From: Lepidurus packardi
Taxonomy: Eukaryota; Arthropoda; Branchiopoda; Notostraca; Triopsidae
Length of the DNA stretch: 64,000 bases
Assembly (NCBI GenBank): GCA_023053545.1
Contig: JAKZAN010000025.1
Coordinates: 185,025-249,024, forward strand
Reading direction: 5' to 3'
The position numbers and the translations under genes are program-made. Positions 1 through 64,000 of this stretch are shown one piece after another. The stretch's first letter is position 1; each line of letters starts with the position of its first letter. The notes under the pieces are model-generated. The model ran no database searches and was not told the origin of the DNA. It saw nothing but the letters and a program-made list of their open reading frames with translations.

Positions 1-592
1 GGGTTCCCGCGAACCGCGGCGCACTCATCGGCTTCCGCAACCTACCGGGCGCACCGGGGTTTGCCATGGTTGATGTAGGGCTGTTTGGCTCGGCAAGGAG
101 GTCTACGAGTCCCACAACGGATCTTCGCGGTGAAGGGGTGGTACGGCCGGCTTCAATAGTCGACCTCTCAATCGCCTCCAACTCTTCCCGTACCGCGGAG
201 AACTGGTACCTCCTGCGAGGGGTTTCCGGGCTGGATTCCGGCTCGCTAGGAACGGCGTAGCAGGTGAGGTCTGGGTCCGGATTCTGGGGGCGGTCGGCTT
301 CGTCGTCTCCGGACGGGTCAGCTGAGCTCCACGGAAACTCTTGCGCTTCCAGAGTAGGTTTCCGTGGGCTCGAGGCAGCAATGGCTCGTTTGGCGCTTTT
401 AGAGTGGAGCCACGAGGGAGTGACTGCTTCCTTCCGCTTTTTCTCCGGGCTGACGGCGTACCGACACGGAACGGGCGAACGATGACTCCCTTGGGGGCAA
501 CGTTGGGGCACCTGGGATTCGTGCACCCTGGCGATTCGGGCAAGGAACGCCTTTACCGATTCCCTCGGTCTTCGGGATCGCCCCAGTGTCAC
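1..592 (-). CDS. gag-like frame of the LTR retrotransposon, 5' part only
   Basis: On the minus strand the frame with codons starting at 592, 589 and so on is open for about 197 codons to the window edge, just after an in-frame TGA at 595-593. Its translation has a balanced composition with an acidic, Pro-rich middle, a helix-like YQFSAVREELEAIE stretch and a Pro/Arg/Ser-rich end. The other minus frames give Arg/Pro-rich strings typical of shadows. The only early ATG in this frame is at 67-65, in a good initiation context (CAACCATGG), so translation may begin there and the upstream open part may be leader. Alternatively it begins at the ATG at 596-594 in another frame and shifts. Gag identity is inferred from position behind the primer site; no conserved motif is visible. 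Confidence 0.5.
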   Translation of the reverse strand, partial: MTLGRSRRPRESVKAFLARIARVHESQVPQRCPQGSHRSPVPCRYAVSPEKKRKEAVTPSWLHSKSAKRAIAASSPRKPTLEAQEFPWSSADPSGDDEADRPQNPDPDLTCYAVPSEPESSPETPRRRYQFSAVREELEAIERSTIEAGRTTPSPRRSVVGLVDLLAEPNSPTSTMANPGAPGRLRKPMSAPRFAGT

Positions 593-664
593 TCATGAAA
601 CCCCCAAGTCCTAGTTAGGTTCTAACACTAAACACGTAGCCTAACTTTACCAATCAAACCACCT

Positions 665-682
665 TTCCCGGTCGATGCACCA
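665..682 (-). other. primer binding site, tRNA-Gly type
   Basis: The plus strand reads TTCCCGGTCGATGCACCA, which matches the acceptor end of eukaryotic tRNA-Gly including the CCA tail. The minus strand is therefore complementary to that tRNA, and it lies 2 nt inside the LTR edge at 685. This is the expected place and polarity for minus-strand priming by an element reading leftwards. Confidence 0.8.
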
Positions 683-684
683 AT

Positions 685-1089
685 TGTCACGTCTAAATCT
701 GACAGGGCATCAAATCTGTCAGGAATTAGAGTAGTTCGAGAAAGGTGAATTTACAGAACTGTATTCGGGAAGATTACAGGGGTAAAGCTAGGTGGACGAA
801 AACACTACATGCAAAACAGAGGACTACTACCTAACACACTACTAGGAGAGTCTACCCTCTTACGCTCCCACTAACAGACTACTGACTAGACTTCAACTCC
901 CTAACCAACTGACTTGGTTAACTGAAAACATCATCCTCACTCTCAGGGATCCATCCTGCCTGGTGTATCCGTACAGGACGCGTAATCCGGTACACAGGCG
1001 GATGGATCCTCTGATGTTACGCTGATCTTAACTAAATAAGTAAAGCGAAGCGTGAGAAAAAGCAAGCAATGCGAAATATAGCCGTGACA
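685..1089 (-). repeat. 5' long terminal repeat (405 bp)
   Basis: The LTR is bounded by 7 bp terminal inverted repeats TGTCACG at 685-691 and CGTGACA at 1083-1089, giving the usual TG...CA ends. The outer edge is confirmed by comparison with the empty site in the other unit copies. An imperfect palindrome at 947-1009, with GGATCC at both ends, could form a hairpin in the R region or leader RNA. The partner LTR is not in the window, so age cannot be estimated. Confidence 0.85.
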
Positions 1090-1124
1090 ATATATAAAAA
1101 TATGTATGACTAAATCCCTTCGTT
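1090..1124 (+). repeat. outer remnant of the right TIR of a preceding unit
   Basis: This 35 bp segment equals the last 35 bp of the intact right TIRs that end at 17412, 36152 and 49705. The rest of that TIR is displaced to the left of the retrotransposon, beyond the window. It shows that a further unit, or at least its right end, lies to the left. Confidence 0.85.
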
Positions 1125-1399
1125 GGAGATTAAAATTCTAAAATTAAGCGAGAAAGCGGATATGTTATAATCTCCTTTATTTGTTTTAATTTCCTTTATT
1201 TTAAACTCCAATAACGTGCCTTTTTAGCCAATCCAACATAAGAAACGAAGATACGCTCTGGGAAGAGGCAAGCTGAGTATGGGAACAATAAGCTGATAAT
1301 TCATATTTCTGGCTAAAGCTGGTTGACTCTATGCCACGGAGACTGCATGCGTGTATCGAAAATAATGGTGGTATAACAAAGTATTAACAGATCACATGA
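1125..1399. other. 275 bp inter-unit spacer, copy 1
   Basis: AT-rich DNA with no ORF of note, lying between the outward-facing TIRs of neighbouring units. Its length is the same 275 bp in all four places. It carries private bases relative to the others: T at 1304 and G in GACTGCATGCG are shared with copy 3, while GGGAACAATAAG is unique to this copy. It may be host DNA co-amplified with the element, or the centre of a foldback structure. Confidence 0.7.
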
Positions 1400-1512
1400 A
1401 ACGAAGGAATATAGTCATACATATTTTTATATATCAACAAAACCTTTGAATTTCCCGGGCGCACCTTGTAACCGATTGGTTCAAGCTCTTTCACCCACTA
1501 ATGAAGGTAAAT
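1400..1512 (+). repeat. left TIR, outer segment (copy 1)
   Basis: 113 bp matching the reverse complement of the outer part of the right TIR, for example AACGAAGG, a TATATATCAAC core and CACCCACTAATG. The differences include AATATAG against GATTTAG near the tip. The segment ends in TGAAGGTAAAT (1502-1512), the first copy of the target duplication made by the OTU insertion. Equivalent segments begin at 17688, 36428 and 49981. Confidence 0.85.
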
Positions 1513-1517
1513 GGATT

Positions 1518-1590
1518 GGCTATCACAACCCTTCTTCTAGACCGCGGCAACCGCTGCAACTCGCATAAAAGCGGGTTCAGCCATGTTAGG
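1518..1590 (+). repeat. left TIR of the OTU insertion
   Basis: Pairs with 3930-4010 in inverted orientation. The match is strong over the CCGCGG and GCGGGTT blocks and broken by small gaps nearer the tip, where the right side has extra CCACCTTTCCAGTTTT. Copies occur at 17806, 36546 and 50099. Confidence 0.75.
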
Positions 1591-1635
1591 GGAGGGGCTA
1601 GCGATCCGCTGCGAGGGTTGCATGCCGCAGCACAC

Positions 1636-1673
1636 TATATAAGGCCGTTGCATTGAACCATTCTTCCTTCAGT
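1636..1673 (+). promoter_or_regulatory. TATA box and initiator of the OTU gene
   Basis: TATATAAG at 1636-1643 is followed 35 nt later by TTCAGT at 1668-1673, a good match to the arthropod-type initiator, and the gene starts 290 nt downstream. The same pair occurs at 17924, 36664 and 50217. This is motif evidence only; transcription is not shown. Confidence 0.55.
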
Positions 1674-1791
1674 CCTTCACTGTGTTTCGCATGTTAGCTA
1701 GCAATTGTAGCGTAGTGCCTTATAGTGTAGTTCTTCTAACCCGGATTAATTATTTAATGTAGTTCCTCTTAACCTTGGATTAGATTTTTCA

Positions 1792-1933
1792 GTAAGGTTA
1801 TTTTTTATTGCATTCTGTGTTTCCCTTTGACTTTTTTCTTGGATTGATTATTTAGTTCTGTTCTTCTTTAACCCGGATTATTTTTTTCCCTCTTAACCCT
1901 GGATTAGATTATTTGACTTTTTTCTTCTAACAG
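1792..1933 (+). other. possible 142 nt intron in the OTU 5' leader
   Basis: A donor-like GTAAGG at 1792 and an acceptor with a long pyrimidine tract ending in TTCTTCTAACAG at 1933 could remove most of the leader between promoter and start codon. The leader also repeats a degenerate TTAACCCGGATTA motif four or five times. Both readings are weak. Confidence 0.3.
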
Positions 1934-1958
1934 ATTAACCCTTTCTCTCTTTACTAAT

Positions 1959-3119
1959 ATGAGTAAATCAAGGGCGCAGTTTTTTAAAAATTGTCTACGC
2001 GATCTTGAACGTAGAGCAAATTTGCCTGCGTCGGCCTACGATAGTTCTTCAAGAGCGCCCATACTGATTAGTAACGAACATTTCGAGAAGTTTAGGCAGG
2101 CGTGTTTTTCAAAGAAAACAGAGTTCGATGCTTACCCTCTCCCGAAGCGTATGGCAATATGACAATCTCAGAGTTTTAATATTGACCAAATTGACACAAC
2201 TGCTTCCAGTACTTTGCCCGAGCGTTTGAGCGAATGTTTAGCTTTGTGCAGCAATGGAGATGGGAATTGTTTCTACAATTCCGCTTCTTTGTCTTTGTTC
2301 GGCAACCAAAGGCATGCCGTTGAGTTGCGCTGCCGAGTTGTGGTCGAATTAGCAACCAATTATGAGTTGTACTCCAGGGAGTCGGCAGGATACCTCTCGA
2401 TGAAACAAATTGGAACCCTAGTCGAGTACTCAGGATTCACTTTCAACCGTGTTAAATTCACGGGCGTTGACTCAGTGTGCCCTACAGGTATTCCACCGGC
2501 GGAAGACTGTTTTAAGTACTATTCCATGGAACACGCCAGGGATCGGGAATATTCGAGCATTATTGCATTCCCAGCTTTGGCTAATGTTTGTAAGATAGCC
2601 GTGGAGTCAGTTTATCCGAAAGCGGATGGAATCAGAGCATCTCACCAAGCGAATTTCTTAAACGAGACGTTTTCACCAAGCGGTGCCGTTTCCTCTGAAA
2701 CTATTCGAATTTTGTGGACTGGGCTTTTGGCAAACTTCACGAAGAAGGAAAATGGACGTTTAGTCCCTCCAACATCCTGGAATCCCAATCATTTTGTGCC
2801 TGTGATTGAGCGTGCTAGTCAGTCACCCCTCTTTTTGTCAGAGAACTGCACTCTTCCGGTTCTTGATGTGGTAGAAACTGCGTCAGTTATTCCCAGTCAT
2901 CCAATTGAAACTGCAAATGTGATAACACCTGTTGCAGTTTCTTTTTGCAGCTCTATGCAAAATAGTAGTAGCGCTGTTAGTTCAGGGCTTCGCGAGTCGT
3001 TCTCGCATGAAAATTCAAGCTCAGATTTTGAATTGTCTGTCCCAAAAGCTTTTGCCGCAAATAATGGAGAGCACGAAGAAAATGTCACTAAAGCCTTTTT
3101 TCCCAAAACCATTGTTTAA
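1959..3119 (+). pseudogene. OTU-like cysteine protease, copy 1, broken by a stop at codon 68
   Basis: Same 386-codon frame as the intact gene at 18247-19407, but codon 68 is TGA (2160-2162) where copies 2 and 4 have TGG (Trp). The stop falls before the catalytic Cys at codon 104, so the first product would be a 67-residue fragment without active site; the open part downstream (from about 2163) keeps both catalytic boxes but has no ATG close to the break. Codon 163 is Asn here and Asp in the intact copies. Everything else in the frame looks undamaged, so the lesion is recent. Stop-codon readthrough is possible but not supported by any special signal I can see. Confidence 0.85.
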
Positions 3120-3929
3120 GCAAATATAAACTGACTGTATTCGAAACCGTAGGAGCTTATATACGGGTAGTTCAGGACGCAAATATAGAAAGTACAATAC
3201 AACAATAAGTCGTCCGAGTGCGGTCAATCAACAGTACAAGTAGAATAAGGTCAGATCACAGACTTACGTCAAATACCAAACAGAATCCCCCAACACCAAG
3301 GTTAATTAATACGAATACACATCCTTACACAAATACAACATTCCCTTTCTTTCCGGGGCATACATTTATCAAGGATACGATCATACGCTTTGAAACTCTC
3401 GATATGGCCGTCACGAAAAAAAGGCTTTCCTATTTTAGAGCTCCGGAAATTCTATGGGTCAAAGTAATATTCGTTACACCATAAGTAATAAGTTTACCAG
3501 TCATACTTGGTGTCTTACAAGAAGAATGGAACGAAGAAAAAAGTCAGCAGCAGCATCATACGTTCCCAAAGAAAAGTTTCGAACTTCTCGTCCTTTATTT
3601 TTTGTATTTAAGGTTTTTATTTTTTACTTAAGGTATTAATTAAAAGCATAATTCGGGCAATGGTCTTCTTAGTTAAAACTTGTTACTAAACAACAAAGGA
3701 TGAGGCTGTTGGGGTAACATTCAACTTTCACTGTACGTTTTTAGTCATATCAATATCCATTCCGTTTTATTTCTCAGTTGTCAAAAACCATACTGAACAC
3801 ATAATATTTATTCTTTTGGTTCTAAGCACCCTCGGGCGTCAGCCGCGGCAAAGCATGGGGAGAAAAATACAGATCACGTGCAACACTGTTGGTTTATGTG
3901 TTTTGCTGCTTTTAAGCCAACTCCTACAA
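3120..3929 (+). other. 3' region of the OTU insertion, copy 1
   Basis: Probable 3' untranslated region. Two overlapping short open frames (3218-3484 and 3454-3639) have no recognisable domain; the second ends in a basic, Ser/Ala-rich then hydrophobic string and might be debris of a longer C-terminus. An ATTAAA at 3639-3644 is the best polyadenylation-signal candidate. GC rises again near 3830-3900, just before the right TIR of the insertion. Confidence 0.4.
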
Positions 3930-4010
3930 CATGCCTAAACCCGCTTTTATGCGAGTTGCAGCGGATTGCCGCGGTCTGGAAAAACTGGAAAGGTGGGGTT
4001 GCAATAGCCT
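3930..4010 (-). repeat. right TIR of the OTU insertion
   Basis: Inverted partner of 1518-1590, with CCCGCTTTTATGCGAGTTGC and TTGCCGCGGTCT as the best-kept blocks. It is followed at 4016-4026 by the second TGAAGGTAAAT. Copies begin at 20218, 38958 and 52511. Confidence 0.75.
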
Positions 4011-4026
4011 AACGTTGAAGGTAAAT

Positions 4027-4093
4027 CAGTCTCAAGAGGCCTAATTAGACCTCTGCGCTTTGGCTGAGCAGTTTTTTTTGCTCATGACTGTAC
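4027..4093 (+). repeat. left TIR, inner segment (copy 1)
   Basis: 67 bp continuing the giant unit's left TIR after the OTU insertion. It matches the reverse complement of 17233-17299 with a single T/C difference in CAGTCTC and ends at GACTGTAC, beyond which the two ends of the unit are unrelated. Copies at 20315, 39055 and 52608. Confidence 0.88.
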
Positions 4094-5549
4094 TTTATAT
4101 TAACCTGTGAACTAATAAGCCACTTCACTAGTACGTATAAATATTACTATTATGCTTTATTGACTTACAGCTTCAACTGTCTTAAACATGGTGTGTTTAG
4201 AACCCGCATTCTCGAACCGCGAACTCGGTTTCAGTTTGGTGCAGTTGCCGCGAACAGATGTTTGTTACCGGTGTTCTAGATCTTTTTAAACAAATTATAT
4301 CACTCACATAAATAGGCCATTATTGATATGATCGGCGTTGACCCTAAATTGGCAGTGATTTGATTGATTTTTTTCGGAAAATTTACAGATCTGATCCAGA
4401 ACACTGCATGTTACAGCATCTAGCAAAAATTATATAACCAAAATAAAAAAAAATCATCGTCAAAGATCTTTTTCATAGCATATTTTTTATTATTATTTTT
4501 TTTTTAGATTAAAAAATTAATATACAAAAAATACGTCCAGCGAATAAACGTTACAGGAATCAGGAATAAGCGGCAAAAGAATTTATTATATTCACAGGAA
4601 TTTACATAAGCGGCACAGGAATTTAGAAAAGAAATATAAAAAATTAAAATTACAAAATGTACGCATGTACAAAATTAAAAAATTAAACAATTAAAACATT
4701 AAAACATTACAAAATTACAAATTTCTTTATGTTAAATCGGTTCTTTATGTTAGGTATTGGGAGTCCGTTGCTTTACCGCATGGAACTAATGGATTTGCGT
4801 CCGCGTGTCCTTTCTGTGCGATTCCGTTGGAGGAGTGGTCTAATCTTATTATTATATTGCAAAAATCTTAAATGAAGTCTTCTTTTTTTTGTTTATCTGT
4901 AGTCTTTTTAGGGTTAGTATTAATTTATTAAGTTTTTATAGCTTATAAAGAGCGTAGCACTGAAGATGCTAAGGAAGTTTTAGAATTTGAAAACATTAAA
5001 AAATTTAATTTTTTAACAAGAGTTAGCAGTTCTGTTTTTCCTTTTATTGTTTTCCTTTTATGTTATTAATTGATTATTAATGATCGGTTAGAATGTGTCA
5101 AGATAATTTATTTTTACGATAATTTATTTTGTCATAAATATAACATATTGTGATTGTTGAATTGTAACGTGTATTTAAGTTTTACTACTATCAATGGGGA
5201 CTGGGTACAGATTTAAAAGTAAGGATACGGAAAGGTACGGTGAGGCGGCTCGGGTATCGGCTGCATATTGGCTTCGACGTCTGTATGGCTTCGGGCGGAC
5301 TCGGTCCACGATGGCGGGGCGTTGTAAGCCACACATTTATTTACAACAACGAGTGTAAAGGTTCTGTTAAAGAACACCAATACAACACTTGTCATAAAAA
5401 ATGTGGGGCTCCTTTACTTATCTATCATTGTTAGACTACCTATGTAAGGATTAATTCCCAGTGCAATATTTTCCTTTTTACGGCATTATACACAGATAAA
5501 AGATATATGCACATATAAACAGTAAAGCTACCCTCCATAAAAAGCTTTC
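4094..5549. other. AT-rich non-coding stretch, copy 1
   Basis: No credible gene. Homopolymer runs and simple AT-rich repeats dominate (4440-4740), including several CAGGAAT/CACAGGAATTTA repeats at 4553-4625. Two short GC-richer islands stand out: about 4745-4840 and about 5215-5330. ORFs of 60 and 64 codons cross the second island on opposite strands, but neither resembles a protein I know. Confidence 0.5.
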
Positions 5550-8500
5550 TGTTATTTGCATTAAAAAAACCGAAAGGCATTTAAAGTACGCGAAATCAAT
5601 ACATAGATATAAACGAAATTTCGACATTTGAAGAAAGCACAGTTAAGGCAATCTAATTTTGTCGTTTTTATCAATTATTATATTACATTATTTGCATTCA
5701 AAAAACCGAAAGGCATTTAAAGTACGCGAAATCAATACATAGATATAAACGAAATTTCGACATTTGAAGAAAGCACAGTTAAGGCAATCTAATTTTGTCG
5801 TTTTTATCAATTATTATATTACATTATTTGCATTCAAAAAACCGAAAGGCATTTAAAGTACGCGAAATCAATACATAGATATAAACGAAATTTCGACATT
5901 TGAAGAAAGCACAGTTAAGGCAATCTAATTTTGTCGTTTTTATCAATTATTATATTATATTATTTGCATGCAAAAAACGAAATTTCGACATTTGAAGAAA
6001 GCACAGTTAAGGCAATCTAATTTTGTCGTTTTTATCAATTATTATATTATATTATTTGCATGCAAAAAACGAAATTTCGACATTTGAAGAAAGCACAGTT
6101 AAGGCAATCTAATTTTGTCGTTTTTATCAATTATTATATTATATTATTTGCATGCAAAAAACGAAATTTCGACATTTGAAGAAAGCACAGTTAAGGCAAT
6201 CTAATTTTGTCGTTTTTATCAATTATTATATTATATTATTTGCATGCAAAAAACGAAATTTCGACATTTGAAGAAAGCACAGTTAAGGCAATCTAATTTT
6301 GTCGTTTTTATCAATTATTATATTATATTATTTGCATGCAAAAAACGAAATTTCGACATTTGAAGAAAGCACAGTTAAGGCAATCTAATTTTGTCGTTTT
6401 TATCAATTATTATATTATATTATTTGCATGCAAAAAACGAAATTTCGACATTTGAAGAAAGCACAGTTAAGGCAATCTAATTTTGTCGTTTTTATCAATT
6501 ATTATATTATATTATTTGCATGCAAAAAACGAAATTTCGACATTTGAAGAAAGCACAGTTAAGGCAATCTAATTTTGTCGTTTTTATCAATTATTATATT
6601 ATATTATTTGCATGCAAAATACGAAATTTCGACATTTGAAGAAAGCACAGTTAAGGCAATCTAATTTTGTCGTTTTTATCAATTATTATATTATATTATT
6701 TGCATGCAAAAAACGAAATTTCGACATTTGAAGAAAGCACAGTTAAGGCAATCTAATTTTGTCGTTTTTATCAATTATTATATTATATTATTTGCATGCA
6801 AAAAACGAAATTTCGACATTTGAAGAAAGCACAGTTAAGGCAATCTAATTTTGTCGTTTTTATCAATTATTATATTATATTATTTGCATGCAAAAAACGA
6901 AATTTCGACATTTGAAGAAAGCACAGTTAAGGCAATCTAATTTTGTCGTTTTTATCAATTATTATATTATATTATTTGCATGCAAAAAACGAAATTTCGA
7001 CATTTGAAGAAAGCACAGTTAAGGCAATCTAATTTTGTCGTTTTTATCAATTATTATATTATATTATTTGCATGCAAAAAACGAAATTTCGACATTTGAA
7101 GAAAGCACAGTTAAGGCAATCTAATTTTGTCGTTTTTATCAATTATTATACTATATTATTTGCATTCAAAAAACCGAAAGGCATTTAAAGTACGCGAAAT
7201 CAATACATAGATATAAACGAAATTTCGACATTTGAAGAAAGCACAGTTAAGGCAATCTAATTTTGTCGTTTTTATCAATTATTATATTATATTATTTGCA
7301 TGCAAAAAACGAAATTTCGACATTTGAAGAAAGCACAGTTAAGGCAATCTAATTTTGTCGTTTTTATCAATTATTATATTATATTATTTGCATGCAAAAA
7401 ACGAAATTTCGACATTTGAAGAAAGCACAGTTAAGGCAATCTAATTTTGTCGTTTTTATCAATTATTATATTATATTATTTGCATGCAAAAAACGAAATT
7501 TCGACATTTGAAGAAAGCACAGTTAAGGCAATCTAATTTTGTCGTTTTTATCAATTATTATATTATATTATTTGCATGCAAAAAACGAAATTTCGACATT
7601 TGAAGAAAGCACAGTTAAGGCAATCTAATTTTGTCGTTTTTATCAATTATTATATTATATTATTTGCATGCAAAAAACGAAATTTCGACATTTGAAGAAA
7701 GCACAGTTAAGGCAATCTAATTTTGTCGTTTTTATCAATTATTATATTATATTATTTGCATGCAAAAAACGAAATTTCGACATTTGAAGAAAGCACAGTT
7801 AAGGCAATCTAATTTTGTCGTTTTTATCAATTATTATATTATATTATTTGCATGCAAAAAACGAAATTTCGACATTTGAAGAAAGCACAGTTAAGGCAAT
7901 CTAATTTTGTCGTTTTTATCAATTATTATATTATATTATTTGCATGCAAAATACGAAATTTCGACATTTGAAGAAAGCACAGTTAAGGCAATCTAATTTT
8001 GTCGTTTTTATCAATTATTATATTATATTATTTGCATGCAAAAAACGAAATTTCGACATTTGAAGAAAGCACAGTTAAGGCAATCTAATTTTGTCGTTTT
8101 TATCAATTATTATATTATATTATTTGCATGCAAAAAACGAAATTTCGACATTTGAAGAAAGCACAGTTAAGGCAATCTAATTTTGTCGTTTTTATCAATT
8201 ATTATATTATATTATTTGCATGCAAAAAACGAAATTTCGACATTTGAAGAAAGCACAGTTAAGGCAATCTAATTTTGTCGTTTTTATCAATTATTATATT
8301 ATATTATTTGCATGCAAAAAACGAAATTTCGACATTTGAAGAAAGCACAGTTAAGGCAATCTAATTTTGTCGTTTTTATCAATTATTATATTATATTATT
8401 TGCATGCAAAAAACGAAATTTCGACATTTGAAGAAAGCACAGTTAAGGCAATCTAATTTTGTCGTTTTTATCAATTATTATACTATATTATTTGCATTCA

Positions 8501-11500
8501 AAAAACCGAAAGGCATTTAAAGTACGCGAAATCAATACATAGATATAAACGAAATTTCGACATTTGAAGAAAGCACAGTTAAGGCAATCTAATTTTGTCG
8601 TTTTTATCAATTATTATATTATATTATTTGCATGCAAAAAACGAAATTTCGACATTTGAAGAAAGCACAGTTAAGGCAATCTAATTTTGTCGTTTTTATC
8701 AATTATTATATTATATTATTTGCATGCAAAAAACGAAATTTCGACATTTGAAGAAAGCAGAGTTAAGGCAATCTAATTTTGTCGTTTTTATCAATTATTA
8801 TATTATATTATTTGCATGCAAAAAACGAAATTTCGACATTTGAAGAAAGCACAGTTAAGGCAATCTAATTTTGTCGTTTTTATCAATTATTATATTATAT
8901 TATTTGCATGCAAAAAACCGAAAGGCATTTAAAGTACGCGAAATCAATACATAGATATAAACGAAATTTCGACATTTGAAGAAAGCACAGTTAAGGCAAT
9001 CTAATTTTGTCGTTTTTATCAATTATTATATTATATTATTTGCATGCAAAAAACGAAATTTCGACATTTGAAGAAAGCACAGTTAAGGCAATCTAATTTT
9101 GTCGTTTTTATCAATTATTATATTATATTATTTGCATGCAAAAAACGAAATTTCGACATTTGAAGAAAGCACAGTTAAGGCAATCTAATTTTGTCGTTTT
9201 TATCAATTATTATATTATATTATTTGCATGCAAAAAACCGAAAGGCATTTAAAGTACGCGAAATCAATACATAGATATAAACGAAATTTCGACATTTGAA
9301 GAAAGCACAGTTAAGGCAATCTAATTTTGTCGTTTTTATCAATTATTATATTATATTATTTGCATGCAAAAAACGAAATTTCGACATTTGAAGAAAGCAC
9401 AGTTAAGGCAATCTAATTTTGTCGTTTTTATCAATTATTATATTATATTATTTGCATGCAAAAAACGAAATTTCGACATTTGAAGAAAGCACAGTTAAGG
9501 CAATCTAATTTTGTCGTTTTTATCAATTATTATATTATATTATTTGCATGCAAAAAACGAAATTTCGACATTTGAAGAAAGCACAGTTAAGGCAATCTAA
9601 TTTTGTCGTTTTTATCAATTATTATATTATATTATTTGCATGCAAAAAACGAAATTTCGACATTTGAAGAAAGCACAGTTAAGGCAATCTAATTTTGTCG
9701 TTTTTATCAATTATTATATTATATTATTTGCATGCAAAAAACGAAATTTCGACATTTGAAGAAAGCACAGTTAAGGCAATCTAATTTTGTCGTTTTTATC
9801 AATTATTATATTATATTATTTGCATGCAAAAAACGAAATTTCGACATTTGAAGAAAGCACAGTTAAGGCAATCTAATTTTGTCGTTTTTATCAATTATTA
9901 TATTATATTATTTGCATGCAAAAAACGAAATTTCGACATTTGAAGAAAGCACAGTTAAGGCAATCTAATTTTGTCGTTTTTATCAATTATTATATTATAT
10001 TATTTGCATGCAAAAAACGAAATTTCGACATTTGAAGAAAGCACAGTTAAGGCAATCTAATTTTGTCGTTTTTATCAATTATTATATTATATTATTTGCA
10101 TGCAAAAAACGAAATTTCGACATTTGAAGAAAGCACAGTTAAGGCAATGTAATTTTGTCGTTTTTATCAATTATTATATTATATTATTTGCATGCAAAAA
10201 ACCGAAAGGCATTTAAAGTACGCGAAATCAATACATAGATATAAACGAAATTTCGACATTTGAAGAAAGCACAGTTAAGGCAATCTAATTTTGTCGTTTT
10301 TATCAATTATTATATTATATTATTTGCATGCAAAAAACGAAATTTCGACATTTGAAGAAAGCACAGTTAAGGCAATCTAATTTTGTCGTTTTTATCAATT
10401 ATTATATTATATTATTTGCATGCAAAAAACGAAATTTCGACATTTGAAGAAAGCACAGTTAAGGCAATCTAATTTTGTCGTTTTTATCAATTATTATATT
10501 ATATTATTTGCATGCAAAAAACGAAATTTCGACATTTGAAGAAAGCACAGTTAAGGCAATCTAATTTTGTCGTTTTTATCAATTATTATATTATATTATT
10601 TGCATGCAAAAAACGAAATTTCGACATTTGAAGAAAGCACAGTTAAGGCAATCTAATTTTGTCGTTTTTATCAATTATTATATTATATTATTTGCATTCA
10701 AAAAACCGAAAGGCATTTAAAGTACGCGAAATCAATACATAGATATAAACGAAATTTCGACATTTGAAGAAAGCACAGTTAAGGCAATCTAATTTTGTCG
10801 TTTTTATCAATTATTATATTATATTATTTGCATGCAAAAAACGAAATTTCGACATTTGAAGAAAGCACAGTTAAGGCAATCTAATTTTGTCGTTTTTATC
10901 AATTATTATATTATATTATTTGCATGCAAAAAACGAAATTTCGACATTTGAAGAAAGCACAGTTAAGGCAATCTAATTTTGTCGTTTTTATCAATTATTA
11001 TATTATATTATTTGCATGCAAAAAACGAAATTTCGACATTTGAAGAAAGCACAGTTAAGGCAATCTAATTTTGTCGTTTTTATCAATTATTATATTATAT
11101 TATTTGCATGCAAAAAACGAAATTTCGACATTTGAAGAAAGCACAGTTAAGGCAATCTAATTTTGTCGTTTTTATCAATTATTATATTATATTATTTGCA
11201 TGCAAAAAACGAAATTTCGACATTTGAAGAAAGCACAGTTAAGGCAATCTAATTTTGTCGTTTTTATCAATTATTATATTATATTATTTGCATGCAAAAA
11301 ACGAAATTTCGACATTTGAAGAAAGCACAGTTAAGGCAATCTAATTTTGTCGTTTTTATCAATTATTATATTATATTATTTGCATGCAAAAAACGAAATT
11401 TCGACATTTGAAGAAAGCACAGTTAAGGCAATCTAATTTTGTCGTTTTTATCAATTATTATATTATATTATTTGCATTCAAAAAACCGAAAGGCATTTAA

Positions 11501-11590
11501 AGTACGCGAAATCAATACATAGATATAAACGAAATTTCGACATTTGAAGAAAGCACAGTTAAGGCAATCTAATTTTGTCGTTTTTATCAA
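5550..11590 (+). repeat. 92/136 bp minisatellite array, copy 1 (about 60 monomers)
   Basis: Head-to-tail monomers of two lengths: a long form of 136 bp and a short form of 92 bp. The long form has 44 extra bases, flanked by AAAC repeats, between the AAAAAAC tract and GAAATTTCG. About ten long forms occur; the array starts with three and ends with one, the rest being mostly short. Each monomer contains two palindromes five bases apart, TGCATGCA (or TGCATTCA) and CGAAATTTCG. A 1332 bp higher-order duplication is visible: rare variants at 6620/7151 recur at 7952/8483. The right edge (11591-11670) is a diverged monomer that overlaps the 57-codon ORF. Confidence 0.95.
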
Positions 11591-11630
11591 GCTCAAGCAG
11601 CAGAAACGTCAATCGAAATCGAAAGAACAG

Positions 11631-11804
11631 TCAATGTAGTCTAATTTTGTCATTTTTGTAAAGTTCAATGAGGGGCTGGGTATGAATTTTATCGTCCAGG
11701 TAATCAGAAAACCTAGGATCATTGACAATGTCTTGTTCATCGCGAAAAGCATCTTGAATATACTTAACATAGAAACGGGTATGTTCACCGTTCACGGTGT
11801 CCAT
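11631..11804 (-). CDS. 57-residue ORF directly downstream of the 284-residue gene, copy 1
   Basis: The ATG at 11804-11802 lies two bases after the stop of the upstream gene (TAG, GT, ATG) and the frame ends with TGA at 11633-11631. The peptide is protein-like, rich in charged and aromatic residues (MDTVNGEHTRFYVKY, then DPRFSDYLDD), and matches nothing I recognise. It could be reached by reinitiation after the upstream stop, or the TAG-GTATGG junction could be a splice donor that would make this intron. Its last codons overlap a sequence clearly homologous to the adjacent minisatellite monomer, so the minisatellite probably arose from the 3' end of this gene. No separate promoter is visible. 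Confidence 0.45.
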   Translation of the reverse strand: MDTVNGEHTRFYVKYIQDAFRDEQDIVNDPRFSDYLDDKIHTQPLIELYKNDKIRLH

Positions 11805-11806
11805 AC

Positions 11807-12661
11807 CTAAGTCTCATTCTGTAATTTCCTCTCCAAAGCCCTGATTTTTTTGTGAGCTTTTATTAGTTCCGCATTCTTCCCTCTCAAAACAGCGTGTAAC
11901 TGACAGGCCTTTTGCTTTTCACGATCATTGTTCTGCAAGCGCTTGCATAAAGCGAAATATTTTTTATACAAGTTGCGAAACTTTTGCCTGTAAGAGCAAT
12001 TGTGATTTATACTTATTGCCTGCTTTGGAATCTGTCTATGGGAAGAGGGGTTAACAACCTGAGGCTGAGAAACCGCGTTTCTTCTCTGTGAAGAAGACTC
12101 AGCATCAGAGTCAGACAGAGCAAAATTATCCTCAATTAGCACAGCCGGCTGTGAAAGCTTACTACTACCACCATTACCTGCAGATGCTTGTGGTTGTGTA
12201 CAACTACTGGTACTATTATTACTGCTGCAGTTAAAAAATTCGAATGGCTGTCTCTTGAAATTTTCGATTGTATCTAATTTTCCCGGACAACTGGTGTCAA
12301 TCTTCATCAAGCGGATTAAACCCATCTTCAGCTTTTTAGCTCGTGCAACTAATGACCTGAGCAAGTTTTCTTCACTAACGTTCAATCTAGTTCTAGAACT
12401 ACCTTCCACTTCCAGTGAAAAAATAGACACGATCCAGCTTAAAAAATCTTTTCGCTTCGCATGCTTTCTTTTAGACTGCTCCAGAAAAAGATTGTGAAGC
12501 TCAAGAACGACTCCATTACTTAAAAAAGGTTTCGGCCTGGCAATGGAAGTCCAAGTATCCAACGTCTTCAAGTGACTCTTTAATATCCCTATTTCATCAC
12601 AGAACGGACCAATACGGTCATCATCATTAACATCAGGACTTGAAGTTGAACTTGAAGCCAT
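11807..12661 (-). CDS. unrecognised 284-residue protein with basic patch and C-terminal coiled coil, copy 1
   Basis: I do not recognise this family. Residues 1-15 are Ser/Asp-rich. Residues 15-125 look helical and globular and include a basic patch SKRKHAKRKD (63-72), a possible nuclear signal. Residues 140-215 are low-complexity, with Ser/Asn runs and an acidic Ser patch DSDAESSS (184-191) typical of CK2 sites. Residues 223-284 are strongly charged with regular leucines and suggest a coiled coil. The start is well supported by an in-frame TAA 21 nt upstream. The gene is uninterrupted in all three copies. It lies head-on to the 207 bp promoter-like array and is followed by the 57-codon ORF. 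A DNA-binding or structural role for the element is guesswork. Confidence 0.8.
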   Translation of the reverse strand: MASSSTSSPDVNDDDRIGPFCDEIGILKSHLKTLDTWTSIARPKPFLSNGVVLELHNLFLEQSKRKHAKRKDFLSWIVSIFSLEVEGSSRTRLNVSEENLLRSLVARAKKLKMGLIRLMKIDTSCPGKLDTIENFKRQPFEFFNCSSNNSTSSCTQPQASAGNGGSSKLSQPAVLIEDNFALSDSDAESSSQRRNAVSQPQVVNPSSHRQIPKQAISINHNCSYRQKFRNLYKKYFALCKRLQNNDREKQKACQLHAVLRGKNAELIKAHKKIRALERKLQNET

Positions 12662-13183
12662 ACCGTAATGCGAAATGCGTTAATAACGGACTCAAATTAA
12701 CTAATTAAGTTTTACTTTGAGGTTTTACTTTGATGATAATTGATTAAATCGATTTCAATCAGTCAAGCTTAATTTTGATAGGATAATATTAATTATAAAT
12801 TAAATAAAATTGAGTTGAGTTTGACTCACAATTTGGTTGTTTTTTGGGTTCTTCTTGTCTTCGACTTGAGCTTGACGTTCACCAAGACGTTCACACGTAA
12901 GTAGGGTGTTGACACGTAGGGTGTTGTCTCAACGACTCAAGCAAAAACACTGACCAAATGGATTGGACCAAAAATGGTTTAGCTTCGCTTTAGCAGGGTG
13001 AAATTAAACTAGCTTTCAATAGAAAACCAGATATAAAAATATCTGGCTTTCTATTCAGTCGAGCCTTGAGTTCCAGATCCAGATTATCAATCCCCAAAGC
13101 GCAAACGGCTTATTTCCACGATTTCGAACCATTTTCAAAACGATCAATCTCGTTTTCTTGTACTGTGTATACCATGAGGTGAT
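12662..13183. other. upstream region of the 284-residue gene, copy 1
   Basis: Non-coding, AT-rich. On the minus strand it is the likely promoter of the gene ending at 11807; TTTATAAT-like sequence near 12795 is the only TATA candidate and is weak. An imperfect hairpin at 13018-13055 pairs AATAGAAA and CCAGATAT with ATATCTGG and CTTTCTATT around an AAAA loop. Confidence 0.4.
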
Positions 13184-13277
13184 GAAGGAGAAATGCAAAA
13201 CCAACCTCCCAACAAACTTTTCCTAAGGCTTAGCTTAGGAAAAGTTTGTTGGGAGGTTGGTTTTGCATTTCTCCTTC
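13184..13277. repeat. perfect 44 bp-arm hairpin, copy 1
   Basis: Arms 13184-13227 and 13234-13277 are exact reverse complements around a 6 bp centre GCTTAG. No mismatch is present in this or the other two copies, which is unusual for idle DNA and suggests either recent origin or correction between arms. Confidence 0.95.
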
Positions 13278-13278
13278 T

Positions 13279-13325
13279 GAATTGCCATCTACAAGGCTTA
13301 GGCTAAGCCTTGTAGATGGCAATTC
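13279..13325. repeat. perfect 22 bp-arm hairpin, copy 1
   Basis: Arms 13279-13300 and 13304-13325 are exact reverse complements around GGC, one base after the larger hairpin. Both hairpins have a CTTAG/CTAAG-type sequence at their apex. Confidence 0.95.
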
Positions 13326-13471
13326 GACGAAATTTACATCTCTATGCCGGATATTAAATCACATACACCACAAGTGTAAATTCCTAAAAATTAAGAGAAA
13401 ATGTACATTCACGTACCTCTAAATTTCGTACCTCTTTTTAGTTTCAACTAAAAACCAAGCCATTATATTAG

Positions 13472-16100
13472 ATTAACTAGCTGAGATATTCTTCTTTTGG
13501 TATTGAATGACCAATTCGGTATCTCATGCTAAGATTATTTTTTTTAAAAAAATCCGCCCTAGCTGACCAGCGCACGGCTGTTGAGGCCACTGCAATGGCC
13601 GCGAAGGCAGCTTTCAACTTTTCCGTTTGGAAATTCGAAGATAGCAGCTATAAATACAGGAAAAATACCCTTAGCTAGCTCACATTCTTCTTTGATTATT
13701 GAATGACCCGGGTGTCTCATGTCATGCTAAGATTATTTAAAAAACAAAAAAAAACATCCGCCCTAGCTGACCAGCGCACGGCTGTTGAGGCCACTGCAAT
13801 GGCCGCGAAGGCAGCTTTCAACTTTTCCGTTTGGAAATTCGAAGATAGCAGCTATAAATACAGGAAAAATACCCTTAGCTAGCTCACATTCTTCTTCGAT
13901 TATTGAATGACCCGGGTGTCTCATGTCATGCTAAGATTATTTAAAAAACAAAAAAAACATCCGCCCTAGCTGACCAGCGCACGGCTGTTGAGGCCACTGC
14001 AATGGCCGCGAAGGCAGCTTTCAACTTTTCCGTTTGGAAATTCGAAGATAGCAGCTATAAATACAGGAAAAATACCCTTAGCTAGCTCACATTCTTCTTG
14101 ATTATTGAATGACCCGGGAGTCTCATGTCATGCTAAGATTATTTAAAAAACAAAAAAAACATCCGCCCTAGCTGACCAGCGCACGGCTGTTGAGGCCACT
14201 GCAATGGCCGCGAAGGCAGCTTTCAACTTTTCCGTTTGGAAATTCGAAGATAGCAGCTATAAATACAGGAAAAATACCCTTAGCTAGCTCACATTCTTCT
14301 TGATTATTGAATGACCCGGGAGTCTCATGTCATGCTAAGATTACAGTATTTAAAAAACAAAAAAAACATCCGCCCTAGCTGACCAGCGCACGGCTGTTGA
14401 GGCCACTGCAATGGCCGCGAAGGCAGCTTTCAACTTTTCCGTTTGGAAATTCGAAGATAGCAGCTATAAATACAGGAAAAATACCCTTAGCTAGCTCACA
14501 TTCTTCTTGATTATTGAATGACCCGGGAGTCTCATGTCATGCTAAGATAAGATACAGTATTTAAAAAACAAAAAAAACATCCGCCCTAGCTGACCAGCGC
14601 ACGGCTGTTGAGGCCACTGCAATGGCCGCGAAGGCAGCTTTCAACTTTTCCGTTTGGAAATTCGAAGATAGCAGCTATAAATACAGGAAAAATACCCTTA
14701 GCTAGCTCACATTCTTCTTGATTATTGAATGACCCGGGAGTCTCATGTCATGCTAAGATTACAGTATTTAAAAAACAAAAAAAACATCCGCCCTAGCTGA
14801 CCAGCGCACGGCTGTTGAGGCCACTGCAATGGCCGCGAAGGCAGCTTTCAACTTTTCCGTTTGGAAATTCGAAGATAGCAGCTATAAATACAGGAAAAAT
14901 ACCCTTAGCTAGCTCACATTCTTCTTGATTATTGAATGACCCGGGAGTCTCATGTCATGCTAAGATTACAGTATTTAAAAAACAAAAAAAACATCCGCCC
15001 TAGCTGACCAGCGCACGGCTGTTGAGGCCACTGCAATGGCCGCGAAGGCAGCTTTCAACTTTTCCGTTTGGAAATTCGAAGATAGCAGCTATAAATACAG
15101 GAAAAATACCCTTAGCTAGCTCACATTCTTCTTGATTATTGAATGACCCGGGAGTCTCATGTCATGCTAAGATTACAGTATTTAAAAAACAAAAAAAACA
15201 TCCGCCCTAGCTGACCAGCGCACGGCTGTTGAGGCCACTGCAATGGCCGCGAAGGCAGCTTTCAACTTTTCCGTTTGGAAATTCGAAGATAGCAGCTATA
15301 AATACAGGAAAAATACCCTTAGCTAGCTCACATTCTTCTTGATTATTGAATGACCCGGGAGTCTCATGTCATGCTAAGATTATTTAAAAAACAAAAAAAA
15401 CATCCGCCCTAGCTGACCAGCGCACGGCTGTTGAGGCCACTGCAATGGCCGCGAAGGCAGCTTTCAACTTTTCCGTTTGGAAATTCGAAGATAGCAGCTA
15501 TAAATACAGGAAAAATACCCTTAGCTAGCTCACATTCTTCTTAAGATTATTTAAAAAACAAAAAAAACATCCGCCCTAGCTGACCAGCGCACGGCTGTTG
15601 AGGCCACTGCAATGGCCGCGAAGGCAGCTTTCAACTTTTCCGTTTGGAAATTCGAAGATAGCAGCTATAAATACAGGAAAAATACCCTTAGCTAGCTCAC
15701 ATTCTTCTTGATTATTGAATGACCCGGGAGTCTCATGTCATGCTAAGATTACAGTATTTAAAAAACAAAAAAAACATCCGCCCTAGCTGACCAGCGCACG
15801 GCTGTTGAGGCCACTGCAATGGCCGCGAAGGCAGCTTTCAACTTTTCCGTTTGGAAATTCGAAGATAGCAGCTATAAATACAGGAAAAATACCCTTAGCT
15901 AGCTCACATTCTTCTTGATTATTGAATGACCCGGGAGTCTCATGTCATGCTAAGATTACAGTATTTAAAAAACAAAAAAAACATCCGCCCTAGCTGACCA
16001 GCAGCGCACGGCTGTTGAGGCCACTGCAATGGCCGCGAAGGCAGCTTTCCATTTCAACTTTTCAGTTTAGTAGTTCAAAGATAGCAGTTATAAAATAGAG
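13472..16100 (+). repeat. 207 bp TATA-containing tandem array, copy 1 (13 monomers)
   Basis: Thirteen monomers (CCGCCCTAG blocks begin at 13554, 13758, 13961, 14163, 14370, 14581, 14788, 14995, 15202, 15404, 15571, 15778 and 15985), usually 202-211 bp; the one starting at 15404 is only 167 bp. Every monomer carries GCTATAAATACAGG and, 33 nt further, an initiator-like TCACATT, plus a GC-rich block with CAATGGCCGCGAAGG. Monomers differ mainly in presence of ACAGT before TTTAAAAAAC and in A-run length. The first (before 13540) and last (from 15985) monomers are diverged, as expected at array edges. Confidence 0.93.
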
Positions 16101-17232
16101 CTATCTACTAAGGGCCTTTGTAGATATAGCTCTGATTATTTTCTTCAGTAATAAAGTGCTAGTTCGAAATCGCGAATGAATTATATTTAAAACATTCTAA
16201 CATTTACAGTGTAACGCACAGTACAGCTGCTGGGAAAACCTCCCTCAATTCTGTATTTTCGTAAGATCTGTTTTGCTGAAAAAACAATTAACTAAAACAC
16301 TTACGCCTTACAATATAAATGAAAATAAGGCAGACCATTCTAAATTATACAATAGAAGTCGCTTTTTTATGCCCACCGCTGTGCTGCTTACCATTAACAT
16401 TGATTAAGCGGCACTTGTTCGGCAACGTAGAAAAGGGAAGGATAAGCTACCTGCAGGCAAAGTGGGCGAACAAGATGGCCGAACAAGCCCCACCTTCTGG
16501 GATATTGACTTCAGGACAAAATCAAGTGTGGTCTACAATTATATTTTTGGAAAATCGGAGGTAACAGATAAAATTCTGAAAAAAATTACTGTGGGAAAGG
16601 AACATGTGTCTAGTTAACCACAATATGCAGGGTTGATTTAATTTTTATTTAAACACTATACTTTCTACAAAACATGTCGTTTAACTCTAAAATATCTTTT
16701 ACATTAACAGTTATTTCACTGTCCGACATTCGTGACGGGTGCCTACTCCAACGTTCTACAAAATAGAAAAAGAACGGTTTAGTTACGTGAACGCGTGGAT
16801 TTTCCAAAATTAAAATTCTAAAAAACACCCGATGTCAAGTCGCAATACACAAAAAGTGAAAGGTCGACCGGCCTCCCTATTAGGGAGGCCGGTCGAATTT
16901 TTCAAAATTGTCTGACAGGCATGAAAATGGTCTCAAAAAATTCTTGATTTTTTTGTAAGATTTATAGTGGAAAAACTAAGAAAATCGGACAGATAGTTTT
17001 TGAGATAAAGCACTTTATATGGTCATTTTTGATGGGAAAAACGTCCGCATTTCCTATGTTAAAAGAAAACGCAGAAGTCGTCGAGGTCAGAGTTGGCTGT
17101 GCTAGCAAGCTATTCCCTGAGCAACCCCACTCCACCCAGTTTTACCACCCCCTGCTACTCTTTCCCGTCCCTGTTTGCTGTAATCCCCTTAATTTGTCCA
17201 AATTGGTTAAAGAACAAGCGGTGTGTTCTAAT
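16101..17232. other. right subterminal region, copy 1
   Basis: About 1.1 kb between the promoter-like array and the right TIR. A bulged hairpin spans 16097-16133 just after the last TATA motif. ORFs of 81 codons (16319-16564) and 71 codons (17029-17244) are not convincing: no domain, and the second runs into the TIR. If the last array monomer initiates transcription rightwards, this region would be its transcript. Otherwise nothing is seen apart from the perfect hairpin at 16864-16896. Confidence 0.4.
16864..16896. repeat. perfect 15 bp-arm GC-rich hairpin, copy 1
   Basis: TCGACCGGCCTCCCT pairs exactly with its complement around ATT. It is followed by a T-run, so in RNA it would resemble a stem followed by uridines. 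The surroundings are AT-rich, which makes this compact GC stem conspicuous. Confidence 0.93.
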
Positions 17233-17412
17233 GTACAGTCATGAGCAAAAAAAACTGCTCAGCCAAAGCGCAGAGGTCTAATTAGGCCTCTTGAGGCTGA
17301 TTTACCTCCATTAGTGGGTGAAAGAGCTTGAACCAATCGGTTACAAGGTGCGCCCGGGAAATTCAAAGGTTTTGTTGATATATAAAAATATGTATGACTA
17401 AATCCCTTCGTT
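17233..17412 (-). repeat. right TIR, uninterrupted (copy 1)
   Basis: 180 bp from GTACAGTCATGAGC to CCCTTCGTT. Its reverse complement matches 1400-1512 joined to 4027-4093 with only a few differences, which reveals both the TIR and the insertion site of the OTU element (around CTGATTTACC). The pairing with 17688-17800 across the spacer forms a large inverted repeat at the unit junction. Confidence 0.9.
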
Positions 17413-17687
17413 GGAGATTAAAATTCTAAAATTAAGCGAGAAAGCGGATATGTTATAATCTCCTTTATTTGTTTTAATTTCCTTTATTTTAAACTCCAAT
17501 AACGTGCCTTTTTAGCCAATCCAACATAAGAAACGAAGATACGCTCTGGGAAGAGGCAAGCTGAGTATGGGAACAATTAGCTGATAATTCAGATTTCTGG
17601 CTAAAGCTGGTTGACTCTATGCCACGGAGACTACATGCGTGTATCGAAAATAATGGTGGTATAACAAAGTATTAACAGATCACATGA
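17413..17687. other. 275 bp inter-unit spacer, copy 2
   Basis: Same sequence as 1125-1399 apart from a few bases; G at 17592 and GACTACATGCG are shared with the spacer at 49706-49980 rather than with 36153-36427. Confidence 0.75.
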
Positions 17688-17800
17688 AACGAAGGAATAT
17701 AGTCATACATATTTTTATATATCAACAAAACCTTTGAATTTCCCGGGCGCACCTTGTAACCGATTGGTTCAAGCTCTTTCACCCACTAATGAAGGTAAAT
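17688..17800 (+). repeat. left TIR, outer segment (copy 2)
   Basis: Same 113 bp segment as 1400-1512. It ends with the target duplication at 17790-17800. Confidence 0.85.
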
Positions 17801-17923
17801 GGATTGGCTATCACAACCCTTCTTCTAGACCGCGGCAACCGCTGCAACTCGCATAAAAGCGGGTTCAGCCATGTTAGGGGAGGGGCTAGCGATCCGCTGC
17901 GAGGGTTGCATGCCGCAGCACAC

Positions 17924-17961
17924 TATATAAGGCCGTTGCATTGAACCATTCTTCCTTCAGT
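17924..17961 (+). promoter_or_regulatory. TATA box and initiator of the intact OTU gene
   Basis: TATATAAG with TTCAGT 35 nt downstream, unchanged from copy 1; the start codon follows at 18247. Confidence 0.55.
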
Positions 17962-18246
17962 CCTTCACTGTGTTTCGCATGTTAGCTAGCAATTGTAGCG
18001 TAGTGCCTTATAGTGTAGTTCTTCTAACCCGGATTAATTATTTAATGTAGTTCCTCTTAACCTTGGATTAGATTTTTCAGTAAGGTTATTTTTTATTGCA
18101 TTCTGTGTTTCCCTTTGACTTTTTTCTTGGATTGATTATTTAGTTCTGTTCTTCTTTAACCCGGATTATTTTTTTCCCTCTTAACCCTGGATTAGATTAT
18201 TTGACTTTTTTCTTCTAACAGATTAACCCTTTCTCTCTTTACTAAT

Positions 18247-19407
18247 ATGAGTAAATCAAGGGCGCAGTTTTTTAAAAATTGTCTACGCGATCTTGAACGT
18301 AGAGCAAATTTGCCTGCGTCGGCCTACGATAGTTCTTCAAGAGCGCCCATACTGATTAGTAACGAACATTTCGAGAAGTTTAGGCAGGCGTGTTTTTCAA
18401 AGAAAACAGAGTTCGATGCTTACCCTCTCCCGAAGCGTATGGCAATATGGCAATCTCAGAGTTTTAATATTGACCAAATTGACACAACTGCTTCCAGTAC
18501 TTTGCCCGAGCGTTTGAGCGAATGTTTAGCTTTGTGCAGCAATGGAGATGGGAATTGTTTCTACAATTCCGCTTCTTTGTCTTTGTTCGGCAACCAAAGG
18601 CATGCCGTTGAGTTGCGCTGCCGAGTTGTGGTCGAATTAGCAACCAATTATGAGTTGTACTCCAGGGAGTCGGCAGGATACCTCTCGATGAAACAAATTG
18701 GAACCCTAGTCGAGTACTCAGGATTCACTTTCGACCGTGTTAAATTCACGGGCGTTGACTCAGTGTGCCCTACAGGTATTCCACCGGCGGAAGACTGTTT
18801 TAAGTACTATTCCATGGAACACGCCAGGGATCGGGAATATTCGAGCATTATTGCATTCCCAGCTTTGGCTAATGTTTGTAAGATAGCCGTGGAGTCAGTT
18901 TATCCGAAAGCGGATGGAATCAGAGCATCTCACCAAGCGAATTTCTTAAACGAGACGTTTTCACCAAGCGGTGCCGTTTCCTCTGAAACTATTCGAATTT
19001 TGTGGACTGGGCTTTTGGCAAACTTCACGAAGAAGGAAAATGGACGTTTAGTCCCTCCAACATCCTGGAATCCCAATCATTTTGTGCCTGTGATTGAGCG
19101 TGCTAGTCAGTCACCCCTCTTTTTGTCAGAGAACTGCACTCTTCCGGTTCTTGATGTGGTAGAAACTGCGTCAGTTATTCCCAGTCATCCAATTGAAACT
19201 GCAAATGTGATAACACCTGTTGCAGTTTCTTTTTGCAGCTCTATGCAAAATAGTAGTAGCGCTGTTAGTTCAGGGCTTCGCGAGTCGTTCTCGCATGAAA
19301 ATTCAAGCTCAGATTTTGAATTGTCTGTCCCAAAAGCTTTTGCCGCAAATAATGGAGAGCACGAAGAAAATGTCACTAAAGCCTTTTTTCCCAAAACCAT
19401 TGTTTAA
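18247..19407 (+). CDS. OTU-like cysteine protease (deubiquitinase family), intact, 386 residues
   Basis: OTU proteases cleave ubiquitin from substrates using a Cys-His pair. The Cys box is NGDGNCFYNSASLSLFG with D101, G102, N103 and catalytic C104; the His box is NPNHFVPV with H278, and W274 lies just before it. Spacing of 174 residues between them fits a complete OTU fold. Residues 1-90 form a charged N-terminal extension and residues 290-386 a Ser-rich, probably disordered tail. No membrane segment or signal peptide is visible, so the product is probably cytosolic or nuclear. The ATG at 18247 is the first in frame after the TATA promoter and leader. OTU genes recur in animal and fungal transposons; the benefit to the element is not established. 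Activity is inferred from retained residues only. Confidence 0.88.
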   Translation: MSKSRAQFFKNCLRDLERRANLPASAYDSSSRAPILISNEHFEKFRQACFSKKTEFDAYPLPKRMAIWQSQSFNIDQIDTTASSTLPERLSECLALCSNGDGNCFYNSASLSLFGNQRHAVELRCRVVVELATNYELYSRESAGYLSMKQIGTLVEYSGFTFDRVKFTGVDSVCPTGIPPAEDCFKYYSMEHARDREYSSIIAFPALANVCKIAVESVYPKADGIRASHQANFLNETFSPSGAVSSETIRILWTGLLANFTKKENGRLVPPTSWNPNHFVPVIERASQSPLFLSENCTLPVLDVVETASVIPSHPIETANVITPVAVSFCSSMQNSSSAVSSGLRESFSHENSSSDFELSVPKAFAANNGEHEENVTKAFFPKTIV

Positions 19408-20217
19408 GCAAATATAAACTGACTGTATTCGAAACCGTAGGAGCTTATATACGGGTAGTTCAGGACGCAAATATAGAAAGTACAATACAACAATAAGTCG
19501 TCCGAGTGCGGTCAATCAACAGTACAAGTAGAATAAGGTCAGATCACAGACTTACGTCAAATACCAAACAGAATCCCCCAACACCAAGGTTAATTAATAC
19601 GAATACACATCCTTACACAAATACAACATTCCCTTTCTTTCCGGGGCATACATTTATCAAGGATACGATCATACGCTTTGAAACTCTCGATATGGCCGTC
19701 ACGAAAAAAAGGCTTTCCTATTTTAGAGCTCCGGAAATTCTATGGGTCAAAGTAATATTCGTTACACCATAAGTAATAAGTTTACCAGTCATACTTGGTG
19801 TCTTACAAGAAGAATGGAACGAAGAAAAAAGTCAGCAGCAGCATCATACGTTCCCAAAGAAAAGTTTCGAACTTCTCGTCCTTTATTTTTTGTATTTAAG
19901 GTTTTTATTTTTTACTTAAGGTATTAATTAAAAGCATAATTCGGGCAATGGTCTTCTTAGTTAAAACTTGTTACTAAACAACAAAGGATGAGGCTGTTGG
20001 GGTAACATTCAACTTTCACTGTACGTTTTTAGTCATATCAATATCCATTCCGTTTTATTTCTCAGTTGTCAAAAACCATACTGAACACATAATATTTATT
20101 CTTTTGGTTCTAAGCACCCTCGGGCGTCAGCCGCGGCAAAGCATGGGGAGAAAAATACAGATCACGTGCAACACTGTTGGTTTATGTGTTTTGCTGCTTT
20201 TAAGCCAACTCCTACAA
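19408..20217 (+). other. 3' region of the OTU insertion, copy 2
   Basis: As in copy 1, with the same T in the GGCTTTCC marker, whereas copies 3 and 4 have C. No further gene is seen. Confidence 0.4.
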
Positions 20218-20314
20218 CATGCCTAAACCCGCTTTTATGCGAGTTGCAGCGGATTGCCGCGGTCTGGAAAAACTGGAAAGGTGGGGTTGCAATAGCCTAA
20301 CGTTGAAGGTAAAT

Positions 20315-20381
20315 CAGTCTCAAGAGGCCTAATTAGACCTCTGCGCTTTGGCTGAGCAGTTTTTTTTGCTCATGACTGTAC
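20315..20381 (+). repeat. left TIR, inner segment (copy 2)
   Basis: Continuation of the left TIR after the OTU insertion, with the same 67 bp as 4027-4093. Confidence 0.88.
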
Positions 20382-21839
20382 TTTATATTAACCTGTGAAC
20401 TAATAAGCCACTTCACTAGTACGTATAAATATTACTATTATGCTTTATTGACTTACAGCTTCAACTGTCTTAAACATGGTGTGTTTAGAACCCGCATTCT
20501 CGAACCGCGAACTCGGTTTCAGTTTGGTGCAGTTGCCGCGAACAGATGTTTGTTACCGGTGTTCTAGATCTTTTTAAACAAATTATATCACTCACATAAA
20601 TAGGCCATTATTGATATGATCGGCGTTGACCCTAAATTGGCAGTGATTTGATTGATTTTTTTCGGAAAATTTACAGATCTGATCCAGAACACTGCATGTT
20701 ACAGCATCTAGCAAAAATTATATAACCAAAATAAAAAAAAAATCATCGTCAAAGATCTTTTTCATAGCATATTTTTTATTATTATTTTTTTTTTTAGATT
20801 AAAAAATTAATATACAAAAAATACGTCCAGCGAATAAACGTTACAGGAATCAGGAATAAGCGGCAAAAGAATTTATTATATTCACAGGAATTTACATAAG
20901 CGGCACAGGAATTTAGAAAAGAAATATAAAAAATTAAAATTACAAAATGTACGCATGTACAAAATTACAAAATTAAACAATTAAAACATTAAAACATTAC
21001 AAAATTACAAATTTCTTTATGTTAAATCGGTTCTTTATGTTAGGTATTGGGAGTCCGTTGCTTTACCGCATGGAACTAATGGATTTGCGTCCGCGCGTCC
21101 TTTCTGTGCGATTCCGTTGGAGGAGTGGTCTAATCTTATTATTATATTGCAAAAATCTTAAATGAAGTCTTCTTTTTTTTGTTTATCTGTAGTCTTTTTA
21201 GGGTTAGTATTAATTTATTAAGTTTTTATAGCTTATAAAGAGCGTAGCACTGAAGATGCTAAGGAAGTTTTAGAATTTGAAAACATTAAAAAATTTAATT
21301 TTTTAACAAGAGTTAGCAGTTCTGTTTTTCCTTTTATTGTTTTCCTTTTATGTTATTAATTGATTATTAATGATCGGTTAGAATGTGTCAAGATAATTTA
21401 TTTTTACGATAATTTATTTTGTCATAAATATAACATATTGTGATTGTTGAATTGTAACGTGTATTTAAGTTTTACTACTATCAATGGGGACTGGGTACAG
21501 ATTTAAAAGTAAGGATACGGAAAGGTACGGTGAGGCGGCTCGGGTATCGGCTGCATATTGGCTTCGACGTCTGTATGGCTTCGGGCGGACTCGGTCCACG
21601 ATGGCGGGGCGTTGTAAGCCACACATTTATTTACAACAACGAGTGTAAAGGTTCTGTTAAAGAACACCAATACAACACTTGTCATAAAAAATGTGGGGCT
21701 CCTTTACTTATCTATCATTGTTAGACTACCTATGTAAGGATTAATTCCCAGTGCAATATTTTCCTTTTTACGGCATTATACACAGATAAAAGATATATGC
21801 ACATATAAACAGTAAAGCTACCCTCCATAAAAAGCTTTC
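20382..21839. other. AT-rich non-coding stretch, copy 2
   Basis: Equivalent of 4094-5549, with small length changes in A and T runs and two private substitutions (C in AAAATTACAAAATT; C in CCGCGCGTCC). No gene seen. Confidence 0.5.
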
Positions 21840-24800
21840 TGTTATTTGCATTCAAAAAACCGAAAGGCATTTAAAGTACGCGAAATCAATACATAGATAT
21901 AAACGAAATTTCGACATTTGAAGAAAGCACAGTTAAGGCAATCTAATTTTGTCGTTTTTATCAATTATTATATTACATTATTTGCATTCAAAAAACCGAA
22001 AGGCATTTAAAGTACGCGAAATCAATACATAGATATAAACGAAATTTCGACATTTGAAGAAAGCACAGTTAAGGCAATCTAATTTTGTCGTTTTTATCAA
22101 TTATTATATTATATTATTTGCATGCAAAAAACGAAATTTCGACATTTGAAGAAAGCACAGTTAAGGCAATCTAATTTTGTCGTTTTTATCAATTATTATA
22201 TTATATTATTTGCATGCAAAAAACGAAATTTCGACATTTGAAGAAAGCACAGTTAAGGCAATCTAATTTTGTCGTTTTTATCAATTATTATATTATATTA
22301 TTTGCATGCAAAAAACGAAATTTCGACATTTGAAGAAAGCACAGTTAAGGCAATCTAATTTTGTCGTTTTTATCAATTATTATATTATATTATTTGCATG
22401 CAAAAAACCGAAAGGCATTTAAAGTACGCGAAATCAATACATAGATATAAACGAAATTTCGACATTTGAAGAAAGCACAGTTAAGGCAATCTAATTTTGT
22501 CGTTTTTATCAATTATTATATTATATTATTTGCATGCAAAAAACGAAATTTCGACATTTGAAGAAAGCACAGTTAAGGCAATCTAATTTTGTCGTTTTTA
22601 TCAATTATTATATTATATTATTTGCATGCAAAAAACGAAATTTCGACATTTGAAGAAAGCACAGTTAAGGCAATCTAATTTTGTCGTTTTTATCAATTAT
22701 TATATTATATTATTTGCATGCAAAAAACGAAATTTCGACATTTGAAGAAAGCACAGTTAAGGCAATCTAATTTTGTCGTTTTTATCAATTATTATATTAT
22801 ATTATTTGCATGCAAAAAACGAAATTTCGACATTTGAAGAAAGCACAGTTAAGGCAATCTAATTTTGTCGTTTTTATCAATTATTATATTATATTATTTG
22901 CATGCAAAAAACGAAATTTCGACATTTGAAGAAAGCACAGTTAAGGCAATCTAATTTTGTCGTTTTTATCAATTATTATATTATATTATTTGCATGCAAA
23001 AAACGAAATTTCGACATTTGAAGAAAGCACAGTTAAGGCAATCTAATTTTGTCGTTTTTATCAATTATTATATTATATTATTTGCATGCAAAAAACGAAA
23101 TTTCGACATTTGAAGAAAGCACAGTTAAGGCAATCTAATTTTGTCGTTTTTATCAATTATTATACTATATTATTTGCATTCAAAAAACCGAAAGGCATTT
23201 AAAGTACGCGAAATCAATACATAGATATAAACGAAATTTCGACATTTGAAGAAAGCACAGTTAAGGCAATCTAATTTTGTCGTTTTTATCAATTATTATA
23301 TTATATTATTTGCATGCAAAAAACGAAATTTCGACATTTGAAGAAAGCACAGTTAAGGCAATCTAATTTTGTCGTTTTTATCAATTATTATATTATATTA
23401 TTTGCATGCAAAAAACGAAATTTCGACATTTGAAGAAAGCACAGTTAAGGCAATCTAATTTTGTCGTTTTTATCAATTATTATATTATATTATTTGCATG
23501 CAAAAAACGAAATTTCGACATTTGAAGAAAGCACAGTTAAGGCAATCTAATTTTGTCGTTTTTATCAATTATTATATTATATTATTTGCATGCAAAAAAC
23601 CGAAAGGCATTTAAAGTACGCGAAATCAATACATAGATATAAACGAAATTTCGACATTTGAAGAAAGCACAGTTAAGGCAATCTAATTTTGTCGTTTTTA
23701 TCAATTATTATATTATATTATTTGCATGCAAAAAACGAAATTTCGACATTTGAAGAAAGCACAGTTAAGGCAATCTAATTTTGTCGTTTTTATCAATTAT
23801 TATATTATATTATTTGCATGCAAAAAACGAAATTTCGACATTTGAAGAAAGCACAGTTAAGGCAATCTAATTTTGTCGTTTTTATCAATTATTATATTAT
23901 ATTATTTGCATGCAAAAAACGAAATTTCGACATTTGAAGAAAGCACAGTTAAGGCAATCTAATTTTGTCGTTTTTATCAATTATTATATTATATTATTTG
24001 CATGCAAAAAACGAAATTTCGACATTTGAAGAAAGCACAGTTAAGGCAATCTAATTTTGTCGTTTTTATCAATTATTATATTATATTATTTGCATGCAAA
24101 AAACGAAATTTCGACATTTGAAGAAAGCACAGTTAAGGCAATCTAATTTTGTCGTTTTTATCAATTATTATATTATATTATTTGCATGCAAAAAACGAAA
24201 TTTCGACATTTGAAGAAAGCACAGTTAAGGCAATCTAATTTTGTCGTTTTTATCAATTATTATATTATATTATTTGCATGCAAAAAACCGAAAGGCATTT
24301 AAAGTACGCGAAATCAATACATAGATATAAACGAAATTTCGACATTTGAAGAAAGCACAGTTAAGGCAATCTAATTTTGTCGTTTTTATCAATTATTATA
24401 TTATATTATTTGCATGCAAAAAACGAAATTTCGACATTTGAAGAAAGCACAGTTAAGGCAATCTAATTTTGTCGTTTTTATCAATTATTATATTATATTA
24501 TTTGCATGCAAAAAACGAAATTTCGACATTTGAAGAAAGCACAGTTAAGGCAATCTAATTTTGTCGTTTTTATCAATTATTATATTATATTATTTGCATG
24601 CAAAAAACGAAATTTCGACATTTGAAGAAAGCACAGTTAAGGCAATCTAATTTTGTCGTTTTTATCAATTATTATATTATATTATTTGCATGCAAAAAAC
24701 GAAATTTCGACATTTGAAGAAAGCACAGTTAAGGCAATCTAATTTTGTCGTTTTTATCAATTATTATATTATATTATTTGCATGCAAAAAACCGAAAGGC

Positions 24801-27800
24801 ATTTAAAGTACGCGAAATCAATACATAGATATAAACGAAATTTCGACATTTGAAGAAAGCACAGTTAAGGCAATCTAATTTTGTCGTTTTTATCAATTAT
24901 TATATTATATTATTTGCATGCAAAAAACGAAATTTCGACATTTGAAGAAAGCACAGTTAAGGCAATCTAATTTTGTCGTTTTTATCAATTATTATACATG
25001 TATTATATTATTTGCATGCAAAAAACCGAAAGGCATTTAAAGTACGCGAAATCAATACATAGATATAAACGAAATTTCGACATTTGAAGAAAGCACAGTT
25101 AAGGCAATCTAATTTTGTCGTTTTTATCAATTATTATATTATATTATTTGCATGCAAAAAACGAAATTTCGACATTTGAAGAAAGCACAGTTAAGGCAAT
25201 CTAATTTTGTCGTTTTTATCAATTATTATACATGTATTATATTATTTGCATGCAAAAAACCGAAAGGCATTTAAAGTACGCGAAATCAATACATAGATAT
25301 AAACGAAATTTCGACATTTGAAGAAAGCACAGTTAAGGCAATCTAATTTTGTCGTTTTTATCAATTATTATATTATATTATTTGCATGCAAAAAACGAAA
25401 TTTCGACATTTGAAGAAAGCACAGTTAAGGCAATCTAATTTTGTCGTTTTTATCAATTATTATACATGTATTATATTATTTGCATGCAAAAAACGAAATT
25501 TCGACATTTGAAGAAAGCACAGTTAAGGCAATCTAATTTTGTCGTTTTTATCAATTATTATATTATATTATTTGCATGCAAAAAACGAAATTTCGACATT
25601 TGAAGAAAGCACAGTTAAGGCAATCTAATTTTGTCGTTTTTATCAATTATTATATTATATTATTTGCATGCAAAAAACGAAATTTCGACATTTGAAGAAA
25701 GCACAGTTAAGGCAATCTAATTTTGTCGTTTTTATCAATTATTATATTATATTATTTGCATGCAAAAAACGAAATTTCGACATTTGAAGAAAGCACAGTT
25801 AAGGCAATCTAATTTTGTCGTTTTTATCAATTATTATATTATATTATTTGCATTCAAAAAACCGAAAGGCATTTAAAGTACGCGAAATCAATACATAGAT
25901 ATAAACGAAATTTCGACATTTGAAGAAAGCACAGTTAAGGCAATCTAATTTTGTCGTTTTTATCAATTATTATATTATATTATTTGCATGCAAAAAACGA
26001 AATTTCGACATTTGAAGAAAGCACAGTTAAGGCAATCTAATTTTGTCGTTTTTATCAATTATTATATTATATTATTTGCATGCAAAAAACGAAATTTCGA
26101 CATTTGAAGAAAGCACAGTTAAGGCAATCTAATTTTGTCGTTTTTATCAATTATTATATTATATTATTTGCATGCAAAAAACGAAATTTCGACATTTGAA
26201 GAAAGCACAGTTAAGGCAATCTAATTTTGTCGTTTTTATCAATTATTATATTATATTATTTGCATGCAAAAAACGAAATTTCGACATTTGAAGAAAGCAC
26301 AGTTAAGGCAATCTAATTTTGTCGTTTTTATCAATTATTATATTATATTATTTGCATTCAAAAAACCGAAAGGCATTTAAAGTACGCGAAATCAATACAT
26401 AGATATAAACGAAATTTCGACATTTGAAGAAAGCACAGTTAAGGCAATCTAATTTTGTCGTTTTTATCAATTATTATATTATATTATTTGCATGCAAAAA
26501 ACGAAATTTCGACATTTGAAGAAAGCACAGTTAAGGCAATCTAATTTTGTCGTTTTTATCAATTATTATATTATATTATTTGCATGCAAAAAACGAAATT
26601 TCGACATTTGAAGAAAGCACAGTTAAGGCAATCTAATTTTGTCGTTTTTATCAATTATTATATTATATTATTTGCATGCAAAAAACGAAATTTCGACATT
26701 TGAAGAAAGCACAGTTAAGGCAATCTAATTTTGTCGTTTTTATCAATTATTATATTATATTATTTGCATTCAAAAAACCGAAAGGCATTTAAAGTACGCG
26801 AAATCAATACATAGATATAAACGAAATTTCGACATTTGAAGAAAGCACAGTTAAGGCAATCTAATTTTGTCGTTTTTATCAATTATTATATTATATTATT
26901 TGCATGCAAAAAACGAAATTTCGACATTTGAAGAAAGCACAGTTAAGGCAATCTAATTTTGTCGTTTTTATCAATTATTATACATGTATTATATTATTTG
27001 CATGCAAAAAACGAAATTTCGACATTTGAAGAAAGCACAGTTAAGGCAATCTAATTTTGTCGTTTTTATCAATTATTATATTATATTATTTGCATGCAAA
27101 AAACGAAATTTCGACATTTGAAGAAAGCACAGTTAAGGCAATCTAATTTTGTCGTTTTTATCAATTATTATATTATATTATTTGCATGCAAAAAACGAAA
27201 TTTCGACATTTGAAGAAAGCACAGTTAAGGCAATCTAATTTTGTCGTTTTTATCAATTATTATATTATATTATTTGCATGCAAAAAACGAAATTTCGACA
27301 TTTGAAGAAAGCACAGTTAAGGCAATCTAATTTTGTCGTTTTTATCAATTATTATATTATATTATTTGCATTCAAAAAACCGAAAGGCATTTAAAGTACG
27401 CGAAATCAATACATAGATATAAACGAAATTTCGACATTTGAAGAAAGCACAGTTAAGGCAATCTAATTTTGTCGTTTTTATCAATTATTATATTATATTA
27501 TTTGCATGCAAAAAACGAAATTTCGACATTTGAAGAAAGCACAGTTAAGGCAATCTAATTTTGTCGTTTTTATCAATTATTATATTATATTATTTGCATG
27601 CAAAAAACGAAATTTCGACATTTGAAGAAAGCACAGTTAAGGCAATCTAATTTTGTCGTTTTTATCAATTATTATATTATATTATTTGCATGCAAAAAAC
27701 GAAATTTCGACATTTGAAGAAAGCACAGTTAAGGCAATCTAATTTTGTCGTTTTTATCAATTATTATATTATATTATTTGCATTCAAAAAACCGAAAGGC

Positions 27801-29088
27801 ATTTAAAGTACGCGAAATCAATACATAGATATAAACGAAATTTCGACATTTGAAGAAAGCACAGTTAAGGCAATCTAATTTTGTCGTTTTTATCAATTAT
27901 TATATTATATTATTTGCATGCAAAAAACGAAATTTCGACATTTGAAGAAAGCACAGTTAAGGCAATCTAATTTTGTCGTTTTTATCAATTATTATATTAT
28001 ATTATTTGCATGCAAAAAACGAAATTTCGACATTTGAAGAAAGCACAGTTAAGGCAATCTAATTTTGTCGTTTTTATCAATTATTATATTATATTATTTG
28101 CATGCAAAAAACGAAATTTCGACATTTGAAGAAAGCACAGTTAAGGCAATCTAATTTTGTCGTTTTTATCAATTATTATATTATATTATTTGCATGCAAA
28201 AAACGAAATTTCGACATTTGAAGAAAGCACAGTTAAGGCAATCTAATTTTGTCGTTTTTATCAATTATTATATTATATTATTTGCATTCAAAAAACCGAA
28301 AGGCATTTAAAGTACGCGAAATCAATACATAGATATAAACGAAATTTCGACATTTGAAGAAAGCACAGTTAAGGCAATCTAATTTTGTCGTTTTTATCAA
28401 TTATTATATTATATTATTTGCATGCAAAAAACGAAATTTCGACATTTGAAGAAAGCACAGTTAAGGCAATCTAATTTTGTCGTTTTTATCAATTATTATA
28501 TTATATTATTTGCATGCAAAAAACGAAATTTCGACATTTGAAGAAAGCACAGTTAAGGCAATCTAATTTTGTCGTTTTTATCAATTATTATATTATATTA
28601 TTTGCATGCAAAAAACGAAATTTCGACATTTGAAGAAAGCACAGTTAAGGCAATCTAATTTTGTCGTTTTTATCAATTATTATATTATATTATTTGCATG
28701 CAAAAAACGAAATTTCGACATTTGAAGAAAGCACAGTTAAGGCAATCTAATTTTGTCGTTTTTATCAATTATTATATTATATTATTTGCATGCAAAAAAC
28801 GAAATTTCGACATTTGAAGAAAGCACAGTTAAGGCAATCTAATTTTGTCGTTTTTATCAATTATTATATTATATTATTTGCATGCAAAAAACGAAATTTC
28901 GACATTTGAAGAAAGCACAGTTAAGGCAATCTAATTTTGTCGTTTTTATCAATTATTATATTATATTATTTGCATTCAAAAAACCGAAAGGCATTTAAAG
29001 TACGCGAAATCAATACATAGATATAAACGAAATTTCGACATTTGAAGAAAGCACAGTTAAGGCAATCTAATTTTGTCGTTTTTATCAA
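21840..29088 (+). repeat. 92/136 bp minisatellite array, copy 2 (about 70 monomers)
   Basis: Starts with two long monomers and ends with one. About 16 long forms are interspersed, more often than in copy 1. Four monomers carry a private 6 bp insertion creating TACATGTA (CATGT at 24997, 25231, 25465 and 26983); the first three are spaced exactly 234 bp, a duplicated long-plus-short pair. One TACTATATT variant at 23163 is shared with copy 1. Confidence 0.95.
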
Positions 29089-29128
29089 GCTCAAGCAGCA
29101 GAAACGTCAATCGAAATCGAAAGAACAG

Positions 29129-29302
29129 TCAATGTAGTCTAATTTTGTCATTTTTGTAAAGTTCAATGAGGGGCTGGGTATGAATTTTATCGTCCAGGTA
29201 ATCAGAAAACCTAGGATCATTGACAATGTCTTGTTCATCGCGAAAAGCATCTTGAATATACTTAACATAGAAACGGGTATGTTCACCGTTCACGGTGTCC
29301 AT
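29129..29302 (-). CDS. 57-residue ORF downstream of the 284-residue gene, copy 2
   Basis: Identical peptide to the copy at 11631-11804, with the same TAG-GT-ATG junction at 29307-29302. The right edge of the minisatellite lies 40 bases past its stop. Confidence 0.45.
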   Translation of the reverse strand: MDTVNGEHTRFYVKYIQDAFRDEQDIVNDPRFSDYLDDKIHTQPLIELYKNDKIRLH

Positions 29303-29304
29303 AC

Positions 29305-30159
29305 CTAAGTCTCATTCTGTAATTTCCTCTCCAAAGCCCTGATTTTTTTGTGAGCTTTTATGAGTTCCGCATTCTTCCCTCTCAAAACAGCGTGTAACTG
29401 ACAGGCCTTTTGCTTTTCACGATCATTGTTCTGCAAGCGCTTGCATAAAGCGAAATATTTTTTATACGAGTTGCGAAACTTTTGCCTGTAAGAGCAATTG
29501 TGATTTATACTTATTGCCTGCTTTGGAATCTGTCTATGGGAAGAGGGGTTAACAACCTGAGGCTGAGAAACCGCGTTTCTTCTCTGTGAAGAAGACTCAG
29601 CATCAGAGTCAGACAGAGCAAAATTATCCTCAATTAGCACAGCCGGCTGTGAAAGCTTACTACTACCACCATTACCTGCAGATGCTTGTGGTTGTGTACA
29701 ACTACTGGTACTATTATTACTGCTGCAGTTAAAAAATTCGAATGGCTGTCTCTTGAAATTTTCGATTGTATCTAATTTTCCCGGACAACTGGTGTCAATC
29801 TTCATCAAGCGGATTAAACCCATCTTCAGCTTTTTAGCTCGTGCAACTAATGACCTGAGCAAGTTTTCTTCACTAACGTTCAATCTAGTTCTAGAACTAC
29901 CTTCCACTTCCAGTGAAAAAATAGACACGATCCAGCTTAAAAAATCTTTTCGCTTCGCATGCTTTCTTTTAGACTGCTCCAGAAAAAGATTGTGAAGCTC
30001 AAGAACGACTCCATTACTTAAAAAAGGTTTCGGCCTGGCAATGGAAGTCCAAGTATCCAACGTCTTCAAGTGACTCTTTAATATCCCTATTTCATCACAG
30101 AACGGACCAATACGGTCATCATCATTAACATCAGGACTTGAAGTTGAACTTGAAGCCAT
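29305..30159 (-). CDS. unrecognised 284-residue coiled-coil protein, copy 2
   Basis: Same frame as 11807-12661 with one replacement, Leu231 to Ser, at the start of the predicted coiled coil (KFRNSYKKYF), and a synonymous change near codon 266. Three copies with so few changes cannot show whether selection keeps the frame, but no stop or frameshift has appeared in any of them, in contrast to the OTU gene. Confidence 0.8.
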   Translation of the reverse strand: MASSSTSSPDVNDDDRIGPFCDEIGILKSHLKTLDTWTSIARPKPFLSNGVVLELHNLFLEQSKRKHAKRKDFLSWIVSIFSLEVEGSSRTRLNVSEENLLRSLVARAKKLKMGLIRLMKIDTSCPGKLDTIENFKRQPFEFFNCSSNNSTSSCTQPQASAGNGGSSKLSQPAVLIEDNFALSDSDAESSSQRRNAVSQPQVVNPSSHRQIPKQAISINHNCSYRQKFRNSYKKYFALCKRLQNNDREKQKACQLHAVLRGKNAELIKAHKKIRALERKLQNET

Positions 30160-30681
30160 ACCGTAATGCGAAATGCGTTAATAACGGACTCAAATTAACT
30201 AATTAAGTTTTACTTTGAGGTTTTACTTTGATGATAATTGATTAAATCGATTTCAATCAGTCAAGCTTAATTTTGATAGGATAATATTAATTATAAATTA
30301 AATAAAATTGAGTTGAGTTTGACTCACAATTTGGTTGTTTTTTGGGTTCTTCTTGTCTTCGACTTGAGCTTGACGTTCACCAAGACGTTCACACGTAAGT
30401 AGGGTGTTGACACGTAGGGTGTTGTCTCAACGACTCAAGCAAAAACACTGACCAAATGGATTGGACCAAAAATGGTTTAGCTTCGCTTTAGCAGGGTGAA
30501 ATTAAACTAGCTTTCAATAGAAAACCAGATATAAAAATATCTGGCTTTCTATTCAGTCGAGCCTTGAGTTCCAGATCCAGATTATCAATCCCCAAAGCGC
30601 AAACGGCTTATTTCCACGATTTCGAACCATTTTCAAAACGATCAATCTCGTTTTCTTGTACTGTGTATACCATGAGGTGAT
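30160..30681. other. upstream region of the 284-residue gene, copy 2
   Basis: Equivalent of 12662-13183, including the imperfect hairpin at 30516-30553. No other feature seen. Confidence 0.4.
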
Positions 30682-30775
30682 GAAGGAGAAATGCAAAACC
30701 AACCTCCCAACAAACTTTTCCTAAGGCTTAGCTTAGGAAAAGTTTGTTGGGAGGTTGGTTTTGCATTTCTCCTTC
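30682..30775. repeat. perfect 44 bp-arm hairpin, copy 2
   Basis: Exact arms 30682-30725 and 30732-30775, identical to the copy at 13184. Confidence 0.95.
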
Positions 30776-30776
30776 T

Positions 30777-30823
30777 GAATTGCCATCTACAAGGCTTAGG
30801 CTAAGCCTTGTAGATGGCAATTC
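30777..30823. repeat. perfect 22 bp-arm hairpin, copy 2
   Basis: Exact arms around GGC, identical to the copy at 13279. Confidence 0.95.
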
Positions 30824-30969
30824 GACGAAATTTACATCTCTATGCCGGATATTAAATCACATACACCACAAGTGTAAATTCCTAAAAATTAAGAGAAAAT
30901 GTACATTCACGTACCTCTAAATTTCGTACCTCTTTTTAGTTTCAACTAAAAACCAAGCCATTATATTAG

Positions 30970-33900
30970 ATTAACTAGCTGAGATATTCTTCTTTTGGTA
31001 TTGAATGACCAATTCGGTATCTCATGCTAAGATTATTTTTTTTTTAAAAAATCCGCCCTAGCTGACCAGCGCACGGCTGTTGAGGCCACTGCAATGGCCG
31101 CGAAGGCAGCTTTCAACTTTTCCGTTTGGAAATTCGAAGATAGCAGCTATAAATACAGGAAAAATACCCTTAGCTAGCTCACATTCTTCTTTGATTATTG
31201 AATGACCCGGGTGTCTCATGTCATGCTAAGATTATTTAAAAAACAAAAAAAAACATCCGCCCTAGCTGACCAGCGCACGGCTGTTGAGGCCACTGCAATG
31301 GCCGCGAAGGCAGCTTTCAACTTTTCCGTTTGGAAATTCGAAGATAGCAGCTATAAATACAGGAAAAATACCCTTAGCTAGCTCACATTCTTCTTCGATT
31401 ATTGAATGACCCGGGTGTCTCATGTCATGCTAAGATTATTTAAAAAACAAAAAAAACGTCCGCCCTAGCTGACCAGCGCACGGCTGTTGAGGCCACTGCA
31501 ATGGCCGCGAAGGCAGCTTTCAACTTTTCCGTTTGGAAATTCGAAGATAGCAGCTATAAATACAGGAAAAATACCCTTAGCTAGCTCACATTCTTCTTGA
31601 TTATTGAATGACCCGGGAGTCTCATGTCATGCTAAGATTATTTAAAAAACAAAAAAAACATCCGCCCTAGCTGACCAGCGCACGGCTGTTGAGGCCACTG
31701 CAATGGCCGCGAAGGCAGCTTTCAACTTTTCCGTTTGGAAATTCGAAGATAGCAGCTATAAATACAGGAAAAATACCCTTAGCTAGCTCACATTCTTCTT
31801 GATTATTGAATGACCCGGGAGTCTCATGTCATGCTAAGATTATTTAAAAAACAAAAAAAAACATCCACCCTAGCTGACCAGCGCACGGCTGTTGAGGCCA
31901 CTGCAATGGCCGCGAAGGCAGCTTTCAACTTTTCCGTTTGGAAATTCGAAGATAGCAGCTATAAATACAGGAAAAATACCCTTAGCTAGCTCACATTCTT
32001 CTTGATTATTGAATGACCCGGGAGTCTCATGTCATGCTAAGATTACAGTATTTAAAAAACAAAAAAAACATCCGCCCTAGCTGACCAGCGCACGGCTGTT
32101 GAGGCCACTGCAATGGCCGCGAAGGCAGCTTTCAACTTTTCCGTTTGGAAATTCGAAGATAGCAGCTATAAATACAGGAAAAATACCCTTAGCTAGCTCA
32201 CATTCTTCTTGATTATTGAATGACCCGGGAGTCTCATGTCATGCTAAGATTATTTAAAAAACAAAAAAAAACATCCGCCCTAGCTGACCAGCGCACGGCT
32301 GTTGAGGCCACTGCAATGGCCGCGAAGGCAGCTTTCAACTTTTCCGTTTGGAAATTCGAAAATAGCAGCTATAAATACAGGAAAAATACCCTTAGCTAGC
32401 TCACATTCTTCTTGATTATTGAATGACCCGGGAGTCTCATGTCATGCTAAGATTATTTAAAAAACAAAAAAAACATCCGCCCTAGCTGACCAGCGCACGG
32501 CTGTTGAGGCCACTGCAATGGCCGCGAAGGCAGCTTTCAACTTTTCCGTTTGGAAATTCGAAGATAGCAGCTATAAATACAGGAAAAATACCCTTAGCTA
32601 GCTCACATTCTTCTTGATTATTGAATGACCCGGGAGTCTCATGTCATGCTAAGATTACAGTATTTAAAAAACAAAAAAAACATCCGCCCTAGCTGACCAG
32701 CGCACGGCTGTTGAGGCCACTGCAATGGCCGCGAAGGCAGCTTTCAACTTTTCCGTTTGGAAATTCGAAGATAGCAGCTATAAATACAGGAAAAATACCC
32801 TTAGCTAGCTCACATTCTTCTTGATTATTGAATGACCCGGGAGTCTCATGTCATGCTAAGATTATTTAAAAAACAAAAAAAAACATCCGCCCTAGCTGAC
32901 CAGCGCACGGCTGTTGAGGCCACTGCAATGGCCGCGAAGGCAGCTTTCAACTTTTCCGTTTGGAAATTCGAAGATAGCAGCTATAAATACAGGAAAAATA
33001 CCCTTAGCTAGCTCACATTCTTTTGATTATTGAATGACCCGGGAGTCTCATGTCATGCTAAGATTACAGTATTTAAAAAACAAAAAAAACATCCGCCCTA
33101 GCTGACCAGCGCACGGCTGTTGAGGCCACTGCAATGGCCGCGAAGGCAGCTTTCAACTTTTCCGTTTGGAAATTCGAAGATAGCAGCTATAAATACAGGA
33201 AAAATACCCTTAGCTAGCTCACATTCTTCTTGATTATTGAATGACCCGGGAGTCTCATGTCATGCTAAGATTATTTAAAAAACAAAAAAAACATCCGCCC
33301 TAGCTGACCAGCGCACGGCTGTTGAGGCCACTGCAATGGCCGCGAAGGCAGCTTTCAACTTTTCCGTTTGGAAATTCGAAGATAGCAGCTATAAATACAG
33401 GAAAAATACCCTTAGCTAGCTCACATTCTTCTTGATTATTGAATGACCCGGGAGTCTCATGTCATGCTAAGATTATTTAAAAAACAAAAAAAAACATCCG
33501 CCCTAGCTGACCAGCGCACGGCTGTTGAGGCCACTGCAATGGCCGCGAAGGCAGCTTTCAACTTTTCCGTTTGGAAATTCGAAGATAGCAGCTATAAATA
33601 CAGGAAAAATACCCTTAGCTAGCTCACATTCTTTTGATTATTGAATGACCCGGGAGTCTCATGTCATGCTAAGATTACAGTATTTAAAAAACAAAAAAAA
33701 CATCCGCCCTAGCTGACCAGCGCACGGCTGTTGAGGCCACTGCAATGGCCGCGAAGGCAGCTTTCAACTTTTCCGTTTGGAAATTCGAAGATAGCAGCTA
33801 TAAATACAGGAAAAATACCCTTAGCTAGCTCACATTCTTCTTGATTATTGAATGACCCGGGAGTCTCATGTCATGCTAAGATTATTTAAAAAACAAAAAA

Positions 33901-34840
33901 AACATCCGCCCTAGCTGACCAGCGCACGGCTGTTGAGGCCACTGCAATGGCCGCGAAGGCAGCTTTCAACTTTTCCGTTTGGAAATTCGAAGATAGCAGC
34001 TATAAATACAGGAAAAATACCCTTAGCTAGCTCCCATTCTTCTTGATTATTGAATGACCCGGGAGTCTCATGTCATGCTAAGATTACAGTATTTAAAAAA
34101 CAAAAAAAACATCCGCCCTAGCTGACCAGCGCACGGCTGTTGAGGCCACTGCAATGGCCGCGAAGGCAGCTTTCAACTTTTCCGTTTGGAAATTCGAAGA
34201 TAGCAGCTATAAATACAGGAAAAATACCCTTAGCTAGCTCACATTCTTCTTGATTATTGAATGACCCGGGAGTCTCATGTCATGCTAAGATTATTTAAAA
34301 AACAAAAAAAAACATCCGCCCTAGCTGACCAGCGCACGGCTGTTGAGGCCACTGCAATGGCCGCGAAGGCAGCTTTCAACTTTTCCGTTTGGAAATTCGA
34401 AAATAGCAGCTATAAATACAGGAAAAATACCCTTAGCTAGCTCACATTCTTCTTGATTATTGAATGACCCGGGAGTCTCATGTCATGCTAAGATTATTTA
34501 AAAAACAAAAAAAACATCCGCCCTAGCTGACCAGCGCACGGCTGTTGAGGCCACTGCAATGGCCGCGAAGGCAGCTTTCAACTTTTCCGTTTGGAAATTC
34601 GAAGATAGCAGCTATAAATACAGGAAAAATACCCTTAGCTAGCTCACATTCTTCTTGATTATTGAATGACCCGGGAGTCTCATGTCATGCTAAGATTACA
34701 GTATTTAAAAAACAAAAAAAACATCCGCCCTAGCTGACCAGCAGCGCACGGCTGTTGAGGCCACTGCAATGGCCGCGAAGGCAGCTTTCCATTTCAACTT
34801 TTCAGTTTAGTAATTCAAAGATAGCAGTTATAAAATAGAG
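30970..34840 (+). repeat. 207 bp TATA-containing tandem array, copy 2 (19 monomers)
   Basis: Nineteen monomers, six more than in copy 1. Monomers with and without the ACAGT segment alternate through much of the array, hinting at a two-monomer expansion unit. A pair with AAATAGCAGC instead of GATAGCAGC at about 32360 and 34400, and a pair with CATTCTTTTGATT at about 33020 and 33630, mark internal duplications. One monomer has CCACCC for CCGCCC near 31866. Confidence 0.93.
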
Positions 34841-35972
34841 CTATCTACTATGGGCCTTTGTAGATATAGCTCTGATTATTTTCTTCAGTAATAAAGTGCT
34901 AGTTCGAAATCGCGAATGAATTATATTTAAAACATTCTAACATTTACAGTGTAACGCACAGTACAGCTGCTGGGAAAACCTCCCTCAATTCTGTATTTTC
35001 GTAAGATCTGTTTTGCTGAAAAAACAATTAACTAAAACACTTACGCCTTACAATATAAATGAAAATAAGGCAGACCATTCTAAATTATACAATAGAAGTC
35101 GCTTTTTTATGCCCACCGCTGTGCTGCTTACCATTAACATTGATTAAGCGGCACTTGTTCGGCAACGTAGAAAAGGGAAGGATAAGCTACCTGCAGGCAA
35201 AGTGGGCGAACAAGATGGCCGAACAAGCCCCACCTTCTGGGATATTGACTTCAGGACAAAATCAAGTGTGGTCTACAATTATATTTTTGGAAAATCGGAG
35301 GTAACAGATAAAATTCTGAAAAAAATTACTGTGGGAAAGGAACATGTGTCTAGTTAACCACAATATGCAGGGTTGATTTAATTTTTATTTAAACACTATA
35401 CTTTCTACAAAACATGTCGTTTAACTCTAAAATATCTTTTACATTAACAGTTATTTCACTGTCCGACATTCGTGACGGGTGCCTACTCCAACGTTCTACA
35501 AAATAGAAAAAGAACGGTTTAGTTACGTGAACGCGTGGATTTTCCAAAATTAAAATTCTAAAAAACACCCGATGTCAAGTCGCAATACACAAAAAGTGAA
35601 AGGTCGACCGGCCTCCCTATTAGGGAGGCCGGTCGAATTTTTCAAAATTGTCTGACAGGCATGAAAATGGTCTCAAAAAATCCTTGATTTTTTTGTAAGA
35701 TTTATAGTGGAAAAACTAAGAAAATCGGACAGATAGTTTTTGAGATAAAGCACTTTATATGGTCATTTTTGATGGGAAAAACGTCCGCATTTCCTATGTT
35801 AAAAGAAAACGCAGAAGTCGTCGAGGTCAGAGTTGGCTGTGCTAGCAAGCTATTCCCTGAGCAACCCCACTCCACCCAGTTTTACCACCCCCTGCTACTC
35901 TTTCCCGTCCCTGTTTGCTGTAATCCCCTTAATTTGTCCAAATTGGTTAAAGAACAAGCGGTGTGTTCTAAT
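34841..35972. other. right subterminal region, copy 2
   Basis: Equivalent of 16101-17232. The bulged hairpin at 34837-34873 has T for A in its loop, and TCCTTG replaces TTCTTG near 35682. No convincing gene. Confidence 0.4.
35604..35636. repeat. perfect 15 bp-arm GC-rich hairpin, copy 2
   Basis: Identical to 16864-16896. Confidence 0.93.
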
Positions 35973-36152
35973 GTACAGTCATGAGCAAAAAAAACTGCTC
36001 AGCCAAAGCGCAGAGGTCTAATTAGGCCTCTTGAGGCTGATTTACCTCCATTAGTGGGTGAAAGAGCTTGAACCAATCGGTTACAAGGTGCGCCCGGGAA
36101 ATTCAAAGGTTTTGTTGATATATAAAAATATGTATGACTAAATCCCTTCGTT
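35973..36152 (-). repeat. right TIR, uninterrupted (copy 2)
   Basis: 180 bp, no OTU insertion; same sequence as 17233-17412. Confidence 0.9.
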
Positions 36153-36427
36153 GGAGATTAAAATTCTAAAATTAAGCGAGAAAGCGGATATGTTATAATC
36201 TCCTTTATTTGTTTTAATTTCCTTTATTTTAAACTCCAATAACGTGCCTTTTTAGCCAATCCAACATAAGAAACGAAGATACGCTCTGGGAAGAGGCAAG
36301 CTGAGTATGGGAACAATTAGCTGATAATTCATATTTCTGGCTAAAGCTGGTTGACTCTATGCCACGGAGACTGCATGCGTGTATCGAAAATAATGGTGGT
36401 ATAACAAAGTATTAACAGATCACATGA
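36153..36427. other. 275 bp inter-unit spacer, copy 3
   Basis: Shares T in TTCATATTTC and G in GACTGCATGCG with the spacer of copy 1. Confidence 0.75.
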
Positions 36428-36540
36428 AACGAAGGAATATAGTCATACATATTTTTATATATCAACAAAACCTTTGAATTTCCCGGGCGCACCTTGTAAC
36501 CGATTGGTTCAAGCTCTTTCACCCACTAATGAAGGTAAAT
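36428..36540 (+). repeat. left TIR, outer segment (copy 3)
   Basis: Same 113 bp as 1400-1512, ending in the target duplication at 36530-36540. Confidence 0.85.
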
Positions 36541-36663
36541 GGATTGGCTATCACAACCCTTCTTCTAGACCGCGGCAACCGCTGCAACTCGCATAAAAGC
36601 GGGTTCAGCCATGTTAGGGGAGGGGCTAGCGATCCGCTGCGAGGGTTGCATGCCGCAGCACAC

Positions 36664-36701
36664 TATATAAGGCCGTTGCATTGAACCATTCTTCCTTCAG
36701 T
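36664..36701 (+). promoter_or_regulatory. TATA box and initiator before the copy 3 OTU frame
   Basis: Unchanged TATATAAG and TTCAGT pair; the promoter is kept although the frame behind it is broken. Confidence 0.55.
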
Positions 36702-36986
36702 CCTTCACTGTGTTTCGCATGTTAGCTAGCAATTGTAGCGTAGTGCCTTATAGTGTAGTTCTTCTAACCCGGATTAATTATTTAATGTAGTTCCTCTTAA
36801 CCTTGGATTAGATTTTTCAGTAAGGTTATTTTTTATTGCATTCTGTGTTTCCCTTTGACTTTTTTCTTGGATTGATTATTTAGTTCTGTTCTTCTTTAAC
36901 CCGGATTATTTTTTTCCCTCTTAACCCTGGATTAGATTATTTGACTTTTTTCTTCTAACAGATTAACCCTTTCTCTCTTTACTAAT

Positions 36987-38147
36987 ATGAGTAAATCAAG
37001 GGCGCAGTTTTTTAAAAATTGTCTACGCGATCTTGAACGTAGAGCAAATTTGCCTGCGTCGGCCTACGATAGTTCTTCAAGAGCGCCCATACTGATTAGT
37101 AACGAACATTTCGAGAAGTTTAGGCAGGCGTGTTTTTCAAAGAAAACAGAGTTCGATGCTTACCCTCTCCCGAAGCGTATGGCAATATGACAATCTCAGA
37201 GTTTTAATATTGACCAAATTGACACAACTGCTTCCAGTACTTTGCCCGAGCGTTTGAGCGAATGTTTAGCTTTGTGCAGCAATGGAGATGGGAATTGTTT
37301 CTACAATTCCGCTTCTTTGTCTTTGTTCGGCAACCAAAGGCATGCCGTTGAGTTGCGCTGCCGAGTTGTGGTCGAATTAGCAACCAATTATGAGTTGTAC
37401 TCCAGGGAGTCGGCAGGATACCTCTCGATGAAACAAATTGGAACCCTAGTCGAGTACTCAGGATTCACTTTCAACCGTGTTAAATTCACGGGCGTTGACT
37501 CAGTGTGCCCTACAGGTATTCCACCGGCGGAAGACTGTTTTAAGTACTATTCCATGGAACACGCCAGGGATCGGGAATATTCGAGCATTATTGCATTCCC
37601 AGCTTTGGCTAATGTTTGTAAGATAGCCGTGGAGTCAGTTTATCCGAAAGCGGATGGAATCAGAGCATCTCACCAAGCGAATTTCTTAAACGAGACGTTT
37701 TCACCAAGCGGTGCCGTTTCCTCTGAAACTATTCGAATTTTGTGGACTGGGCTTTTGGCAAACTTCACGAAGAAGGAAAATGGACGTTTAGTCCCTCCAA
37801 CATCCTGGAATCCCAATCATTTTGTGCCTGTGATTGAGCGTGCTAGTCAGTCACCCCTCTTTTTGTCAGAGAACTGCACTCTTCCGGTTCTTGATGTGGT
37901 AGAAACTGCGTCAGTTATTCCCAGTCATCCAATTGAAACTGCAAATGTGATAACACCTGTTGCAGTTTCTTTTTGCAGCTCTATGCAAAATAGTAGTAGC
38001 GCTGTTAGTTCAGGGCTTCGCGAGTCGTTCTCGCATGAAAATTCAAGCTCAGATTTTGAATTGTCTGTCCCAAAAGCTTTTGCCGCAAATAATGGAGAGC
38101 ACGAAGAAAATGTCACTAAAGCCTTTTTTCCCAAAACCATTGTTTAA
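36987..38147 (+). pseudogene. OTU-like cysteine protease, copy 3, same stop at codon 68
   Basis: Codon 68 is TGA (37188-37190) and codon 163 is Asn, exactly as in copy 1 and unlike the two neighbouring copies. Sharing both changes means one ancestral broken version was duplicated or spread by conversion, rather than two independent losses. The catalytic Cys and His codons downstream of the stop are unaltered. Confidence 0.85.
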
Positions 38148-38957
38148 GCAAATATAAACTGACTGTATTCGAAACCGTAGGAGCTTATATACGGGTAGTT
38201 CAGGACGCAAATATAGAAAGTACAATACAACAATAAGTCGTCCGAGTGCGGTCAATCAACAGTACAAGTAGAATAAGGTCAGATCACAGACTTACGTCAA
38301 ATACCAAACAGAATCCCCCAACACCAAGGTTAATTAATACGAATACACATCCTTACACAAATACAACATTCCCTTTCTTTCCGGGGCATACATTTATCAA
38401 GGATACGATCATACGCTTTGAAACTCTCGATATGGCCGTCACGAAAAAAAGGCTTCCCTATTTTAGAGCTCCGGAAATTCTATGGGTCAAAGTAATATTC
38501 GTTACACCATAAGTAATAAGTTTACCAGTCATACTTGGTGTCTTACAAGAAGAATGGAACGAAGAAAAAAGTCAGCAGCAGCATCATACGTTCCCAAAGA
38601 AAAGTTTCGAACTTCTCGTCCTTTATTTTTTGTATTTAAGGTTTTTATTTTTTACTTAAGGTATTAATTAAAAGCATAATTCGGGCAATGGTCTTCTTAG
38701 TTAAAACTTGTTACTAAACAACAAAGGATGAGGCTGTTGGGGTAACATTCAACTTTCACTGTACGTTTTTAGTCATATCAATATCCATTCCGTTTTATTT
38801 CTCAGTTGTCAAAAACCATACTGAACACATAATATTTATTCTTTTGGTTCTAAGCACCCTCGGGCGTCAGCCGCGGCAAAGCATGGGGAGAAAAATACAG
38901 ATCACGTGCAACACTGTTGGTTTATGTGTTTTGCTGCTTTTAAGCCAACTCCTACAA
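38148..38957 (+). other. 3' region of the OTU insertion, copy 3
   Basis: Carries C in GGCTTCCC, shared with copy 4, although the OTU frame upstream pairs with copy 1; the pairing of copies switches between codon 163 and this site. Confidence 0.4.
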
Positions 38958-39054
38958 CATGCCTAAACCCGCTTTTATGCGAGTTGCAGCGGATTGCCGC
39001 GGTCTGGAAAAACTGGAAAGGTGGGGTTGCAATAGCCTAACGTTGAAGGTAAAT

Positions 39055-39121
39055 CAGTCTCAAGAGGCCTAATTAGACCTCTGCGCTTTGGCTGAGCAGT
39101 TTTTTTTGCTCATGACTGTAC
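39055..39121 (+). repeat. left TIR, inner segment (copy 3)
   Basis: Same 67 bp as 4027-4093. Confidence 0.88.
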
Positions 39122-40579
39122 TTTATATTAACCTGTGAACTAATAAGCCACTTCACTAGTACGTATAAATATTACTATTATGCTTTATTGACTTACAGCT
39201 TCAACTGTCTTAAACATGGTGTGTTTAGAACCCGCATTCTCGAACCGCGAACTCGGTTTCAGTTTGGTGCAGTTGCCGCGAACAGATGTTTGTTACCGGT
39301 GTTCTAGATCTTTTTAAACAAATTATATCACTCACATAAATAGGCCATTATTGATATGATCGGCGTTGACCCTAAATTGGCAGTGATTTGATTGATTTTT
39401 TTCGGAAAATTTACAGATCTGATCCAGAACACTGCATGTTACAGCATCTAGCAAAAATTATATAACCAAAATAAAAAAAAAATCATCGTCAAAGATCTTT
39501 TTCATAGCATATTTTTTATTATTATTTTTTTTTTAGATTAAAAAATTAATATACAAAAAATACGTCCAGCGAATAAACGTTACAGGAATCAGGAATAAGC
39601 GGCAAAAGAATTTATTATATTCACAGGAATTTACATAAGCGGCACAGGAATTTAGAAAAGAAATATAAAAAATTAAAATTACAAAATGTACGCATGTACA
39701 AAATTAAAAAATTAAACAATTAAAACATTAAAACATTACAAAATTACAAATTTCTTTATGTTAAATCGGTTCTTTATGTTAGGTATTGGGAGTCCGTTGC
39801 TTTACCGCATGGAACTAATGGATTTGCGTCCGCGTGTCCTTTCTGTGCGATTCCGTTGGAGGAGTGGTCTAATCTTATTATTATATTGCAAAAATCTTAA
39901 ATGAAGTCTTCTTTTTTTTGTTTATCTGTAGTCTTTTTAGGGTTAGTATTAATTTATTAAGTTTTTATAGCTTATAAAGAGCGTAGCACTGAAGATGCTA
40001 AGGAAGTTTTAGAATTTGAAAACATTAAAAAATTTAATTTTTTAACAAGAGTTAGCAGTTCTGTTTTTCCTTTTATTGTTTTCCTTTTATGTTATTAATT
40101 GATTATTAATGATCGGTTAGAATGTGTCAAGATAATTTATTTTTACGATAATTTATTTTGTCATAAATATAACATATTGTGATTGTTGAATTGTAACGTG
40201 TATTTAAGTTTTACTACTATCAATGGGGACTGGGTACAGATTTAAAAGTAAGGATACGGAAAGGTACGGTGAGGCGGCTCGGGTATCGGCTGCATATTGG
40301 CTTCGACGTCTGTATGGCTTCGGGCGGACTCGGTCCACGATGGCGGGGCGTTGTAAGCCACACATTTATTTACAACAACGAGTGTAAAGGTTCTGTTAAA
40401 GAACACCAATACAACACTTGTCATAAAAAATGTGGGGCTCCTTTACTTATCTATCATTGTTAGACTACCTATGTAAGGATTAATTCCCAGTGCAATATTT
40501 TCCTTTTTACGGCATTATACACAGATAAAAGATATATGCACATATAAACAGTAAAGCTACCCTCCATAAAAAGCTTTCT
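39122..40579. other. AT-rich non-coding stretch, copy 3
   Basis: Equivalent of 4094-5549 with homopolymer length differences only. No gene seen. Confidence 0.5.
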
Positions 40580-43500
40580 GTTATTTGCATTCAAAAAACC
40601 GAAAGGCATTTAAAGTACGCGAAATCAATACATAGATATAAACGAAATTTCGACATTTGAAGAAAGCACAGTTAAGGCAATCTAATTTTGTCGTTTTTAT
40701 CAATTATTATATTACATTATTTGCATTCAAAAAACCGAAAGGCATTTAAAGTACGCGAAATCAATACATAGATATAAACGAAATTTCGACATTTGAAGAA
40801 AGCACAGTTAAGGCAATCTAATTTTGTCGTTTTTATCAATTATTATATTATATTATTTGCATGCAAAAAACGAAATTTCGACATTTGAAGAAAGCACAGT
40901 TAAGGCAATCTAATTTTGTCGTTTTTATCAATTATTATATTATATTATTTGCATGCAAAAAACGAAATTTCGACATTTGAAGAAAGCACAGTTAAGGCAA
41001 TCTAATTTTGTCCTTTTTATCAATTATTATATTATATTATTTGCATGCAAAAAACGAAATTTCGACATTTGAAGAAAGCACAGTTAAGGCAATCTAATTT
41101 TGTCGTTTTTATCAATTATTATATTATATTATTTGCATGCAAAAAACGAAATTTCGACATTTGAAGAAAGCACAGTTAAGGCAATCTAATTTTGTCGTTT
41201 TTATCAATTATTATATTATATTATTTGCATGCAAAAAACGAAATTTCGACATTTGAAGAAAGCACAGTTAAGGCAATCTAATTTTGTCGTTTTTATCAAT
41301 TATTATATTATATTATTTGCATGCAAAAAACGAAATTTCGACATTTGAAGAAAGCACAGTTAAGGCAATCTAATTTTGTCGTTTTTATCAATTATTATAT
41401 TATATTATTTGCATGCAAAAAACGAAATTTCGACATTTGAAGAAAGCACAGTTAAGGCAATCTAATTTTGTCGTTTTTATCAATTATTATATTATATTAT
41501 TTGCATGCAAAAAACGAAATTTCGACATTTGAAGAAAGCACAGTTAAGGCAATCTAATTTTGTCGTTTTTATCAATTATTATATTATATTATTTGCATGC
41601 AAAAAACGAAATTTCGACATTTGAAGAAAGCACAGTTAAGGCAATCTAATTTTGTCGTTTTTATCAATTATTATATTATATTATTTGCATGCAAAAAACG
41701 AAATTTCGACATTTGAAGAAAGCACAGTTAAGGCAATCTAATTTTGTCGTTTTTATCAATTATTATATTATATTATTTGCATGCAAAAAACGAAATTTCG
41801 ACATTTGAAGAAAGCACAGTTAAGGCAATCTAATTTTGTCGTTTTTATCAATTATTATATTATATTATTTGCATGCAAAAAACGAAATTTCGACATTTGA
41901 AGAAAGCACAGTTAAGGCAATCTAATTTTGTCGTTTTTATCAATTATTATATTATATTATTTGCATGCAAAAAACGAAATTTCGACATTTGAAGAAAGCA
42001 CAGTTAAGGCAATCTAATTTTGTCGTTTTTATCAATTATTATATTATATTATTTGCATGCAAAAAACCGAAAGGCATTTAAAGTACGCGAAATCAATACA
42101 TAGATATAAACGAAATTTCGACATTTGAAGAAAGCACAGTTAAGGCAATCTAATTTTGTCGTTTTTATCAATTATTATATTATATTATTTGCATGCAAAA
42201 AACGAAATTTCGACATTTGAAGAAAGCACAGTTAAGGCAATCTAATTTTGTCGTTTTTATCAATTATTATATTATATTATTTGCATGCAAAAAACGAAAT
42301 TTCGACATTTGAAGAAAGCACAGTTAAGGCAATCTAATTTTGTCGTTTTTATCAATTATTATATTATATTATTTGCATGCAAAAAACCGAAAGGCATTTA
42401 AAGTACGCGAAATCAATACATAGATATAAACGAAATTTCGACATTTGAAGAAAGCACAGTTAAGGCAATCTAATTTTGTCGTTTTTATCAATTATTATAT
42501 TATATTATTTGCATGGAAAAAACGAAATTTCGACATTTGAAGAAAGCACAGTTAAGGCAATCTAATTTTGTCGTTTTTATCAATTATTATATTATATTAT
42601 TTGCATGCAAAAAACGAAATTTCGACATTTGAAGAAAGCACAGTTAAGGCAATCTAATTTTGTCGTTTTTATCAATTATTATATTATATTATTTGCATGC
42701 AAAAAACGAAATTTCGACATTTGAAGAAAGCACAGTTAAGGCAATCTAATTTTGTCGTTTTTATCAATTATTATATTATATTATTTGCATGCAAAAAACG
42801 AAATTTCGACATTTGAAGAAAGCACAGTTAAGGCAATCTAATTTTGTCGTTTTTATCAATTATTATATTATATTATTTGCATGCAAAAAACGAAATTTCG
42901 ACATTTGAAGAAAGCACAGTTAAGGCAATCTAATTTTGTCGTTTTTATCAATTATTATATTATATTATTTGCATGCAAAAAACGAAATTTCGACATTTGA
43001 AGAAAGCACAGTTAAGGCAATCTAATTTTGTCGTTTTTATCAATTATTATATTATATTATTTGCATGCAAAAAACGAAATTTCGACATTTGAAGAAAGCA
43101 CAGTTAAGGCAATCTAATTTTGTCGTTTTTATCAATTATTATATTATATTATTTGCATGCAAAAAACGAAATTTCGACATTTGAAGAAAGCACAGTTAAG
43201 GCAATCTAATTTTGTCGTTTTTATCAATTATTATATTATATTATTTGCATGCAAAAAACGAAATTTCGACATTTGAAGAAAGCACAGTTAAGGCAATCTA
43301 ATTTTGTCGTTTTTATCAATTATTATATTATATTATTTGCATGCAAAAAACGAAATTTCGACATTTGAAGAAAGCACAGTTAAGGCAATCTAATTTTGTC
43401 GTTTTTATCAATTATTATATTATATTATTTGCATGCAAAAAACCGAAAGGCATTTAAAGTACGCGAAATCAATACATAGATATAAACGAAATTTCGACAT

Positions 43501-45291
43501 TTGAAGAAAGCACAGTTAAGGCAATCTAATTTTGTCGTTTTTATCAATTATTATATTATATTATTTGCATGCAAAAAACGAAATTTCGACATTTGAAGAA
43601 AGCACAGTTAAGGCAATCTAATTTTGTCGTTTTTATCAATTATTATATTATATTATTTGCATGCAAAAAACGAAATTTCGACATTTGAAGAAAGCACAGT
43701 TAAGGCAATCTAATTTTGTCGTTTTTATCAATTATTATATTATATTATTTGCATGCAAAAAACGAAATTTCGACATTTGAAGAAAGCACAGTTAAGGCAA
43801 TCTAATTTTGTCGTTTTTATCAATTATTATATTATATTATTTGCATGCAAAAAACGAAATTTCGACATTTGAAGAAAGCACAGTTAAGGCAATCTAATTT
43901 TGTCGTTTTTATCAATTATTATATTATATTATTTGCATTCAAAAAACCGAAAGGCATTTAAAGTACGCGAAATCAATACATAGATATAAACGAAATTTCG
44001 ACATTTGAAGAAAGCACAGTTAAGGCAATCTAATTTTGTCGTTTTTATCAATTATTATATTATATTATTTGCATGCAAAAAACGAAATTTCGACATTTGA
44101 AGAAAGCACAGTTAAGGCAATCTAATTTTGTCGTTTTTATCAATTATTATATTATATTATTTGCATGCAAAAAACGAAATTTCGACATTTGAAGAAAGCA
44201 CAGTTAAGGCAATCTAATTTTGTCGTTTTTATCAATTATTATATTATATTATTTGCATGCAAAAAACGAAATTTCGACATTTGAAGAAAGCACAGTTAAG
44301 GCAATCTAATTTTGTCGTTTTTATCAATTATTATATTATATTATTTGCATGCAAAAAACGAAATTTCGACATTTGAAGAAAGCACAGTTAAGGCAATCTA
44401 ATTTTGTCGTTTTTATCAATTATTATATTATATTATTTGCATGCAAAAAACGAAATTTCGACATTTGAAGAAAGCACAGTTAAGGCAATCTAATTTTGTC
44501 GTTTTTATCAATTATTATATTATATTATTTGCATGCAAAAAACGAAATTTCGACATTTGAAGAAAGCACAGTTAAGGCAATCTAATTTTGTCGTTTTTAT
44601 CAATTATTATATTATATTATTTGCATGCAAAAAACGAAATTTCGACATTTGAAGAAAGCACAGTTAAGGCAATCTAATTTTGTCGTTTTTATCAATTATT
44701 ATATTATATTATTTGCATGCAAAAAACGAAATTTCGACATTTGAAGAAAGCACAGTTAAGGCAATCTAATTTTGTCGTTTTTATCAATTATTATATTATA
44801 TTATTTGCATGCAAAAAACGAAATTTCGACATTTGAAGAAAGCACAGTTAAGGCAATCTAATTTTGTCGTTTTTATCAATTATTATATTATATTATTTGC
44901 ATGCAAAAAACGAAATTTCGACATTTGAAGAAAGCACAGTTAAGGCAATCTAATTTTGTCGTTTTTATCAATTATTATATTATATTATTTGCATGCAAAA
45001 AACGAAATTTCGACATTTGAAGAAAGCACAGTTAAGGCAATCTAATTTTGTCGTTTTTATCAATTATTATATTATATTATTTGCATGCAAAAAACGAAAT
45101 TTCGACATTTGAAGAAAGCACAGTTAAGGCAATCTAATTTTGTCGTTTTTATCAATTATTATATTATATTATTTGCATTCAAAAAACCGAAAGGCATTTA
45201 AAGTAAGCGAAATCAATACATAGATATAAACGAAATTTCGACATTTGAAGAAAGCACAGTTAAGGCAATCTAATTTTGTCGTTTTTATCAA
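40580..45291 (+). repeat. 92/136 bp minisatellite array, copy 3 (about 48 monomers)
   Basis: Two long monomers at the left edge, one at the right edge (with the private variant AAAGTAAGCG) and about four inside; long forms are therefore rare here. Occasional private substitutions (GTCCTTTTT near 41012, GCATGGAAAA near 42512) occur once each. Confidence 0.95.
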
Positions 45292-45331
45292 GCTCAAGCA
45301 GCAGAAACGTCAATCGAAATCGAAAGAACAG

Positions 45332-45505
45332 TCAATGTAGTCTAATTTTGTCATTTTTGTAAAGTTTAATGAGGGGCTGGGTATGAATTTTATCGTCCAG
45401 GTAATCAGAAAACCTAGGATCATTGACAATGTCTTGTTCATCGCGAAAAGCATCTTGAATATACTTAACATAGAAACGGGTATGTTCACCGTTCACGGTG
45501 TCCAT
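45332..45505 (-). CDS. 57-residue ORF downstream of the 284-residue gene, copy 3
   Basis: One replacement, Glu47 to Lys (PLIKLYK for PLIELYK), otherwise identical to copies 1 and 2; the TAG-GT-ATG junction is kept. Confidence 0.45.
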   Translation of the reverse strand: MDTVNGEHTRFYVKYIQDAFRDEQDIVNDPRFSDYLDDKIHTQPLIKLYKNDKIRLH

Positions 45506-45507
45506 AC

Positions 45508-46362
45508 CTAAGTCTCATTCTGTAATTTCCTCTCCAAAGCCCTGATTTTTTTGTGAGCTTTTATGAGTTCCGCATTCTTCCCTCTCAAAACAGCGTGTAA
45601 CTGACAGGCCTTTTGCTTTTCACGATCATTGTTCTGCAAGCGCTTGCATAAAGCGAAATATTTTTTATACAAGTTGCGAAACTTTTGCCTGTAAGAGCAA
45701 TTGTGATTTATACTTATTGCCTGCTTTGGAATCTGTCTATGGGAAGAGGGGTTAACAACCTGAGGCTGAGAAACCGCGTTTCTTCTCTGTGAAGAAGACT
45801 CAGCATCAGAGTCAGACAGAGCAAAATTATCCTCAATTAGCACAGCCGGCTGTGAAAGCTTACTACTACCACCATTACCTGCAGATGCTTGTGGTTGTGT
45901 ACAACTACTGGTACTATTATTACTGCTGCAGTTAAAAAATTCGAATGGCTGTCTCTTGAAATTTTCGATTGTATCTAATTTTCCCGGACAACTGGTGTCA
46001 ATCTTCATCAAGCGGATTAAACCCATCTTCAGCTTTTTAGCTCGTGCAACTAATGACCTGAGCAAGTTTTCTTCACTAACGTTCAATCTAGTTCTAGAAC
46101 TACCTTCCACTTCCAGTGAAAAAATAGACACGATCCAGCTTAAAAAATCTTTTCGCTTCGCATGCTTTCTTTTAGACTGCTCCAGAAAAAGATTGTGAAG
46201 CTCAAGAACGACTCCATTACTTAAAAAAGGTTTCGGCCTGGCAATGGAAGTCCAAGTATCCAACGTCTTCAAGTGACTCTTTAATATCCCTATTTCATCA
46301 CAGAACGGACCAATACGGTCATCATCATTAACATCAGGACTTGAAGTTGAACTTGAAGCCAT
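45508..46362 (-). CDS. unrecognised 284-residue coiled-coil protein, copy 3
   Basis: Same protein as copy 1 (Leu231), with the synonymous base near codon 266 as in copy 2, so this gene too is a mosaic of the other copies' variants. Features are as described for 11807-12661. Confidence 0.8.
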   Translation of the reverse strand: MASSSTSSPDVNDDDRIGPFCDEIGILKSHLKTLDTWTSIARPKPFLSNGVVLELHNLFLEQSKRKHAKRKDFLSWIVSIFSLEVEGSSRTRLNVSEENLLRSLVARAKKLKMGLIRLMKIDTSCPGKLDTIENFKRQPFEFFNCSSNNSTSSCTQPQASAGNGGSSKLSQPAVLIEDNFALSDSDAESSSQRRNAVSQPQVVNPSSHRQIPKQAISINHNCSYRQKFRNLYKKYFALCKRLQNNDREKQKACQLHAVLRGKNAELIKAHKKIRALERKLQNET

Positions 46363-46884
46363 ACCGTAATGCGAAATGCGTTAATAACGGACTCAAATTA
46401 ACTAATTAAGTTTTACTTTGAGGTTTTACTTTGATGATAATTGATTAAATCGATTTCAATCAGTCAAGCTTAATTTTGATAGGATAATATTAATTATAAA
46501 TTAAATAAAATTGAGTTGAGTTTGACTCACAATTTGGTTGTTTTTTGGGTTCTTCTTGTCTTCGACTTGAGCTTGACGTTCACCAAGACGTTCACACGTA
46601 AGTAGGGTGTTGACACGTAGGGTGTTGTCTCAACGACTCAAGCAAAAACACTGACCAAATGGATTGGACCAAAAATGGTTTAGCTTCGCTTTAGCAGGGT
46701 GAAATTAAACTAGCTTTCAATAGAAAACCAGATATAAAAATATCTGGCTTTCTATTCAGTCGAGCCTTGAGTTCCAGATCCAGATTATCAATCCCCAAAG
46801 CGCAAACGGCTTATTTCCACGATTTCGAACCATTTTCAAAACGATCAATCTCGTTTTCTTGTACTGTGTATACCATGAGGTGAT
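46363..46884. other. upstream region of the 284-residue gene, copy 3
   Basis: Equivalent of 12662-13183, with the imperfect hairpin at 46719-46756. Confidence 0.4.
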
Positions 46885-46978
46885 GAAGGAGAAATGCAAA
46901 ACCAACCTCCCAACAAACTTTTCCTAAGGCTTAGCTTAGGAAAAGTTTGTTGGGAGGTTGGTTTTGCATTTCTCCTTC
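46885..46978. repeat. perfect 44 bp-arm hairpin, copy 3
   Basis: Exact arms 46885-46928 and 46935-46978. Confidence 0.95.
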
Positions 46979-46979
46979 T

Positions 46980-47026
46980 GAATTGCCATCTACAAGGCTT
47001 AGGCTAAGCCTTGTAGATGGCAATTC
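46980..47026. repeat. perfect 22 bp-arm hairpin, copy 3
   Basis: Exact arms around GGC. Confidence 0.95.
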
Positions 47027-47172
47027 GACGAAATTTACATCTCTATGCCGGATATTAAATCACATACACCACAAGTGTAAATTCCTAAAAATTAAGAGAA
47101 AATGTACATTCACGTACCTCTAAATTTCGTACCTCTTTTTAGTTTCAACTAAAAACCAAGCCATTATATTAG

Positions 47173-48392
47173 ATTAACTAGCTGAGATATTCTTCTTTTG
47201 GTATTGAATGACCAATTCGGTATCTCATGCTAAGATTATTTTTTTTAAAAAAATCCGCCCTAGCTGACCAGCGCACGGCTGTTGAGGCCACTGCAATGGC
47301 CGCGAAGGCAGCTTTCAACTTTTCCGTTTGGAAATTCGAAGATAGCAGCTATAAATACAGGAAAAATACCCTTAGCTAGCTCACATTCTTCTTTGATTAT
47401 TGAATGACCCGGGTGTCTCATGTCATGCTAAGATTATTTAAAAAACAAAAAAAAACATCCGCCCTAGCTGACCAGCGCACGGCTGTTGAGGCCACTGCAA
47501 TGGCCGCGAAGGCAGCTTTCAACTTTTCCGTTTGGAAATTCGAAGATAGCAGCTATAAATACAGGAAAAATACCCTTAGCTAGCTCACATTCTTCTTCGA
47601 TTATTGAATGACCCGGGTGTCTCATGTCATGCTAAGATTATTTAAAAAACAAAAAAAACATCCGCCCTAGCTGACCAGCGCACGGCTGTTGAGGCCACTG
47701 CAATGGCCGCGAAGGCAGCTTTCAACTTTTCCGTTTGGAAATTCGAAGATAGCAGCTATAAATACAGGAAAAATACCCTTAGCTAGCTCACATTCTTCTT
47801 GATTATTGAATGACCCGGGAGTCTCATGTCATGCTAAGATTACAGTATTTAAAAAACAAAAAAAACATCCGCCCTAGCTGACCAGCGCACGGCTGTTGAG
47901 GCCACTGCAATGGCCGCGAAGGCAGCTTTCAACTTTTCCGTTTGGAAATTCGAAGATAGCAGCTATAAATACAGGAAAAATACCCTTAGCTAGCTCACAT
48001 TCTTCTTGATTATTGAATGACCCGGGAGTCTCATGTCATGCTAAGATTATTTAAAAAACAAAAAAAACATCCGCCCTAGCTGACCAGCGCACGGCTGTTG
48101 AGGCCACTGCAATGGCCGCGAAGGCAGCTTTCAACTTTTCCGTTTGGAAATTCGAAGATAGCAGCTATAAATACAGGAAAAATACCCTTAGCTAGCTCAC
48201 ATTCTTCTTGATTATTGAATGACCCGGGAGTCTCATGTCATGCTAAGATTACAGTATTTAAAAAACAAAAAAAACATCCGCCCTAGCTGACCAGCAGCGC
48301 ACGGCTGTTGAGGCCACTGCAATGGCCGCGAAGGCAGCTTTCCATTTCAACTTTTCAGTTTAGTAATTCAAAGATAGCAGTTATAAAATAGA
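47173..48392 (+). repeat. 207 bp TATA-containing tandem array, copy 3 (6 monomers)
   Basis: Six monomers; the first three and the diverged last one correspond to edge monomers of the longer arrays, so expansion or loss has happened in the middle. Confidence 0.93.
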
Positions 48393-49525
48393 GCTATCTA
48401 CTAAGGGCCTTTGTAGATATAGCTCTGATTATTTTCTTCAGTAATAAAGTGCTAGTTCGAAATCGCGAATGAATTATATTTAAAACATTCTAACATTTAC
48501 AGTGTAACGCACAGTACAGCTGCTGGGAAAACCTCCCTCAATTCTGTATTTTCGTAAGATCTGTTTTGCTGAAAAAACAATTAACTAAAACACTTACGCC
48601 TTACAATATAAATGAAAATAAGGCAGACCATTCTAAATTATACAATAGAAGTCGCTTTTTTATGCCCACCGCTGTGCTGCTTACCATTAACATTGATTAA
48701 GCGGCACTTGTTCGGCAACGTAGAAAAGGGAAGGATAAGCTACCTGCAGGCAAAGTGGGCGAACAAGATGGCCGAACAAGCCCCACCTTCTGGGATATTG
48801 ACTTCAGGACAAAATCAAGTGTGGTCTACAATTATATTTTTGGAAAATCGGAGGTAACAGATAAAATTCTGAAAAAAATTACTGTGGGAAAGGAACATGT
48901 GTCTAGTTAACCACAATATGCAGGGTTGATTTAATTTTTATTTAAACACTATACTTTCTACAAAACATGTCGTTTAACTCTAAAATATCTTTTACATTAA
49001 CAGTTATTTCACTGTCCGACATTCGTGACGGGTGCCTACTCCAACGTTCTACAAAATAGAAAAAGAACGGTTTAGTTACGTGAACGCGTGGATTTTCCAA
49101 AATTAAAATTCTAAAAAACACCCGATGTCAAGTCGCAATACACAAAAAGTGAAAGGTCGACCGGCCTCCCTATTAGGGAGGCCGGTCGAATTTTTCAAAA
49201 TTGTCTGACAGGCATGAAAATGGTCTCAAAAAATCCTTGATTTTTTTGTAAGATTTATAGTGGAAAAACTAAGAAAATCGGACAGATAGTTTTTGAGATA
49301 AAGCACTTTATATGGTCATTTTTGATGGGAAAAACGTCCGCATTTCCTATGTTAAAAGAAAACGCAGAAGTCGTCGAGGTCAGAGTTGGCTGTGCTAGCA
49401 AGCTATTCCCTGAGCAACCCCACTCCACCCAGTTTTACCACCCCCTGCTACTCTTTCCCGTCCCTGTTTGCTGTAATCCCCTTAATTTGTCCAAATTGGT
49501 TAAAGAACAAGCGGTGTGTTCTAAT
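48393..49525. other. right subterminal region, copy 3
   Basis: Equivalent of 16101-17232, with the bulged hairpin at 48390-48426. No convincing gene. Confidence 0.4.
49157..49189. repeat. perfect 15 bp-arm GC-rich hairpin, copy 3
   Basis: Identical to 16864-16896. Confidence 0.93.
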
Positions 49526-49705
49526 GTACAGTCATGAGCAAAAAAAACTGCTCAGCCAAAGCGCAGAGGTCTAATTAGGCCTCTTGAGGCTGATTTACCT
49601 CCATTAGTGGGTGAAAGAGCTTGAACCAATCGGTTACAAGGTGCGCCCGGGAAATTCAAAGGTTTTGTTGATATATAAAAATATGTATGACTAAATCCCT
49701 TCGTT
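49526..49705 (-). repeat. right TIR, uninterrupted (copy 3)
   Basis: 180 bp, same as 17233-17412. Confidence 0.9.
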
Positions 49706-49980
49706 GGAGATTAAAATTCTAAAATTAAGCGAGAAAGCGGATATGTTATAATCTCCTTTATTTGTTTTAATTTCCTTTATTTTAAACTCCAATAACGTGC
49801 CTTTTTAGCCAATCCAACATAAGAAACGAAGATACGCTCTGGGAAGAGGCAAGCTGAGTATGGGAACAATTAGCTGATAATTCAGATTTCTGGCTAAAGC
49901 TGGTTGACTCTATGCCACGGAGACTACATGCGTGTATCGAAAATAATGGTGGTATAACAAAGTATTAACAGATCACATGA
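49706..49980. other. 275 bp inter-unit spacer, copy 4
   Basis: Carries the copy 2 variants (TTCAGATTTC, GACTACATGCG). Confidence 0.75.
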
Positions 49981-50093
49981 AACGAAGGAATATAGTCATA
50001 CATATTTTTATATATCAACAAAACCTTTGAATTTCCCGGGCGCACCTTGTAACCGATTGGTTCAAGCTCTTTCACCCACTAATGAAGGTAAAT
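49981..50093 (+). repeat. left TIR, outer segment (copy 4)
   Basis: Same 113 bp as 1400-1512. Confidence 0.85.
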
Positions 50094-50216
50094 GGATTGG
50101 CTATCACAACCCTTCTTCTAGACCGCGGCAACCGCTGCAACTCGCATAAAAGCGGGTTCAGCCATGTTAGGGGAGGGGCTAGCGATCCGCTGCGAGGGTT
50201 GCATGCCGCAGCACAC

Positions 50217-50254
50217 TATATAAGGCCGTTGCATTGAACCATTCTTCCTTCAGT
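50217..50254 (+). promoter_or_regulatory. TATA box and initiator of the copy 4 OTU gene
   Basis: Unchanged TATATAAG and TTCAGT pair; the start codon follows at 50540. Confidence 0.55.
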
Positions 50255-50539
50255 CCTTCACTGTGTTTCGCATGTTAGCTAGCAATTGTAGCGTAGTGCC
50301 TTATAGTGTAGTTCTTCTAACCCGGATTAATTATTTAATGTAGTTCCTCTTAACCTTGGATTAGATTTTTCAGTAAGGTTATTTTTTATTGCATTCTGTG
50401 TTTCCCTTTGACTTTTTTCTTGGATTGATTATTTAGTTCTGTTCTTCTTTAACCCGGATTATTTTTTTCCCTCTTAACCCTGGATTAGATTATTTGACTT
50501 TTTTCTTCTAACAGATTAACCCTTTCTCTCTTTACTAAT

Positions 50540-51700
50540 ATGAGTAAATCAAGGGCGCAGTTTTTTAAAAATTGTCTACGCGATCTTGAACGTAGAGCAA
50601 ATTTGCCTGCGTCGGCCTACGATAGTTCTTCAAGAGCGCCCATACTGATTAGTAACGAACATTTCGAGAAGTTTAGGCAGGCGTGTTTTTCAAAGAAAAC
50701 AGAGTTCGATGCTTACCCTCTCCCGAAGCGTATGGCAATATGGCAATCTCAGAGTTTTAATATTGACCAAATTGACACAACTGCTTCCAGTACTTTGCCC
50801 GAGCGTTTGAGCGAATGTTTAGCTTTGTGCAGCAATGGAGATGGGAATTGTTTCTACAATTCCGCTTCTTTGTCTTTGTTCGGCAACCAAAGGCATGCCG
50901 TTGAGTTGCGCTGCCGAGTTGTGGTCGAATTAGCAACCAATTATGAGTTGTACTCCAGGGAGTCGGCAGGATACCTCTCGATGAAACAAATTGGAACCCT
51001 AGTCGAGTACTCAGGATTCACTTTCGACCGTGTTAAATTCACGGGCGTTGACTCAGTGTGCCCTACAGGTATTCCACCGGCGGAAGACTGTTTTAAGTAC
51101 TATTCCATGGAACACGCCAGGGATCGGGAATATTCGAGCATTATTGCATTCCCAGCTTTGGCTAATGTTTGTAAGATAGCCGTGGAGTCAGTTTATCCGA
51201 AAGCGGATGGAATCAGAGCATCTCACCAAGCGAATTTCTTAAACGAGACGTTTTCACCAAGCGGTGCCGTTTCCTCTGAAACTATTCGAATTTTGTGGAC
51301 TGGGCTTTTGGCAAACTTCACGAAGAAGGAAAATGGACGTTTAGTCCCTCCAACATCCTGGAATCCCAATCATTTTGTGCCTGTGATTGAGCGTGCTAGT
51401 CAGTCACCCCTCTTTTTGTCAGAGAACTGCACTCTTCCGGTTCTTGATGTGGTAGAAACTGCGTCAGTTATTCCCAGTCATCCAATTGAAACTGCAAATG
51501 TGATAACACCTGTTGCAGTTTCTTTTTGCAGCTCTATGCAAAATAGTAGTAGCGCTGTTAGTTCAGGGCTTCGCGAGTCGTTCTCGCATGAAAATTCAAG
51601 CTCAGATTTTGAATTGTCTGTCCCAAAAGCTTTTGCCGCAAATAATGGAGAGCACGAAGAAAATGTCACTAAAGCCTTTTTTCCCAAAACCATTGTTTAA
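50540..51700 (+). CDS. OTU-like cysteine protease, intact, copy 4
   Basis: 386 residues, identical in translation to the gene at 18247-19407, including Trp68, Asp163, C104 of the DGNC box and H278 of the NHFVP box. Two identical open copies separated by a broken one show that function could persist even though half the visible copies are dead. Domain layout and expected role are as described for the copy at 18247. Confidence 0.88.
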   Translation: MSKSRAQFFKNCLRDLERRANLPASAYDSSSRAPILISNEHFEKFRQACFSKKTEFDAYPLPKRMAIWQSQSFNIDQIDTTASSTLPERLSECLALCSNGDGNCFYNSASLSLFGNQRHAVELRCRVVVELATNYELYSRESAGYLSMKQIGTLVEYSGFTFDRVKFTGVDSVCPTGIPPAEDCFKYYSMEHARDREYSSIIAFPALANVCKIAVESVYPKADGIRASHQANFLNETFSPSGAVSSETIRILWTGLLANFTKKENGRLVPPTSWNPNHFVPVIERASQSPLFLSENCTLPVLDVVETASVIPSHPIETANVITPVAVSFCSSMQNSSSAVSSGLRESFSHENSSSDFELSVPKAFAANNGEHEENVTKAFFPKTIV

Positions 51701-52510
51701 GCAAATATAAACTGACTGTATTCGAAACCGTAGGAGCTTATATACGGGTAGTTCAGGACGCAAATATAGAAAGTACAATACAACAATAAGTCGTCCGAGT
51801 GCGGTCAATCAACAGTACAAGTAGAATAAGGTCAGATCACAGACTTACGTCAAATACCAAACAGAATCCCCCAACACCAAGGTTAATTAATACGAATACA
51901 CATCCTTACACAAATACAACATTCCCTTTCTTTCCGGGGCATACATTTATCAAGGATACGATCATACGCTTTGAAACTCTCGATATGGCCGTCACGAAAA
52001 AAAGGCTTCCCTATTTTAGAGCTCCGGAAATTCTATGGGTCAAAGTAATATTCGTTACACCATAAGTAATAAGTTTACCAGTCATACTTGGTGTCTTACA
52101 AGAAGAATGGAACGAAGAAAAAAGTCAGCAGCAGCATCATACGTTCCCAAAGAAAAGTTTCGAACTTCTCGTCCTTTATTTTTTGTATTTAAGGTTTTTA
52201 TTTTTTACTTAAGGTATTAATTAAAAGCATAATTCGGGCAATGGTCTTCTTAGTTAAAACTTGTTACTAAACAACAAAGGATGAGGCTGTTGGGGTAACA
52301 TTCAACTTTCACTGTACGTTTTTAGTCATATCAATATCCATTCCGTTTTATTTCTCAGTTGTCAAAAACCATACTGAACACATAATATTTATTCTTTTGG
52401 TTCTAAGCACCCTCGGGCGTCAGCCGCGGCAAAGCATGGGGAGAAAAATACAGATCACGTGCAACACTGTTGGTTTATGTGTTTTGCTGCTTTTAAGCCA
52501 ACTCCTACAA
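51701..52510 (+). other. 3' region of the OTU insertion, copy 4
   Basis: Carries C in GGCTTCCC like copy 3. No further gene. Confidence 0.4.
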
Positions 52511-52607
52511 CATGCCTAAACCCGCTTTTATGCGAGTTGCAGCGGATTGCCGCGGTCTGGAAAAACTGGAAAGGTGGGGTTGCAATAGCCTAACGTTGAA
52601 GGTAAAT

Positions 52608-52674
52608 CAGTCTCAAGAGGCCTAATTAGACCTCTGCGCTTTGGCTGAGCAGTTTTTTTTGCTCATGACTGTAC
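52608..52674 (+). repeat. left TIR, inner segment (copy 4)
   Basis: Same 67 bp as 4027-4093. Confidence 0.88.
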
Positions 52675-54132
52675 TTTATATTAACCTGTGAACTAATAAG
52701 CCACTTCACTAGTACGTATAAATATTACTATTATGCTTTATTGACTTACAGCTTCAACTGTCTTAAACATGGTGTGTTTAGAACCCGCATTCTCGAACCG
52801 CGAACTCGGTTTCAGTTTGGTGCAGTTGCCGCGAACAGATGTTTGTTACCGGTGTTCTAGATCTTTTTAAACAAATTATATCACTCACATAAATAGGCCA
52901 TTATTGATATGATCGGCGTTGACCCTAAATTGGCAGTGATTTGATTGATTTTTTTCGGAAAATTTACAGATCTGATCCAGAACACTGCATGTTACAGCAT
53001 CTAGCAAAAATTATATAACCAAAATAAAAAAAAAATCATCGTCAAAGATCTTTTTCATAGCATATTTTTTATTATTATTTTTTTTTTAGATTAAAAAATT
53101 AATATACAAAAAATACGTCCAGCGAATAAACGTTACAGGAATCAGGAATAAGCGGCAAAAGAATTTATTATATTCACAGGAATTTACATAAGCGGCACAG
53201 GAATTTAGAAAAGAAATATAAAAAATTAAAATTACAAAATGTACGCATGTACAAAATTAAAAAATTAAACAATTAAAACATTAAAACATTACAAAATTAC
53301 AAATTTCTTTATGTTAAATCGGTTCTTTATGTTAGGTATTGGGAGTCCGTTGCTTTACCGCATGGAACTAATGGATTTGCGTCCGCGTGTCCTTTCTGTG
53401 CGATTCCGTTGGAGGAGTGGTCTAATCTTATTATTATATTGCAAAAATCTTAAATGAAGTCTTCTTTTTTTTGTTTATCTGTAGTCTTTTTAGGGTTAGT
53501 ATTAATTTATTAAGTTTTTATAGCTTATAAAGAGCGTAGCACTGAAGATGCTAAGGAAGTTTTAGAATTTGAAAACATTAAAAAATTTAATTTTTTAACA
53601 AGAGTTAGCAGTTCTGTTTTTCCTTTTATTGTTTTCCTTTTATGTTATTAATTGATTATTAATGATCGGTTAGAATGTGTCAAGATAATTTATTTTTACG
53701 ATAATTTATTTTGTCATAAATATAACATATTGTGATTGTTGAATTGTAACGTGTATTTAAGTTTTACTACTATCAATGGGGACTGGGTACAGATTTAAAA
53801 GTAAGGATACGGAAAGGTACGGTGAGGCGGCTCGGGTATCGGCTGCATATTGGCTTCGACGTCTGTATGGCTTCGGGCGGACTCGGTCCACGATGGCGGG
53901 GCGTTGTAAGCCACACATTTATTTACAACAACGAGTGTAAAGGTTCTGTTAAAGAACACCAATACAACACTTGTCATAAAAAATGTGGGGCTCCTTTACT
54001 TATCTATCATTGTTAGACTACCTATGTAAGGATTAATTCCCAGTGCAATATTTTCCTTTTTACGGCATTATACACAGATAAAAGATATATGCACATATAA
54101 ACAGTAAAGCTACCCTCCATAAAAAGCTTTCT
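52675..54132. other. AT-rich non-coding stretch, copy 4
   Basis: Equivalent of 4094-5549; nothing new seen. Confidence 0.5.
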
Positions 54133-57100
54133 GTTATTTGCATTCAAAAAACCGAAAGGCATTTAAAGTACGCGAAATCAATACATAGATATAAACGAAA
54201 TTTCGACATTTGAAGAAAGCACAGTTAAGGCAATCTAATTTTGTCGTTTTTATCAATTATTATATTATATTATTTGCATGCAAAAAACGAAATTTCGACA
54301 TTTGAAGAAAGCACAGTTAAGGCAATCTAATTTTGTCGTTTTTATCAATTATTATATTATATTATTTGCATGCAAAAAACGAAATTTCGACATTTGAAGA
54401 AAGCACAGTTAAGGCAATCTAATTTTGTCGTTTTTATCAATTATTATATTATATTATTTGCATGCAAAAAACGAAATTTCGACATTTGAAGAAAGCACAG
54501 TTAAGGCAATCTAATTTTGTCGTTTTTATCAATTATTATATTATATTATTTGCATGCAAAAAACGAAATTTCGACATTTGAAGAAAGCACAGTTAAGGCA
54601 ATCTAATTTTGTCGTTTTTATCAATTATTATATTATATTATTTGCATGCAAAAAACGAAATTTCGACATTTGAAGAAAGCACAGTTAAGGCAATCTAATT
54701 TTGTCGTTTTTATCAATTATTATATTATATTATTTGCATGCAAAAAACCGAAAGGCATTTAAAGTACGCGAAATCAATACATAGATATAAACGAAATTTC
54801 GACATTTGAAGAAAGCACAGTTAAGGCAATCTAATTTTGTCGTTTTTATCAATTATTATATTATATTATTTGCATGCAAAAAACGAAATTTCGACATTTG
54901 AAGAAAGCACAGTTAAGGCAATCTAATTTTGTCGTTTTTATCAATTATTATATTATATTATTTGCATGCAAAAAACGAAATTTCGACATTTGAAGAAAGC
55001 ACAGTTAAGGCAATCTAATTTTGTCGTTTTTATCAATTATTATATTATATTATTTGCATGCAAAAAACGAAATTTCGACATTTGAAGAAAGCACAGTTAA
55101 GGCAATCTAATTTTGTCGTTTTTATCAATTATTATATTATATTATTTGCATGCAAAAAACCGAAAGGCATTTAAAGTACGCGAAATCAATACATAGATAT
55201 AAACGAAATTTCGACATTTGAAGAAAGCACAGTTAAGGCAATCTAATTTTGTCGTTTTTATCAATTATTATATTATATTATTTGCATGCAAAAAACGAAA
55301 TTTCGACATTTGAAGAAAGCACAGTTAAGGTAATCTAATTTTGTCGTTTTTATCAATTATTATATTATATTATTTGCATGCAAAAAACCGAAAGGCATTT
55401 AAAGTACGCGAAATCAATACATAGATATAAACGAAATTTCGACATTTGAAGAAAGCACAGTTAAGGCAATCTAATTTTGTCGTTTTTATCAATTATTATA
55501 TTATATTATTTGCATGCAAAAAACGAAATTTCGACATTTGAAGAAAGCACAGTTAAGGCAATCTAATTTTGTCGTTTTTATCAATTATTATATTATATTA
55601 TTTGCATGCAAAAAACGAAATTTCGACATTTGAAGAAAGCACAGTTAAGGCAATCTAATTTTGTCGTTTTTATCAATTATTATATTATATTATTTGCATG
55701 CAAAAAACCGAAAGGCATTTAAAGTACGCGAAATCAATACATAGATATAAACGAAATTTCGACATTTGAAGAAAGCATAGTTAAGGCAATCTAATTTTGT
55801 CGTTTTTATCAATTATTATATTATATTATTTGCATGCAAAAAACGAAATTTCGACATTTGAAGAAAGCACAGTTAAGGCAATCTAATTTTGTCGTTTTTA
55901 TCAATTATTATATTATATTATTTGCATGCAAAAAACGAAATTTCGACATTTGAAGAAAGCACAGTTAAGGCAATCTAATTTTGTCGTTTTTATCAATTAT
56001 TATATTATATTATTTGCATGCAAAAAACGAAATTTCGACATTTGAAGAAAGCACAGTTAAGGCAATCTAATTTTGTCGTTTTTATCAATTATTATATTAT
56101 ATTATTTGCATGCAAAAAACCGAAAGGCATTTAAAGTACGCGAAATCAATACATAGATATAAACGAAATTTCGACATTTGAAGAAAGCACAGTTAAGGCA
56201 ATCTAATTTTGTCGTTTTTATCAATTATTATATTATATTATTTGCATGCAAAAAACGAAATTTCGACATTTGAAGAAAGCACAGTTAAGGCAATCTAATT
56301 TTGTCGTTTTTATCAATTATTATATTATATTATTTGCATGCAAAAAACGAAATTTCGACATTTGAAGAAAGCACAGTTAAGGCAATCTAATTTTGTCGTT
56401 TTTATCAATTATTATATTATATTATTTGCATGCAAAAAACGAAATTTCGACATTTGAAGAAAGCACAGTTAAGGCAATCTAATTTTGTCGTTTTTATCAA
56501 TTATTATATTATATTATTTGCATGCAAAAAACCGAAAGGCATTTAAAGTACGCGAAATCAATACATAGATATAAACGAAATTTCGACATTTGAAGAAAGC
56601 ACAGTTAAGGCAATCTAATTTTGTCGTTTTTATCAATTATTATATTATATTATTTGCATGCAAAAAACGAAATTTCGACATTTGAAGAAAGCACAGTTAA
56701 GGTAATCTAATTTTGTCGTTTTTATCAATTATTATATTATATTATTTGCATGCAAAAAACCGAAAGGCATTTAAAGTACGCGAAATCAATACATAGATAT
56801 AAACGAAATTTCGACATTTGAAGAAAGCACAGTTAAGGCAATCTAATTTTGTCGTTTTTATCAATTATTATATTATATTATTTGCATGCAAAAAACGAAA
56901 TTTCGACATTTGAAGAAAGCACAGTTAAGGCAATCTAATTTTGTCGTTTTTATCAATTATTATATTATATTATTTGCATGCAAAAAACGAAATTTCGACA
57001 TTTGAAGAAAGCACAGTTAAGGCAATCTAATTTTGTCGTTTTTATCAATTATTATATTATATTATTTGCATGCAAAAAACCGAAAGGCATTTAAAGTACG

Positions 57101-60100
57101 CGAAATCAATACATAGATATAAACGAAATTTCGACATTTGAAGAAAGCATAGTTAAGGCAATCTAATTTTGTCGTTTTTATCAATTATTATATTATATTA
57201 TTTGCATGCAAAAAACGAAATTTCGACATTTGAAGAAAGCACAGTTAAGGCAATCTAATTTTGTCGTTTTTATCAATTATTATATTATATTATTTGCATG
57301 CAAAAAACGAAATTTCGACATTTGAAGAAAGCACAGTTAAGGCAATCTAATTTTGTCGTTTTTATCAATTATTATATTATATTATTTGCATGCAAAAAAC
57401 GAAATTTCGACATTTGAAGAAAGCACAGTTAAGGCAATCTAATTTTGTCGTTTTTATCAATTATTATATTATATTATTTGCATGCAAAAAACGAAATTTC
57501 GACATTTGAAGAAAGCACAGTTAAGGCAATCTAATTTTGTCGTTTTTATCAATTATTATATTATATTATTTGCATGCAAAAAACGAAATTTCGACATTTG
57601 AAGAAAGCACAGTTAAGGCAATCTAATTTTGTCGTTTTTATCAATTATTATATTATATTATTTGCATGCAAAAAACGAAATTTCGACATTTGAAGAAAGC
57701 ACAGTTAAGGCAATCTAATTTTGTCGTTTTTATCAATTATTATATTATATTATTTGCATGCAAAAAACGAAATTTCGACATTTGAAGAAAGCACAGTTAA
57801 GGCAATCTAATTTTGTCGTTTTTATCAATTATTATATTATATTATTTGCATGCAAAAAACGAAATTTCGACATTTGAAGAAAGCACAGTTAAGGCAATCT
57901 AATTTTGTCGTTTTTATCAATTATTATATTATATTATTTGCATGCAAAAAACCGAAAGGCATTTAAAGTACGCGAAATCAATACATAGATATAAACGAAA
58001 TTTCGACATTTGAAGAAAGCACAGTTAAGGCAATCTAATTTTGTCGTTTTTATCAATTATTATATTATATTATTTGCATGCAAAAAACGAAATTTCGACA
58101 TTTGAAGAAAGCACAGTTAAGGCAATCTAATTTTGTCGTTTTTATCAATTATTATATTATATTATTTGCATGCAAAAAACGAAATTTCGACATTTGAAGA
58201 AAGCACAGTTAAGGCAATCTAATTTTGTCGTTTTTATCAATTATTATATTATATTATTTGCATGCAAAAAACGAAATTTCGACATTTGAAGAAAGCACAG
58301 TTAAGGCAATCTAATTTTGTCGTTTTTATCAATTATTATATTATATTATTTGCATGCAAAAAACGAAATTTCGACATTTGAAGAAAGCACAGTTAAGGCA
58401 ATCTAATTTTGTCGTTTTTATCAATTATTATATTATATTATTTGCATGCAAAAAACCGAAAGGCATTTAAAGTACGCGAAATCAATACATAGATATAAAC
58501 GAAATTTCGACATTTGAAGAAAGCACAGTTAAGGCAATCTAATTTTGTCGTTTTTATCAATTATTATATTATATTATTTGCATGCAAAAAACCGAAAGGC
58601 ATTTAAAGTACGCGAAATCAATACATAGATATAAACGAAATTTCGACATTTGAAGAAAGCACAGTTAAGGCAATCTAATTTTGTCGTTTTTATCAATTAT
58701 TATATTATATTATTTGCATGCAAAAAACGAAATTTCGACATTTGAAGAAAGCACAGTTAAGGCAATCTAATTTTGTCGTTTTTATCAATTATTATATTAT
58801 ATTATTTGCATGCAAAAAACGAAATTTCGACATTTGAAGAAAGCACAGTTAAGGCAATCTAATTTTGTCGTTTTTATCAATTATTATATTATATTATTTG
58901 CATGCAAAAAACGAAATTTCGACATTTGAAGAAAGCACAGTTAAGGCAATCTAATTTTGTCGTTTTTATCAATTATTATATTATATTATTTGCATGCAAA
59001 AAACCGAAAGGCATTTAAAGTACGCGAAATCAATACATAGATATAAACGAAATTTCGACATTTGAAGAAAGCACAGTTAAGGCAATCTAATTTTGTCGTT
59101 TTTATCAATTATTATATTATATTATTTGCATGCAAAAAACGAAATTTCGACATTTGAAGAAAGCACAGTTAAGGCAATCTAATTTTGTCGTTTTTATCAA
59201 TTATTATATTATATTATTTGCATGCAAAAAACGAAATTTCGACATTTGAAGAAAGCACAGTTAAGGCAATCTAATTTTGTCGTTTTTATCAATTATTATA
59301 TTATATTATTTGCATGCAAAAAACCGAAAGGCATTTAAAGTACGCGAAATCAATACATAGATATAAACGAAATTTCGACATTTGAAGAAAGCACAGTTAA
59401 GGCAATCTAATTTTGTCGTTTTTATCAATTATTATATTATATTATTTGCATGCAAAAAACGAAATTTCGACATTTGAAGAAAGCACAGTTAAGGCAATCT
59501 AATTTTGTCGTTTTTATCAATTATTATATTATATTATTTGCATGCAAAAAACGAAATTTCGACATTTGAAGAAAGCACAGTTAAGGCAATCTAATTTTGT
59601 CGTTTTTATCAATTATTATATTATATTATTTGCATGCAAAAAACGAAATTTCGACATTTGAAGAAAGCACAGTTAAGGCAATCTAATTTTGTCGTTTTTA
59701 TCAATTATTATATTATATTATTTGCATGCAAAAAACGAAATTTCGACATTTGAAGAAAGCACAGTTAAGGCAATCTAATTTTGTCGTTTTTATCATTTAT
59801 TATATTATATTATTTGCATGCAAAAAACCGAAAGGCATTTAAAGTACGCGAAATCAATACATAGATATAAACGAAATTTCGACATTTGAAGAAAGCACAG
59901 TTAAGGCAATCTAATTTTGTCGTTTTTATCAATTATTATATTATATTATTTGCATGCAAAAAACGAAATTTCGACATTTGAAGAAAGCACAGTTAAGGCA
60001 ATCTAATTTTGTCGTTTTTATCAATTATTATATTATATTATTTGCATGCAAAAAACGAAATTTCGACATTTGAAGAAAGCACAGTTAAGGCAATCTAATT

Positions 60101-63100
60101 TTGTCGTTTTTATCAATTATTATATTATATTATTTGCATGCAAAAAACGAAATTTCGACATTTGAAGAAAGCACAGTTAAGGCAATCTAATTTTGTCGTT
60201 TTTATCAATTATTATATTATATTATTTGCATGCAAAAAACCGAAAGGCATTTAAAGTACGCGAAATCAATACATAGATATAAACGAAATTTCGACATTTG
60301 AAGAAAGCACAGTTAAGGCAATCTAATTTTGTCGTTTTTATCAATTATTATATTATATTATTTGCATGCAAAAAACGAAATTTCGACATTTGAAGAAAGC
60401 ACAGTTAAGGCAATCTAATTTTGTCGTTTTTATCAATTATTATATTATATTATTTGCATGCAAAAAACGAAATTTCGACATTTGAAGAAAGCACAGTTAA
60501 GGCAATCTAATTTTGTCGTTTTTATCAATTATTATATTATATTATTTGCATGCAAAAAACCGAAAGGCATTTAAAGTACGCGAAATCAATACATAGATAT
60601 AAACGAAATTTCGACATTTGAAGAAAGCACAGTTAAGGCAATCTAATTTTGTCGTTTTTATCAATTATTATATTATATTATTTGCATGCAAAAAACGAAA
60701 TTTCGACATTTGAAGAAAGCACAGTTAAGGCAATCTAATTTTGTCGTTTTTATCAATTATTATATTATATTATTTGCATGCAAAAAACGAAATTTCGACA
60801 TTTGAAGAAAGCACAGTTAAGGCAATCTAATTTTGTCGTTTTTATCAATTATTATATTATATTATTTGCATTCAAAAAACCGAAAGGCATTTAAAGTACG
60901 CGAAATCAATACATAGATATAAACGAAATTTCGACATTTGAAGAAAGCACAGTTAAGGCAATCTAATTTTGTCGTTTTTATCAATTATTATATTATATTA
61001 TTTGCATGCAAAAAACGAAATTTCGACATTTGAAGAAAGCACAGTTAAGGCAATCTAATTTTGTCGTTTTTATCAATTATTATATTATATTATTTGCATG
61101 CAAAAAACGAAATTTCGACATTTGAAGAAAGCACAGTTAAGGCAATCTAATTTTGTCGTTTTTATCAATTATTATATTATATTATTTGCATTCAAAAAAC
61201 CTAAAGGCATTTAAAGTACGCGAAATCAATACATAGATATAAACGAAATTTCGACATTTGAAGAAAGCACAGTTAAGGCAATCTAATTTTGTCGTTTTTA
61301 TCAATTATTATATTATATTATTTGCATGCAAAAAACGAAATTTCTACATTTGAAGAAAGCACAGTTAAGGCAATCTAATTTTGTCGTTTTTATCAATTAT
61401 TATATTATATTATTTGCATGCAAAAAACGAAATTTCGACATTTGAAGAAAGCACAGTTAAGGCAATCTAATTTTGTCGTTTTTATCAATTATTATATTAT
61501 ATTATTTGCATGCAAAAAACCGAAAGGCATTTAAAGTACGCGAAATCAATACATAGATATAAACGAAATTTCGACATTTGAAGAAAGCACAGTTAAGGCA
61601 ATCTAATTTTGTCGTTTTTATCAATTATTATATTATATTATTTGCATGCAAAAAACGAAATTTCGACATTTGAAGAAAGCACAGTTAAGGCAATCTAATT
61701 TTGTCGTTTTTATCAATTATTATATTATATTATTTGCATGCAAAAAACGAAATTTCGACATTTGAAGAAAGCACAGTTAAGGCAATCTAATTTTGTCGTT
61801 TTTATCCATTATTATATTATATTATTTGCATGCAAAAAACGAAATTTCGACATTTGAAGAAAGCACAGTTAAGGCAATCTAATTTTGTCGTTTTTATCAA
61901 TTATTATATTATATTATTTGCATGCAAAAAACGAAATTTCGACATTTGAAGAAAGCACAGTTAAGGCAATCTAATTTTGTCGTTTTTATCAATTATTATA
62001 TTATATTATTTGCATGCAAAAAACGAAATTTCGACATTTGAAGAAAGCACAGTTAAGGCAATCTAATTTTGTCGTTTTTATCAATTATTATATTATATTA
62101 TTTGCATGCAAAAAACCGAAAGGCATTTAAAGTACGCGAAATCAATACATAGATATAAACGAAATTTCGACATTTGAAGAAAGCACAGTTAAGGCAATCT
62201 AATTTTGTCGTTTTTATCAATTATTATATTATATTATTTGCATGCAAAAAACGAAATTTCGACATTTGAAGAAAGCACAGTTAAGGCAATCTAATTTTGT
62301 CGTTTTTATCAATTATTATATTATATTATTTGCATGCAAAAAACGAAATTTCGACATTTGAAGAAAGCACAGTTAAGGCAATCTAATTTTGTCGTTTTTA
62401 TCAATTATTATATTATATTATTTGCATGCAAAAAACGAAATTTCGACATTTGAAGAAAGCACAGTTAAGGCAATCTAATTTTGTCGTTTTTATCAATTAT
62501 TATATTATATTATTTGCATGCAAAAAACCGAAAGGCATTTAAAGTACGCGAAATCAATACATAGATATAAACGAAATTTCGACATTTGAAGAAAGCACAG
62601 TTAAGGCAATCTAATTTTGTCGTTTTTATCAATTATTATATTATATTATTTGCATGCAAAAAACGAAATTTCGACATTTGAAGAAAGCACAGTTAAGGTA
62701 ATCTAATTTTGTCGTTTTTATCAATTATTATATTATATTATTTGCATGCAAAAAACCGAAAGGCATTTAAAGTACGCGAAATCAATACATAGATATAAAC
62801 GAAATTTCGACATTTGAAGAAAGCACAGTTAAGGCAATCTAATTTTGTCGTTTTTATCAATTATTATATTATATTATTTGCATGCAAAAAACGAAATTTC
62901 GACATTTGAAGAAAGCACAGTTAAGGCAATCTAATTTTGTCGTTTTTATCAATTATTATATTATATTATTTGCATGCAAAAAACGAAATTTCGACATTTG
63001 AAGAAAGCACAGTTAAGGCAATCTAATTTTGTCGTTTTTATCAATTATTATATTATATTATTTGCATGCAAAAAACCGAAAGGCATTTAAAGTACGCGAA

Positions 63101-64000
63101 ATCAATACATAGATATAAACGAAATTTCGACATTTGAAGAAAGCATAGTTAAGGCAATCTAATTTTGTCGTTTTTATCAATTATTATATTATATTATTTG
63201 CATGCAAAAAACGAAATTTCGACATTTGAAGAAAGCACAGTTAAGGCAATCTAATTTTGTCGTTTTTATCAATTATTATATTATATTATTTGCATGCAAA
63301 AAACGAAATTTCGACATTTGAAGAAAGCACAGTTAAGGCAATCTAATTTTGTCGTTTTTATCAATTATTATATTATATTATTTGCATGCAAAAAACGAAA
63401 TTTCGACATTTGAAGAAAGCACAGTTAAGGCAATCTAATTTTGTCGTTTTTATCAATTATTATATTATATTATTTGCATGCAAAAAACCGAAAGGCATTT
63501 AAAGTACGCGAAATCAATACATAGATATAAACGAAATTTCGACATTTGAAGAAAGCACAGTTAAGGCAATCTAATTTTGTCGTTTTTATCAATTATTATA
63601 TTATATTATTTGCATGCAAAAAACGAAATTTCGACATTTGAAGAAAGCACAGTTAAGGCAATCTAATTTTGTCGTTTTTATCAATTATTATATTATATTA
63701 TTTGCATGCAAAAAACGAAATTTCGACATTTGAAGAAAGCACAGTTAAGGCAATCTAATTTTGTCGTTTTTATCAATTATTATATTATATTATTTGCATG
63801 CAAAAAACGAAATTTCGACATTTGAAGAAAGCACAGTTAAGGCAATCTAATTTTGTCGTTTTTATCAATTATTATATTATATTATTTGCATGCAAAAAAC
63901 CGAAAGGCATTTAAAGTACGCGAAATCAATACATAGATATAAACGAAATTTCGACATTTGAAGAAAGCACAGTTAAGGCAATCTAATTTTGTCGTTTTTA
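54133..64000 (+). repeat. 92/136 bp minisatellite array, copy 4 (at least about 95 monomers)
   Basis: Nearly 9.9 kb and still continuing at the window edge. Starts with one long monomer; about 26 long forms occur, typically one per two to four short forms, a denser pattern than in copies 1 and 3. Paired rare variants (GGTAATC at 55331, 56703, 62699 and GCATAG at 55778, 57150, 63146) recur at identical offsets, exposing higher-order block duplications of 1372 and 5996 bp. Confidence 0.95.

Follow-up and report, generated by a model that had tools for sequence, protein, structure and literature searches.

The window (the whole 64,000-nucleotide stretch of DNA analysed) is the end of a 249-kb contig, C20, that is composed almost entirely of a tandem array. 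From the mitochondrial code and the protein of a nuclear cox1 copy, we read the genome as that of an arthropod. It holds four near-identical units in head-to-tail order, as originally predicted, though only two are complete, the first and the last being incomplete (Table 1). The array unit is a DNA transposon, here called E, with 16-bp TIRs (TAGGGAGG). Dispersed E copies stop at window positions 16879/16881, and the units meet there and at 35619/35621 and 49172/49174, so that the complete copies measure 18,739 and 13,552 bp. Both of the tandem-repeat (VNTR) arrays predicted for each unit are present and lie inside E. The predicted large DNA element amplified in tandem is supported, with the E tips as its ends.

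Table 1. Features of the window (positions in the window; other copies as noted)
Feature	Position	Strand	Remarks
LTR retrotransposon end (cut by window)	1..1087	-	inserted in MITE TIR; LTR 687-1087
Unit 1 of E	1088..16879	+	left tip absent; right tip complete, ending at 16879
Unit 2, complete E copy, TIR to TIR, 18,739 bp	16881..35619	+	tips located
Unit 3, complete E copy, 13,552 bp	35621..49172	+	tips located
Unit 4, E copy	49174..64000	+	cut by C20 end inside 92-bp repeat array
E-E joint: right TIR, one base (T), left TIR; 31-bp palindrome	16865..16895	.	
E-E joint	35605..35635	.	sequence as at 16865..16895
E-E joint	49158..49188	.	sequence as at 16865..16895
Tc1/mariner-type MITE, TIRs about 180 bp, 275-bp core	17236..20378		flanked by TA; split by OTU element
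Other MITE copies	35976-39118, 49529-52671; 1088-4090		1088-4090 interrupted by LTR element
MULE deletion derivative, 2.5 kb, own TIRs	17801..20303	+	flanked by TGAAGGTAAAT (up to 11 bp)
Other MULE-derivative copies	1513-4015, 36541-39043, 50094-52596		
OTU-like ORF, 386 aa	18247..19407	+	aa 1-380 match N terminus of MULE transposase ORFs
Other OTU ORF copies	50540-51700; 1959-3119 and 36987-38147		first open; the other two with TGA at codon 68
92/136-bp repeat array, part of E	5552..11590	.	other copies about 21842-29090, 40581-45290, 54134-64000
284-aa ORF, N-terminal stub of the 1,229-aa protein of E	11807..12661	-	other copies 29305-30159, 45508-46362
Two near-perfect palindromes (94 and about 47 bp) in E	13184..13325	.	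also 30682, 46885
About 207-bp repeat array, part of E	13546..16049	+	TATAAATA in repeat; other copies 31046-34834, 47247-48387

The array extends beyond the window, its OTU copies numbering at least 12 on C20, at least two on C21 and at least two on C6. Units compared along C20 differ by 0-6 substitutions per 1.9 kb and by 0-12 per 5.8 kb (partial units being counted over shared columns only); they also vary in VNTR length and pattern (patterns compared by eye only) and in private deletions and insertions. One OTU haplotype is common to units 2, 9 and 11, which are not neighbours. Successive joints on C20 lie 10.8 to 58 kb apart, two joint positions having been assigned by hand in units without a right tip. 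The two longest of these distances contain LTR-element insertions, and one of them also an inversion joint; C20 also has one block in inverted orientation, and the right tip is missing from two of its units. Both ends of C20 fall within the 92-bp array. The LTR copies on this contig (172329-172729 and 185711-186111) have the termini TGTCACG..CGTGACA and a 4-bp ATAT duplication, and the piece of the retrotransposon in the window includes a minus-strand ORF at 2-592. Scans for tRNAs and Rfam families gave no matches, and a search for relatives in IMG/VR gave 3 and 2 pattern matches, none of them confirmed.

Nested elements and reading frames

The original prediction took inverted repeats of about 180 bp for the bounds of the unit, and a constant 275 bp for the spacer between units. 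Both exist, and the 275-bp core (17413-17687) is indeed constant in length, but they form a MITE inside the unit. The entire block of TIRs and core recurs elsewhere, in at least five dispersed copies (L016-L020), as a MITE of about 640 bp, and this rules out the 180-bp repeats as unit ends. The array copies are flanked by TA on each side, as are three of the five dispersed copies; in L017 and L018, which have common flanks, the TA is altered. TA flanks, long TIRs and dispersed copies together place the block among the MITEs of Tc1/mariner type. The repeat to the right of the core is divided in two by the 2.5-kb OTU segment, and MITE and nested OTU-MULE fragment are both located in the left part of E. 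A MITE nested in a larger element can thus, through its long inverted repeats, give a false impression of unit boundaries.

MULE target duplications are about 8-11 bp long. The OTU segment ends in inverted repeats of about 57 bp (91%) with TGAAGGTAAAT on both sides, and the single full-length relative fetched, L050, joins an OTU-like start to C2H2 zinc fingers and the MULE transposase domain PF10551 (E=1.5e-10; 41.8 bits against a cut-off of 27.6). The segment resembles MULEs in deriving from an element with these three parts and in its duplication of up to 11 bp, but differs in being nested cargo and not the array unit. Its ORF matches PF02338 weakly (E=0.035, below cut-off), finds only OTUD7B among PDB sequences (E=1.6 and 1.8) and yields an uninformative single-sequence AlphaFold2 model (pLDDT 35.6); it contains DGNC at 101 and NPNHF at 275, candidate OTU-protease motifs. 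Of the OTU protease originally predicted, the OTU-like ORF stands, while a role as stand-alone cargo is not supported, the ORF being the N-terminal piece of a longer protein. Functional cargo is ruled out as the main reading because residues 1-380 match many dispersed long ORFs, the one fetched being a MULE transposase. Within the window the frame is open in two of four copies and has TGA at codon 68 in the other two; among the array copies listed, 12 of 16 are full length and open, three have a stop and one is cut. The ORF differs from L050 at 3 synonymous and 4 non-synonymous sites, too few for inferring selection. A literature search for OTU combined with MULE returned no match.

The original prediction had the unit carry a novel coiled-coil protein. 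A stand-alone cargo gene is not supported: the 284-aa ORF is the N-terminal stub of a 1,229-aa protein, for which other places in the genome hold long open frames, and this rules it out as a novel stand-alone gene. In array copies a single internal deletion lies between the stub and the protein's final 59 codons. Eleven of the 12 full-length array copies listed are open, and three more copies are cut or in pieces. Comparison with the copy in the C4 array gives dN 0.0964 and dS 0.1145 over the variable first 160 codons, with no clear sign of selection; that copy is a mosaic, diverged from the window copy in its first half and almost the same in its second, which leaves the ratio weak as evidence. 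The OTU and 284-aa ORFs have the look of transposon remnants and not of host genes, and we infer that they are passengers of the array and not its purpose.

Ends, protein and affinities of E

Twenty E ends (6 left, 14 right) were fetched, eight of which could be paired for the duplication test; the unpaired ends include the array edges (one left, one right) and one right end in the C4 array. The search for solo copies with target duplications that accompanied the original prediction, run here on the corrected ends, succeeds: three of four end pairs show 7-bp duplications (ACTTGCC, GTTACAT, CCTGTCC), and the fourth (C3:2166k / 2146k) shows none. The array copy of E is defective and non-autonomous, with about 2.6 kb deleted from the gene for the 1,229-aa transposase-like protein, which we regard as the putative transposase. 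The observation that no transposase is visible in any copy is upheld for the units in the window, where the eight ORFs of at least 150 aa reach 386 aa at most. The 1,229-aa protein has no confident Pfam or PDB match, the PDB sequence search giving two weak unrelated matches (best E=0.61); it has relatives at 32% identity.

The marks of E conflict, some being hAT-like and others P-like. TIRs of hAT elements begin YARNG, and the TAGGG start of the E TIR agrees with this motif. The three duplicated pairs have 7 bp and not the 8 bp of hAT elements, the eighth base matching in two of three or one of three, depending on the side; no hAT dimerisation domain is among the Pfam matches listed for the protein (whole protein to E=1, two parts to E=10). 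A 7-bp duplication, as at three of the four pairs, is found in Galileo of the P superfamily (PMC2775673), and no P-type transposase is among the Pfam matches listed. Membership in Tc1/mariner is contradicted by the 7-bp duplications at three of four pairs and by the lack of a Tc1 Pfam match for the 1,229-aa protein. A general-word literature search gave no description of E among the matches listed.

Tip-to-tip joints and their precedents

An exact pattern search of the 108.6-Mb genome, with 0-30 bp allowed between tips, finds 11 E-E joints, all on array contigs (eight on C20, two on C21, one on C6); joints with altered tips would escape it. A backward control pattern gives no matches. The spacer is 1 bp in 10 of the 11 joints and 0 bp in one, with none at 2-30 bp. 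Read in the orientation of E, the single base is T in nine joints and A in one; the joint with T reads CCCTA-T-TAGGG. Unequal crossing-over, starting from a single dimer, would likewise yield identical joints.

Complete copies in the same orientation with a constant joint, as E has with its 1-bp spacer at 10 of 11, characterise the Bari1 cluster of Drosophila, the closest precedent. This cluster consists of about 80 copies of a Tc1/mariner element in the h39 heterochromatin of Drosophila melanogaster, and a rolling-circle-like origin is proposed for it. Like the E array, it is described as whole DNA transposons lined up precisely head to tail with a constant joint (PMC8834629). It also has a nested retrotransposon, according to the title of a paper cited there. 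At the Bari1 joint each copy is reported to lack its first two nucleotides (PMC8834629), whereas 10 of 11 E joints have one extra base. E is larger, nested, deleted and of another kind than Tc1/mariner, in an array with at least 16 copies and inversions. The E array is thus comparable to Bari1 in another element and in what we read as another arthropod, with a near-constant tip-to-tip joint, and provides a second case for asking whether cut-and-paste transposons amplify from circles and found satellites. The short joint sequence makes the question directly testable, by circle-specific PCR or long reads.

Episomes of hobo and Hermes have ends fused with no or few bases between them, including a single A or T (PMC2803484, Table 3), as at the E joints, and some of these episomes reintegrated. 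They are free circles of known hAT elements, with 8-bp targets listed in the same source, whereas here the integrated concatemer alone is seen, and E has a 7-bp duplication. In Atlantic cod, hAT-derived tandem MITEs are described at inversion breakpoints, with tandem copies, inverted repeats and inversions as here; those are short MITE arrays, in contrast to whole 13-19 kb elements set tip to tip (PMC12368964). A tip-fused row of large transposons is a rare arrangement.

Origin of the array

The original prediction held that ordinary dispersed insertion would not suffice and that a circle, a concatemer or duplication would be needed, and this is supported. Joint spacers of 1 or 0 bp argue for a circle with fused tips as the template of the concatemer, and the tip-to-tip arrangement suggests that copying from the circle preceded reintegration. 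The array, known from the assembly alone, is on balance probably a head-to-tail concatemer of non-autonomous E formed by way of such a circle. One E, with its nested MITE and OTU-MULE fragment, would have been excised, and its ends would have fused into a circle, leaving the odd base. The circle may have been copied by rolling-circle or re-replication into a concatemer, which would have inserted at one site, probably on contig C6; unit exchange, VNTR length change, MITE-TIR inversion and LTR-element insertions would have shaped it later. The excision chemistry in this scheme is borrowed by analogy from hAT elements, as the marks of E itself conflict between superfamilies.

The flanks of the array, left at C6:706167 and right at C21:84895, belong to one dispersed repeat and have the same orientation, mostly 154-155 bp apart; they therefore probably bound a single locus. 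Both inferred edges have precise E tips, and ~155 bp of host repeat are missing; this loss, and the lack of a 7-bp duplication at these two edges, weigh against the scheme. A broader reading, that E is an undescribed kind of DNA transposon (16-bp TIRs, 7-bp duplication, a 1,229-aa protein with no confident Pfam match, two internal VNTRs) that routinely forms tip-fused circles and produces concatemers as a normal part of its life cycle, seems to us quite unlikely.

A circle would be unnecessary if a second E had inserted beside a first and unequal crossing-over had then expanded the dimer, a route that we consider possible, if unlikely. A 16-copy hobo tandem (McGurk and Barbash 2018, as described in PMC12628747) is likewise a DNA transposon in tandem and able to seed a satellite, and the ways to a dimer proposed there include double or multiple insertion. 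Adjacent units 3 and 4 are identical across the compared parts and have one deletion in common, so local duplication does occur. The 1-bp joint of E nevertheless fits double insertion poorly: the 7-bp duplication (seen at three of four pairs) would normally be left between the copies, or the end of the first copy would be repeated, and none of the 11 exact-tip joints is spaced accordingly.

Aberrant transposition during replication (by re-replication or between sister chromatids) might instead have produced the tandem copies where the donor element stood and deleted the adjacent ~155 bp in passing; this is improbable. It would account for array edges that combine precise tips with missing host repeat, and alternative transposition of maize Ac is reported to generate tandem duplications, deletions and rolling-circle replicons; those Ac events, however, carry flanking host DNA (PMC4270019), and the copies of E are separated by at most one base. 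It is very improbable that the array is a megasatellite under selection, maintained for one of its two proteins (OTU or coiled-coil) or for a structural role as a satellite: most listed copies of both frames are open, as counted above, but units so similar need no selection to stay open, the dN and dS of the 284-aa ORF give it no support, and both ORFs are truncated transposon proteins, the OTU ORF with four damaged copies. Duplication of a single unit by the assembler is scarcely credible, for although both C20 ends lie inside the 92-bp array and the evidence comes from an assembly, the units differ in VNTRs, substitutions and private deletions and insertions, and the joint recurs on three contigs, of which one spans 10.7 Mb.

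Ends of the repeated unit and joints between units

Self-comparison bears out the original prediction of a head-to-tail array, with near-identical units in a single orientation throughout the window. The 180-bp repeats that it took for unit ends have a different place: the block "TIR, 275 bp, TIR" recurs elsewhere as a separate element of ~640 bp, with core and both ends matching at five dispersed loci (main pieces ~96-100%) and partial matches at others. TA flanks the array copies and three of the five dispersed copies; two of the five (L017 and L018) have identical flanks in common, with the TA altered. We call this block a Tc1/mariner-type MITE. The true unit, here named E, is a DNA transposon whose dispersed relatives stop matching at window 16879/16881. 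The fetched E ends (n = 20) start on the left with TAGGGAGGCC(G/T)(G/T)TCGA and finish on the right with CCGGCCTCCCTA, and the window carries a 16-bp terminal inverted repeat, TAGGGAGGCCGGTCGA. Target duplications of 7 bp (ACTTGCC, GTTACAT, CCTGTCC) occur at three of four E end pairs; the ends of the fourth pair, on contig C3, are 20 kb from each other, show no such duplication and may not belong to a single element.

The interesting part of the array is the joint, where the right tip of one E meets the left tip of the next. A genome-wide search requiring exact tips and allowing 0-30 bases between them finds 11 joints, on contigs C20 (8), C21 (2) and C6 (1), while a backward control of the pattern over the whole genome gives 0 matches. 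The spacer is a single base in ten joints (in E orientation, nine T and one A) and absent in the other. A second E inserting beside an existing copy would as a rule end up 7 bp away from it, and no E-E joint so spaced is found genome-wide with exact tips.

Both VNTRs are internal to E, and similar repeats adjoin dispersed E pieces. Every 92-bp array listed has a different length, while 207-bp arrays are of equal length in two neighbouring units. Because of the box in its repeat, the ~207-bp array looks, from its sequence, like a row of promoter-like units.

Features of the array and their positions in the window or on contig C20
Feature	Position	Location	Remark
Two adjacent near-perfect palindromes (94 + ~47 bp)	window 13184-13325	E internal region	several dispersed E pieces carry them too
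~207-bp repeat with TATAAATA box	window 13546-16049, 31046-34834, 47247-48387	E right-hand side	
2,503-bp interruption with its own inverted ends	window 17801-20303	MITE right-hand arm	bordered on both sides by TGAAGGTAAAT
LTR element	C20 172329-186111		4-bp ATAT duplication
Further LTR elements	C20 60.2-66.0 kb; 149.5-157.8 kb		
Inversion joint with MITE arm	C20 172245-186111		
Other inversion joint	C20 116383 (116.4 kb)		unlike sequences joined

Contig C20 (249,024 bp, the window being 185025-249024) belongs to an assembly that totals 108.56 Mb over 344 contigs; with the rest of the contig fetched and mapped, it proves to be almost entirely array, and further units lie on C21 and C6. The parts compared differ by 0-6 substitutions per 1.9 kb and 0-12 per 5.8 kb, partial C20 units entering over shared columns only. 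Two C20 units lack the right tip through one common deletion. The array is real and unusual, but does not amount to a new kind of gene system.

Protein-coding remnants

The protein-coding part of the array is transposon remnant. The segment interrupting the MITE is a nested MULE fragment. Its 386-aa ORF matches many dispersed copies that have long open reading frames, over their aa 1-380. A profile search supports the OTU label of this ORF weakly (E=0.035), but the ORF does have the DGNC and NPNHF motifs. The MULE identity of these relatives is read from one fetched locus, L050, whose 1,357-aa frame contains a MULE transposase domain (PF10551, E=1.5e-10) besides C2H2 fingers, and which matches the array copy at 99.4% DNA identity across 1,364 bp. 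Among array OTU copies listed, 12 of 16 are open and full length, three carry a TGA and one is cut.

The 284-aa ORF, predicted originally to encode a novel coiled-coil protein, matches the N-terminal start of longer open frames elsewhere in the genome and is a stub of a longer protein. Compared with the 1,229-aa frame at locus L051, the array copy has lost ~2.6 kb and keeps the last 59 codons in a different frame; of the 12 full-length array copies listed, 11 are open, and a further three copies are truncated or fragmented. A Pfam search gives no confident match for the 1,229-aa protein, which by position and mobile context is taken as the putative transposase of E. It represents a family, since relatives at ~32% identity occur at several other places in the genome. 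These ~32% relatives form a second family, seen on C33, C46, C1, C5, C8 and C16, and several of its matches, at different places, score nearly the same. On C5 (10490-10505 kb) three tandem copies of the long open transposase-like gene, spaced by 5,565 bp, are 100% identical to the query.

A tandem array on C4 (1557-1603 kb, units ~6-9 kb) holds a short, diverged E in which the one copy read (L072) has the same internal deletion. The fetched C4 copy ends at the same point as the array copy, and the deletion is therefore common to both. Other DNA follows E at the single right end that was fetched (L064), so that the C4 array looks like a segmental duplication rather than a tip-to-tip array.

Origin of the array and related systems

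The sequence shows precise tips, near-identical units with a near-constant joint, target duplications at solo relatives and a transposase-like gene most of which is gone. The probable origin begins with excision of E and its closure tip-to-tip as a circle; the circle would then have been copied and integrated once, with exchange afterwards. The TAGGG tips of E have a hAT-like look. Transposases of the hAT type make their nick one base beyond the transposon end. For hobo and Hermes, circles have been recorded whose tips are separated by a single A or T (PMC2803484). The 7-bp duplication has a P-like look, as in Galileo (PMC2775673); Pfam supports neither a hAT nor a P assignment of the E protein. 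Starting from a first dimer, unequal crossing-over could also account for growth of the array, although it explains that dimer's 1-bp joint less simply.

The nearest comparison to the E array is the Bari1 cluster of roughly 80 head-to-tail copies, each missing the two bases at its start. A rolling-circle-like origin has been proposed for this cluster, and according to the review nothing comparable has been described (PMC8834629). E and Bari1 are different types of element, of different size and with different nested content.

Later events and array edges

Along C20, units run in + orientation up to 116.4 kb, inverted to ~172 kb, and + again to the contig end. A MITE lies at one boundary of the inverted block. 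There the flanks across the LTR element read as one MITE arm, and on either side of it the OTU elements face outward, the outcome expected if inverted MITE arms had recombined; the same joint was also struck by the LTR element.

The flank left of the first C6 unit and that right of the last C21 unit are parts of a single dispersed repeat and point the same way; 28 and 30 matches to them are listed, selves included. In genome copies showing both flanks, distances derived from match tables are mostly 154-155 bp, with ~180 in two. Because chance rarely gives such a pairing, we infer that a single locus, lacking the intervening stretch, is split over C6, C20 and C21. No target site duplication is seen across the C6 and C21 array edges.

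Mitochondrial cox1 has many nuclear copies (C6 697-698 kb, C21 89-90 kb, C4, C2, C1, C38), and two of these lie less than 8 kb from the inferred array edges. Translated with the invertebrate mitochondrial code (TGA=W, AGA=S, ATA=M), which arthropods use, a nuclear copy on C6 gives cytochrome oxidase, with a single stop codon across the 631 bases fetched; we take this as a sign of an arthropod. Three other contigs (C52, C43, C214), carrying cox1-family genes without stop codons in the standard code, are probably from a bacterial symbiont or contaminant.
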